Part shown: in pieces, positions 1 through 35,913 of the stretch | Layout: each line of letters opens with the position of its first letter | How positions within the stretch are numbered: the stretch's first letter is position 1 | Origin: Gammaproteobacteria bacterium | GTDB lineage: Bacteria > Pseudomonadota > Gammaproteobacteria > UBA9339 | Reading direction: 5' to 3' | NCBI GenBank assembly: GCA_023133095.1 | Contig: JAGLXC010000372.1 | Span: 1 to 35,913 of the forward strand | Length of the DNA: 35,913 nucleotides | Program-made: the position numbers and the translations under genes | Notes under the pieces: generated by a model | The model's input: the letters and a program-made list of their open reading frames with translations, nothing else | Database searches by the model: none | Told to the model about the DNA's origin: nothing

Positions 1-982
1 CCCATGCACTGGTAAGAAAACTAACCACCGGTGTAAGTATGCGCAATGATGCACTCAATGCTGTGATGCTTATTGCAAGCTCAGCTAGCACTTTTACAGC
101 GCCTTGGTTCTCCTCACTCCATTTACCAATCTTAGTTATGAGTGGTGTAATCTCTACAATCATCTCAGTAACAGCCGGCAAAAATGCAGTACCTATAGCA
201 ACACTTAGATCCTCAATACGCGCCTGCGCTACACGCACTTGGTTGGCGTAACTCTCTTGTGTGCGCTCAAAATCGCCCTGTGCGTTCTTACTCTGCCTCA
301 TGGCTATATCCAGTGTAGCGTATGCGCTAGCCTGCCTCAGAGCCTCCCCAGTAAGCTTGCTCTGGCCCTTGGCTAGTAGCTCAGCTTTAACATCAGCATC
401 AAGTATAGCAATACCATAAGTCTTAAGACTGTCGCGCTCTCCTAGGAGTGCCTTAGTAAGTGCATCACTCACGGCCACAGCACCACCCTGTGCATTAGTA
501 AAGCTGGCAAGGTCAACCGCTAGAGTATTAACCTTACCACTCAAATCAAGCGCACTGTCGCCAGTAAAGCCAAAGCCAGTAAGTAGATCTCCAGTGCTTG
601 AGAGTAGTTGCCTTGATGCCAAACCACTAAGGCCATAACTGTATTGTAGTCTCTGGGCCATAGCCTCAGCTTGAGTGCCAACATCCTTAAATACTACCTC
701 AAACTTGCTATTAGTCTCCTCAAAATCACTGGCCACATCAATAGCTTTTTTAAGGCCATATACAATGCCGGCAAATGCCACAGCACCCACAGTACCTATA
801 GTATTAAGTGTGGGCTCAATCTTTTTTAGAGTTTTGTTAAAGCTCTTGGTCTGTTTTTCCATCTTTTTAAGGCTCTTTTTATAGACCTTATCCACATCAG
901 CAACACTCTTTTTAACAGACTTAAATGCCGGTGCCGTCTTATTAACGGCCTCTAGTATTATTTTGTAATCGGCATCATTCAT
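1..982 (-). CDS. Tape measure protein, N-terminal part (gene continues at 35913-35360)
   Basis: This is the first 327 codons of the tape measure protein, which sets tail length and sits inside the tail tube. The frame is open to position 1; its last base joins bases 35913-35912 as a valine codon and the frame continues to a stop at 35360, giving 511 residues. It begins MNDADYKIILEAVNK and has a Lys-rich coiled-coil start (about 25-60), a hydrophobic stretch near 63-80, and a long Ala/Leu/Gln-rich helical body typical of the family. The start at 982 lies 6 bases after a TATACT hexamer of a late promoter, and the preceding chaperone frame ends at 995. A length of 511 residues would predict a short tail of roughly 75-80 nm by the usual 1.5 angstrom per residue rule. 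Confidence 0.93.
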   Translation of the reverse strand, partial: MNDADYKIILEAVNKTAPAFKSVKKSVADVDKVYKKSLKKMEKQTKSFNKTLKKIEPTLNTIGTVGAVAFAGIVYGLKKAIDVASDFEETNSKFEVVFKDVGTQAEAMAQRLQYSYGLSGLASRQLLSSTGDLLTGFGFTGDSALDLSGKVNTLAVDLASFTNAQGGAVAVSDALTKALLGERDSLKTYGIAILDADVKAELLAKGQSKLTGEALRQASAYATLDIAMRQSKNAQGDFERTQESYANQVRVAQARIEDLSVAIGTAFLPAVTEMIVEITPLITKIGKWSEENQGAVKVLAELAISITALSASLRILTPVVSFLTSAW

Positions 983-988
983 AGGCTC

Positions 989-1023
989 AGTATACTACTT
1001 GTTTTGTTTATCCCTATTGTCAA
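989..1023 (-). promoter_or_regulatory. Late promoter, TTGACA-N23-TATACT, for tape measure
   Basis: TTGACA is at 1023-1018, a spacer of exactly 23 bases follows, and TATACT is at 994-989. The ATG is at 982, 6 bases further on, so the RNA should start at or next to the start codon. The promoter is inside the -1 frame of the tail chaperone, whose stop TAG (997-995) directly abuts the -10. Confidence 0.7.
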
Positions 1024-1446
1024 GCACCCATATTATTTGCCTAATAACCCACTCCGGCTGGGCCATAAATTGCTGGTAAGTCCAACCAGTCTCTAAGAGT
1101 ATTGCCGGTAGGTAGTTACTTACTTGCCGGTGTTTGTCTTTTTTTTTATCTCCTTACAGATAAAAGCATAGTCATCAGCACTAACATCATCAAGTAGTAT
1201 GCCAAGCACACCCTCCTTAATATCATCAATACTCACTACAAAAGTCTCAAGCTCTTTATGTACTTGCTTAGTCATAGCATCTCCGGCCTTGGCCATAACA
1301 GCACCACCATCAGCGATCTCTACACTATTGGTAAGTATCGCATCAATAACCTCACGCTCACGCCCTGTGATCCAGTTGCGTATAATAACACCCTTACCGC
1401 TCTGCGGTAGCTTAACAGTCCTTACATCTGTGTATTCTTTAGTCAT
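995..1446 (-). CDS. Tail assembly chaperone, frameshift product (gpGT-like)
   Basis: A -1 ribosomal shift on A AAA AAG (1144-1138) moves the ribosome from the 108-residue frame into a second open frame. That frame reads on from the slip site through DKHRQVSNYLPAILLETGW to a TAG at 995, for a product of about 150 residues. Production of a short and a frameshifted long chaperone between the tail tube and tape measure genes is the conserved arrangement known from lambda G/GT and many other siphophages. The T-like extension has a Trp/Gln-rich segment (TYQQFMAQPEWVIRQIIW) and would bind the tape measure during tail assembly. Frameshift efficiency cannot be read from sequence. Confidence 0.8.
1120..1446 (-). 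CDS. Tail assembly chaperone, short form (gpG-like)
   Basis: The 108-residue acidic/basic mixed protein lies directly after the major tail protein and before the tape measure gene. Its position, size and frameshift site identify it as the short tail chaperone; the sequence alone would not. It ends EIKKKTNTGK, with the lysines encoded by a run of nine A (1147-1139). The start at 1446 has the AATAGAGTATG context seen at seven other genes of this phage and no Shine-Dalgarno sequence. It is separated from the tail tube gene by only 23 AT-rich bases and is probably transcribed from the promoter ahead of 2607. Confidence 0.8.
   Translation of the reverse strand: MTKEYTDVRTVKLPQSGKGVIIRNWITGREREVIDAILTNSVEIADGGAVMAKAGDAMTKQVHKELETFVVSIDDIKEGVLGILLDDVSADDYAFICKEIKKKTNTGK
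1138..1144 (-). other. Programmed -1 frameshift site A AAA AAG
   Basis: In the frame of the short chaperone, the codons ATA AAA AAA AAG (1149-1138) contain the classic slippery heptamer A AAA AAG within a run of nine A. The -1 frame stays open for a further 47 codons and ends at 995, just before the tape measure gene. I did not identify a convincing downstream stem-loop stimulator. Confidence 0.8.
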
Positions 1447-1469
1447 ACTCTATTTTTTATTATTTATAA

Positions 1470-2444
1470 TTAGTAACTTACTTGCTCATTTTTTACTGTG
1501 ATTGTAACCAGCTTGCTTGCAGTCATATCATAATACCCTGTAAACTCAATAGTTTGCTTAGCTAGCTCGCCTGCGCTGTATTCTGTATTAGCCACTTGTA
1601 TTTTAGCGCGGTGTATATCTATCTCAATCTCTGGGTTATCACTACCGCTACCAATTATTACACCGCTATTAACAGCCTTTATGCGTATTGCCTGCACAGC
1701 ATCGCTAGTAAGCTTATCATGCTGTGTCTTATCTTGGTAGCTCATCTCTATGCTACCAGTAACCTTTATTACACCATTATGTAAATCAATATACTCATCA
1801 CTACCTAAGCACTGATCAGTAATCATACCCTTATCAATGGTAAGGCTTACGCTATCTGCGCATATTGCAGTAGCACCAGTTAGGCCAGCCTGTGTATCAG
1901 CAAACTTTACCTCCATATGCTGTGGTAAAAATGCATTTTCGCTAGTGTATGCCGGTGTAACAGTTGCCTCAACACCTGCCTTAGCTGTAAACTCCGGTGT
2001 CATAAGTAGGTACTGCCCAAGCTGTGCGCTAAACTCAAGTGATGTCATAACACCATAATCATAACTATAACTCTGTACTGGATCATACTTAAATAGTGTC
2101 ATTGTAGGGTGGATGCTGTCATTCTGAAAATCAAACACATGAGTATAAACATCGGTAACTGGGCCAGTAGTGGCAACAGAGCCAAGCCCTACCTTAAGAA
2201 ACTGCCCCACCATCTTATCAGTAACCTTAACCTCTACGCTTGCCTCAGACTTTTTAAGCACTGTAGCATCATCAATACCCTCAGCAAGTACACCTATACT
2301 AGCCTCATCTACAACCTTTTCTACAACATCATTTACACTAATACTTGTTGGCTTAACAAAAAAGTCTGCACTAGCCTCGCCAGTACCACGCACTGCCTCT
2401 ATGGCAAACCCTACTCCTGTTAAATTGCTTATAAACTTGGCCAT
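1470..2444 (-). CDS. Major tail tube protein
   Basis: The 324-residue, Thr/Val/Ser-rich, beta-strand-rich protein sits between the tail completion genes and the frameshifting tail chaperone, the standard place for the tail tube subunit. It begins MAKFISNLTGVGFAIE and has the alternating hydrophobic pattern of tube proteins, ending in a beta-rich segment (TIEFTGYYDMTASKLVTITV). The start at 2444 is one base after the stop of the 53-residue gene upstream (2446), so the two are translationally coupled. Both are served by the late promoter at 2614-2648. Assignment rests on order and composition; no signature motif is diagnostic. Confidence 0.75.
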   Translation of the reverse strand: MAKFISNLTGVGFAIEAVRGTGEASADFFVKPTSISVNDVVEKVVDEASIGVLAEGIDDATVLKKSEASVEVKVTDKMVGQFLKVGLGSVATTGPVTDVYTHVFDFQNDSIHPTMTLFKYDPVQSYSYDYGVMTSLEFSAQLGQYLLMTPEFTAKAGVEATVTPAYTSENAFLPQHMEVKFADTQAGLTGATAICADSVSLTIDKGMITDQCLGSDEYIDLHNGVIKVTGSIEMSYQDKTQHDKLTSDAVQAIRIKAVNSGVIIGSGSDNPEIEIDIHRAKIQVANTEYSAGELAKQTIEFTGYYDMTASKLVTITVKNEQVSY

Positions 2445-2445
2445 A

Positions 2446-2607
2446 TTATTTTACTTTATTATTTTTAATGTCGTTACTTACCTCCTCTTTAGCGATCTTA
2501 GTAGCCTCCTTAAGTGTCTTAGCCATTACAACACGGCCCAGCGTTGGCATAAAGTAGCGTTGCTCGCCACCTTTTTGTATTGCCTTATGTGTTGCATCTT
2601 TAGTCAT
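2446..2607 (-). CDS. Small protein of 53 residues ahead of the tail tube gene
   Basis: This short basic protein begins MTKDATHKAIQKGGEQRYFM and ends in a Lys/Glu helix (TLKEATKIAKEEVSNDIKNN). It has its own late promoter with the ATG 6 bases after the TACAAT hexamer, and its stop is one base from the start of the major tail protein. The well-placed promoter and tight coupling make it a real gene despite its size. Function is not recognised; given its position it may assist tail tube assembly or may simply be the leaderless first cistron that feeds ribosomes to the tail tube gene (inference). Confidence 0.75.
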   Translation of the reverse strand: MTKDATHKAIQKGGEQRYFMPTLGRVVMAKTLKEATKIAKEEVSNDIKNNKVK

Positions 2608-2613
2608 AGTGGT

Positions 2614-2648
2614 ATTGTACAGTTATTTGCTATTAAGTAAAATGTCAA
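2614..2648 (-). promoter_or_regulatory. Late promoter, TTGACA-N23-TACAAT, for tail tube operon
   Basis: TTGACA is at 2648-2643, 23 bases separate it from TACAAT at 2619-2614, and the ATG of the 53-residue gene (2607) follows after 6 bases. The -35 is preceded by AAGCGC directly after the stop of the upstream gene. Confidence 0.7.
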
Positions 2649-2654
2649 GCGCTT

Positions 2655-3107
2655 TTATTGCCCTGCAAAGCCACCCATATCGCGTATAGTATGAAAAACA
2701 AGCACTATATCAACAGCTATTTTGTCTTTAGCACTCTCAAACCCATAAGGCATAGTAGTGCTGGGCTCAAGCCAGCCAGTCTGTAATGTGCCATCCATAG
2801 TAATGCGCTTATCAAACTCATCCATGATCTGCTCAACCACTCTATCATTGTCATCCATACTATTCTTTTTGCCGGCATTATTAAATACTACAGTAACCGG
2901 CATTGTGTATGTGCGGTCTACCTCACACATGCTAGCGTGCCGTGCTGTGCCAATTACAGTAGAGCCAATCATAGCAACAGGGTACTTGCGTGGGCCCTTA
3001 AGCAAGTCAACACCAACATCACTCTCAACCGCATGTAGTAAGCCACTATTTACAAGCTCTTGCAAAATAGCCTTAGCCTTTATTTTAATTGTGTCTATGT
3101 TTGTCAT
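2655..3107 (-). CDS. Probable tail terminator / tail completion protein
   Basis: The 150-residue protein begins MTNIDTIKIKAKAILQEL. An N-terminal helix is followed by a mixed alpha/beta core with the segment EQIMDEFDKRI and a C-terminal beta stretch (KIAVDIVLVFHTIRDM). Size, fold pattern and place between the HK97 gp10-like gene and the tail tube match tail terminator proteins. Its ATG overlaps the stop of the preceding gene by 4 bases (ATGA), so translation is coupled. It is last in the connector operon. Confidence 0.55.
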   Translation of the reverse strand: MTNIDTIKIKAKAILQELVNSGLLHAVESDVGVDLLKGPRKYPVAMIGSTVIGTARHASMCEVDRTYTMPVTVVFNNAGKKNSMDDNDRVVEQIMDEFDKRITMDGTLQTGWLEPSTTMPYGFESAKDKIAVDIVLVFHTIRDMGGFAGQ

Positions 3108-3523
3108 ATGCTTTTTGTTAATTTATTAAGTGTATTCTCAATCGCCTGTGCAAAATGTTTAGTAACATCTCTATGGCTCGCCTTTAGTATACGCCCATAA
3201 AAGTCATTCCTACTAGCAACAAAGTTAGAGTACTCTACTGTACTGCGCACTGATGTGCGTAATGCCAGTGGGTTAGCTCTTAGTGCTGTCATGCCGGTAG
3301 CTATATTGAGCCTAAACATCTGTGCCAACATACCTGTGCGCTGTGCTCTAGGTGTCTTAAACCTAAACAACCCACCCCTCGTACCTCCGTCCGGTGTGCG
3401 CTTACTGATCTCCTTAAGTGCATCAATCATTGCACTATTGAGAGCACCACGCAACTTTTTTGGTGCACTGGTAAAGGCTACCTGTAGCTTATGAGAGTTG
3501 GGTGCATGTATCTCTACAAGCAT
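3104..3523 (-). CDS. HK97 gp10-like head-tail joining / tail completion protein
   Basis: The 139-residue basic protein has an N-terminal beta strand and a helix (RGALNSAMIDALKEISKRTPDG), a central TGMLAQMFRLNI strand region, and a C-terminal amphipathic helix (FAQAIENTLNKL). This pattern, with the helix followed by TP.D.G..R and a loop rich in Arg, is what HK97 gp10 family members show. It lies between the gp6-like connector and the probable tail terminator, overlapping both (10 and 4 bases). It should act at the head-tail interface. Confidence 0.65.
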   Translation of the reverse strand: MLVEIHAPNSHKLQVAFTSAPKKLRGALNSAMIDALKEISKRTPDGGTRGGLFRFKTPRAQRTGMLAQMFRLNIATGMTALRANPLALRTSVRSTVEYSNFVASRNDFYGRILKASHRDVTKHFAQAIENTLNKLTKSI

Positions 3524-4032
3524 ACGCGGTAATTATCTAGTATATCCCAGTCACTATCTAGCAACACCTCATGCCAGCTAGTAGTGCTCGCCTCAAAGCT
3601 TGTAGACTTCTCGCCCTCATGCTCAAGCTTGCGGTACTGGCGTATGACTATACGCTCTATAAGCTCCCTCAGCACCTCCTCTTGGCCACCGCCTACATAT
3701 TCAACCTCAAGGGCATCAAGGCCCTCTAAAAAGCTATATGCGAGCTTACCAGTGCTTAATAAGCGCCATAGTGTTGTATCAGTCTCAGTAATATACTCTG
3801 TACCATCCCAATACCTAATAGTTGTAATGCTGGTTACTGGTGTTTGGTTAAGATATACCGGCCCCTCATCAAAATATTCAGTGTGTGTACCACTCTCATC
3901 AAGCCCCCTAGTAACTATATTGCGTATATGTGCAATGGCACCAGTAATAAGCCCATCAATAACATCATCCCCATCAGGGGTATTGATACTTAGCTTATCT
4001 TTTATCTTTTGTGCCGTTGTGATCTCAGCCAT
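3514..4032 (-). CDS. Head-tail connector (gp6-like adaptor)
   Basis: The 172-residue protein starts MAEITTAQKIKDKLSINTPDGDDVIDGLITGAI and carries the helix-loop-helix with a following IRYWDG.EY segment that marks phage gp6-like head-tail adaptors, which form a ring beneath the portal. The start at 4032 is chosen because it lies exactly 6 bases after the TATACT of a late promoter. A GTG six bases earlier (4038) is less likely because it would sit inside the promoter region. It opens the operon 4032-2655. Confidence 0.75.
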   Translation of the reverse strand: MAEITTAQKIKDKLSINTPDGDDVIDGLITGAIAHIRNIVTRGLDESGTHTEYFDEGPVYLNQTPVTSITTIRYWDGTEYITETDTTLWRLLSTGKLAYSFLEGLDALEVEYVGGGQEEVLRELIERIVIRQYRKLEHEGEKSTSFEASTTSWHEVLLDSDWDILDNYRVCL

Positions 4033-4038
4033 AAGCAC

Positions 4039-4073
4039 AGTATACTACCCATTACATTAAAGTATAATGTCAA
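4039..4073 (-). promoter_or_regulatory. Late promoter, TTGACA-N23-TATACT, for connector operon
   Basis: TTGACA is at 4073-4068, the spacer is 23 bases, TATACT is at 4044-4039, and the ATG begins at 4032 after 6 bases. The -35 starts three bases after the U-tract of an intrinsic terminator, so one unit ends and the next begins almost at the same place. Confidence 0.72.
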
Positions 4074-4075
4074 GC

Positions 4076-4109
4076 AAAAAGAGCGCCTACAATCAGTAAG
4101 CGCTCTTTT
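4076..4109 (-). terminator. Intrinsic terminator after the capsid unit
   Basis: A perfect 10-base-pair stem, AAAAGAGCGC (4109-4100) with GCGCTCTTTT (4086-4077), has a 13-base loop and ends in a run of T on the minus strand. The sequence also has a T-run on the plus strand, so it could act in both directions. It follows the stop of the 4127 gene by 17 bases. Confidence 0.85.
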
Positions 4110-4126
4110 ATGCTAGCTATCTCAAA

Positions 4127-4321
4127 CTATGCTGGCTTTTTTGCATCAGCCTTAGGTGCCTCAACTGGTGCAGGTCTTGCATCAGCCGTACCACCCTTAA
4201 CAAAGTTTGCCACCGCCTTGGCCTGCTCAGCATTAAGCTCTACAGTCTCGCCAACTCGGCCTATCACATTGTCAATAGAAAATGTGCGGATAACCTCGTA
4301 CTCCTTTATGTCTTTTGCCAT
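4127..4321 (-). CDS. Small protein following the major capsid gene
   Basis: The 64-residue protein starts MAKDIKEYEVIRTF, has the motif GRVGETVELNAEQAKAVANFVKGG and ends in an Ala/Pro/Lys tail. The first part reads as a small beta-barrel-like domain (a strand, then G..GE.VEL, then a helix). Comparable small proteins with a Pro/Ala tail often follow capsid genes, but I cannot name a family with confidence. An in-frame TTG at 4333 is a possible alternative start; ATG at 4321 is preferred. An intrinsic terminator follows. Confidence 0.65.
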   Translation of the reverse strand: MAKDIKEYEVIRTFSIDNVIGRVGETVELNAEQAKAVANFVKGGTADARPAPVEAPKADAKKPA

Positions 4322-4363
4322 AATATATGTCAATTAACTACCCTCTAATAATACCCTCAGTAT

Positions 4364-4399
4364 AACACAAGTGGGCGCGTGGTACTGCGCCACTGTGTT
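4364..4399 (-). other. RNA hairpin in the 3' flank of the capsid gene
   Basis: On the minus strand AACACA-GTGG-CGC pairs with GCG-C-CCAC-T-TGTGTT, giving 13 base pairs with two single-base bulges, starting 13 bases after the capsid stop. It lacks a U-tract, so it may protect or process the mRNA, or slow transcription, and so favour capsid over the gene downstream (inference). Confidence 0.5.
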
Positions 4400-4411
4400 A
4401 TTCAGCTATGG

Positions 4412-5575
4412 TTAGCTGGCACCTCCTGTGTAGAGAGCGTATGCGCTCTGAGCAGAGCGTGTTGTTGCACCATCGTGCAATAGCTGTACTACAGAGTAGT
4501 GCTTACCCTTGATCTCAGTGATGTCAGTCCTAAACACAAACTCATTTGTAATCTCAAATGTGCTTGCCTCAACAACAGCAACAGAGTTGCTCATGTCTCC
4601 AAATATAACAGACTCGGCATTAAGTCCTGTGTCTGCGATCTCTGGTACTAGGTACACAGCAAATTGGTCAATAGCACCAACTGCCTGCCCTTGTACTGGC
4701 TTACCTGTAGCAGTATTAAGCACTGGCTTATACTGTGTTACTAAGTAACTACCGGCAGTATCTTGCTCAAGTTTAACCTTATTCCAAGTTGCTAGGTTCA
4801 TGTAGTATGCACTGTTTGCTAGAGTTATAAACTCTGGCAACTCTTGCATTGCTACAAGCTCCTCGTATGTAGGTACACCTACTGCGCCTGTTGCGCCAAC
4901 CTTTACTGGTGCATCTGCGCTACCTGCAAGTGCAGTAGCAATCTCAGCCTCAATAAACTTACCTTGGTGCATTGCTAGTTGCATTACTATGTATGCGCCT
5001 AAGTCAGCAGAATTGCTAAACTTAATTGCCTCCTCAGTAACAGCAATAAACTTGCGCCACTTCGTAAGTGTTGGGCTTACTGTGCCAAATGTCTCCTTAT
5101 CGGTATCTTGGCTTGCTCCCTCTACATCACGCTGTCCGTGATCAGTGCTGTACTTACCAAATGTAATTTTGTAAGTCCTCTCTGTTGTAGAGTAGTGCAC
5201 CGCATCGCGGTTAAGTACACCAAAGCTCTGTGCTAGAGTGAGTATACCCTTGTGCATCTCAATGTGCATAAGTTCCTCTCCGTCTCCAGTAGTAGAGCCA
5301 CTAATAAATACATCTGCCTTAGCACGCACATCTGCGTCTTGGCTAAACAGACCCTTAAACGCCTCGCCTGCGCGCGCTAGCGTTTTCTCTGAGATGTTAG
5401 TCTTTACATCCACAACTGCCTTAGCACCGCTAATAGCATCAAGCTGTGTCTTAAAGTCTTTCATCTCAGCAGTAACACCATCAATCTTGGTCGCAACCTC
5501 CTTGTTGATGTTCTCCTCAACGGATGCAAAACCGGTCTTTAGCTCGGCTTGCATTACCTCTTTTAACTTGTCCAT
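4412..5575 (-). CDS. Major capsid protein, HK97 fold
   Basis: The 387-residue protein has an N-terminal helical region (about 1-55, MDKLKEVMQAELKTGFASVEENINKEV split by short turns) that resembles the delta/scaffolding domain of HK97-type capsids. The capsid domain follows, with features such as GDGEELMHIEMHKGIL and a spine helix (TEEAIKFSNSADLGAYIVMQLAMHQGKFIEAEIATAL, in two parts). It directly follows the prohead protease. There is no late promoter in the 75 bases ahead of it. That leader has a GTGGT/ACCAC hairpin and a TTATTA/TAATAA repeat, so this most abundant protein is probably made from the protease transcript. Confidence 0.9.
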   Translation of the reverse strand: MDKLKEVMQAELKTGFASVEENINKEVATKIDGVTAEMKDFKTQLDAISGAKAVVDVKTNISEKTLARAGEAFKGLFSQDADVRAKADVFISGSTTGDGEELMHIEMHKGILTLAQSFGVLNRDAVHYSTTERTYKITFGKYSTDHGQRDVEGASQDTDKETFGTVSPTLTKWRKFIAVTEEAIKFSNSADLGAYIVMQLAMHQGKFIEAEIATALAGSADAPVKVGATGAVGVPTYEELVAMQELPEFITLANSAYYMNLATWNKVKLEQDTAGSYLVTQYKPVLNTATGKPVQGQAVGAIDQFAVYLVPEIADTGLNAESVIFGDMSNSVAVVEASTFEITNEFVFRTDITEIKGKHYSVVQLLHDGATTRSAQSAYALYTGGAS

Positions 5576-5650
5576 AATAATCTCGTTATTACTTAATAAT
5601 ATTTGTATATCGCTCGTGGTGTACCACCGCCACTATTAGATTACAGTATA

Positions 5651-6784
5651 TTATTCTTTAGAGTCTCGTACCTTTTTAGCGTTAAATAGTAAGCTGTTTA
5701 TATCTTTAGCAACACTCTGTACTGCCTTGATTGCCTTGTGCTCTAATACATCATCATCCTCCTCCTCATCTGCATCTTTAGTCTCTCCAAATACATCTTT
5801 AAGTATGTTAAGCACCTCTTTAGTATCACTGCCGGCACTATAAGCATCTATACCCATGCCCTTACCCTCTGCGCTAGCAAGGTCAAGCTTTTTAGTCTTA
5901 GGCTCCTTACCCTTAGCAATAGCAAGTATGATCTCGCCAAACTCTGTAGCCATCTCCTCAAACTCATCAACATTAACACTACTATCCCATAGGTAAGCCT
6001 GTATAAAGGCAAAAAATGCATCGTCAATATCTCTAAACTTCTTGTGCTTAGTCTCCTTATTAAAGTTATCAAGCACTGCGCCCTTTTCTTTAGGCTCATC
6101 TTTATCATCATCCTCTGTAGCCTCAATCTCTTTAAGCTCTGGCTCAGTTGGTGCATCTCCAGTAACAACCGGTGCATCCTCTACTACCTCATCATCCTCA
6201 TCAGTCTCTTGTGTAGTCTCCTTAGTATTAAACTCAAATAGACCTTTTTGTGATAGCTCCATAAGTGCAACAGTATCTATGCCTTTTTCTTGTGCCAAAG
6301 TCAATGCGTTAGGGTTAGCTGGTACTGGTACAACACTGTACTCAAGTAGCTCAGCCTTAGTGATTATACTACCATCATCCTCATCAAACTCTTTAGGTAT
6401 AAAGCCAACACTCACAGTCTTTATAAAGCCATCCTCATGTAGCTTGCGGAGTGTCTGTGCCTTTTCTGTCTCGGCCCAGATGCCCTCACTGATAAGCTTA
6501 GTACCCTCAACATAAGTCTTAGTAGCTTTACCAACTGGCATGCTGTTATAGTCATGTGCAAATAGTACAACACCATTTTTATTAAAGTTAGTTAAGTCCC
6601 AACCAGCCACCCTTACAATCTCGCCTGCGCGGTCTTTAGTCTCATCAGAGATCACAAACTTAAATGTGCCGTTAGTCTCAGCGAGTGCCTTAGTATCTGC
6701 GTTATCAGCAAACTCCTTAAACTCAGCATTGCCGGCCACGGCATCTGCCATCTTGGTTGCCAGCTCTTGTGTAAACTTCTTCAT
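5651..6784 (-). CDS. Prohead protease (HK97/U35 family) with acidic C-terminal extension
   Basis: The 377-residue protein contains RAGEIVRVAGWDL, then VVLFAHDYNSMPVG with the likely catalytic His77, and TVSVGFIP with the likely catalytic Ser125, followed by LLEYSVVPVPANPNAL; this is the prohead protease signature. Residues after about 200 are very acidic (runs of Asp/Glu) and then helical, and look like an attached scaffolding-type segment. It cleaves the capsid N-terminal domain during maturation. The start at 6784 is chosen because it lies 7 bases after the -10 of a late promoter; an upstream in-frame ATG at 6826 falls inside the -35. Confidence 0.9.
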   Translation of the reverse strand: MKKFTQELATKMADAVAGNAEFKEFADNADTKALAETNGTFKFVISDETKDRAGEIVRVAGWDLTNFNKNGVVLFAHDYNSMPVGKATKTYVEGTKLISEGIWAETEKAQTLRKLHEDGFIKTVSVGFIPKEFDEDDGSIITKAELLEYSVVPVPANPNALTLAQEKGIDTVALMELSQKGLFEFNTKETTQETDEDDEVVEDAPVVTGDAPTEPELKEIEATEDDDKDEPKEKGAVLDNFNKETKHKKFRDIDDAFFAFIQAYLWDSSVNVDEFEEMATEFGEIILAIAKGKEPKTKKLDLASAEGKGMGIDAYSAGSDTKEVLNILKDVFGETKDADEEEDDDVLEHKAIKAVQSVAKDINSLLFNAKKVRDSKE

Positions 6785-6791
6785 ATTGTGT

Positions 6792-6826
6792 ATATTACTA
6801 TTATTGCTTATAAATAAAAATGTCAA
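6792..6826 (-). promoter_or_regulatory. Late promoter, TTGACA-N23-TAATAT, for protease-capsid unit
   Basis: TTGACA is at 6826-6821, the spacer is 23 bases, TAATAT is at 6797-6792, and the ATG follows after 7 bases. The sequence GCGC just upstream of TTGACA matches the promoter at 2614-2648. Confidence 0.7.
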
Positions 6827-6832
6827 GCGCTA

Positions 6833-7396
6833 TTACACCCACTTTCTTAAGCTAAGTAGTGCAGATAATCTTGCGTATAATTCTTTTAACCTAGTGATCA
6901 ATAACATCTTGGTTGCGATCTCATCAGCTTTTAACTGATCCTCATTAAGCCCCTTAGAGGCATTATCCAAGTATCGCTTTTTAATATTTTTTCCGGGGCA
7001 TGTCCTATGAGCTTGTAGATCCCTATGCCCAACTACCTTAATGCCATCAAAGCGCTGTTGCATATTATGTACAAACTCCTTAAATGCCTTAGTCTGTGCA
7101 TCTGTAGGGTGCTGTGTATTAAAGTCCCCCTGCATACATATAGAGATTGCTGTACAAGTCTCTTGCCTATCACAGTTATACCCCATATTAGCTATGCTCT
7201 CCTCGTTAATGTCTCGCGTATTAGTTATCTTGCCTTGTGCATCCATAAAGTAATGATAGCCCACATACCAACCCTTGGTACTTTTCATATCCCACTTACT
7301 CTTGTGGTATCTATCTACTGCGTTTAGTTGCGATGCTCCAGTGTTATAAGATGAGGTGTGGTGCAGTGCTATGTATTTACCTTGGTTAGTTTTCAT
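6833..7396 (-). CDS. N-acetylmuramoyl-L-alanine amidase endolysin (amidase_2/PGRP fold)
   Basis: The 187-residue enzyme cuts the bond between N-acetylmuramic acid and L-alanine of peptidoglycan to release progeny. It has YIALHHTSS (His12/His13), a GWYVGYHYFMDAQGKI segment, and VVGHRDLQAHRTCPGK, in which His124 and Cys133 are the other expected zinc ligands. The C-terminal 45 residues are a basic helix (MLLITRLKELYARLSALLSL) that could be a wall- or membrane-binding tail. No signal peptide is visible, so release through a holin is expected. The start follows AT-rich sequence without a Shine-Dalgarno site. Confidence 0.92.
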   Translation of the reverse strand: MKTNQGKYIALHHTSSYNTGASQLNAVDRYHKSKWDMKSTKGWYVGYHYFMDAQGKITNTRDINEESIANMGYNCDRQETCTAISICMQGDFNTQHPTDAQTKAFKEFVHNMQQRFDGIKVVGHRDLQAHRTCPGKNIKKRYLDNASKGLNEDQLKADEIATKMLLITRLKELYARLSALLSLRKWV

Positions 7397-7413
7397 AATG
7401 TGTTATTTATTAT

Positions 7414-7839
7414 TTATAATTTGCATATATATTTATTCCTAAGCTCTTTAGCCTCTGGGTATCTCTCAAGGCCCTTACACTTATTGCGATGCCACGCTAC
7501 CATGCCAACTACTCGCAATATAACATAATAAGTATTGGCGGTGTACTGATCTGCGGTAATAGGCAATATGGTAGTGGCCATAGTGTCCCAAAATGCACGG
7601 CTCTTATTAAACTGAGTCCGGTACCCATAGTCATGTAGTATGCCAAATGCAAGCACTCTTAGATCAAGTGTATTGCGTATAAATGGGTTACTAACCCCAT
7701 CACTCTTAAAGCCTGCCGGCACTACAATCACTATACCGCCCACATCATATATAAGAGGCTTAATAACCTCTATGCGGTTATGTCCATCAAAGCTAATTTT
7801 AAGACTATCTCTTAGTATTTGTTTATCTGGTACTTTCAT
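7414..7839 (-). CDS. DUF1353-family protein
   Basis: The 141-residue protein has the DUF1353 pattern: an N-terminal strand pair (KISFDGHNRIEVIKPLIYD), VVPAGFKSDGVSNPF, then LAFGILHDYGYRT and SRAFWDTMA. Members occur widely in tail/lysis modules of phages; the biochemical role is unknown. The start is uncertain. The frame is open to 7977, with in-frame ATGs at 7875 and 7839, and 7839 fits the domain boundary best. The upstream stretch holds a 7-bp hairpin and a separate mini-ORF with a strong Shine-Dalgarno site. It lies between the holin-like gene and the amidase. Confidence 0.7.
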   Translation of the reverse strand: MKVPDKQILRDSLKISFDGHNRIEVIKPLIYDVGGIVIVVPAGFKSDGVSNPFIRNTLDLRVLAFGILHDYGYRTQFNKSRAFWDTMATTILPITADQYTANTYYVILRVVGMVAWHRNKCKGLERYPEAKELRNKYICKL

Positions 7840-7851
7840 ATGTAAAATAAT

Positions 7852-7876
7852 GATGCGTGGGTAACGGCTACGCATC
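7852..7876 (-). other. Stem-loop ahead of the DUF1353 gene
   Basis: GATGCGT (7876-7870) pairs with ACGCATC (7858-7852) around an 11-base loop, followed by ATTATTTTAC. It resembles a weak terminator or attenuator and lies 12 bases ahead of the ATG at 7839. If translation started further upstream the hairpin would be inside the coding sequence. Confidence 0.4.
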
Positions 7877-7901
7877 AAAGCCGAGATATAGACCACCTCC
7901 T

Positions 7902-7945
7902 TTAATTGCCGAATTGATAGACAAAAGTGCTCATCTTTACCTCCT
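7902..7945 (-). other. Shine-Dalgarno plus 10-codon mini-ORF
   Basis: AGGAGG (7945-7940) is followed after 5 bases by an ATG at 7934 that opens a 10-codon frame (MSTFVYQFGN) ending at 7902. A second GGAGG follows immediately. These are the only strong, well-placed Shine-Dalgarno sites I noticed in the genome. It may be a leader peptide for the DUF1353 gene or chance. Confidence 0.35.
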
Positions 7946-8041
7946 AACCCAATCATTAGTGACTGGGTGGTGTACATGGTGGCGTTGCTCTCGCAACACG
8001 GTGCTTACTAGCTAACCCACATACACTACCCAACCACCAAC

Positions 8042-8122
8042 TCAATGTACAATACTAACTCCCATTATACTACCTATCAGACTAACTACTATTGACATTA
8101 TTATCAATTGTAAATAATTCAT
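8042..8122 (-). CDS. 26-residue single-span membrane peptide next to the holin candidate
   Basis: The frame MNYLQLIIMSIVVSLIGSIM plus GVSIVH starts one base after the stop of the holin-like gene (TTTAACATG), so it would be translationally coupled. Residues 4-24 form a continuous hydrophobic segment. It may be a second holin component or antiholin, or a small membrane peptide with no role in lysis. The assignment as a gene rests on the coupling and composition only. Confidence 0.45.
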   Translation of the reverse strand: MNYLQLIIMSIVVSLIGSIMGVSIVH

Positions 8123-8123
8123 G

Positions 8124-8486
8124 TTAAATCTTACTATGTATAATATCCTGTGTCTTATCAAGCTTGCGTAATATGGCTATACTTGCCTCCTGTGCAGACA
8201 TCATTTTTTCGTGGTCATCGCCATGCTTTTCAAATTGCTTTAATATACCAGTAGTTACCTGCTTATGCTCAGCAGTTACATCTCGCAATGATTGTGCAAA
8301 TGTCTGTTGGCTCTTTTCTTGCTTAGTATTATGGTCTGCCGTCATCTCTCTAACAAGCGTAAAATGTTTATCAACAATTTTAGGCACATACTTAACCAAT
8401 GCCCACCCAAACCCAAGTAACAGTATTATAAACAATGCAGATACTACGCCAGCCTCAGATATTAGTGCTAATACAAAGTTCTCCAT
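8124..8486 (-). CDS. Holin-like membrane protein with coiled-coil tail
   Basis: The 120-residue protein has one strong membrane segment near the N-terminus (VVSALFIILLLGFGWALVKYV, about residues 14-34), then a charged helical tail with coiled-coil character to the end. One-span proteins with such a tail lie next to endolysins in many phages and act as holins or holin partners. It leads the lysis unit (holin candidate, 26-residue peptide, DUF1353, amidase) behind its own late promoter. The ATG at 8486 follows the -10 after 8 bases. An alternative is a tail-associated membrane protein. Confidence 0.6.
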   Translation of the reverse strand: MENFVLALISEAGVVSALFIILLLGFGWALVKYVPKIVDKHFTLVREMTADHNTKQEKSQQTFAQSLRDVTAEHKQVTTGILKQFEKHGDDHEKMMSAQEASIAILRKLDKTQDIIHSKI

Positions 8487-8494
8487 ATGCGTGT

Positions 8495-8529
8495 ATTCTA
8501 CTAGCTTTAATGATTACTGAAAATGTCAA
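8495..8529 (-). promoter_or_regulatory. Late promoter, TTGACA-N23-TAGAAT, for lysis unit
   Basis: TTGACA is at 8529-8524, the spacer is 23 bases, TAGAAT is at 8500-8495, and the ATG of the holin-like gene follows after 8 bases. The -35 lies 4 bases downstream of the stop codon of the kelch-repeat gene. Confidence 0.65.
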
Positions 8530-8533
8530 GCAA

Positions 8534-11500
8534 TTAAGCTGTTACTGTGTTGATGCTACTAATGTTTGCCTTAGCAACTCCGTCTACAGAGGCTATGTTA
8601 GCTAATACCGCCCCATTTATAGACAATATATTTGATACCACTGCACCGGCTGTAGAAAAGTCTGCCACGCTCTCTGCATTACCACCATATGAGGTGCCTA
8701 TACTATCCCCAGTAATAGTACCAGTTACCCACTCTTGCCAGTGGTAATCTGTGGCAGTTGTTAGGCCGGTTACTCCTATACTTGCGTTTATATATATCTT
8801 AGGATCTAGCTGTGCCCAGTCCCAGTTAGCCTCATTTGCATCTGAAAAATCAAACTCCCAAGTGTTGGCTCTTGTATTAAAGCTAAGAGCATCAGCCTCT
8901 CTACCTCCAAATACAATATACCTGTCGTTTGTTGGATCTAAAAAGCATGCGTGTGAGCGCCTAGTTGTAGGGCTTGTTGTTGGCGTTAGTACACTACCAA
9001 ATGAGTTACCGGCTGTATTAAATACCCATGTATCATTTTTGTGGTTAGTACCGTCATAGCCACCAAAGCATATTACCTTGCCGAGAGCCTCGTCGTACCT
9101 ACAAGTCATACCACGCCTTGCATCTGGCCCTGTTGCCCTTGTTACCCATGCCTCGCTACCTTGTGTTGCTAGTGATACATAGTCGTGCTCGTTTACAAAT
9201 GAGCTTACACCTGTACCACCACAAAGTATATGCATGCGCCCATTTGTTTTGTCATACCAATACGCTGGTTGCCTTTTACCACTTGGTACAGTACCAGTAG
9301 GTGTAAGCTCTAGCCATGCGCCATCTGCACTGCCGGCAAAGTCTAGCTCCCATAAATCATTATCGTAAGTACCGGCATGGTCACCACCAAACATAACCAT
9401 GCGGTCATTATCCTCATCATATACAGATGCTTGCAACCACCTAGCCTCTGGCTTAGTACCAGTAGGGGCCAGCCTTGTTAGCCTATAAATGCCGTCTGCA
9501 TCAGCCTTTAACTCCCATGTATCATTATAAAATACATTATTACTTGTATTGTTACCTGTTAGGCCACCAAATATAATAAAGCGGTTGCGGTTAGTATCGT
9601 ATACAGCCGTTGCCCCCTCGCGGTTAGCAAAGCCCATCATTGTATCAACTATAGGGTTATACCACTCATCATTGGCAAAATCATATATCCACATCTCATT
9701 AGTGTGCTCTCCGTCTACTAGATTGTCTGAGTTTATCCTTGCATACCCACCAATTATAAGCCCCTCATTCCTGTCTGGGTTGTATGCGTAACCCATAGCA
9801 TCACGCCCTCTAAGGTGGTTATTAAGTACCAGTTGGCCACTTATTACTACTGCGCTTGTACAATCAAATGCCAAGGTGTGTTTTGTATTTTCTACTGAGC
9901 TATCAATACCACATGCAACACAAAACAGCTTATTAAGCGGATCCCAAGCCATACCGGCAGAGGCTACACCGGATGCGCGCTCATCTACCACATCACTCCT
10001 ATCAGTCCAAGCCTCCGTGCCGTCTGTAAGGTCAAGCTCCCATAAGTCCTCTCTATAGTCTGCCGATGCTGTACCAACACGCCCACCATGTATTAGCATG
10101 CGCCCATTGTCTGGATCATATACCGCCATGGCCAACTCTCGTATACTTGGTGCTGTGCCAGACACTCCAGTTAACTCTGTAAATGTTGTTGTGGCTATAT
10201 CAAACTCCCATACATCATTAAGGCGTGCCGTTCCGTTATAACCACTAAATACTATAAGTCGCCCATTTGTCTCGTCTAAGATTGTACAGGGGTCTGATCT
10301 CTCGCTAGGGTTGCCGGCTGTGCCGGTGGCCTTAAGCTCAGTCCATGCTCCGTTTGTCGTTGTAAGGTCAAGCTCCCAGACATCGTTATACCTAGAGGCA
10401 CCAAAGCCACCAAAAAAGTATGCCAACTCATTTGTTTGGTCAATATTACCCCTAGTATTTGAGCGTACTAGCGGTGCTGTACCGGTAGGGGATAGAGTAC
10501 TCCACGCCTCTGAGCCTGCGGTCATATCCAGTGCGTACACATCATTATTATCTGCTGTGTCATATCCACCAAATAGTATCATGCGGTTACCTGCCTCGTG
10601 GTATACAGCAGATGCTAGCCTACGCGCGCTTGGTGCTGTGCCACTCGGTGTTAGCTGTCTCCACTGTGGTTGTGGCGACCATTTTTGCGCCATTGACAAT
10701 ACCCACACCTCATTATTATTGGTAGTACCATCCCAACCTCCAAACATAACAAACTGATCATTGGTTGTATCGTATACCATTACATTAGAGCGCCTTACGC
10801 TTGGTGTGTCTGGGTTATAGGGCATAATGTCCCCTGTAGAGCTCGCCACATCGTTAAAAGCCGTGCCTGTGGCCTCGTGCTCTACTTTCATGGTTAAGTC
10901 CTCTGAGCTCTGGTAACTGGCCACCCTGCCGTCTAGGTATACTGGGTTAGTAATACCCTCATCTGTAGCTAGGGTGCCTCCTGTTGCAACCTTAGTAGTG
11001 TGGTCTGTGGCAAATTGCTCCTCATCTCTAGTAAATGCTCCATAACATGTACCAGTATACTGCGTTAGTGAGTCAAAACTTACCTCTGCGTTTGTAGTAC
11101 CAAGCTCTAATACAGCACTTGCATCGCCACCGTGGGCTTTGGTACTGCGTATGTTGTACTGAAACCTTATTCTATCCCCACAGGCGCCAGTAGCCATATC
11201 TTTTGTTGCTACATTAAAGGTATATGAGCCTGTTGCCGATAGGGTTTGCTCCGCTGTGCCAGTCCATGAGTCTTGCGACACCCCAGATGAGTTAACTCTA
11301 TGACATGTAACCAACAGCTCAAGGTTTGAGTCTGCGGTTGTTACCTCAACTTTTACTGTGATTGTAGTATTCTCCCAATCTGCATTTGATGGTGCATGTG
11401 CGTTAGAGTAAAACCAATAAGAGTTATTGCCACCGTTTGGCGCAGTCACAGTAAGGCTACTTGCGCCCTCTGGCACAGTAGTAAGCGTACGCTGTGTTGC

Positions 11501-11545
11501 GGATAAATCTGAGGCTACTGCCGATGGGTAAAGTAATGTTGCCAT
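8534..11545 (-). CDS. Large kelch-repeat (beta-propeller) protein, probable receptor-binding fibre
   Basis: This 1003-residue protein is the largest in the genome. Residues about 1-190 look like a beta sandwich. About 12 kelch-type units follow, each with a hydrophobic strand, FGG or a variant, a polar loop and a W-x-[LF] strand (for example FVMFGGWDGTTNNNEVWVL and MVMFGGDHAGTYDNDLWEL), enough for about two six-bladed propellers. The C-terminus has short repeats of the type SINGAVLANI, SVDGVAKANI, SINTVTA. Propellers of this type bind glycans or proteins, so adsorption to the host surface is the likely role. It follows a series of fibre-like proteins. Its start overlaps no gene but is one base from the upstream stop. 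Confidence 0.8.
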   Translation of the reverse strand: MATLLYPSAVASDLSATQRTLTTVPEGASSLTVTAPNGGNNSYWFYSNAHAPSNADWENTTITVKVEVTTADSNLELLVTCHRVNSSGVSQDSWTGTAEQTLSATGSYTFNVATKDMATGACGDRIRFQYNIRSTKAHGGDASAVLELGTTNAEVSFDSLTQYTGTCYGAFTRDEEQFATDHTTKVATGGTLATDEGITNPVYLDGRVASYQSSEDLTMKVEHEATGTAFNDVASSTGDIMPYNPDTPSVRRSNVMVYDTTNDQFVMFGGWDGTTNNNEVWVLSMAQKWSPQPQWRQLTPSGTAPSARRLASAVYHEAGNRMILFGGYDTADNNDVYALDMTAGSEAWSTLSPTGTAPLVRSNTRGNIDQTNELAYFFGGFGASRYNDVWELDLTTTNGAWTELKATGTAGNPSERSDPCTILDETNGRLIVFSGYNGTARLNDVWEFDIATTTFTELTGVSGTAPSIRELAMAVYDPDNGRMLIHGGRVGTASADYREDLWELDLTDGTEAWTDRSDVVDERASGVASAGMAWDPLNKLFCVACGIDSSVENTKHTLAFDCTSAVVISGQLVLNNHLRGRDAMGYAYNPDRNEGLIIGGYARINSDNLVDGEHTNEMWIYDFANDEWYNPIVDTMMGFANREGATAVYDTNRNRFIIFGGLTGNNTSNNVFYNDTWELKADADGIYRLTRLAPTGTKPEARWLQASVYDEDNDRMVMFGGDHAGTYDNDLWELDFAGSADGAWLELTPTGTVPSGKRQPAYWYDKTNGRMHILCGGTGVSSFVNEHDYVSLATQGSEAWVTRATGPDARRGMTCRYDEALGKVICFGGYDGTNHKNDTWVFNTAGNSFGSVLTPTTSPTTRRSHACFLDPTNDRYIVFGGREADALSFNTRANTWEFDFSDANEANWDWAQLDPKIYINASIGVTGLTTATDYHWQEWVTGTITGDSIGTSYGGNAESVADFSTAGAVVSNILSINGAVLANIASVDGVAKANISSINTVTA

Positions 11546-11546
11546 G

Positions 11547-11975
11547 TTAAGGTTTGCCTATTAAGTCGCCATCCACCGGAGGCTCTACCACTGGTACCGT
11601 TACTAACCAACCATCTCCATAATCATCAAAGGCTCCTTGCTCAAGAGTAATTAGTGCCTCATAATTCATAAACTTACCATACAAGATGTGGCCAGATACC
11701 TCTTTAACATCGTCAAAGTGGCTTGTAAACCTACCAAACCTGTCTATGCCATAGTAGTCGCAACCACTAGAGTATAAGCGTGTATGTCGCCCTTGGCCGT
11801 CCAGTCTCTCAAAGTAAACCATAACCACCTGCACATCGTCTGCCGGTGCACTCTGCCATTGCTTATACACAGTCTTACCCTCAAGGTCTGTTGACTGTAT
11901 AGCTTGATCACTATACCAAATCTTAAAGCCTGCTATTTTCTGGCTCTTTAGCTGTGGTGTTTGTGATGTGTCCAT
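11547..11975 (-). CDS. Virion-associated protein of unknown function (142 residues)
   Basis: The protein begins MDTSQTPQLKSQKIAGFKIWYSD and consists of predicted beta strands with several aromatic residues (VVMVYFERLDGQGRHTRLYSS) and a Pro-rich end. It is sandwiched between fibre-type genes, with 1-2 base spacing on both sides, so it is probably a structural or assembly component of the same fibre complex. I do not recognise a family. Confidence 0.7.
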   Translation of the reverse strand: MDTSQTPQLKSQKIAGFKIWYSDQAIQSTDLEGKTVYKQWQSAPADDVQVVMVYFERLDGQGRHTRLYSSGCDYYGIDRFGRFTSHFDDVKEVSGHILYGKFMNYEALITLEQGAFDDYGDGWLVTVPVVEPPVDGDLIGKP

Positions 11976-11976
11976 A

Positions 11977-12420
11977 TTATGCGTGTATTACTATTGTCTG
12001 CTCTGGGTTAAAGTACATCCTATCTGCATGTGTAGCGTGCCCTACTATGCGCACCACATCGTTAGTGGCATTAGGGGCTGTCTGAGTCAATGCTCCGGCT
12101 GTACCAGAGAGATATATCCTACCTCCCACAGTCCATGCCCAACTATCATCTCTTATAAATGAGTTAGGCAAAGCAACCTTTAAGGGGTTGGTATCTGTGC
12201 CGGCCTCAAGTGCTATAGCCAACATGCCATCTGCCGTTGCTACGGCATTAGCATCTGTTAACCACCACTCTCCATCTGACTTTAAGTATACGCTCTGCAT
12301 TATAGCAACCGTCTCGCCTGCATTATGGCCAACAGTAGTGTCCCCAGTAGACGCGAGGTCTGTACTAGGGGTTGCACTTACTGTGTTAAAGTCTTCTATT
12401 TGTTTGCGTTTAATACTCAT
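11977..12420 (-). CDS. Fibre/decoration-like structural protein (147 residues)
   Basis: It starts MSIKRKQIEDFNTV, similar to the N-terminus of the next upstream fibre (MTLIKQKQVDGL), which suggests a shared docking segment. The remainder is a small beta-rich domain (GETVAIMQSVYLKSDGEWWL, GRIYLSGTAGALTQ) resembling the decoration-type domain also seen in the 13604-14521 protein. The start has the TTAGAGTATG context. It belongs to the operon from the promoter at 14528-14562. Confidence 0.65.
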   Translation of the reverse strand: MSIKRKQIEDFNTVSATPSTDLASTGDTTVGHNAGETVAIMQSVYLKSDGEWWLTDANAVATADGMLAIALEAGTDTNPLKVALPNSFIRDDSWAWTVGGRIYLSGTAGALTQTAPNATNDVVRIVGHATHADRMYFNPEQTIVIHA

Positions 12421-12430
12421 ACTCTAAGTC

Positions 12431-13531
12431 TTAGAAGTACCTTGTTGTTACTGTGTCTGATGCATCAACTGCATAAGGCACATTTAGTACCATTGTAGTT
12501 GTGGTTATTGAGATCAACTCTCCTGCCGATACTGACACACCATTTATTGCTACTGATACAACACCTGCTATACCGCCTGTAGGGGCTGTACCAAGAGTAA
12601 TGTTAAAGTTAGTATTTAATGCTGTTACTGGACATGCATCATCCTCCTCAATAATACTCACAGAGCCTCCTAATACATCACTTACTAGTGCTTTTTTTAA
12701 CACTCCAGCAGAGCCGGTATCTGAGATCAGCATGTAATCGGCACCAACTGCGGTAGCTACTGTCTGCCCTGTAATTGCTACACTCTCTAGTGTCAATGCG
12801 GTATCTCCAGTCACATCCCCTGTATGGGTTGCGTTACTTGTCTTGGCTGTATTAGCTACAATCTCATCCCACTTATCAGCACCTAGCAAACCTGCCACAG
12901 TTGTTGTTGCCTCTGGCAATACAATATCATCTGCACCTCCGTCTGAGGTAATACCGTATGTGGTAGCTGTTACTGTACCTGCGCTTAATGCGGTACTTAC
13001 ATTTGACACCTTGGCATTGTTAGTAGCAATATTGCTCTCCATAGTATCAAGGTCTACGGCCTGTGTTACTGAGATAAAGCCCATTTTTGTTACATCTGCA
13101 TCTGGGTATGCATTAGTATCTGCATTGCTCTCATAAGAGATCTTAATTGATGATGCATCTAAGTCCTTATTTACTACTGTCCAATCTGCTAATACAGTTG
13201 GGTTATCTTGCTCTGAGATAAGCACATCTCCAACCTCCAAGTCTTGAGTGAAAAATGTACCTGCCACTGTTACTGTATACATATCTCCGGTTGTGACACC
13301 ACTTGGCGATGTATCAAGGTCTGGTGTATTAGTACTTGCATTATACCCACCTTGGTACTCTACTGATGATGCTACCTTGTTATCTACATACTGCTTAGTA
13401 CTTGCGCCTAATGCAACTGTAGGATCTGCGTTAAGTATCAAATCCCCTGTCATTGTATCTCCCCCCACATCTACCTTGGCATCAAGGTCTGTTACCAGTC
13501 CGTCTACTTGCTTTTGTTTAATTAAAGTCAT
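12431..13531 (-). CDS. Tail fibre protein with phage fibre repeat
   Basis: The 366-residue protein has near its N-terminus KVDVGGDTMTGDLILNADP followed by ALGASTKQYVDNKV, the well-known repeat of phage tail fibres in which one segment packs into a trimeric shaft and ends in a conserved YVDNK. Ser/Thr/Ala-rich beta sequence follows, with a C-terminal domain (VVSVAINGVSVSAGELISI). It probably forms a trimeric fibre. The 72-base gap ahead holds a degenerate copy of the late promoter. Confidence 0.8.
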   Translation of the reverse strand: MTLIKQKQVDGLVTDLDAKVDVGGDTMTGDLILNADPTVALGASTKQYVDNKVASSVEYQGGYNASTNTPDLDTSPSGVTTGDMYTVTVAGTFFTQDLEVGDVLISEQDNPTVLADWTVVNKDLDASSIKISYESNADTNAYPDADVTKMGFISVTQAVDLDTMESNIATNNAKVSNVSTALSAGTVTATTYGITSDGGADDIVLPEATTTVAGLLGADKWDEIVANTAKTSNATHTGDVTGDTALTLESVAITGQTVATAVGADYMLISDTGSAGVLKKALVSDVLGGSVSIIEEDDACPVTALNTNFNITLGTAPTGGIAGVVSVAINGVSVSAGELISITTTTMVLNVPYAVDASDTVTTRYF

Positions 13532-13556
13532 GTTATTTTAATGTTAATAATTGATA

Positions 13557-13591
13557 ATTTTATAATCTCCGATTGCTATGCTATGTGTCTA
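13557..13591 (-). promoter_or_regulatory. Weak late-promoter-like site, TAGACA-N23-TAAAAT
   Basis: TAGACA at 13591-13586 and TAAAAT at 13562-13557 are separated by 23 bases as in the nine clear late promoters. The ATG of the fibre gene (13531) is 25 bases further on, so this would not be leaderless, and the match may be chance. Confidence 0.3.
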
Positions 13592-13603
13592 CATTACAGT
13601 GTA

Positions 13604-14521
13604 TCATATTGGGTATCTTATAGTAATAATATCCGTTGGTTCTATTGTAAAGGCCTCAAGCCAAGTTATGTTAGGGCCAGATATGGTAAAATCGTTGCCG
13701 GCAATATAAGTCGCATTATTCACAAACATAAATACCCTTGCGTTACTTAATGGCACTGCGGATAGTGTAAACACTGTCTGCCCACCTGTAGGTGTAAATA
13801 ACTGGTCTGTTAGTGTACCTGCCTCCTTTTCTGTATCAAGCTCCTCAAGTGCTGTCTGCACAGTAGTTGCCACAATATTACCAGCCGGTGTAACCCTAAC
13901 ATCAGAGGCATCTTGCTTAGGATAATCAGCATTTACTTGTAGTGCGCCAGTTGTTGCATGGGATCTCAATACAAAGGCTATAGGCTGTGCAAAGCCAGTA
14001 GTAGGCTCTGTATCAGTCAATACACCAGACCCATTTACATAAAGTATATCCCCCTCAGTCCAAGATGATGTATCAAGGTTCTCAAGGTGGCCACTCTGCA
14101 TCATCATACCAAAGGCACCATTTGCCATATCTACCTCAGCCAAACCATTGCCCACACCTGTCGTATTATCTGCCAATGCTACCTCTAGTGCGCTCTCTCC
14201 AACATTGTAGCCGGTTACAGCGAGTGGTTGCCCTCTTGCTATAAGCTCTGTTGCCTTTACTCTAAAGTGCAATGCATCCGCGTGTATTGTGTTGGTATAG
14301 TCATCTATAGTAGCACCAGTTATATTACCGGCATCATCCAAAATAACTGTACTATCCTGTATTAGCTTACCAGTACCGCTATCATACCGCACCAAGGCGT
14401 GATCAGTAGCCGTGGCTGGCCCATTAACATCGCCATCTGTTGCAGAGGGCAATACTATGGTGCGCTCAGATGTAACCACATACCTTGGCCTACTTACTGT
14501 TACTATAAACTCATTAGTCAT
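13604..14521 (-). CDS. Fibre-type structural protein (305 residues)
   Basis: It begins MTNEFIVTVSRPRYVVTSE and contains HADALHFRVKATELIARGQPL, then a decoration-like beta domain (ILYVNGSGVLTDTEPTTGFAQP, in part), and ends with QTVFTLSAVPLSNARVFMFV, a segment shaped like the C-terminal domain of the next fibre. It is probably a component of the host-recognition apparatus. The start at 14521 lies exactly 6 bases after the TATACT of a late promoter; an in-frame ATG at 14539 would be inside the promoter. Confidence 0.7.
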   Translation of the reverse strand: MTNEFIVTVSRPRYVVTSERTIVLPSATDGDVNGPATATDHALVRYDSGTGKLIQDSTVILDDAGNITGATIDDYTNTIHADALHFRVKATELIARGQPLAVTGYNVGESALEVALADNTTGVGNGLAEVDMANGAFGMMMQSGHLENLDTSSWTEGDILYVNGSGVLTDTEPTTGFAQPIAFVLRSHATTGALQVNADYPKQDASDVRVTPAGNIVATTVQTALEELDTEKEAGTLTDQLFTPTGGQTVFTLSAVPLSNARVFMFVNNATYIAGNDFTISGPNITWLEAFTIEPTDIITIRYPI

Positions 14522-14527
14522 AATGGT

Positions 14528-14562
14528 AGTATAATGCACTATGTGCCTGACAAAAATGTCAA
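14528..14562 (-). promoter_or_regulatory. Late promoter, TTGACA-N23-TATACT, for fibre unit
   Basis: TTGACA is at 14562-14557, the spacer is 23 bases, TATACT is at 14533-14528, and the ATG follows after 6 bases. It begins a unit of about 6 kb reaching to the kelch-repeat gene. Confidence 0.72.
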
Positions 14563-14565
14563 CTG

Positions 14566-14907
14566 CTAGATAGTAATATCTTGGTCAACTATTAGCTTAC
14601 CTAAGAGGGCTGTAAATATATCCCCACTAACAAATGTAACCTGCACATCATAGTGGTACTTGCCTGCCGGTAGGTTATCCCACTCAGCGCCACTTATACT
14701 AACTCTAAACTGGCCATTAACAGCATCTACAATGGCCCCAGCGTTGCTTAAGAGTGCAGTTACATCAGTAGGCTCCTTTTTAACAGTAAGCGCTATTGTT
14801 GCGCTAGTTATATCAGTAGCAACCCCAGCGCTATCCTCTAGCGTTATATCATAATTCTCATCGTCTCCGCGTACTGCGTTTATCTCTGTTCTAGGTGTTG
14901 TTGCCAT
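14566..14907 (-). CDS. BppU N-terminal-like / Ig-like structural protein
   Basis: The 113-residue protein MATTPRTEINAVRGDDENYD reads as a single immunoglobulin-like beta domain: D.ENYDITLEDSAGVATDIT, ATIALTVKK, then DLPAGKYHYDVQVTF-like strands (here NLPAGKYHYDVQVTF). This pattern is common in phage baseplate or fibre attachment proteins. It follows the portal-MuF gene by 10 bases. The ATG at 14907 is chosen over an in-frame ATG at 14934, which overlaps the portal gene. Confidence 0.6.
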   Translation of the reverse strand: MATTPRTEINAVRGDDENYDITLEDSAGVATDITSATIALTVKKEPTDVTALLSNAGAIVDAVNGQFRVSISGAEWDNLPAGKYHYDVQVTFVSGDIFTALLGKLIVDQDITI

Positions 14908-14917
14908 AATCAATATT

Positions 14918-16975
14918 TTATACTGGTAATACATAGCACCTGCAATTACTATGCAGTGCCGGTGCTCCTACGCTATCAAAGTCAAACTTAAGTGTTTGCT
15001 TTTTACCCTTTTCATTAACCACCTCAAGCTTATCCCCCTTGGCAAAAAAGTCTGCATCAGTGGCAACCTTGCGTGCATGCTGTGACTTACAGTAGGGGCA
15101 TACACTATCATCCTCAGCGGTGTACCATCGCATCTCACTTATACCTACTTGCTTATATGCACTTTTCATTGATGCATTACTGCTAGTAAATGTTACATCC
15201 TGTGCCAGTGCCTCACTGCGGTAGTCTGTCATGCCCTTAAACACTCCACGCACTCGCTTGCCGAGCTTCTTTTTACTCTCGCCAGCTTTTATACCCTCCT
15301 TAATCTCACTGGTAAGTAACTTTATAGTAGTTTTATTAGCGCTCATAGCCCTAAGCATAAATATGCGCTTGATCTCTTTTAGTAGTGTCTTGCTCTCCGC
15401 ATTATAATTGCCGGCTGGGTTACTTACCAAGCTCACGGCATTGGCCCCCTCATCAACCGCTATGGCCAGTAGTATGTCTTTACTCGCAATGTATAGCTCC
15501 TCAGCGTTATCCTCTACAGAGAGCACCACAGCATCCTCTACGGCCTTGCTAGTAGCCTTACCTAAGTTGGCCATAACCTCTGCCTCTACCTGCTCATTTT
15601 GCTTTAATATGAGTGCCAATAGATCTTTAGTCTTTTGTAGTGTGCGCGCCTCAAAGCCCTTGTGGTTGTATTCTATAAGTGCTGTCTCAATCTTATCCCA
15701 GTCAAAGCTCTTATCCACTTTTGCCTCAGCCTCCTCTTTACGCTTAGCAACAGCCTTGGCCCTTAGCCCACTCATCTTTACATGCCTTGGCACATAGCTC
15801 GCCTTAACTGGTGCCGGTGGTGTTGCGAGATTATCGCCACCCTCCATGTCATCAAGCCCATCCTGTGCGCGCACCTCATTAGGTGTAAGCCATGCCTTAC
15901 CACCAAGCGCAACCTTACGCTCCTCAAGTATCTGCTCGCGATCATCCGGCACCACACTATCAAAATCAACAAAGTGGCCACTGTCTCCAATAAGATCTTT
16001 AAGCACTTGTGTATTAAGAAACTCCCTAAGCTCTATAAGTAGTGGCTCTATGCGGTACTTAACAAAGCCATAGTATGCACCATCTACATTAGCCCTACCG
16101 CTTGTATCAACATCTCCCAAGAGCTCCTTAGGTACTCCAAAGGCCTTAAGTATCTTGGCACCATTTTGCTCATCATTTTTACTCATCTCCATATCTCTAA
16201 GTGATAGTGTCTCGCGGTTATATTTTATACCCTTAGGCATAACAAGATCAGCACCTCGCTTTTCTGTGCGCTTGCGGAGTATATCAGTCCACCTGTCTAT
16301 TGCCTTTTGATCTGTAAGGTTAGTCTCAAGCGTACCACCTACAAAGCTCCTAAACTCTGCCATGTCTTGCTGTAGTTGGTTAAAGTTACGCTCAGTAAGT
16401 AACCAGTCTTTAATCTTAAGTGCTGTACTAGATCCACCAGCAAAAAAGTCTGGCACCTTAAACATCTTAAGCTCATTGGTGCTTATAGTCTGTACAGATC
16501 CATTGGGCCATGTGTATGTATATGTGGTGTTGGCACCAACTGTTGTAGTAAGCTTAGTGCTATCAAGCACTAGCACCTCTACCGCTTTACCATTTGTATG
16601 TATGTACACCGGCACTTGGCTAGCAAACTCCCTCTGGCCAACCAGCTTATATATAAAATCAGAGAGTGTAATATTAGGGCTAGGGCTCTCTAGGATGCTC
16701 TCTATAATCTCATTGTATACCTCAACTCTCTCGCCATCCTTATCAAGCTTATATACGCTCCACCCTGAGCTTGCAGTCACGCTGGCCACCTTAGCCACTG
16801 CAATGTGTGCCCAAGTAGCATCAGCCTCGCTCACGCTCATTGTGGCACTATCAAGGCCACGCTGTATACTCTCTCCAACAGCCGTTACGCTCTTAGTATT
16901 GGCATCAATGCCTTTTACCTCACTATGTGTACTCTTGCCAAATACACTGTTAATTATCTCTATAGGGCTTTTCAT
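14918..16975 (-). CDS. Portal protein fused to a MuF-type head morphogenesis domain
   Basis: The 685-residue protein has an HK97-type portal in about residues 1-410 (ESILESPSPNITLSDFIYKLVG, KILKAFGVPKELLGDVDTSGRAN and a following YGFVKYRIEPLL helix). A helical region and a MuF/SPP1 gp7-like C-terminus follow, with CPYCKSQHARKV and the final HSNCRCYVLPV, whose Cys and His residues are the family signature. The portal is the 12-subunit channel for DNA; MuF proteins enter the head with the DNA. Such fusions exist in other phages. The ATG is 6 bases after the -10 of a late promoter. Confidence 0.9.
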   Translation of the reverse strand: MKSPIEIINSVFGKSTHSEVKGIDANTKSVTAVGESIQRGLDSATMSVSEADATWAHIAVAKVASVTASSGWSVYKLDKDGERVEVYNEIIESILESPSPNITLSDFIYKLVGQREFASQVPVYIHTNGKAVEVLVLDSTKLTTTVGANTTYTYTWPNGSVQTISTNELKMFKVPDFFAGGSSTALKIKDWLLTERNFNQLQQDMAEFRSFVGGTLETNLTDQKAIDRWTDILRKRTEKRGADLVMPKGIKYNRETLSLRDMEMSKNDEQNGAKILKAFGVPKELLGDVDTSGRANVDGAYYGFVKYRIEPLLIELREFLNTQVLKDLIGDSGHFVDFDSVVPDDREQILEERKVALGGKAWLTPNEVRAQDGLDDMEGGDNLATPPAPVKASYVPRHVKMSGLRAKAVAKRKEEAEAKVDKSFDWDKIETALIEYNHKGFEARTLQKTKDLLALILKQNEQVEAEVMANLGKATSKAVEDAVVLSVEDNAEELYIASKDILLAIAVDEGANAVSLVSNPAGNYNAESKTLLKEIKRIFMLRAMSANKTTIKLLTSEIKEGIKAGESKKKLGKRVRGVFKGMTDYRSEALAQDVTFTSSNASMKSAYKQVGISEMRWYTAEDDSVCPYCKSQHARKVATDADFFAKGDKLEVVNEKGKKQTLKFDFDSVGAPALHSNCRCYVLPV

Positions 16976-16981
16976 AATTGT

Positions 16982-17016
16982 ATTGTACCTTTAATGCTAA
17001 TAAATAATAATGTCAA
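16982..17016 (-). promoter_or_regulatory. Late promoter, TTGACA-N23-TACAAT, for portal unit
   Basis: TTGACA is at 17016-17011, the spacer is 23 bases, TACAAT is at 16987-16982, and the portal ATG (16975) follows after 6 bases. The TGA stop codon of the large terminase gene (17015-17013) is part of the TTGACA hexamer. Confidence 0.72.
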
Positions 17017-18638
17017 GTAATGCGAGGCTCTACATCATACACGCTACCCTTGGCCTGCCAAGCTATTATAACAGCCATAAGCAAGTCAAAGTGCCTCGTG
17101 GTAGCCTTAGAGCCCATAGCATCCACCTTGGTGTACTTAACCAACTCGTTAAATAACTTCTCATCATAAAACTCTACATCGCCACGCTTGAGTGCCAACT
17201 TAAAATCTCCCAGAGCCTTGAGCTTGCTAGGCGCTGTGGTTATAAAGCCAAACTTAGGTGTCTCATTTTCTGTGTCTGCATTTTCCATGCGGTATATGTA
17301 CTCATGGTAGTAGTGGCTCTTAAGGGTACTTATAACTGCATGGCCAGTGTTGTTACGCTCCGGTGCCACCAAGGCATTGTTATAGTAGCGCCCCCAGTCT
17401 CCCAGCAATAGGCCAAAGTCATCCGGTGCAATGTGCGCATTGTCATAGCACGCAACAATACGGCTCACAATGTCCACCTCTAGTACAGCACCAGTATTAC
17501 TATCGCGCCCTATACCCTCACTGGTATCGGCCCCTACAACATACACAAAGTCCTCACGCTTAGGCCGGTAGTATCTTAGGCCACTGTCACTCACTCCGGC
17601 ATCCTTAGCCTTTTCTGGCTTAAAGCACTTAGCTATATGATCTTTATTAAAAAATGCATCCCCAAACTTCTCTGGTTGGCACAAATACTCTTGCTCATAA
17701 AATGGCTCGCCCTCGCTAATCTCCTCAAGACTAACCTTGTGCCTGTCTAGTGGTCTACTTAAGTTGGCCCTGCGCGCCTCCTCTTTAGTGTGTGTATATT
17801 TATCTGGCCACAGCAAATTACCATCAGCATCAATCACTGGCTGTATAGTAACCTTAACCCCCTTACTCTCTACAACCTTGTGCACATTGCCGGCCTCGCT
17901 AAGATAGTTACCCAAGTACAGCACCTTTTTGCGTGCCTGTGCCATACCACTTATCGTTGCCCTCATCAGCCTGTATATCTTTTCTGTGATCACTGGGCTG
18001 TCTAGTGTTATATTATTCTCAAAGTCATCCATAATAACCAAGTCCGGCCTCTTTTCTTGCTCAGAGCTACCACGCGTGGTTGTAAGCATGTTAAATGACT
18101 CCAAGCGTATGCCGTGCTTGGTAGTAAATGTGCTCATGGTCTGTTGGCGCTTGGTGTAGTCTAGCGCATCCCTACTAAACTGGTTGCCATACACTCGTAT
18201 GATCTCCGGCTCCAAGAGCATGTTATACACATCGGTAGTAAACTGTGATGCCTTAGTAGCACTCTGCACAATGCCATACTCAAATTGCTCATACAAGATA
18301 GCGTACACCACCTCTGGCTTGGCCGTGGCAGTCTTACCATTCTCTCGCCAACCTACCCAAGCAAACTCTCCCTTGCCCTCTCCAAACATCTTGGTCATAT
18401 CTCGGCCCATGTCTGCATGCATCTCACTGTCATAGTACTTATAAAACTTACTGAAAAACCATTTTTTCCAAATGGCCTTAGTCCAGTCATCATATGCAAG
18501 ATCCCCAGTAGGGGATAAGAGCATCTTAATCTCATGCGGTGTACTCCGCTCAAGCCTGCGTATAATCACATCATAACCGGCAGAGCGCGCCAGTCTCCGT
18601 GTAGTGCGTACTTGCTTAGTCTTTTTTGCCATAATCAT
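17013..18638 (-). CDS. Terminase large subunit
   Basis: The packaging motor ATPase and nuclease, 541 residues. GWRENGKT at 96-103 is the Walker A motif in the form used by terminases, LVIMDD at 200-205 is Walker B, and YLGNYLSEAGNV is in the position of the coupling motif. The C-terminal RNase H-like nuclease starts near VVGADTSEGIGRDSN, with the first catalytic Asp in GAD. Start 18638 (or 18632, MAKKTK) overlaps the small subunit gene by about 20 bases. The stop codon lies inside the next promoter. Confidence 0.93.
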   Translation of the reverse strand: MIMAKKTKQVRTTRRLARSAGYDVIIRRLERSTPHEIKMLLSPTGDLAYDDWTKAIWKKWFFSKFYKYYDSEMHADMGRDMTKMFGEGKGEFAWVGWRENGKTATAKPEVVYAILYEQFEYGIVQSATKASQFTTDVYNMLLEPEIIRVYGNQFSRDALDYTKRQQTMSTFTTKHGIRLESFNMLTTTRGSSEQEKRPDLVIMDDFENNITLDSPVITEKIYRLMRATISGMAQARKKVLYLGNYLSEAGNVHKVVESKGVKVTIQPVIDADGNLLWPDKYTHTKEEARRANLSRPLDRHKVSLEEISEGEPFYEQEYLCQPEKFGDAFFNKDHIAKCFKPEKAKDAGVSDSGLRYYRPKREDFVYVVGADTSEGIGRDSNTGAVLEVDIVSRIVACYDNAHIAPDDFGLLLGDWGRYYNNALVAPERNNTGHAVISTLKSHYYHEYIYRMENADTENETPKFGFITTAPSKLKALGDFKLALKRGDVEFYDEKLFNELVKYTKVDAMGSKATTRHFDLLMAVIIAWQAKGSVYDVEPRIT

Positions 18639-19233
18639 CTGGGTGTAATAATGTGGCAAATGCCCTGCGCTTTTCTATCATATCCTCCTCACTTAACATA
18701 AAGGCCTCATCCTCAGTACCATCTACTCCAGCCTTACCCTCTACATGCTTAAGATAGTTAAGTGCAAACTCTGGGCTCTTATACTCGGCAGTCAACCCAT
18801 AGTGCACCATCCTGCGTGCCTGTAGGCGCATAGTAGCTTTCCACAGTGCGCGCATCTCTCTCAGCTCCGGTACCCTCAGTAAGTAGTTACGCAAAGCATC
18901 GTGGCTAATGCCGGCATTAAGGCAGGCCTCAGCATCACTACCATTAAGCTCCCATACTCCCTTGAGCTTATGGATCACTCCCACTTGGCTCATCCCATTA
19001 AATACCTTTTGGCCACCATTCTTTACCTTAGCTTTTTTGATGCGCTCAATACCTCTCTGGTAATTCAATAACACAATATGCTCTACACTCGCATCTATCT
19101 CTTTACCCTCCAACTTCTTAATATCATGCTTGAGCTGTTTAACCATCGCCTTGTACTCCCTAAGCGCCTTAGTCTCTTTAACAACAAGAGCCTTGGTAGG
19201 CTTTTTATTTTTTTGTGATGTTGCCTTGGCCAT
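18616..19233 (-). CDS. Terminase small subunit (probable)
   Basis: The 205-residue protein has a basic N-terminus with a coiled-coil-like segment (ALREYKAMVKQLKHDIKKLEG), a helix-turn-helix candidate (ACLNAGISHDALRNYLLRVP) and a C-terminal acidic segment. HTH plus oligomerisation helices and its place directly before the large terminase support a DNA-recognising small subunit. It overlaps neighbours by 29 and 23 bases. The sequence is divergent, so the name rests largely on position. Confidence 0.7.
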   Translation of the reverse strand: MAKATSQKNKKPTKALVVKETKALREYKAMVKQLKHDIKKLEGKEIDASVEHIVLLNYQRGIERIKKAKVKNGGQKVFNGMSQVGVIHKLKGVWELNGSDAEACLNAGISHDALRNYLLRVPELREMRALWKATMRLQARRMVHYGLTAEYKSPEFALNYLKHVEGKAGVDGTEDEAFMLSEEDMIEKRRAFATLLHPDDYGKKD

Positions 19234-19414
19234 TGTTAACTTGTTTTCTTATACTACTCTCTACTATATTACAACACTCCTCACATATAGGTGCAATGAT
19301 CTTAACCCCTGTGGGTAGTATCGTTACCACCTCCCTTATAGTAGGTGTGCCACAACTGCACTGCTTGTGCAAAAATGGCGATAGCATTGACTCTTTAGCA
19401 TCTACTACCACCAT
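19205..19414 (-). CDS. Small zinc-ribbon protein
   Basis: The 69-residue protein MVVVDAKESMLSPFLHKQ has CSCG (near 20-23) and CEEC (near 45-48), the two knuckles of a zinc ribbon, with a short beta hairpin between them. It overlaps both the sigma-region-4-like gene (20 bases) and the small terminase gene (29 bases). An in-frame TTG at 19420 is an alternative start. Function unknown; being wedged between a transcription-factor-like gene and the terminase, it could be a partner in late transcription (inference). Confidence 0.6.
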   Translation of the reverse strand: MVVVDAKESMLSPFLHKQCSCGTPTIREVVTILPTGVKIIAPICEECCNIVESSIRKQVNNGQGNITKK

Positions 19415-19706
19415 ACTCAAGTCTTTTTAATACCTTACTTAATACCTGCTCAACTCTCTGCCTTGTTACTATAGTGTCTTTTACACCATTGCGCATCAAA
19501 GCATCTGCTATACGCCTCATACTTACTGGTGGCACTGTTATGTCCATAGTGATGCGCGCTTGCAGTATAGCGTACTCCTCAGTTGTTAGCTCATCTCTTA
19601 TACTGGCCAATTTTGAGCGTACTACATCTCTGTTGCGTTGAAAAGATCTAAATGACTCTATCATGTCTTGGTAGTCTTTTACAAACTCTTTACCATAAAT
19701 ACTCAT
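19395..19706 (-). CDS. Sigma-70 region 4-like / ArpU-type regulator, candidate late transcription factor
   Basis: The 103-residue protein has a helical N-terminus (about 1-38), then LTTEEYAILQARI, SMRRIADALMRNG and TRQRVEQVLSKVLKRL (residues 81-96). The order and spacing match sigma-70 region 4: an LT..E..VL..R helix, an I.EAL turn, and a recognition helix of the R.RV.Q...K.L..L type. Region 4 is the part of sigma that reads the -35 TTGACA. It is adjacent to the terminase genes, where Gram-positive phages keep late regulators of the ArpU/RinA kind. It overlaps the methyltransferase stop by 4 bases. Similarity is from visual pattern only. Confidence 0.5.
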   Translation of the reverse strand: MSIYGKEFVKDYQDMIESFRSFQRNRDVVRSKLASIRDELTTEEYAILQARITMDITVPPVSMRRIADALMRNGVKDTIVTRQRVEQVLSKVLKRLEYGGSRC

Positions 19707-20902
19707 AGGCTTTTATATATATGCTTAATAACTGCTACAGTCCACCCATTACCGAGTGCCTTGTATCTCTGTGTGTTGCTTATGTCTACAAATACATTTT
19801 CTACAGTGCCTAGCTCTGGCACTAATTTATCCACTGCACCAAACGCTGTGTATCTGTCTGGTAGTGTCTGTAGCCTCTCGCACTCTAGTGGTGTTAGTTT
19901 GCGCCAATACAACTCTGTACCCTTGTCTCCTACACTATCCCACTCATGTCTATCGTAACTACCCCTACCACTTGAGTGCATACACTTACTTTTGGCTCGT
20001 ACTACACCCATCTCATGGGTGCCAGCAGTTAGGCAGTTACTCTTATGCCTCATAAGCCTGCCTCGCCTAGTCTTACTATTGATAAAAGTTAGGTCTAGCC
20101 CCTCTCCAGCTTTTGCATCTGCATATCCTTTTTTGGTTGCCTCTGGTACTCGCATAACCATTATATGCTCTTTAGTAAGTCCTGTGGTTAGGCAGTTGCT
20201 TTTGTCATCAGTCCTAGCTACAAGCTCCTTACCTCTGCGTGGCGAAAAATCTTTACCAGTCTTTTTGCGGTGCTCTCTGCGTATTTTCTTAGCCTCCTCA
20301 GTCCTACGCTCTGTGCACATTACAAGATCATCATCCGACTCCAACACATCCTTAAGCAATATCCCTTTATCATCTGGCTGATCGATCTCTCCTATGTTAG
20401 TCCAGTAAAGCCTCTGCCTATTCTGTGCAGAGACTAGAGCACTGTTTATAAGCACTGGCTGTACTCCCAAGGCCTCACTTATGATGTCTTGGTACTCTTG
20501 CCTCATGCGCACATTTTCTAACAAAAACTTTACATCTGGGTTGTATTTGCGTACATTATTTAGTATATCCACAAACTTAAAAAATAACTTACTGCGTGGA
20601 TCATCAAAATTGAGTTGCTTACCTGCAAAGCTAAACCCTTGGCATGGGCTACCACCCTGTATTAGATCTATCTTGCTCCAATCAAAATCATTACTATGTT
20701 GGTGCTCAGCACAATTACAATATCCCCAATGCTCCCAATTCTCTATATCTCCAAGCTGTATCGTGTCTGGGTGTTGGTACTGTGTAATTGCTATGGCGTG
20801 TTTATCTATCTCACTTGCATAATATTTATCTACTGGTATACCCAGCTCTTTTAGTGCTTGCTGTCCGCAACTTATGCCATCAAATAAACTTAGTACATTC
20901 AT
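19703..20902 (-). CDS. C5-cytosine DNA methyltransferase
   Basis: The 399-residue enzyme transfers a methyl group from S-adenosylmethionine to C5 of cytosine. It shows motif I (SLFDGISCGQQAL), motif IV with the catalytic Cys87 in GGSPCQGFSFAG, ENV at 129-131, QNRQRLYW at 160-167, and C-terminal LTPLECERLQTLP and ALGNGWTVAVI (motifs IX and X). The variable region around 180-290 holds two KSNCLT segments and would choose the target. No restriction partner is nearby, so it probably protects phage DNA from host enzymes. It is preceded by a leader peptide and terminator. Confidence 0.93.
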   Translation of the reverse strand: MNVLSLFDGISCGQQALKELGIPVDKYYASEIDKHAIAITQYQHPDTIQLGDIENWEHWGYCNCAEHQHSNDFDWSKIDLIQGGSPCQGFSFAGKQLNFDDPRSKLFFKFVDILNNVRKYNPDVKFLLENVRMRQEYQDIISEALGVQPVLINSALVSAQNRQRLYWTNIGEIDQPDDKGILLKDVLESDDDLVMCTERRTEEAKKIRREHRKKTGKDFSPRRGKELVARTDDKSNCLTTGLTKEHIMVMRVPEATKKGYADAKAGEGLDLTFINSKTRRGRLMRHKSNCLTAGTHEMGVVRAKSKCMHSSGRGSYDRHEWDSVGDKGTELYWRKLTPLECERLQTLPDRYTAFGAVDKLVPELGTVENVFVDISNTQRYKALGNGWTVAVIKHIYKSL

Positions 20903-20935
20903 AATATATAAAAATTGCTATGTGCGAGGCCCAAC

Positions 20936-20960
20936 AAAAATAGACACTTAAAAGTGTCCG
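20936..20960 (-). terminator. Attenuator-like terminator ahead of the methyltransferase
   Basis: On the minus strand GGACACTT-TT-AAGTGTC forms a 6-7 bp stem followed by TATTTTTG. It starts 2-4 bases after the stop of a 12-codon leader frame and lies about 35 bases before the methyltransferase ATG, so some transcripts should end before that gene. Confidence 0.6.
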
Positions 20961-20961
20961 C

Positions 20962-21000
20962 TTATAATATCCTGCCTTTTGTATATCTACCCTCGCCCAT
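20962..21000 (-). CDS. 12-codon leader peptide before the methyltransferase terminator
   Basis: MGEGRYTKGRIL is encoded by a frame whose ATG (21000) is exactly 6 bases after a TATAAT hexamer, the same geometry as the leaderless late genes. It ends right at the base of the terminator stem. A ribosome on this frame would affect folding of the hairpin. No codon bias such as a run of one amino acid is seen. It may be a true attenuator peptide or a chance frame. Confidence 0.4.
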   Translation of the reverse strand: MGEGRYTKGRIL

Positions 21001-21006
21001 TAGCAT

Positions 21007-21015
21007 ATTATACCA
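21007..21015 (-). promoter_or_regulatory. Extended -10 promoter TGGTATAAT
   Basis: TGGTATAAT on the minus strand is a perfect extended -10 element. No good -35 is seen, but GTGCAAG and a DnaA-box module (21031-21052) lie just upstream. The RNA would start about 21001, at the leader-peptide ATG, and serve the methyltransferase, the sigma-like gene and possibly the terminase genes. Confidence 0.55.
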
Positions 21016-21030
21016 CACTTGCACTAATGA

Positions 21031-21052
21031 GTTATCCACAGTTGGTGTTGCT
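21031..21052 (+). repeat. DnaA-box module copy 1: GTTATCCACAG-N5-GTTGCT
   Basis: This is one of four copies of GTTATCCACAG, five variable bases, GTTGC. It contains the consensus DnaA box TTATCCACA. It is the only copy in plus-strand orientation and the only one ending GTTGCT rather than GTTGCA. It overlaps the stop of the 40-residue gene. Confidence 0.65.
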
Positions 21053-21173
21053 ATTCTTTTTTACTTTTAGCAAAGCACCTTTTAAGCTCGTGGTCATTGC
21101 GTGCGCGTAATACACATTGATCGCGTAATAATTCTCTTAGTACTGCAACCTTAATGTGTGGCCACCCTCTCAT
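21051..21173 (-). CDS. Small basic protein of 40 residues
   Basis: The frame MRGWPHIKVAVLRELLRDQC plus 20 more residues ends in a Lys/Arg tail (KRCFAKSKKE). Its ATG is 4 bases after the TGA of the preceding gene, as in the other coupled genes here. The amphipathic basic helix may bind nucleic acid. No family is recognised. Confidence 0.5.
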   Translation of the reverse strand: MRGWPHIKVAVLRELLRDQCVLRARNDHELKRCFAKSKKE

Positions 21174-21177
21174 AGCA

Positions 21178-21525
21178 TCAAAAATTAAGTGTCTCTACAT
21201 CATCACAAAGTGTTAGGTAAAATGCTCTCAGCTTATCGCTCTTAATATACTGGGCCATCTCTTTTGAGTGGGCCAGTTGGTAATACTTGAGCCGGTGTAC
21301 TTGGTAGCGTGCACCACTCTTGCCAGTAACCCAATCACTGTGTATAAGCTCTGGGTTATCTCGCTTAATCTCACTCACTCTACTGTTGGCCTCATAGCTC
21401 ACAAATACCCAAGTATCAAATGGCACCACCTTAACCTCGCCCATTAAGTCTTGTGGCGCAAGGTACTCAGCTCCGGCCATCATAAGCTGGTAGAGTATTG
21501 CTTGGTGCTGGGTAATTTTACTCAT
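21178..21525 (-). CDS. Hypothetical protein with a winged-helix-like N-terminus
   Basis: The 115-residue protein starts MSKITQHQAILYQLMMAGAE and has the pattern of a helix-turn-helix (AILYQLMMAGAEYLAPQDLMG), then an EIKRDNPELI segment and a short hairpin, which resembles small phage winged-helix proteins. Start 21525 is preferred to an upstream in-frame start at 21555 that overlaps the HD gene. It lies 2 bases after the HD hydrolase stop. Confidence 0.6.
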   Translation of the reverse strand: MSKITQHQAILYQLMMAGAEYLAPQDLMGEVKVVPFDTWVFVSYEANSRVSEIKRDNPELIHSDWVTGKSGARYQVHRLKYYQLAHSKEMAQYIKSDKLRAFYLTLCDDVETLNF

Positions 21526-21527
21526 GG

Positions 21528-21935
21528 TTATTTGCTTAACTCCTCTAGTGCCCACACCGACTTTTTAAGCATATGCTCACTAGGGTGGTCTGTTATATTA
21601 TCCAATATATCTCTAATCTTTACTTGTATAACATCCATGTTGCCACTGTCTGCAATATCCTTTATGTATTGCTTATATGTTACACCCTTAGCGTGGGTTA
21701 ATAAGAGCACATCTTTTGCAACCTCGGCACCAAACTCACTATTAAGCTCTACTTGTGATACATCACAGTCCTCAATAACATCGTGTAGCAATGCCACTAC
21801 CCTCTGGTACTCATAGTCTAAACTCTCAGCCACTCGTATAGGGTGTATAACAAATGGTGCACCGGTATGCTTACGCAACTGCCCTTTATGCGCCTCTATT
21901 GCAAACTTTAATGCCTTAAAATAATCTACTCTCAT
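21528..21935 (-). CDS. HD-domain hydrolase of the SpoT/MESH1 type (probable ppGpp hydrolase)
   Basis: The 135-residue protein matches the (p)ppGpp hydrolase domain: AHKGQLRKHTGAPFVIHPIRVA (His16, His31), VVALLHDVIED (His51, Asp52, Glu55, Asp56) and a later VKIRDILDNI segment in place of the family KLADRLHN. The metal-binding H...HD...D set is kept. There is no synthetase or TGS domain. It would be expected to remove the 3'-pyrophosphate of ppGpp, lowering the stringent response in the infected cell; hydrolysis of another nucleotide is possible. It overlaps its upstream neighbour by 4 bases. Confidence 0.82.
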   Translation of the reverse strand: MRVDYFKALKFAIEAHKGQLRKHTGAPFVIHPIRVAESLDYEYQRVVALLHDVIEDCDVSQVELNSEFGAEVAKDVLLLTHAKGVTYKQYIKDIADSGNMDVIQVKIRDILDNITDHPSEHMLKKSVWALEELSK

Positions 21936-22210
21936 AACTCTTTAATTAACTTTTGCCAATAATCTACATCCGCCAATATACCCATCACATCCTTTACCTT
22001 GCATCGCCTAAAATACATCTTTTCACGCACTCGCACTTGGCCACGCAATAGCAAGCCCATAGTGATGCCACGCTTACCATCCCAAATATCCAGCACGGCC
22101 ACCACCTTTTTAGTGCGAAAAGTCATAAGGTGTTGCTCATCATCCTCAGCGCGCAACTCCCAATCATGGCGATCTGCAAACTCTTTTACTTGTTTAATAT
22201 CTAAGCTCAT
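21932..22210 (-). CDS. Hypothetical protein (92 residues)
   Basis: Starts MSLDIKQVKEFADRHDWELR and continues with a small alpha/beta pattern (TFRTKKVVAVLDIWDGKRG and a C-terminal basic helix). The ATG at 22210 follows the stop of the zinc-ribbon gene by one base; an in-frame start at 22315 would overlap that gene and is less likely. It overlaps the HD gene by 4 bases. Function unknown. Confidence 0.6.
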   Translation of the reverse strand: MSLDIKQVKEFADRHDWELRAEDDEQHLMTFRTKKVVAVLDIWDGKRGITMGLLLRGQVRVREKMYFRRCKVKDVMGILADVDYWQKLIKEL

Positions 22211-22211
22211 A

Positions 22212-22388
22212 CTACTCATCATCTTTAGCCACATCAAATATACTTGTCTGATCCTCTGAGATATTAAGCAACTTCTTACACGCCATGCATACACCAACCT
22301 CGCCACGCTCCTCAATCAGCGTACCTCTGGGCTCGCCACAGTTGGTGCAGTTGTATTTGTATAAAGCTCTTACATCGGTAACAGTCAT
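22212..22388 (-). CDS. Small zinc-ribbon protein (58 residues)
   Basis: MTVTDVRALYKYNCTNCGEP carries CTNC (14-17) and a second CMAC, a classical zinc ribbon with a GE.G-type turn between the knuckles, then an acidic tail. The ATG at 22388 follows the upstream stop by 4 bases. Such proteins often contact nucleic acid or polymerase, but no specific role can be assigned. Confidence 0.65.
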   Translation of the reverse strand: MTVTDVRALYKYNCTNCGEPRGTLIEERGEVGVCMACKKLLNISEDQTSIFDVAKDDE

Positions 22389-22392
22389 AAGC

Positions 22393-23037
22393 CTACAATG
22401 CCTTAACCTGTGTATCTTGGTAAATACGCACTCCGGCAATACGCTTGGCCCCATCCTTTACAGCTTGGCGTATAAGGCGCTCATCAACAACCTTAAACTC
22501 CACTGGCACCTTGCTGGCATCAACCACCTCAAACTTAGTAACCTGCACTGTAGTCATCTTGGCCCCTGCCACCTTACTACTTGTAACCGGTGCCGGCACA
22601 TTAACTGGCTCAGCCTCTTTACGCACATCAGCCGTGGCCTTTTGTATGCTTATACCCTCATCTTTTGCCTTATCTCGTGCCTCTTGTGCTAAACGCTCTT
22701 TCTCTTTACGCTCAGCCTCCCTGCGTATGCGCTCTTGCTCGTTTACATATGCACCAATAGCGCTTTTAACCTTAGTAACCATACTTGTATATGGTGCGCT
22801 CCACTCCTTAAATTGCGTATCTATCTTGCGCTTTTGCTTAACTAAGTCCTCAGTAAACTCTTTACGCGAGATCTCCAACCTCTTAACTCTTGCACTCGCC
22901 TGTGATAGTAATGCACTTGCACCTTGCATCTCCTCCTCATTAGTCACTACAAGCTCCGCCATCTGTGTGGTTAGCTCGCCTTGGTCTGCTACTACCTTTA
23001 CACCATACTCCTCTATTTGCTTATCATTATTTTCCAT
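22393..23037 (-). CDS. Coiled-coil early phage protein
   Basis: The 214-residue protein has an N-terminal helix, a region RVKRLEISRKEFTEDLVKQ followed by FKEWSAPYTSM, a charged coiled coil near residues 95-135 (RIRREAERKEKERLAQEARD), and a C-terminal globular piece (KVPVEFKVVDERLIRQAVKD then GVRIYQDTQVKAL). This architecture recurs in siphophage early operons near recombination genes; its function is not established. The start has the AATAGAGTATG context. Confidence 0.65.
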   Translation of the reverse strand: MENNDKQIEEYGVKVVADQGELTTQMAELVVTNEEEMQGASALLSQASARVKRLEISRKEFTEDLVKQKRKIDTQFKEWSAPYTSMVTKVKSAIGAYVNEQERIRREAERKEKERLAQEARDKAKDEGISIQKATADVRKEAEPVNVPAPVTSSKVAGAKMTTVQVTKFEVVDASKVPVEFKVVDERLIRQAVKDGAKRIAGVRIYQDTQVKAL

Positions 23038-23052
23038 ACTCTATTATTTTAA

Positions 23053-23163
23053 TTACTCCCTATTATTAAATGCGCTCTCCACCGGCTCATTGTCGTCACA
23101 GCATCCTGTGCTCTCAATGATGTGGTCTATTGCCTCTACCTCCTCAAAGCCTAAATCAACCAT
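23053..23163 (-). CDS. Small acidic protein (36 residues)
   Basis: MVDLGFEEVEAIDHIIESTG followed by CCDDNEPVESAFNNRE; it is acidic, with a CC pair. It starts 5 bases after the stop of the 57-residue membrane protein and ends 15 bases before the next gene, filling the gap as expected for a packed phage operon. Function unknown. Confidence 0.5.
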   Translation of the reverse strand: MVDLGFEEVEAIDHIIESTGCCDDNEPVESAFNNRE

Positions 23164-23168
23164 AATAA

Positions 23169-23342
23169 TTATATTACACTTGCTAAAAATATGCCCAGCC
23201 AAGGTATTGCAATGGCCAAGGCTACTACTATACTAACTACCCAACCGCCTATGTAGCCAACCACTGTGGCTATAACACCACCTACACGCGCCCTTGCCCT
23301 TACTCCACTGATGCTATTATGCAAAATTGATCTATACAACAT
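23169..23342 (-). CDS. Small membrane protein (57 residues)
   Basis: The frame begins MLYRSILHNSISGVRARARV and has a long hydrophobic C-terminal half (VIATVVGYIGGWVVSIVVAL and on) that should cross the membrane once or twice, with a basic cytoplasmic start. Its ATG overlaps the flank of the upstream stop (TAATATG). Function unknown; possible superinfection or membrane effector (speculative). Confidence 0.55.
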   Translation of the reverse strand: MLYRSILHNSISGVRARARVGGVIATVVGYIGGWVVSIVVALAIAIPWLGIFLASVI

Positions 23343-23343
23343 A

Positions 23344-23733
23344 TTAAAAAGTAGTTACCAACCTCTTAATAATATCGTGATCACTCAAGACAAATGCAAA
23401 ACAAGTCTGCAAGTCTCTTAAGTCTGCCTCGTAACATCTCTCAAATGCCTCCTTTTCATCATCCCCACTACCCACTAAGGTAATAAAAAATGGCTTAAAA
23501 AATACTGTTGCCAATACCTTGCCCCCCTTAACTATGCGGTACTCATTTTTTAGATCCCCACCCCTATCTGTGATCTTTACAAAGCTCTCTTTTTTAGCTC
23601 TAGTAGCCTTGGCCTGTGCACTTAAACAACTCTTGCAAGTATTGCGCACCTTGCCGTTATCACTTCTAACTCCAAAACATGAGATGTCGCGCTTGCTCTT
23701 ACACTTATCGCAAACCTTTTTTTTATTTTTCAT
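23344..23733 (-). CDS. Zinc-finger protein related to phage HNH-associated fingers
   Basis: The 129-residue protein has CDKCKSKRDISCFGVRSDN and CKSC, the four-cysteine finger (CxxC...CxxC with a DIS.F motif) that many phage HNH endonucleases carry at their N-terminus, but no H-N-H residues follow. The C-terminal half is a beta-rich segment (YRIVKGGKVLATVFFKPF) and a helix. It may be a DNA-binding remnant or an independent protein. It opens a transcription unit behind an early promoter and has the AATAGAGTATG start. Confidence 0.6.
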   Translation of the reverse strand: MKNKKKVCDKCKSKRDISCFGVRSDNGKVRNTCKSCLSAQAKATRAKKESFVKITDRGGDLKNEYRIVKGGKVLATVFFKPFFITLVGSGDDEKEAFERCYEADLRDLQTCFAFVLSDHDIIKRLVTTF

Positions 23734-23787
23734 ACTCTATTATTTTAATAATTTATAATATGTGTGCTTGCCCTCGCTCACAAGTGT

Positions 23788-23816
23788 ATTATATATCAAT
23801 ATCTATATTTATGCAA
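23788..23816 (-). promoter_or_regulatory. Early promoter, TTGCAT-N17-TATAAT
   Basis: TTGCAT (23816-23811) and a perfect TATAAT (23793-23788) are separated by 17 bases. A DnaA box sits 7 bases upstream of the -35. The leader of about 50 bases contains GAGCGAGGGCAAGC and an AT-rich tract, similar to the leader of the 28755 gene. Confidence 0.7.
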
Positions 23817-24006
23817 CCGCCACTGTGGATAACTTTTTAGTATGACTATCTAAAATATACCAAGCCTCAGCATCAAGCTCTCCCCACTCATTACGCATAA
23901 ACTCACTCTGCTGGTACTGGTAATGCCGGTAGTGCTCGGCCTCTAATCTGTCGCACTCTATCTGGTCAAGTAGTCTCTGTATAGTGGCCCCCATGTCATT
24001 AGTCAT
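23809..24006 (-). CDS. Hypothetical protein (65 residues)
   Basis: MTNDMGATIQRLLDQIECDR starts a Glu/Tyr/His-rich helical protein. The ATG at 24006 overlaps the helicase stop by 8 bases. Its 3' end doubles as the DnaA-box module upstream of the next unit. No family is recognised; it may be a helicase accessory protein because of its coupling to that gene. Confidence 0.55.
   Translation of the reverse strand: MTNDMGATIQRLLDQIECDRLEAEHYRHYQYQQSEFMRNEWGELDAEAWYILDSHTKKLSTVAVA
23812..23833 (-). repeat. DnaA-box module copy 2: GTTATCCACAG-N5-GTTGCA
   Basis: On the minus strand GTTATCCACAG, five bases, GTTGCA; the last part is also the -35 of the early promoter. The module overlaps the last codons of the 23809-24006 gene. 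Confidence 0.7.
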
Positions 24007-25351
24007 TAAACCTGCGTATGCGTAACTCTTTACTTGCAAGCTCACTCATTGCCTGCCACTGCATACGCTCGCCAACACCCTCTAAGTACCATGTTGGCAC
24101 CTTGCTTATATGTTTACCCTTAAACTTGCCCACCATCCATATAGGTATAACCATACCACTGCTCTTAGTAAGTCCATTATACTCATCAGCCTCAATATCT
24201 TTATGCCCTATAAAATCATAGCCAGTAAGGTAGCCTACCTCACTGCGCAAGCGTGCACCGGTGTGACTCTTTACAAACTCAAATGTCTCAACTCTACCAA
24301 ACCTATCTACATTACCGCAAAAATCTATAACCCTACCAACGGTCTTGCCCTCATGTATACGCAACACTCTGCCAACCATCTGTGTGTATAAGCCAACACT
24401 TGTGGTAGGCCTCGCCAGTATCACATACTCAAGCGCCGGATAATCAAACCCCTCAGTAAGTACCCCAACATTTATAACCACTCGCACCTTGCCTGCCTTA
24501 AACGCACTAAGTATCTCAGCACGCTCTTTAGGTGTATTTTTAGTGCTCACACTCTCTGCATTTATACCTATATCACTCAGCTCTTGGGCCAACTCAACCG
24601 CCTCATCAATAGTGGTTACAAACACAAGTGCACTAGAGTGGCCAAGCTCTAGTATTGCCTTGGCCGTGCGCTCCATGATCTGTAGCCTCCGGCTTATCTT
24701 GCGTGCCTCAGCATCAGTTATCTTGCCATTGCCACTTACTTTTATATCAACATAGCCTTGCCTAATATCATACTCAACTGGGCATAAGTAGCCGGCTTGC
24801 ATCATCACATCTATTTGAGTCACATGAGATAACTTGGTAAATATACTGCCCTTAACTCTGTTGAGTAGGCGTACCTCCACAGCGGTATCATGGCTATCAT
24901 CATGTGTATATGTCTCCATCCTTACTGGCATGGCACTCAAGCCCACTGCCGGCACACCAAGATCATCTATAAAAGTCTTATACATCCCCTTATCAAAATT
25001 GATATTTTGCACCTCATCTACCACCACGCATTTTGCATCCTTAAACAGCTCTGGCTTTTTATATACACTGCCTATGGTCGCAAATGTTACAGTATCTACT
25101 ACTTTGCTTTTAGCTCCGGCACTATATATACCAATACCATCAAAACCAGTGGCCCTCATCTTTGCTACATTCTGCTCAAGTATCTCTTTGCTAGGGCTCA
25201 GCACTACAGCACTGCCAACACCACCGGCAATGCCGGCTATTATGTGAGACTTACCACTGGCGGTAGGCAACACCAACAAGCTATGCTCATTGGCCAGTAC
25301 ATCTGTAATTGCTGTATCTATTGCTCTTTGTTGGTAGGGCCTAAGTTTCAT
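23999..25351 (-). CDS. Superfamily 2 DNA/RNA helicase
   Basis: The 450-residue ATP-dependent helicase or translocase shows a Q-motif-like RPYQQRAI, Walker A PTASGKS (29-35), DEVQ in place of DEAH (112-115), GLSAMP (motif III, 137-142), and a C-terminal lobe with ALVFVTTIDEA, VLTEGFDYP and QMVGRVLR (motif VI). It is close to phage helicases of the RecG/UvsW/type III restriction-like group and probably remodels replication or recombination intermediates. It overlaps the upstream zinc-finger gene by 11 bases. Confidence 0.9.
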   Translation of the reverse strand: MKLRPYQQRAIDTAITDVLANEHSLLVLPTASGKSHIIAGIAGGVGSAVVLSPSKEILEQNVAKMRATGFDGIGIYSAGAKSKVVDTVTFATIGSVYKKPELFKDAKCVVVDEVQNINFDKGMYKTFIDDLGVPAVGLSAMPVRMETYTHDDSHDTAVEVRLLNRVKGSIFTKLSHVTQIDVMMQAGYLCPVEYDIRQGYVDIKVSGNGKITDAEARKISRRLQIMERTAKAILELGHSSALVFVTTIDEAVELAQELSDIGINAESVSTKNTPKERAEILSAFKAGKVRVVINVGVLTEGFDYPALEYVILARPTTSVGLYTQMVGRVLRIHEGKTVGRVIDFCGNVDRFGRVETFEFVKSHTGARLRSEVGYLTGYDFIGHKDIEADEYNGLTKSSGMVIPIWMVGKFKGKHISKVPTWYLEGVGERMQWQAMSELASKELRIRRFND

Positions 25352-25607
25352 ATCTCACTTTTTTAGCCTCAACTTGCCCACCACCACCACAATAACAACA
25401 CTGCTCTGGTGCTGGCACAGGGCACATATGAGCGCACCGCTCCTCATCGCCACCACAGCCATGTTCTGCAATCACACCATCTACACCATCGCCACCGCAT
25501 TGTGGGCAATCTATTACAATTACCTTATTGCCATCACGGCACTTACTGCACCAGCCATTTTTTAGCTTGCGCTTACGCTTGCAATTTATACAAATCTTTT
25601 TACTCAT
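25341..25607 (-). CDS. DnaJ-type zinc-finger protein
   Basis: The 88-residue protein is rich in Cys: CINC (6-9), CSKC (20-23), CPQCGGDG (34-41) and CCYCGGGG (70-77). The last two are CxxCxGxG repeats, the zinc centres of DnaJ. There is no J domain. The overlap with the helicase gene suggests a partner of that enzyme. Start 25607 (MSKKIC) overlaps the previous stop; an upstream start at 25661 is less likely. Confidence 0.65.
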   Translation of the reverse strand: MSKKICINCKRKRKLKNGWCSKCRDGNKVIVIDCPQCGGDGVDGVIAEHGCGGDEERCAHMCPVPAPEQCCYCGGGGQVEAKKVRYET

Positions 25608-25818
25608 GCTTTTTACTCTCAGCCCACTCTTTAATAACCTGCTCATCGTATACCATGCCAACCATCCAGCCCCACAACCACCATGGCATATGCTTAGGCT
25701 TATCTTTTACTGCCTTTTTAAGTACCTCCACCTGCTCTTGCACCTCTTGGCGTATTGTGCGATTAAATTGCTGGCGTGTCTTACGGGCAATTTTCTTACT
25801 ACTTTTAATCTCTTGCAT
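25600..25818 (-). CDS. Hypothetical protein (72 residues)
   Basis: MQEIKSSKKIARKTRQQFNR gives a strongly basic helix, followed by a Glu/Val helix and a Trp-rich segment (HMPWWLWGWMVGMVY) that could insert peripherally in the membrane. It overlaps the next gene by 8 bases. Function unknown. Confidence 0.6.
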   Translation of the reverse strand: MQEIKSSKKIARKTRQQFNRTIRQEVQEQVEVLKKAVKDKPKHMPWWLWGWMVGMVYDEQVIKEWAESKKHE

Positions 25819-25828
25819 AATATTTTAC

Positions 25829-25978
25829 TTATTCTTTAATAAATGCGTAATAAACCATACCTATTACTGATGCTATATATACAACCCAGATCAAAATGCC
25901 ATCATTGCCATTATTAACCCTAACTACTTGTGCTAGATATATAATACTCCAAAATAACTGCATCTTTAATTTACTCAT
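25829..25978 (-). CDS. Small membrane protein (49 residues)
   Basis: MSKLKMQLFWSIIYLAQVVR, a polar NNGNDG turn, then ILIWVVYIASVIGMVYYAFI: two short hydrophobic helices joined by a hairpin turn. The ATG overlaps the stop of the HTH gene by 4 bases (ATGA), which supports translation. Function unknown. Confidence 0.6.
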   Translation of the reverse strand: MSKLKMQLFWSIIYLAQVVRVNNGNDGILIWVVYIASVIGMVYYAFIKE

Positions 25979-26370
25979 AACTCACAATCATTAGCGTGGT
26001 GCGCAATAGTAGCCCTATGCTTGCCACTGTGCACACCCTTAGTAAATCGCTCTATATCCACAACACTGTAGCCTTGGCCTATCATCTCGCACACAAGCCC
26101 CTTAACCACGCCCACAGTGGTGCTGGTGCGGTTGTTAGGCAGTGCCTCCCACAATACCTTATACCTCACATCCCATAGCTCCTCTTTACGGATCCGCTCA
26201 ACCGCATTGTGCTTATCAATGGCCCTAGGGTTACGCGCCCTGCCAAGCCTCTTGTATATAGCCTGCGTGGTCATGCCGTGCTTTTCAGCTAGCATCTTTA
26301 CAACACCCTTAGTGCCCTTGGCCACTCCGGCAAAATACTCTCGCAATAAACTCTCATTTTCTATCATCAT
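25975..26370 (-). CDS. Helix-turn-helix DNA-binding protein
   Basis: The 131-residue basic protein has an HTH in KGVVKMLAEKHGMTTQAIYKRLGRA (about 20-45 overall), of the type that reads DNA as a dimer, and a second helical domain containing VCEMIGQGYSVVDIERFTKG, which may be a second HTH. It may be an early regulator. It overlaps both neighbours by 4 bases and so is not autonomous. Confidence 0.6.
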   Translation of the reverse strand: MMIENESLLREYFAGVAKGTKGVVKMLAEKHGMTTQAIYKRLGRARNPRAIDKHNAVERIRKEELWDVRYKVLWEALPNNRTSTTVGVVKGLVCEMIGQGYSVVDIERFTKGVHSGKHRATIAHHANDCEL

Positions 26371-26948
26371 ACCTTAGCTTTAATAACATTATTAAGTACC
26401 AGCTTACGCAATGCCTCTGTGGCCTGCTCTGGTCGCATACCCTTACCGCCCTCCTCTTTATCCGCCACCATATCTGCATACACGGCCCTATCTGGGTACA
26501 TAAAGCCATTAGGTGCAAATAGTGTGTGATCTATTACCTCAAAAAAGTCATCCCACTGTTGCTCATTAAATGCAGTGGTACTAACTCTATCCTCTTTAAG
26601 CTCTCCGGCCCCATTAAGGCCCTTAGGCTGTGTGTATGAGTAGCCAAGTAGCTCCTTAAGGATCTGTAGCCTAAATTGGCGTATCTCATCTGGTGCCGGC
26701 ATGCGCTCAAGTGTCTGTATGGCATAGTAGGGTACAATGGCCCCCTCAAAAAACTTACGCCTCCGCAACACATCGCCCCACACCATCATGTACTCAGCGC
26801 GCACTATACCCTCCTGCATCCCCTCGCGTGCCATGCGTTTAGCAAAGGCCCAAAAATCAGCGAGGCGCTTGGCTATAGTGGCCACCGGCTTGCTTATAGT
26901 ACCATCAACTCCAACAGTATAGTAAATTGTAATCTTTTTATTGCTCAT
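26367..26948 (-). CDS. Hypothetical protein (193 residues)
   Basis: It begins MSNKKITIYYTVGVDGTISK and is mostly helical, with KRLADFWAFAKRMAREGMQE and LRQFRLQILKELLGYSYTQP-like helices (DEIRQFRLQILKELLGYSY). Start 26948 overlaps the zinc-ribbon gene by 11 bases; the longer in-frame start at 26972 lies further inside it. Its location between nuclease and HTH genes suggests a role in DNA metabolism, but no family is recognised. Confidence 0.6.
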   Translation of the reverse strand: MSNKKITIYYTVGVDGTISKPVATIAKRLADFWAFAKRMAREGMQEGIVRAEYMMVWGDVLRRRKFFEGAIVPYYAIQTLERMPAPDEIRQFRLQILKELLGYSYTQPKGLNGAGELKEDRVSTTAFNEQQWDDFFEVIDHTLFAPNGFMYPDRAVYADMVADKEEGGKGMRPEQATEALRKLVLNNVIKAKV

Positions 26949-27243
26949 AACACATAATACTACAATACTCACTGTTGCCGAGTATCAACTTGCCACACCT
27001 ATCACACTTACTAAACATATATAGCACTCGGTGTGTCTCCACAAACCTTGGCAACTCATCGTGCATAGTGTCATACTTCTTGCCTATAAGGCTCTCTCTT
27101 AGAGTGCCTATCTCTCCAAGATCTTTACCCACAATACCCATCACACAGTTTGGTGTTAGTTGCACCACAGTGTCTCTAATACCTCCGCGGTCTACAAATA
27201 TATCGTGGTACTGATCTTTATTAAATGTGTAATATTTTATCAT
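26938..27243 (-). CDS. Hypothetical protein with C-terminal zinc finger
   Basis: The 101-residue protein has an N-terminal segment (MIKYYTFNKDQYHDIFVDRG) and a C-terminal CDRCGKLILGNSEYCSIMCYE, a treble-clef-like C..C...C...C finger found in small phage proteins. Its ATG overlaps the nuclease stop by 4 bases. Function unknown. Confidence 0.6.
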   Translation of the reverse strand: MIKYYTFNKDQYHDIFVDRGGIRDTVVQLTPNCVMGIVGKDLGEIGTLRESLIGKKYDTMHDELPRFVETHRVLYMFSKCDRCGKLILGNSEYCSIMCYEQ

Positions 27244-28076
27244 ATTGCTCTAAATGCTAGTGTCTTAGTAAACTCCACCGGCTCAGTCTCTTTTTTCCAC
27301 TTATCTACACCGGCCTTGGCTTTAGTCTGGGCCTTAGCCAACTTCTCTGGTATTGGTGGATATACTGCTCTGCTGGTAAAGTTAAAGTTACCATAATCAG
27401 TTTTGTGCTTTTGTAGCCCTCCACTGTCCATAGCCTCGGCAATGCGCGCCTTAACCTCATCAAGCTGTATGTCTATATTCTTTTTAGCATTTATAAGCTC
27501 GGAGTATGCTTTAACATCTCGCGCATCCACAAACACATCAGACTGGGTAAGCCACTCCTCATAAGCCTCGTTGATTGCCTTTATGGTCTTTTTGTAGCGT
27601 GCCTCAATCTCCTTTAAGCGCTTGGCATCATACACCACAGTAAATACCTCATCCTTTTTGTGATCATCACTAGGGGCTACCCACTCAATGCTACCCTCAA
27701 CACTCTTGGCTCCGGTAAGCTTGGCCACTCCAAGTGCCGTGTACTCTTGCTTGGTATCAATATCTACCTGCTCCTGTGTCCACTTCTTACCAGTCTTGTA
27801 GTCTACAAACTTGCCAGTCTCATGGCTATCGCAAATAAACATCATCGGCACACCTTGTATATCTACAGTGGCCTTAGTCTCACGCTCCTCAAATATTAAC
27901 TTGGCACCGCGCACACCTACCTCAATATCTTTATGCACCTCGGTGCCATTTTTCATGGCACTATTTACAAACATCTTTTTGCCAGCAAAATATGTATCAG
28001 CAAATTGCGCTGGGCTTTTATCAAACATCGCCAATGCGCTTGGGCTCGTATGATCTCTCTTATCTAAGTAAAACAT
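27240..28076 (-). CDS. PD-(D/E)XK nuclease (RecB/phage exonuclease-like)
   Basis: The 278-residue protein has SPSALAMFDKSPAQF at the start and GTEVH (His48), followed by FICD (Asp83) and FVDYKTGKK (Asp92, Lys94), the catalytic core of RecB-family and lambda-exonuclease-like nucleases. A coiled-coil-like C-terminal half (about 150-240) follows. Together with the annealing protein one base upstream it forms the usual phage pair for double-strand-break resection and annealing. Exact polarity cannot be inferred. Confidence 0.85.
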   Translation of the reverse strand: MFYLDKRDHTSPSALAMFDKSPAQFADTYFAGKKMFVNSAMKNGTEVHKDIEVGVRGAKLIFEERETKATVDIQGVPMMFICDSHETGKFVDYKTGKKWTQEQVDIDTKQEYTALGVAKLTGAKSVEGSIEWVAPSDDHKKDEVFTVVYDAKRLKEIEARYKKTIKAINEAYEEWLTQSDVFVDARDVKAYSELINAKKNIDIQLDEVKARIAEAMDSGGLQKHKTDYGNFNFTSRAVYPPIPEKLAKAQTKAKAGVDKWKKETEPVEFTKTLAFRAI

Positions 28077-28077
28077 A

Positions 28078-28755
28078 TTATAGTAAATCAGCTTGTAAGT
28101 CTTTTAGCTCCGGCTCGGTCATGGGGTACTTGCCAGCAACAAGGTCTGCACCAAGTTGCTTTTTTTTCTCATCACTGAGCCTCGGCAAGCGCTTTTTTAA
28201 TGCAACATAGTGCTCACTACCCTTAACCTCTGCCTCTTGGCTATCATCAGCAACATGCTCACTGTCATCTGCTGGGCCCATCTCCTCAGCCGGCGTACCC
28301 TCGTACCCTGCAAGTTTCATAACCCAACCAAGTAGCAATCGGTATGCCTTACCCACTGCGCGTGTCTGGGCCATTGATGCAATAGCATACTCATCAAAAC
28401 TACTTTTCATGCGCTCGCTATTACTACATAATGCAAAACCATAACCAACAACATTGCCACTTTTTGAGTGCACAAGCTCAACCTCAGCTTTATACTTGTA
28501 CTCTTTTTTAAGTGGGTCGCCAACACTCTCTATATTTATAACCTTGGCAGTAAGTCCAAGTAGGCCACCGGCAAATTGCCAGCCCTCAACTAATACATAG
28601 TTGTTGCCTTTAATATTCTCATATAGCTTATTCTCAACTATATGCTTTTTAAGCACTCCGGCCATCTTAACCATCTGGCTCGGTTGCTCTAAGTTGTAAC
28701 GCTTAATAGGGTTACTTGCCACTTTATTTGCTACTCCATTTTTATTTTTACTCAT
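28078..28755 (-). CDS. Single-strand annealing protein (ERF/Sak-like, probable)
   Basis: The 225-residue protein has a core of predicted beta strands (EYKYKAEVELVHSKSGNVVG) and the helix IASMAQTRAVGKAYRLLLGW, matching the A.TRA.GRALR helix that marks ERF/Rad52-like phage annealing proteins, then a flexible acidic linker and a C-terminal SDEKKKQLGADL helix. It would pair complementary single strands made by the nuclease encoded next. The start has a TAAGAGTATG context and follows an early promoter and a leader of about 45 bases. Confidence 0.7.
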   Translation of the reverse strand: MSKNKNGVANKVASNPIKRYNLEQPSQMVKMAGVLKKHIVENKLYENIKGNNYVLVEGWQFAGGLLGLTAKVINIESVGDPLKKEYKYKAEVELVHSKSGNVVGYGFALCSNSERMKSSFDEYAIASMAQTRAVGKAYRLLLGWVMKLAGYEGTPAEEMGPADDSEHVADDSQEAEVKGSEHYVALKKRLPRLSDEKKKQLGADLVAGKYPMTEPELKDLQADLL

Positions 28756-28806
28756 ACTCTTATACTCTTAATTTATAATCGCTTGCGCCCTCGCTTGCTT
28801 ATGTAC

Positions 28807-28835
28807 ACTATAGCATTGTGCAACCACTTGTGCAA
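28807..28835 (-). promoter_or_regulatory. Early promoter, TTGCAC-N17-TATAGT
   Basis: TTGCAC (28835-28830) and TATAGT (28812-28807) are separated by 17 bases. GGTTGCACAA is repeated in tandem, two bases apart, within the promoter. A DnaA box is 7 bases upstream of the -35. Confidence 0.65.
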
Positions 28836-28852
28836 CCATACCTGTGGATAAC
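28831..28852 (-). repeat. DnaA-box module copy 3: GTTATCCACAG-N5-GTTGCA
   Basis: On the minus strand GTTATCCACAG, five bases, GTTGCA. It lies immediately downstream of the stop of the HNH gene and overlaps the -35 of the annealing-protein promoter. Confidence 0.7.
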
Positions 28853-29202
28853 TATTTATACCGGAGCGCGCTGGCCACCTCATCAAATATATTAAAATCG
28901 GTAGCACTCACAATACCTCTGTCTTGCCGGTCTTTAATTATCCCTAAAAGCCTAACCACCATTGCATGTGTTTTTATACCACACTTTATGTTTGCAGTGC
29001 ATGTAGTACTAGACAAATTACTGCCTCTGTCGGTATTACAATCTGTGCATAGTGTCCTTTTGTTTGTAGCTCTGTTTGCAAAGCATTTTATATTACGCAC
29101 CTTAAAATACGCCTGCGGTATAATATGATCAATACTTAGATCTCTACCACTGCCACAGATCTCACAAATACTCTTTTTTATGTAACTATCAAGCGCAACC
29201 AT
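28852..29202 (-). CDS. HNH endonuclease
   Basis: The 116-residue protein carries CEIC (13-16), SIDHIIP (His26), and LCTDCN (52-56), the zinc-stabilised HNH fold. It is too small to have a recognition domain, as in free-standing phage HNH enzymes that nick DNA. The ATG is one base after the upstream stop. It is inside the early operon rather than next to the terminase, so a role in recombination or homing is more likely than in packaging. Confidence 0.85.
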   Translation of the reverse strand: MVALDSYIKKSICEICGSGRDLSIDHIIPQAYFKVRNIKCFANRATNKRTLCTDCNTDRGSNLSSTTCTANIKCGIKTHAMVVRLLGIIKDRQDRGIVSATDFNIFDEVASALRYK

Positions 29203-29203
29203 G

Positions 29204-29368
29204 TTATAACTTCTCCTTACTTAATAACTCATTGTACCTGTAGTCAACTTTTTTAGGCACCTTGGCCTTGCGTACCACAGCCTTAAGAGTGCGCCCACTC
29301 ACTGTGCGTGTGTGCTCTTGGCCACCCTTACCCCATGTAAACTTAACTGTGTAGAGCACCCTATTCAT
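29204..29368 (-). CDS. Small basic protein (54 residues)
   Basis: MNRVLYTVKFTWGKGGQEHT continues with TVSGRTLKAVVRKAKVPKK and ends in LLSKEKL. It forms a beta hairpin and basic helix pattern. It starts 4 bases after the stop of the membrane-protein gene and ends one base before the HNH gene. Function unknown. Confidence 0.55.
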   Translation of the reverse strand: MNRVLYTVKFTWGKGGQEHTRTVSGRTLKAVVRKAKVPKKVDYRYNELLSKEKL

Positions 29369-29372
29369 ATAC

Positions 29373-29525
29373 TTAATCACTTAACTCTGCAATAGCACCA
29401 ACAAGTAGTGCCAAACTAATAATACCTAACCATATCTCAAATAAGCCAATGTCCACATATTTAGTAGAGTATGCTACTGCTCCACTCATTGCTGTTAAGA
29501 TCAAACTACTTGTTATTTTTGTCAT
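29373..29525 (-). CDS. Small membrane protein (50 residues)
   Basis: MTKITSSLILTAMSGAVAYS followed by TKYVDIGLFEIWLGIISLAL and LVGAIAELSD; there are two hydrophobic helices. It fills a gap in a packed operon with correct spacing. Function unknown. Confidence 0.55.
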   Translation of the reverse strand: MTKITSSLILTAMSGAVAYSTKYVDIGLFEIWLGIISLALLVGAIAELSD

Positions 29526-29577
29526 TGTATCTACTTAATTAACTTATAAATTACTTGTAATGCCTCCCAACTTCTTT

Positions 29578-29961
29578 TTACTCGGTCAACACATTAAACA
29601 CTTGCCACCCCAACTGTGCACCCTCTATAACATCACGCACTTTTGCAGAGTTTTCTAAATACCCAACACTGTCGGCCTGCGCCTTTTGCACTTCAAGTTG
29701 TTGCTCTAAAAGTCTCTGCTCTGGTGTCTTAAGTGCCTCAATCTCCGCCTGCCTTTTAAGCTCTGCCACCTTAGCCTCATGGTATACCCTTGATAGCTCA
29801 GCACTGCGCTCTACCTCTAGTGCACGCTCTTGTGCTTGTTGTAATCGCACTTGCGCCCTATCTTGCTGGCACACATCATCACACTGCATCAAATAATAAA
29901 TACCACCTACTGTGCCTAAAAATAAGGCAAATGCAAATAACATCTGTAATATATCTTTCAT
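29578..29961 (-). CDS. Membrane-anchored coiled-coil protein
   Basis: The 127-residue protein has an N-terminal membrane anchor (MLFAFALFLGTVGGIYYLM, about 7-25), then a Cys-containing turn and a long charged coiled coil to about residue 100 (VRLQQAQERALEVERSAELS and on). With the gene just upstream, also an N-terminally anchored coiled coil, it may form a complex at the inner membrane. Start in AATAGAGTATG context. Function unknown. Confidence 0.65.
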   Translation of the reverse strand: MKDILQMLFAFALFLGTVGGIYYLMQCDDVCQQDRAQVRLQQAQERALEVERSAELSRVYHEAKVAELKRQAEIEALKTPEQRLLEQQLEVQKAQADSVGYLENSAKVRDVIEGAQLGWQVFNVLTE

Positions 29962-29964
29962 ACT

Positions 29965-30204
29965 CTATTTTTTATTTTTAATAATAAATACCATCATCTC
30001 CATGTGCATCTTAACCTTATCAGCGTGCCACCTCCATCTCTCTGCCTCCAACTTTACAAGCGTACCATCCACATCCTCAGTCTCATTAAAATACTCAAGT
30101 ATCTTATTGAGTCTGGCCAGCTCCCATGTTGGTCGCATATCCCACCAAAAATGTAGTGCCATCCCACCTACTATCACTACTATTATAATTAGCTCTATAT
30201 ACAT
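29965..30204 (-). CDS. Membrane-anchored protein (79 residues)
   Basis: MYIELIIIVVIVGGMALHFW is an N-terminal membrane segment; the remaining 55 residues are charged and helical (LARLNKILEYFNETEDVDG). It starts 2 bases after the upstream stop and ends 3 bases before the next gene. Function unknown. Confidence 0.6.
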   Translation of the reverse strand: MYIELIIIVVIVGGMALHFWWDMRPTWELARLNKILEYFNETEDVDGTLVKLEAERWRWHADKVKMHMEMMVFIIKNKK

Positions 30205-30206
30205 AA

Positions 30207-30818
30207 TTATAATCTTACATCCTCTGGTAATACCTTGCTCTTGCCACCGGCACCAAGTGTCACAGTATCTACTTCATCTGCTACAACTAAGTTAGGCCTC
30301 TTAGGCTTAGTCATTGGCTTGGCGATCTTATTTGCCGGCTTTTTAATTACCGGTGCATCTTTAGGCAACACCTTTACATATATCTCATGTGGCATACGCA
30401 AGTATGCCCACTCAGTATGCTCTTTAAGATACTCAGCTATAACCGCCTCAGCCTTTTTAAGTATTGCCTCTGGTATAGCATCGCCTACTTTTGCGCTGTA
30501 CCTCATCGCATACCATAGCTTAAATGGTGCCATACACTTGCGTGTGCGTGTCTTAAGGTCAAACTTGCCCCATTGTATGCGTGCCTCCCTCTCCTCGGCT
30601 TGTGTGGCCTCCTGTGCGGTAGGGCCACTATTTTCTGCCTTGGCATATTCTATGTAAGCAATGTCGCCAAGTGTGCCCTCATAAACCATGCCGGCACCAT
30701 GCTGTATGCTCACTCTAGTATCTTTATCTTTACTATCACGCGCACTGGCAATAGCTCTTGCCTTATCATCTGCAAGCTTTAACTCCTCACGCCTGCCTTT
30801 AATTTTTATTGTAGCCAT
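30207..30818 (-). CDS. Hypothetical early protein (203 residues)
   Basis: It begins MATIKIKGRREELKLADDKA and has a central region with Trp/Arg/Lys (KTRTRKCMAPFKLWYAMRYS) and a basic, Pro-rich linker (KKPANKIAKPMTKPKRP). The place after the replication gene suggests a DNA-binding accessory protein. Start context TTAGAGTATG, 3 bases after the upstream stop. Confidence 0.55.
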   Translation of the reverse strand: MATIKIKGRREELKLADDKARAIASARDSKDKDTRVSIQHGAGMVYEGTLGDIAYIEYAKAENSGPTAQEATQAEEREARIQWGKFDLKTRTRKCMAPFKLWYAMRYSAKVGDAIPEAILKKAEAVIAEYLKEHTEWAYLRMPHEIYVKVLPKDAPVIKKPANKIAKPMTKPKRPNLVVADEVDTVTLGAGGKSKVLPEDVRL

Positions 30819-30821
30819 ACT

Positions 30822-31601
30822 CTAATATTTTAATACCTCGCCATTAGTAATATCTCCCTCCTCAATCTCATCCTCCCACCGCTCTTGGTTAAGCCAAGTA
30901 GTAGGGTGGGGGATGTATTTACCATTTGCCTCATTCCACTGCTTAGTCTCCTTATGCTTACTGAGTGCATTTATGATGATCTCATGTAGCTCTGGCTTTT
31001 TTGTGATCAATGCAATGTACTTAGTGCGTGCTTTTGCCTTAGCTTTTTTGTTAGGGTAGTTGGCCCAAAAATCATCAAACTTAGGTAGGTGCATTTTGGC
31101 CGTGTTTATTATCTTATCTTTACTTAACTTAACTTTACTTACCTTACCTTGTGCCAACCGCTTGGCAACCACTTGGCAACCAGTATCTAAAAGCCCATTA
31201 CTAAACAACTTTTTAGTAGTAAAGAAACCTGCCGGCACCGGCAGTGCTCTCTCATCATCAGTGCTGGTATACGCACCATTTTGTCGGATGCGCAAGCTCT
31301 TTTTATGCTCAATATAGACTGTCTCATTGTACCGGTCTAGGCGTATTGAATTATTGATGCGCCAGTGCTTAATCACACATACACCATCCTCAAAACTAAT
31401 AATAAACTTCTTACCAATCAGCACCTTGAGATCATCTTGTGCCACTCCAAGCATACGCATTACCTTGCGTGGGCTCGCAATAAAACCATCATCATCAGCA
31501 CGCGTGTTTAGATGAAAATACAACAACTGGGTAGTTGCTGGCATATCCAAAAACGCATCTGTATCTACTATCTCCAAACTTATCAATCTTCTCATACTCA
31601 T
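30822..31601 (-). CDS. Replication initiator / helicase loader-like protein
   Basis: The 259-residue protein has an N-terminal winged-helix domain of the phage replisome-organiser type (RLISLEIVDTDAFLDMPATT, LYFHLNTRADDDGFI, then a VCVIKHWRINNSIRLDRY segment). After a basic linker comes a C-terminal domain with FDDFWANYPNKKAKAKARTK and PHPTTWLNQERWEDE, shared by DnaD/loader-like phage replication proteins. It should open or recruit the host helicase at the origin. It is the first gene after the 386-base control region, so it likely initiates replication there. Confidence 0.82.
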   Translation of the reverse strand: MSMRRLISLEIVDTDAFLDMPATTQLLYFHLNTRADDDGFIASPRKVMRMLGVAQDDLKVLIGKKFIISFEDGVCVIKHWRINNSIRLDRYNETVYIEHKKSLRIRQNGAYTSTDDERALPVPAGFFTTKKLFSNGLLDTGCQVVAKRLAQGKVSKVKLSKDKIINTAKMHLPKFDDFWANYPNKKAKAKARTKYIALITKKPELHEIIINALSKHKETKQWNEANGKYIPHPTTWLNQERWEDEIEEGDITNGEVLKY

Positions 31602-31624
31602 ACTCTATTTTTTAATTATGCTAT

Positions 31625-31679
31625 CCCAATAACATACACACCGCCTTGCAAGTAGTGTGCATGTTATTGGGTGCAAGGC
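31625..31679 (-). repeat. Interleaved inverted repeats in the 5' leader of the replication gene
   Basis: Arm CCCAATAACATACACAC (31625-31641) pairs with GTGTGCATGTTATTGGG (31655-31671). In the minus-strand RNA the single mismatch becomes a G-U pair, so all 17 positions can pair around a 13-base loop. A second pair, GCCTTGCA (31643-31650) and TGCAAGGC (31672-31679), interlocks with it. The connecting loops are 0 and 1 base, so both stems are probably alternatives. The element fills most of the leader between the predicted start of the RNA near 31686 and the ATG. Confidence 0.75.
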
Positions 31680-31692
31680 TAATAACTTCTGT

Positions 31693-31701
31693 AGTATATC
31701 A
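31693..31701 (-). promoter_or_regulatory. Extended -10 promoter TGATATACT for the replication gene
   Basis: TGATATACT fits TGnTATAAT-type extended -10 elements. A TTGCAG and a DnaA box lie upstream, as at the other early promoters, but the -35 spacing is not canonical here. The predicted RNA starts near 31686. Confidence 0.5.
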
Positions 31702-31708
31702 CAAGACC

Positions 31709-31730
31709 TGCAACTTGCACTGTGGATAAC
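31709..31730 (-). repeat. DnaA-box module copy 4: GTTATCCACAG-N5-GTTGCA
   Basis: On the minus strand GTTATCCACAG, TGCAA, GTTGCA, preceded by an A-run as in copies 2 and 3. It lies directly upstream of the extended -10 promoter of the replication initiator gene. Confidence 0.7.
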
Positions 31731-31987
31731 TTTTGTATAACCTGTGTACCATTTTCCTAGTGTCGGGCATATGGTATCTCGGCTAAATCTCGGTAGGGTA
31801 GTGGCTACTTAATCACTCCCCTGCATAAGTAAATAGTCTTACTTGTATAGTACAGTGCACAAGTAGCCTTAAAGGTAGTATACACCGCTTAACTAAGCCA
31901 TATTAGTATACAATTACTTGCACTCCCCCACCCTCTTTATTGGCCATATAAGACCTTTTTGGGTACACACCCCAAGAGGGTAGGGCA

Positions 31988-32443
31988 CTACTCTAGCTTA
32001 ACCTCTGTACCCATCTCTACACCCAACTCTCTAAGCGCATCACTGGCCTCGCGGTGCCAATTTATAAATTGCGTGTCCACTTCTCTCTGTTTATATCTTG
32101 CCCCACTACTCATTAACCTACGCATATTTTGCTTTATAAACTCTTTAGCAACATCATACTTGTGGATCTCCCCATGCTTTTCTATATTGCAGTATGCGCA
32201 CAATCTTGTGGCATTAAATAGGCTATCTGTATACGGCTCCTTACGGCTTATAGCGTGATGCAAGTGCTCTGCCATACCACCACACCTCTGGCACCTCTCA
32301 TACTCGTTACAGTGCCTCAGTAACTCTACTCTATCAAACTCATGGCTCATGCACATAGTATACCACATGAAAAAACAGCCGGAGTATGTCGGCTGTTTTT
32401 TCTTGCTAAGTAGATACCTAGCGAGGGCTGTGCCTAGTGGCAC
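31988..32443 (-). CDS. HNH endonuclease with a terminator in its 5' region
   Basis: The HNH domain begins MSHEFDRVELLRHCNEY (ATG 32350) and has CQRC, HLHH, RLCAYCN, a zinc-supported HNH fold of 120 residues with a C-terminal helical part. The same frame is open back to a GTG at 32443 that is exactly 6 bases after the -10 of a late promoter, adding 31 residues. An intrinsic terminator (32401-32370) lies inside this 5' part. A second TATACT lies 6 bases before ATG 32350. So either GTG is the real start with the terminator read through by coupled translation, or the gene starts at 32350. Confidence 0.75.
   Translation of the reverse strand: MPLGTALARYLLSKKKQPTYSGCFFMWYTMCMSHEFDRVELLRHCNEYERCQRCGGMAEHLHHAISRKEPYTDSLFNATRLCAYCNIEKHGEIHKYDVAKEFIKQNMRRLMSSGARYKQREVDTQFINWHREASDALRELGVEMGTEVKLE
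32370..32401 (-). terminator. Strong bidirectional intrinsic terminator
   Basis: AAAAAACAGCCG and CGGCTGTTTTTT form a perfect 12-base-pair stem with an 8-base loop and T-runs in both directions. It lies only about 40-70 bases downstream of a late promoter start, so it makes a short RNA or acts as an attenuator for the HNH gene. Confidence 0.9.
32402..32443 (-). ncRNA. Possible short structured RNA between late promoter and terminator
   Basis: From the predicted start near 32443 to the terminator the RNA would be about 75 bases. It contains the hairpin GTGCC-ACTA-GGCAC and a second stem CTCGCTA/TAGCAAG with one mismatch, followed by the terminator stem. Three successive stems and a strong promoter resemble a small phage RNA; an HNH leader is the other reading. 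Confidence 0.4.
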
Positions 32444-32449
32444 GCCAAT

Positions 32450-32484
32450 ATAGTATCATAGCTAGGCTTGGTGGCAAATGTCAA
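32450..32484 (-). promoter_or_regulatory. Late promoter, TTGACA-N23-TACTAT, after the distal tail genes
   Basis: TTGACA is at 32484-32479, the spacer is 23 bases, TACTAT is at 32455-32450, and 6 bases later there is a GTG (32443). The -35 directly follows the TAG stop of the preceding gene. Confidence 0.65.
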
Positions 32485-33393
32485 CTACCCCAATACCTTA
32501 ACTTGAAACTTCCAGTATGCATCATCTGTATCGCCTGTGTTAGTTATCCTAAATGTAAAGCCGGTATCAGTAACGCTTACTACTGTCATATTAAATGTAC
32601 CACCTACAACATCTCTACTCCAACCTAACAATGCGCTTGTTGAGTCTGACATTGTAGTATTATTATAGTTTATAGTCCAACCTTGATATACGCCATTCAG
32701 CCAATATGATGGTGCAAAGTTTACTGATGTACTTAAGTATGTATTATGTACCGCGCCTATAGCACCACTATTTATTCGCCCATTTACCTCAATAAGTGTA
32801 GGCCTAAACCCACATACTATATCTATATCATGTGTACCGCTAGTGCCTGTTATACTCTGGTTACCGTCCTCTATACCTATATATGCCTCTGCTTGGTTTT
32901 TCTCTATTAAAATCTCAGTTGTACTAACTGCAATACCCACACGCATCTCGTATGTACCAACTGATGTGCCTATTGTCTTATCATCTTGTACATAATATGG
33001 TGCACCTTTTGTTAGGCCTGTAAACCCTGCCACAATACCTGAAAACTGTATTGTTATTGCTCCAGCATCTATAGCGTTTGTTGTTGCAAAACCTCTAAAT
33101 GCTAGTTTGGCAGTATCATTACCGTCACAAGCATACCACTCATCATCTGTATTATCTATATAGCAAGCAACCGGCAGTGTAGCTCCGTTTATAGTCTCTC
33201 CGGCAGTCTGCTCATCAATAGCATCTGGCCTAGTTGCCAGCCCTGCGTATAGTGTGTCCTCTGTAACAAATACATTACCAGTAGCCGGAGTACCAGTACC
33301 AGCAAGCGCATCCTTTTCGTCTGTAGTAGGAGTACGGTCATTGATCTCCGTTATATCACTCGCAAGTATCTCTGATCCTATAGCTATTGTCAT
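32485..33393 (-). CDS. Distal tail / fibre-like protein (302 residues)
   Basis: MTIAIGSEILASDITEINDR is followed by a beta-rich, Gly/Thr-rich body with a C-terminal domain containing SYWLNGVYQGWTINYNNTTM and a final TFRITNTGDTDDAYWKFQVK. Composition and position after the tail hub fit a minor tail or fibre protein, possibly interacting with the host surface. Its start lies one base after the upstream stop. No named family is recognised. Confidence 0.6.
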   Translation of the reverse strand: MTIAIGSEILASDITEINDRTPTTDEKDALAGTGTPATGNVFVTEDTLYAGLATRPDAIDEQTAGETINGATLPVACYIDNTDDEWYACDGNDTAKLAFRGFATTNAIDAGAITIQFSGIVAGFTGLTKGAPYYVQDDKTIGTSVGTYEMRVGIAVSTTEILIEKNQAEAYIGIEDGNQSITGTSGTHDIDIVCGFRPTLIEVNGRINSGAIGAVHNTYLSTSVNFAPSYWLNGVYQGWTINYNNTTMSDSTSALLGWSRDVVGGTFNMTVVSVTDTGFTFRITNTGDTDDAYWKFQVKVLG

Positions 33394-33394
33394 G

Positions 33395-33844
33395 TTATGC
33401 GTTTATTACCTCTACCTCATAATCTATTGTAAGGCTCTCGCTACCAGTCTTAGTTATAGGTAGCTCAGCATTTTCAGTGCTTATACGGCTAAATAGTGTG
33501 CCACTATCGGCAGTCAATGAGCCACCACTAAAGCTACCAACCTCATTTATTGTACCAACTGCCTCAGCAAGCCCAAAAAATACACTGATGTACTTCTTAT
33601 TACCACTTGTGCTACTACTGGCCACAGCCTTGCGCTCAGTCTCATTAACAAGTGTTGTATCTCCGGCAACAACAGCAGTGGCACTATCTCCAAGTGCAAC
33701 ATAATCAAGCACTAATGAGCTGGCAAATAAGGCCAAGCCAGTATCTACAACCCTATTTTTAATGGTATGTGAGTGCGTAACATTACCCTTAGCATCTCTA
33801 AATGTAAGTGTATATATACCTCGTAATTTTATATTATCAATCAT
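33395..33844 (-). CDS. Minor tail structural protein (149 residues)
   Basis: MIDNIKLRGIYTLTFRDAKG begins a beta-rich protein with the segment ALFASSLVLDYVALGDSAT, seen in small tail-tip-associated proteins of several siphophages, and ends TIDYEVEVINA. It opens the unit 33844-32485 behind its own late promoter, with the ATG 6 bases after the -10. Confidence 0.6.
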   Translation of the reverse strand: MIDNIKLRGIYTLTFRDAKGNVTHSHTIKNRVVDTGLALFASSLVLDYVALGDSATAVVAGDTTLVNETERKAVASSSTSGNKKYISVFFGLAEAVGTINEVGSFSGGSLTADSGTLFSRISTENAELPITKTGSESLTIDYEVEVINA

Positions 33845-33850
33845 AGTGAT

Positions 33851-33885
33851 ATATTAGCATATTAAACAGTTATGTATATTGTCAA
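33851..33885 (-). promoter_or_regulatory. Late promoter, TTGACA-N23-TAATAT, for distal tail unit
   Basis: TTGACA is at 33885-33880, the spacer is 23 bases, TAATAT is at 33856-33851, and the ATG (33844) follows after 6 bases. The TGA stop of the tail hub gene (33884-33882) lies inside TTGACA, as at the portal promoter. Confidence 0.72.
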
Positions 33886-35357
33886 GCCCATACTGCACCT
33901 TTACTCCACAGAGGTGTGCGCTTAATATCATCAATGCTGGTGGGCTCATATAAGCCCCACACCCAAGTGTTTACATAATTTGTGCGCATTTTAATATCCT
34001 CTCCAAGCGTAACCTGCTCTGCAACTGTATGCCTATCCCTGTTAAATGAGTACACCTCATTTGCTATAACCTGCTCACTAAGAGTCATTATAGTATCAAG
34101 TAGGGCAGTAGAGTCGCCAAGACCGCCTACAGTCTTATCCCCCATCTCTAAGAGCATACGCATAAACTCTATAATCTCAAATGCCTTAGTATTGGCCAGT
34201 CTCACTGTATACTTTAGTGTGCCGGTATGATGCCGTGTTGCTATAATTTGCTGTATGACATACTTCTCAGCAGTAACACCAAGCACATCATTAGTTACAG
34301 TTATACGCTGTCCAGCCCTAAGCCCTGCTGTATCTGTAGTAAATTGTGCCTCAGCAATGGTACTGGCATAAGCATCAAGCTCAGCGCGTGCACGCCTACG
34401 CACAGCATCTTTAGTCTTAATACTCCTATCCACAATCTTAAACTCATATACCCCCTTAGTTAAATCTGGCGCTGTCATCTTTACCAGTAATGGCAATAGT
34501 GGGTCGCCAGTAATTTCAATCTCATAGGGATCAGCCGGTGCAGTAGCAAATGATATAATCTTTTCGTTACGGTTCCAATAGCAGTCATAACCAGTAGTGT
34601 GTAGGCCCTCAACTCCTACAGTCTGTGTTACTGCATTTACCTTTACAACTGGCGCACTATCATACACATAAGGTATAGGGAACCGTACACGCGTGCCATC
34701 TCCCTTGCTTAGAGTATCAGTTATAGAGGCTCCAACATAATCGCCACCCATGACATATATAACATTTTTAAGTTGCTTATCATTTTTCATAAGCGTAAGG
34801 TCTTTTACATTGGTAGTAGTAACATCAAATGGCGCACCATTAGCACCTCTGGCCATAAAGTATAGCTCCTTAGCTGGTGTTATCCACCAATCAAAGCCAG
34901 CGTATTCAGCAATTGTGCGTATAGCATCGCTAGGCCGTGCATAATTAAATACAATATCTTCTATAACAATGCCGGTAGTATCAATAGTGCCCTCACTAAT
35001 ATCTGGTGCATAACTGGCTAATATATCTTTAACAGTCTGGGCTAGGTCTTGTGCTTGGTAGCTATCAGCAACAAGCCTGCGGTCTAATGTATGCACCCAA
35101 TCTTTTACTTGTATATCATATGCCGGCAAATCAGCCACCACAGAGCAAGATACTTGTATAATCTCGCCACCAAATACCTGCACACCCTCATCATAAAGCT
35201 CAACCTCATCGCCAACCGCTGGCACATATGTCTTGCTTGCCGTCTTGATATACCGCATGTTTAGTATATCCACCTTGCTGGTTATATTCTCCTCATACCT
35301 AAAGCCGTTTACGCTTATCTGGGTGGTATAATCTATTGTGTTTATTTTTAATATCAT
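33882..35357 (-). CDS. Tail hub / tail-tip protein
   Basis: The 491-residue protein begins MILKINTIDYTTQISVNGFR, with an N-terminal domain carrying VPAVGDEVELYDEGVQVFGG and EIIQVSCSV, the pattern of gp27/Tal-like tail hub domains (a GD.V.....G...F.G.I). The middle contains TVKDILASY and DAIRTIAEYAGFDWWI, and the C-terminal part LRAGQRITVTN. It follows the tape measure gene by 2 bases, the expected place for the hub that closes the tail tip. Confidence 0.75.
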   Translation of the reverse strand: MILKINTIDYTTQISVNGFRYEENITSKVDILNMRYIKTASKTYVPAVGDEVELYDEGVQVFGGEIIQVSCSVVADLPAYDIQVKDWVHTLDRRLVADSYQAQDLAQTVKDILASYAPDISEGTIDTTGIVIEDIVFNYARPSDAIRTIAEYAGFDWWITPAKELYFMARGANGAPFDVTTTNVKDLTLMKNDKQLKNVIYVMGGDYVGASITDTLSKGDGTRVRFPIPYVYDSAPVVKVNAVTQTVGVEGLHTTGYDCYWNRNEKIISFATAPADPYEIEITGDPLLPLLVKMTAPDLTKGVYEFKIVDRSIKTKDAVRRRARAELDAYASTIAEAQFTTDTAGLRAGQRITVTNDVLGVTAEKYVIQQIIATRHHTGTLKYTVRLANTKAFEIIEFMRMLLEMGDKTVGGLGDSTALLDTIMTLSEQVIANEVYSFNRDRHTVAEQVTLGEDIKMRTNYVNTWVWGLYEPTSIDDIKRTPLWSKGAVWA

Positions 35358-35359
35358 GG

Positions 35360-35913
35360 TTAAAATCTAAATTGTGTGCGCATAGCCTCAACAATCTTAT
35401 CGCCAACCAATCGCGCACCATTCTCATCTGCAAATATACCACCATTTATATTTATATTAACTACACCCATATCATTACCACGCCTGTTGTAAGGTACTAT
35501 CTGCTCCCCACCATGCACCTGTGCCATTACAGGCGCTCCTATAGGGCCACCAACAGTGCCACCGGTAGCAAAGCTAGGTACACTAACTTTAGATACTGCA
35601 CTTGATACAAAGCCACCTACACTACCGGCAATATTTGCTATTGCCCTCAGTGGACTTAGGTAGGTTACTAACTTGGCCATTGCTTTTACAGCACCCCATA
35701 TACTACTAGTCATGTCTGCAAAAAAGCCAATAATACTATCCTTAATACCAGTCATAAATAATATAATCTCATTCCATACCTCTTTCCAAGTAATCTCTAC
35801 ATCATAAGTAATGGCTATAAGATCTTTAAGTTGGCCAGCAAACCACACGGCCCACGCAACCAGTAGGGCAAGTGGGTTAGCCTTGAGCCATACTGCTATA
35901 GCACCAAGCTTTA
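35360..35913 (-). CDS. Tape measure protein, C-terminal part (gene begins at 982)
   Basis: The frame enters from the right edge with bases 35913-35912 completing a codon begun at position 1. It contains a hydrophobic segment typical of tape measures (ANPLALLVAWAVWFAGQL), amphipathic helices, and the usual Gly-rich C-terminus (FATGGTVGGPIGAPVMAQVH, then GGEQIVPYN), ending QFRF. The stop is 2 bases before the tail hub start. Confidence 0.93.
   Translation of the reverse strand, partial: KLGAIAVWLKANPLALLVAWAVWFAGQLKDLIAITYDVEITWKEVWNEIILFMTGIKDSIIGFFADMTSSIWGAVKAMAKLVTYLSPLRAIANIAGSVGGFVSSAVSKVSVPSFATGGTVGGPIGAPVMAQVHGGEQIVPYNRRGNDMGVVNININGGIFADENGARLVGDKIVEAMRTQFRF

Follow-up and report, generated by a model that had tools for sequence, protein, structure and literature searches.

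Spacer length is among the firmest rules of bacterial promoters. The -10 and -35 functions can lie on separate proteins, as in Bacillus SigO-RsoA and T4 gp55-gp33 (gp33 does not read DNA), and to our knowledge neither system has a stretched spacer. During T4 middle transcription a phage protein takes over the -35 contact, leaving the -10 to host sigma region 2 (PMC2988021), and Gp39 of Thermus phage P23-45 alters the use of sigma region 4 in favour of late promoters (PMC7403470). In leaderless promoters of Deinococcus-Thermus and Actinobacteria, roughly six bases separate TANNNT from the start codon (PMC3160421, PMC12340547). When a -35 element was added to such a leaderless TANNNT promoter in Deinococcus, it enhanced activity at 17 bp from the -10 and had no effect at 22 bp (PMC12340547). 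Searching the literature for phage late promoters with unusual spacing, we came across no precedent, and a full-text search on promoters in Patescibacteria phages found little.

Results

The window, by which we mean the whole 35,913-nt stretch of DNA analysed, contains nine sites at which TTGACA and TANNNT are separated by exactly 23 nt, all on the minus strand, as a sequence-only reading of this DNA had described. Both hexamers of a canonical sigma-70 promoter (TTGACA-like and TATAAT-like) are therefore present in 9/9 cases, but at 23 bp instead of the canonical 16-18 bp. The -10 box lies about six bases 5' of the start codon, as in leaderless promoters (6, 6, 6, 7, 8, 6, 6, 6 and 6 nt; the longer gaps precede 6784 and 8486, respectively), and the start codon is ATG at eight of the sites and GTG at 32443.

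Nine of the twelve minus-strand TTGACA hexamers in the window are followed by N23-TANNNT and a start codon 6-8 bases on (binomial ~2e-12; ~8e-11 corrected for 40 spacers). An exact-match scan over spacers 10-35 made 23 stand out, with nine minus-strand sites and at most two at any other spacer; on the plus strand the same scan returned no site at spacer 23. In 200 dinucleotide shuffles of the window with all 26 spacers counted, spacer 23 yielded a mean of 0.34 and a maximum of 2 sites, and the best count across the 26 spacers never exceeded 4. Allowing one mismatch gave 17 matches against 12.8 expected, i.e., chance-level additions only.

Only late genes have an N23 site ahead of them, and all nine sites open late operons. 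TTGACA-N23-TATACT occurs at 989..1023, 6 nt before the tape measure gene, whose ATG is at 982 and whose reading frame continues across the contig ends (982 to 1 and on from 35913 to 35360, minus strand); at 4039..4073, 6 nt before the ATG of 3514-4032 (head-tail adaptor); and at 14528..14562, 6 nt before the ATG of 13604-14521, in an operon with a fibre and a 1003-aa Kelch protein. The TACAAT version is found at 2614..2648, 6 nt before the ATG of 2446-2607, with the minor tail protein gene 1470-2444 next, and at 16982..17016, 6 nt before the ATG of 14918-16975 (portal fused to a Mu gpF-like domain). TAATAT is the -10 box at 6792..6826, 7 nt before the ATG of 5651-6784 (head maturation protease, followed by the major capsid protein), and at 33851..33885, 6 nt before the ATG of 33395-33844 (tail fibre-like). 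The remaining two sites are TTGACA-N23-TAGAAT at 8495..8529, 8 nt before the ATG of 8124-8486, and TTGACA-N23-TACTAT at 32450..32484, 6 nt before the GTG of 31988-32443. The last precedes an HNH endonuclease gene, as the reading had said in setting it apart from the structural and lysis units; this exception is mild, because HNH endonucleases are often packaging proteins. The gene list used provided the upstream stop for eight of the nine sites, and in seven of these TTGACA starts -4 to +6 nt from it. At two sites the upstream TGA is embedded within TTGACA (16982-17016, where it ends TerL, and 33851-33885).

We conclude that the nine sites are late promoters of one phage. The 23-bp spacing is a feature of the late class, because the early promoters in the same genome resemble TTGCAY-N17-TATARTR and have leaders. 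Examples are TTATCCACA-N7-TTGCAT-N17-TATAAT (23788..23832, minus strand) and TTATCCACA-N7-TTGCAC-N17-TATAGT (28807..28851, minus strand), each with a leader of ~50 nt. A probable middle promoter with an extended -10, TGTGGTATAAT, and an inverted TTATCCACA (21007..21040, minus strand) is weaker than the other early promoters. It lies ahead of an operon encoding a C5 (cytosine) methyltransferase (19703-20902), a sigma-70 region 4-like protein of 103 aa (19395..19706, minus strand), a small Cys-rich protein (19205..19420, minus strand), the presumed small terminase subunit (18616..19233, minus strand) and, as the last gene, the terminase large subunit (17013..18659, minus strand), which has no N23 promoter of its own. 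The Cys-rich protein overlaps the region 4-like gene, looks zinc-ribbon-like by eye, has no family match and is a possible partner of the region 4-like protein. The small terminase assignment follows from position, directly downstream of the regulator genes, and from a weak match to a protein in L262.

The window (~36 kb) is a phage genome that closes into a circle. Its host probably belongs to the ultra-small Patescibacteria, and the contig seems to have been wrongly binned into a gammaproteobacterial metagenome-assembled genome (MAG): the traceable relatives of the phage lie in Patescibacteria genomes, and TerL matches were found in 39/380 Patescibacteria, 6/396 Bacteroidota and 2/144 relatives of the MAG (one being the MAG itself). 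Bacteroidota, considered because of the Shine-Dalgarno-free starts, were rejected as host on the rarity of these matches. An archaeal host, prompted by the lack of an SSU rRNA or sigma region 3 match in the MAG, was rejected since TFIIB is absent and the genes look gammaproteobacterial. TGA recoding was ruled out, as TGA is the stop in 10/51 listed genes.

Shine-Dalgarno sites precede only 2/35 phage genes. Together with the 6-base gap, this indirectly supports the claim that the late mRNAs are leaderless, but leaderless starts are probably a habit of the host clade and not an invention of the phage. In Patescibacteria, the commonest distance of -10 boxes from ATG is six bases, Shine-Dalgarno sites are few, and -35 boxes, where present, lie at 16-18. 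The nine phage promoters also suggest that expression without leaders or Shine-Dalgarno sites is widespread in this phylum.

The late promoters might be served by the host's polymerase in unchanged form, or by an alternative sigma of the host, either with a 23-bp spacer that is normal in the host or with a leaderless -10 that suffices while TTGACA is unimportant. Many leaderless bacterial promoters do need just a -10 (PMC12340547, PMC3160421), and leaderless -10 boxes are frequent in Patescibacteria. We nevertheless regard this explanation as improbable. All nine sites preserve TTGACA and its distance without exception, so both matter; among 66 leaderless-like Patescibacteria promoters a -35 match lay at 16-18 in 8/11 cases and never at 23; and TTGACA-TANNNT pairs in 743 kb of Patescibacteria sequence peaked at spacer 17 (22 sites), not at 23 (7 sites). 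The phage's own early promoters also use 17, and the N23 pattern is not enriched in the MAG. In the data examined, the 23-base spacing alone is phage-specific.

In the search among relatives that the sequence-only reading had proposed, the five true relatives found (contigs, 25-50% identity) contain no N23 promoters and no sigma region 4 HMM match above threshold, so that comparative co-variation of promoters and gene consists of joint absence only. Neither IMG/VR, queried with portal, fibre, TerL, minor tail, protease, MCP, the 19395 protein and the promoter pattern, nor GTDB yielded a close true relative; IMG/VR fibre matches belonged to unrelated phages, and promoter-pattern scans returned single sites at chance level only. 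L134 has an ordinary TTGACA-N17-TATAAT with a leaderless ATG, L213 is a bacterial chromosome and L177 a restriction-modification contig.

The reading had also invoked a phage-specific or modified polymerase. The part of this that is supported is a phage-specific late promoter class needing more than ordinary holoenzyme. The product of the 19395 gene, to which the reading had pointed, scores as an isolated sigma region 4; a phage RNA polymerase, a full sigma factor or a sigma region 2 domain was not recognised in scans of all but a few small ORFs. Across 354 ORFs of the window, the 19395 protein alone scores with a custom region 4 HMM (13.7 bits; next 2.6), a score that 0/2000 shuffles reached. 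In NCBIfam it matches the RpoD C-terminal domain best (E 0.0036, far below the model cut-off); two further RpoD models match, and all NCBIfam alignments fall on region 4. Pfam region 4 models gave no match even at E 1, and a phmmer search of PDB sequences yielded no meaningful match. Aligned with E. coli RpoD region 4 under BLOSUM62, the protein scored 58 against a shuffle maximum of 51 (n=2000). The recognition-helix pattern T-R-x-R-x-x-Q is kept (TRQRVEQ aligned to TRERIRQ, the -35-contact residues), with two substitutions in region 4.2 (E585 to Q, R588 to E). The protein is predicted to be all-helical with five helices, although the AlphaFold model is poor (pLDDT 57). With this model, the PDB entry of best Foldseek probability was T. 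aquaticus sigmaA region 4 on -35 DNA (TM 0.53, E 2.7), every Foldseek E-value being >1; a BFVD fold search gave no significant match, with a putative phage sigma factor among the best TM-scores. The apparent homology to sigma-70 region 4 is weak, yet the tests agree in pointing to it.

Alternatively, some other phage activator could bind TTGACA, such as an orphan protein or the HTH protein 25975-26370, and work from near -41 in a class II-like manner; the -35 likeness of TTGACA would then be partly coincidence and the 19395 protein would have another role. Several orphan early and middle genes are present, the 25975-26370 protein has a weak HTH signal, and a site centred near -40 is a usual class II activator position. 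Base conservation also runs beyond TTGACA, as in a longer operator, with C preceding it at 7/9 sites, T two bases past it at 9/9, and a further T and A downstream. However, an exact consensus -35 hexamer occurs at 9/9 sites, the TTGACA site is not palindromic, and it is the region 4-like gene that sits at the regulator position. The 25975 protein resembles region 4 over a short stretch only (hhalign P 0.065 versus 0.00027 for the 19395 protein). We therefore consider a different activator unlikely, if a serious contender.

Far less probable still is a spacer reshaped by a MerR-like or DNA-bending phage protein, or by the phage cytosine methyltransferase, so that ordinary sigma reaches both boxes. 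MerR-type activators reshape 19-20 bp spacers, and the operon of the region 4-like gene does include the C5 methyltransferase. Against this, no MerR-like protein was found, no palindrome is common to the nine spacers, and 6 extra bp amount to over half a turn, which goes beyond known MerR cases.

Discussion

One model, towards which we lean slightly, can accommodate what is observed: a promoter class of fixed spacing that is confined to late operons, a genome lacking Shine-Dalgarno sites, and a 19395 protein that resembles region 4. In this model the 19395 protein would read TTGACA, host sigma region 2 would read TANNNT, and the late mRNAs would be leaderless. To melt TANNNT, host RNA polymerase would rely on host sigma region 2, just as it does at leaderless promoters of the host itself. 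RNA would start at the A of the start codon or at most two bases away, and late mRNAs would therefore be leaderless. Because a -35 at 23 bp should be out of reach for ordinary holoenzyme, recruitment would depend on the 19395-19706 protein, a stand-alone region 4-like domain predicted to bind TTGACA at -41 to -36 and to dock on polymerase, either at host sigma region 4 or at the beta flap. At 23 bp, 6 bp more than 17, the spacer places TTGACA directly upstream of the host region 4 position, where TTWT is found, which suggests side-by-side binding. Made from a middle operon that ends in terminase, the protein would in turn switch on the portal, capsid, tail and HNH operons. Leaderless RNA ends, TTGACA binding, docking and timing are what we infer from sequence, as no relative shares the architecture.

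The fullest version of this model, in which a free-standing phage sigma region 4 shares a tandem -35 site with host region 4 at its side, thereby enables the 23-bp spacer and controls nine leaderless late operons in a Patescibacteria phage, is tentative, and we would sooner doubt it than assert it. If true, nine natural promoters that all have a 23-bp spacer, together with a region 4-like gene to match, would mean that one small protein can uncouple -10 and -35 reading, providing a compact orthogonal promoter system and pointing to how Patescibacteria phages control their genes.

Known systems share parts of this arrangement. As in leaderless TANNNT promoters elsewhere, the -10 lies about six bases before the start codon, but those promoters usually lack a -35, and one placed 17 bp away helps whereas one at 22 bp does not. 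The position of the 19395 gene, just upstream of terminase, matches known phage late regulators. RinA/ArpU/Ltr of Gram-positive phages are likewise small proteins (here 103 aa) with genes adjoining terminase (here 18616-19233 and 17013-18659, downstream), but they control a single late promoter by way of direct repeats between about -107 and -32, whereas nine promoters here have one TTGACA each; Pfam, PHROGs and NCBIfam gave no match of the 19395 protein to these families. The proposed replacement of the -35 contact by a phage protein while host region 2 reads the -10 parallels T4 AsiA/MotA. There, however, the MotA box lies ~12 bp from the -10 and is not TTGACA-like, while here the -35 consensus itself is used at 23 bp and the phage protein resembles sigma region 4; AsiA/MotA homologues were not detected in Pfam/PHROGs scans of the phage proteins. 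Gp39 and other region 4 remodellers also change the use of sigma region 4 for late promoters, as we propose here, but Gp39 abolishes -35 use in favour of an extended -10, whereas this phage keeps a -35-like box. Finally, two-part sigma factors divide -10 and -35 reading between proteins as our model does, except that the -10 part here would be the host's own sigma. The proposed system would be a further form of phage sigma appropriation.

Nine late promoters with a 23-base spacer

The sequence-only reading had described nine apparently leaderless late promoters with a fixed spacer. Rereading and recounting these sites confirmed TTGACA, exactly 23 bases and TANNNT in all nine; both the sites and the genes downstream of them are on the minus strand. 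The start codon follows TANNNT after 6 bases, except at 6784 (7 bases) and 8486 (8 bases). Nine of the 12 minus-strand TTGACA hexamers in the window are of this kind, and the plus strand of the window has no TTGACA-N23-TANNNT. The earlier reading had considered chance unlikely. A variable-spacer scan of the window (10 to 35 bases) found no spacer other than 23 more than twice, and 200 dinucleotide shuffles gave a mean count of 0.34 at spacer 23 (maximum 2). A binomial estimate based on the local TANNNT frequency was ~8e-11 after correction for 40 spacers. The class is sharp, since one-mismatch versions of the motif occur only at chance level. The base before TTGACA is C in seven of the nine promoters, and a T two bases past the hexamer is invariant. 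The gene list used contains the upstream stop for eight sites; TTGACA starts within a few bases of it at seven of these, and at two late promoters the stop is the TGA inside TTGACA itself.

In transcription order, the late promoters precede the portal gene, a fibre-Kelch operon, a tail-chaperone operon, the protease and capsid genes, the adaptor, the minor tail protein, the tape measure and hub, a fibre gene and an HNH gene.

Genome organization and early promoters

The tape measure frame (511-aa protein) begins at 982, leaves the contig at its left end and resumes in frame from 35913 to 35360; the 35.9-kb contig is therefore a complete phage genome, closed as a circle. The circle closes without overlap between the contig ends. 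All recognised phage genes lie on one strand and use standard stop codons. The families found comprise the terminase large subunit, a portal fused to a Mu gpF-like domain, a head protease and an HK97-type capsid (Phage_capsid); a head-tail adaptor, minor tail protein, hub and HNH were also found, as were a helicase, DnaD-like loader, HD hydrolase and cytosine methyltransferase. One late protein (8534-11545, minus; 1003 aa) has many Kelch repeats (Pfam E 2.3e-79), an unusual feature in a protein of a phage virion or fibre operon. A small unlisted ORF (4127-4321, minus; MAKDIKEYEVIRTF...) lies between the capsid and adaptor genes, and upstream of it (4364 region) are the extended -10 TGTGTTATACT and a hairpin.

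Two early promoters (23790-23832 and 28809-28851, minus) read TTATCCACA-N7-TTGCAY-N17-TATARTR, with TTATCCACA exactly 30 nt upstream of the -10 and leaders of ~50 nt; with up to three mismatches, 0.1 occurrences are expected by chance. The polymerase met by the phage therefore seems to read promoters with the ordinary 17-bp spacer, and the 23-base spacing is limited to late promoters. A third TTATCCACA lies ahead of the first early gene (31721-31729) and an inverted copy ahead of the methyltransferase operon (21032-21040). The element resembles a DnaA box and may link early transcription either to DnaA or to replication initiation. Early and middle leaders (23733-23808, 28755-28812 and 20902-21012) share a GCGAGGG motif just past the presumed start (GAGCGAGGGCAAGC, AAGCGAGGGCGCAAGC, GGGCGAGGGTAG).

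Translation starts, relatives and presumed host

A Shine-Dalgarno core precedes only two of 35 non-leaderless phage starts; the rate is 14% at randomly chosen ATGs, and 20 of 43 source-MAG genes have one. A occupies position -3 at 29 of the 35 phage starts, similar to the A-rich starts known in Bacteroidetes (PMC6847099). Many inner genes start one to three bases past the preceding stop (TAACATG, TAATATG, TAGAGTATG), which would suit termination-reinitiation. The sequence AAATAGAGT recurs immediately 5' of ATG at non-leaderless starts (e.g., 23733, 23037, 28755, 29961, 30818, 31601, 1446 and 12420).

The MAG contigs examined are short (mostly 2-9 kb) and their genes look gammaproteobacterial on reading; the 36-kb phage contig has higher GC and was probably misbinned. 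Terminase matches occurred in 39 of 380 genomes from the phylum of a Candidatus Gottesmanbacteria (Patescibacteria) locus, L189, in 6 of 396 from the Maribacter phylum, and in two of 144 from the MAG's own relatives, the MAG itself being one. True relatives were found on contigs of five of these Patescibacteria-side genomes (G542:C11, G602:C23, G586:C2, G1206:C61 and G1267:C6), with two to seven genes in common at 25-50% identity and partly the same gene order. The N23 promoters are absent from these five contigs, and no relative carrying them was identified.

Shine-Dalgarno sites were found neither in three of the relative contigs checked nor in 29 long genes sampled from the G542, G586 and G602 assemblies outside these contigs. 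Across 802 genes from the Patescibacteria side, TATAAT-like boxes are most frequent at a distance of six bases from ATG (32 versus ~6 elsewhere), which suggests that Patescibacteria commonly have leaderless genes (loci L244-L296). Of the 11 -35 matches at such leaderless-like promoters, eight lie at 16-18 bases and none at 23. Leaderless starts therefore fit the presumed host, and the stretched spacer does not derive from it.

A candidate reader of the late promoters

The minus-strand gene at 19395-19706, in an operon ending with terminase, encodes 103 residues (C-terminal part LTTEEYAILQARI...VTRQRVEQVLSKVLKRLE). Among curated models it matches those for RpoD best, with the alignments falling on region 4 (E 0.0036, 0.041 and 0.048). 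Against a region 4 profile of seven sequences, of which the E. coli sequence was verified with PDB, it is the only clear scorer among 354 window frames (13.7 bits, next 2.6) and exceeds all 2000 shuffles. Pairwise alignment to E. coli RpoD region 4 scored 58 (shuffle maximum 51), and hhalign gave P 0.00027. The low-confidence AlphaFold model is all-helical, and the PDB chain with its top Foldseek probability is region 4 of T. aquaticus sigmaA bound to -35 DNA (TM 0.53, E 2.7). The recognition-helix T, R, R and Q are retained. Because these tests, each weak alone, combine with the gene position, we consider the protein likely to be sigma4-like. In region 4.2, E585 is changed to Q and R588 to E, which might alter specificity. 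No region 4 profile hit above threshold was found on the five relative contigs, of which those of G1206 and G1267 are without the terminase region.

Once the -10 is occupied, host region 4 would cover six bases at a distance of 17 bp upstream. At the late promoters these read TTWTNN and TTGACA adjoins their upstream side, 23 being 17 plus one hexamer. In the simplest model, the phage protein would bind TTGACA beside host region 4, on roughly the opposite helix face, and would thereby hold the polymerase at the promoter; alternatively, it may displace host region 4. Base counts and the Deinococcus experiment cited below apart, we infer all of this, including the need for a helper. Such a need is supported by leaderless TANNNT promoters of Deinococcus, where a -35 element enhances activity at 17 bp and gives no enhancement at 22 bp (PMC12340547).

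Follow-up and report, generated by a model that had tools for sequence, protein, structure and literature searches.

The phage genome described here, a stretch of 35,913 nucleotides referred to as the window, contains a class of late promoters in which TTGACA and the -10 hexamer are separated by 23 bases (N23). The range accepted in textbook promoters is only about 15-19 bases. The last gene of the early operon encodes a small protein, P0001, that is related to region 4 of sigma-70 as judged by sequence comparison and model prediction; the lines of evidence are weak singly, but they agree. P0001 is the best candidate that the sequence offers for the switch of the late genes, and its role as the putative reader of TTGACA is well supported by sequence comparison. 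The explanation as a whole, namely that P0001 binds the TTGACA of the late promoters and holds the host polymerase there, giving leaderless late mRNAs, appears somewhat more probable than an even chance.

Late promoters with a 23-base spacer in two phages

The exact sequence TTGACA-N23-TANNNT occurs nine times in the window compared to 0.58 expected occurrences, and none of 100 shuffled sequences reached nine. The promoters proposed in a sequence-only reading of this DNA are thus real as a pattern. All nine sites are on the minus strand and in the late half of the genome, and the 12-kb early region contains no exact N23 site. Bare TTGACA is not enriched (15 copies in the window, 19 expected), and therefore the unusual feature is the spacing. 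When the distances between exact TTGACA and TANNNT on the minus strand were scanned, nine pairs were found at N23 and at most two at any other spacing. The other contigs of the MAG contain no N23 site, the eight matches there having other spacings, and all six N23 matches of a MAG-wide scan fall in the window contig. A literature search on 23-bp promoter spacers gave nothing relevant.

Two other arrangements of the promoter were considered and rejected. The hexamers at the position of a canonical -10 inside the spacer (N17) are not -10-like, and the position of a second, canonical -35 is only T-rich, with no excess of -35-like hexamers over neighboring offsets.

An ATG is positioned exactly 6 bases after the -10 hexamer in six of the sites, compared to 0.01 expected. 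With the final T of the -10 taken as -7, the A of this ATG is +1 and TTGACA spans -41 to -36. The sequence of the sites suggests that the N23 late mRNAs would be leaderless.

The site at 989-1023 (TTGACA-N23-TATACT) precedes the tail tape-measure-like gene that spans the junction of the contig ends. The sites at 2614-2648 and 4039-4073 are in front of a 53-aa tail-region gene and a 172-aa head/tail-region gene, respectively. The prohead protease gene follows the site at 6792-6826, with its ATG 7 bases after the -10, and a 120-aa gene follows that at 8495-8529, with its ATG 8 bases after. A 305-aa gene is preceded by the site at 14528-14562, and the portal/head-morphogenesis fusion gene by that at 16982-17016. 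The N23-like site at 32450-32484, the weakest of the nine, lies before an HNH-endonuclease ORF that has a GTG start. The last site, at 33851-33885, belongs to a 149-aa gene adjoining the baseplate-hub gene.

A second phage with such promoters was found by scanning IMG/VR with the DNA pattern alone (TTGACATT-N21-TANANT-N6-ATG) and ranking the loci by how many N23 sites they contain when one mismatch in a hexamer is tolerated. The top locus among the matches listed is L235 (IMGVR_UViG_3300026519_000090, 17.8 kb), which has four N23 sites; multiple sites were again found only in L235/L246 by a second pattern scan of IMG/VR, whose matches were listed in full. Among 305 loci, the contig L235/L244-L246 is the only one to have at least three strict N23 sites on one strand and, outside the window, the only one to encode a P0001 homolog. 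The L235 proteins match those of the window phage at 47% (TerL), 42% (portal), 63% (protease) and 43% (major capsid). The P0001 ortholog occupies the same genomic place and matches at 52% over 83 aa (49% identity in the two-member alignment). The methyltransferase next to P0001 has been swapped for an unrelated one in the relative, and P0001 has been retained.

All five exact N23 sites of L246 precede orthologs of genes that have an N23 site in the window, namely the portal and protease genes and the genes behind window sites 4073, 2648 and 33885 (66% identity for the last). The chance probability of this gene-by-gene agreement is about 0.01, estimated from a hand count in which 7 of the 14 shared late genes are N23 genes. 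Only 8-12 of the 23 spacer bases are identical between the window and L246, so the hexamers and their spacing have been kept while the intervening DNA drifted. The consensus of 14 sites from both phages is G.GC TTGACA tTtT ... TAnnAT a....T ATG. The spacing is N23 in 14 of 15 sites and N24 in one, the site at L246:7441 (TTGACA-N24-TATCAT).

The protein and the N23 promoters are conserved jointly in two divergent phages. Because the second phage was retrieved via the promoter pattern, the protein and the pattern are linked by a single comparison of two genomes; neither the P0001 ortholog nor the gene-by-gene agreement was selected for in that retrieval. Searches of IMG/VR with the terminase or P0001 alone gave no relatives, and those with two-member alignments found only the same contig, L235/L246. 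Scans of GTDB genomes with the terminase and protease gave no relatives either, and 399 genomes of the MAG's phylum contain none outside the window.

P0001 and region 4 of sigma-70

P0001 (19395-19706, minus strand) is a basic protein of 103 aa with a molecular weight of 12 kDa and a pI of 9.7; its translation is MSIYGKEFVKDYQDMIESFRSFQRNRDVVRSKLASIRDELTTEEYAILQARITMDITVPPVSMRRIADALMRNGVKDTIVTRQRVEQVLSKVLKRLEYGGSRC. A helical N-terminal stretch is followed by a C-terminal sigma-region-4-like helix-turn-helix at residues about 40-97. The ORF and the motifs for which it had first been singled out, LTTEEYAILQAR, RRIADAL and TRQRVEQVLSKVLKRL, are present as described. The stop of a C5-cytosine DNA methyltransferase gene (19703-20902, minus) overlaps the P0001 start. 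On the other side the packaging genes, also on the minus strand, come next: a 205-aa ORF in the position of the terminase small subunit (18616-19233) and the gene of the large subunit, TerL (17013-18632). P0001 therefore has the location of a late regulator just before the packaging genes, as had been pointed out. Family searches with the 205-aa ORF, whose L235 ortholog matches at 32%, gave no match, and its position indicates that it is probably TerS.

The sequence-only reading had likened P0001 to both region 4 and the ArpU late regulators, and only the first likeness has survived. In hhalign, the comparison of the P0001 family with RpoD region 4 gives 86% (E 4.6e-6), compared to 0.0-0.2% for three other phage protein families used as controls. 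The P0001 ortholog (L235:12275-12604) matches Pfam Sigma70_r4 (PF04545) with 24.5 bits at a cut-off of 24.1, and also hits the PHROG sigma family (5.5e-4). For P0001 itself, no match to Sigma70_r4 reaches the Pfam cut-off; RpoD_Cterm is its top NCBIfam match (E 0.0036). A PDB search with the joint profile of P0001 and its ortholog gave RpoD and SigA region 4 with E 0.3-1.7, which is below significance, and some chance matches to ribosomal protein L18 rank above them. ArpU (TIGR01637) was rejected because hmmscan gave no match to it in P0001 or across the whole window genome.

The recognition helix can be aligned without gaps between RpoD (TRERIRQIEAKALRKL), P0001 (TRQRVEQVLSKVLKRL) and the ortholog (SRQRIEQIIKKTLDKL). 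R584 and Q589 of sigma-70 are base contacts, and they align with R82 and Q87 of P0001, which are invariant in both phage proteins. RpoD E585 corresponds to Q83 in P0001 and R588 to E86. The turn before the recognition helix is about 8 residues longer in P0001 than in RpoD.

The anticipated helix-turn-helix appears in the AlphaFold predictions. The model of P0001 from its single sequence is poor (pLDDT 57); that of the ortholog, calculated with two alignment rows, has a pLDDT of 81 and shows three helices, ordered as in region 4, after a long N-terminal helix. The top five Foldseek matches of the ortholog model in the PDB are chains of SigA region 4 or of sigma holoenzymes, with a probability of up to 0.69, a TM of about 0.56 by target and E 0.6; no match has E < 0.001. 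Region 2 gave no match in the 103 residues of P0001 in Pfam, PHROGs or NCBIfam. P0001 was consequently rejected as a complete sigma-70 family factor, and no phage partner carrying region 2 was found.

Small basic helix-turn-helix proteins beside terminase genes can be terminase small subunits, and P0001 adjoins the terminase genes. It might then be an ordinary helix-turn-helix repressor or a packaging-site DNA-binding protein that resembles region 4 without reading TTGACA. However, the next ORF is by position a better TerS candidate, the P0001 family matches specifically sigma region 4, and the protein is accompanied by the promoters in both phages, which makes this assignment distinctly improbable.

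How P0001 might read the late promoters

A stand-alone relative of region 4 and a perfect TTGACA at a displaced but fixed distance make P0001 the simplest candidate for a reader of the late promoters, and the strictness of the spacing (N23 in all but one site) argues for direct coupling of the reader to the polymerase. In the proposed mechanism, the sigma-like recognition helix of P0001 would read GCTTGACA-tTtT, the element that spans -41 to -36. P0001 would sit in the groove immediately before the place where the -35 is normally found and keep the host polymerase on promoters whose -35 is weak or absent, and sigma region 2 would open the -10 (TANNNT). Transcription would start at the ATG, or no more than one or two bases away, resulting in leaderless late mRNAs. 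What we infer for the P0001 system is that the protein binds DNA and contacts the polymerase, and that the transcripts are late and leaderless.

AsiA and MotA of phage T4 are not known to be region 4 relatives by sequence, unlike P0001. In T4 sigma appropriation these small phage proteins anchor upstream DNA, and host sigma-70 uses the -10 with a replaced -35 (PMC6755090). The proposed likeness to the window phage consists of a small phage protein, the anchoring of upstream DNA and the retained -10. The T4 MotA box, however, is centered at -30, whereas the window phage has a sigma-like TTGACA at -41 to -36. MotA and AsiA are positioned on both sides of the DNA at T4 middle promoters, and AsiA assumes the role of region 4 on the polymerase, inserting a helix at -37 to -32 (PMC6755090). 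The T4 late factors gp33 and gp55 are phage proteins that take the place of region 4 close to upstream DNA, where gp33 clamps the flap tip helix (PMC7892883).

These precedents, together with the region 4 homology of P0001, are in favor of a sub-model of the same explanation that differs in geometry. P0001 would take the seat of sigma region 4 on the beta flap by an AsiA- (PMC6755090) or gp33-like (PMC7892883) substitution, moving the -35 contact to -41 in a hybrid holoenzyme. The 6-bp shift, however, corresponds to a rotation of about 206 degrees around the DNA helix, and the element would be on a face of the DNA nearly opposite to that of the normal -35, where a protein in the region 4 seat could reach it only with difficulty. 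Plain replacement on the flap is hence the less probable geometry, and by analogy one in which P0001 supplements sigma region 4 from an adjacent position, in a MotA-like or class II-like manner, is favored.

Other known systems differ further. In Bacillus SigO-RsoA the sigma function is split over separate small proteins, and Xpf of PBSX is a sigma-like factor serving a prophage (PMC10141391); both systems include region 2, whereas P0001 is region 4 only. RinA, ArpU and Ltr, the late regulators of Gram-positive phages, act at one late promoter, in contrast to the late promoters found here, which are numerous, dispersed and equipped with a sigma-type hexamer, and P0001 lacks an ArpU match.

If P0001 is indeed the reader, region 4 would be able to act as a detachable, re-positioned module: the -35 word has been kept but moved by 6 bases, and a spare copy of its reading domain has been supplied. 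A promoter code of the sigma type would have acquired a new ruler, and the 12-kDa protein and a 44-base promoter would form a simple two-part system for testing how the spacing depends on polymerase geometry. The larger picture, in which region 4 split off sigma as a free protein and became a relocated, 23-base -35 reader of a leaderless late regulon in an uncultured host, is possible but tentative.

The genome and its host

The likely genes of the window are all on the minus strand, with early genes at about 31.6-19.4 kb. The late genes start at 19.2 kb, extend to position 1 and resume at 35.9-32 kb. Since the junction of the contig ends lies within the tail tape-measure-like ORF, the phage genome is probably complete, in circular or permuted form. 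Its tetranucleotide correlation to the MAG is 0.55, compared to 0.77-0.91 for the other contigs, and Shine-Dalgarno sites precede 3 of 41 genes versus 29 of 56 elsewhere in the MAG. The contig has probably been assigned to the wrong bin, and its composition and scarcity of Shine-Dalgarno sites suggest that the host is probably another, unusual bacterium.

Such a host is the basis of the main rival explanation, according to which the host's own sigma has a -35/-10 spacing of 23 and reads the late promoters alone, P0001 being otherwise occupied, for example as a repressor or packaging cofactor. This is unlikely, because the N23 sites are confined to late genes and phages that share the DnaD-like loader show N17 rather than N23; 80 loci of such phages have neither N23 enrichment nor a P0001 homolog. 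Moreover, we know of no host class with N23 promoter spacing.

The sequence TAGAGTATG is the exact context of seven minus-strand starts (1446, 12420, 23037, 23733, 29961, 30818 and 31601). It occurs 7 times on the minus strand of the window, once in L246 and not at all in 93 kb of MAG sample. The TAG within it is often the stop of the upstream gene, and the context as a whole is possibly a non-Shine-Dalgarno start or restart signal. The 390-base intergenic region at 31602-31990, before the gene of the DnaD-like helicase loader, contains a DnaA-box-like TTATCCACA and several TATACT boxes without TTGACA, and is likely the origin and early promoter region. A 1003-aa protein of the virion region (8534-11545, minus) consists mostly of Kelch repeats (PF24681, E 2e-79), which are unusual in a phage tail or fiber protein.
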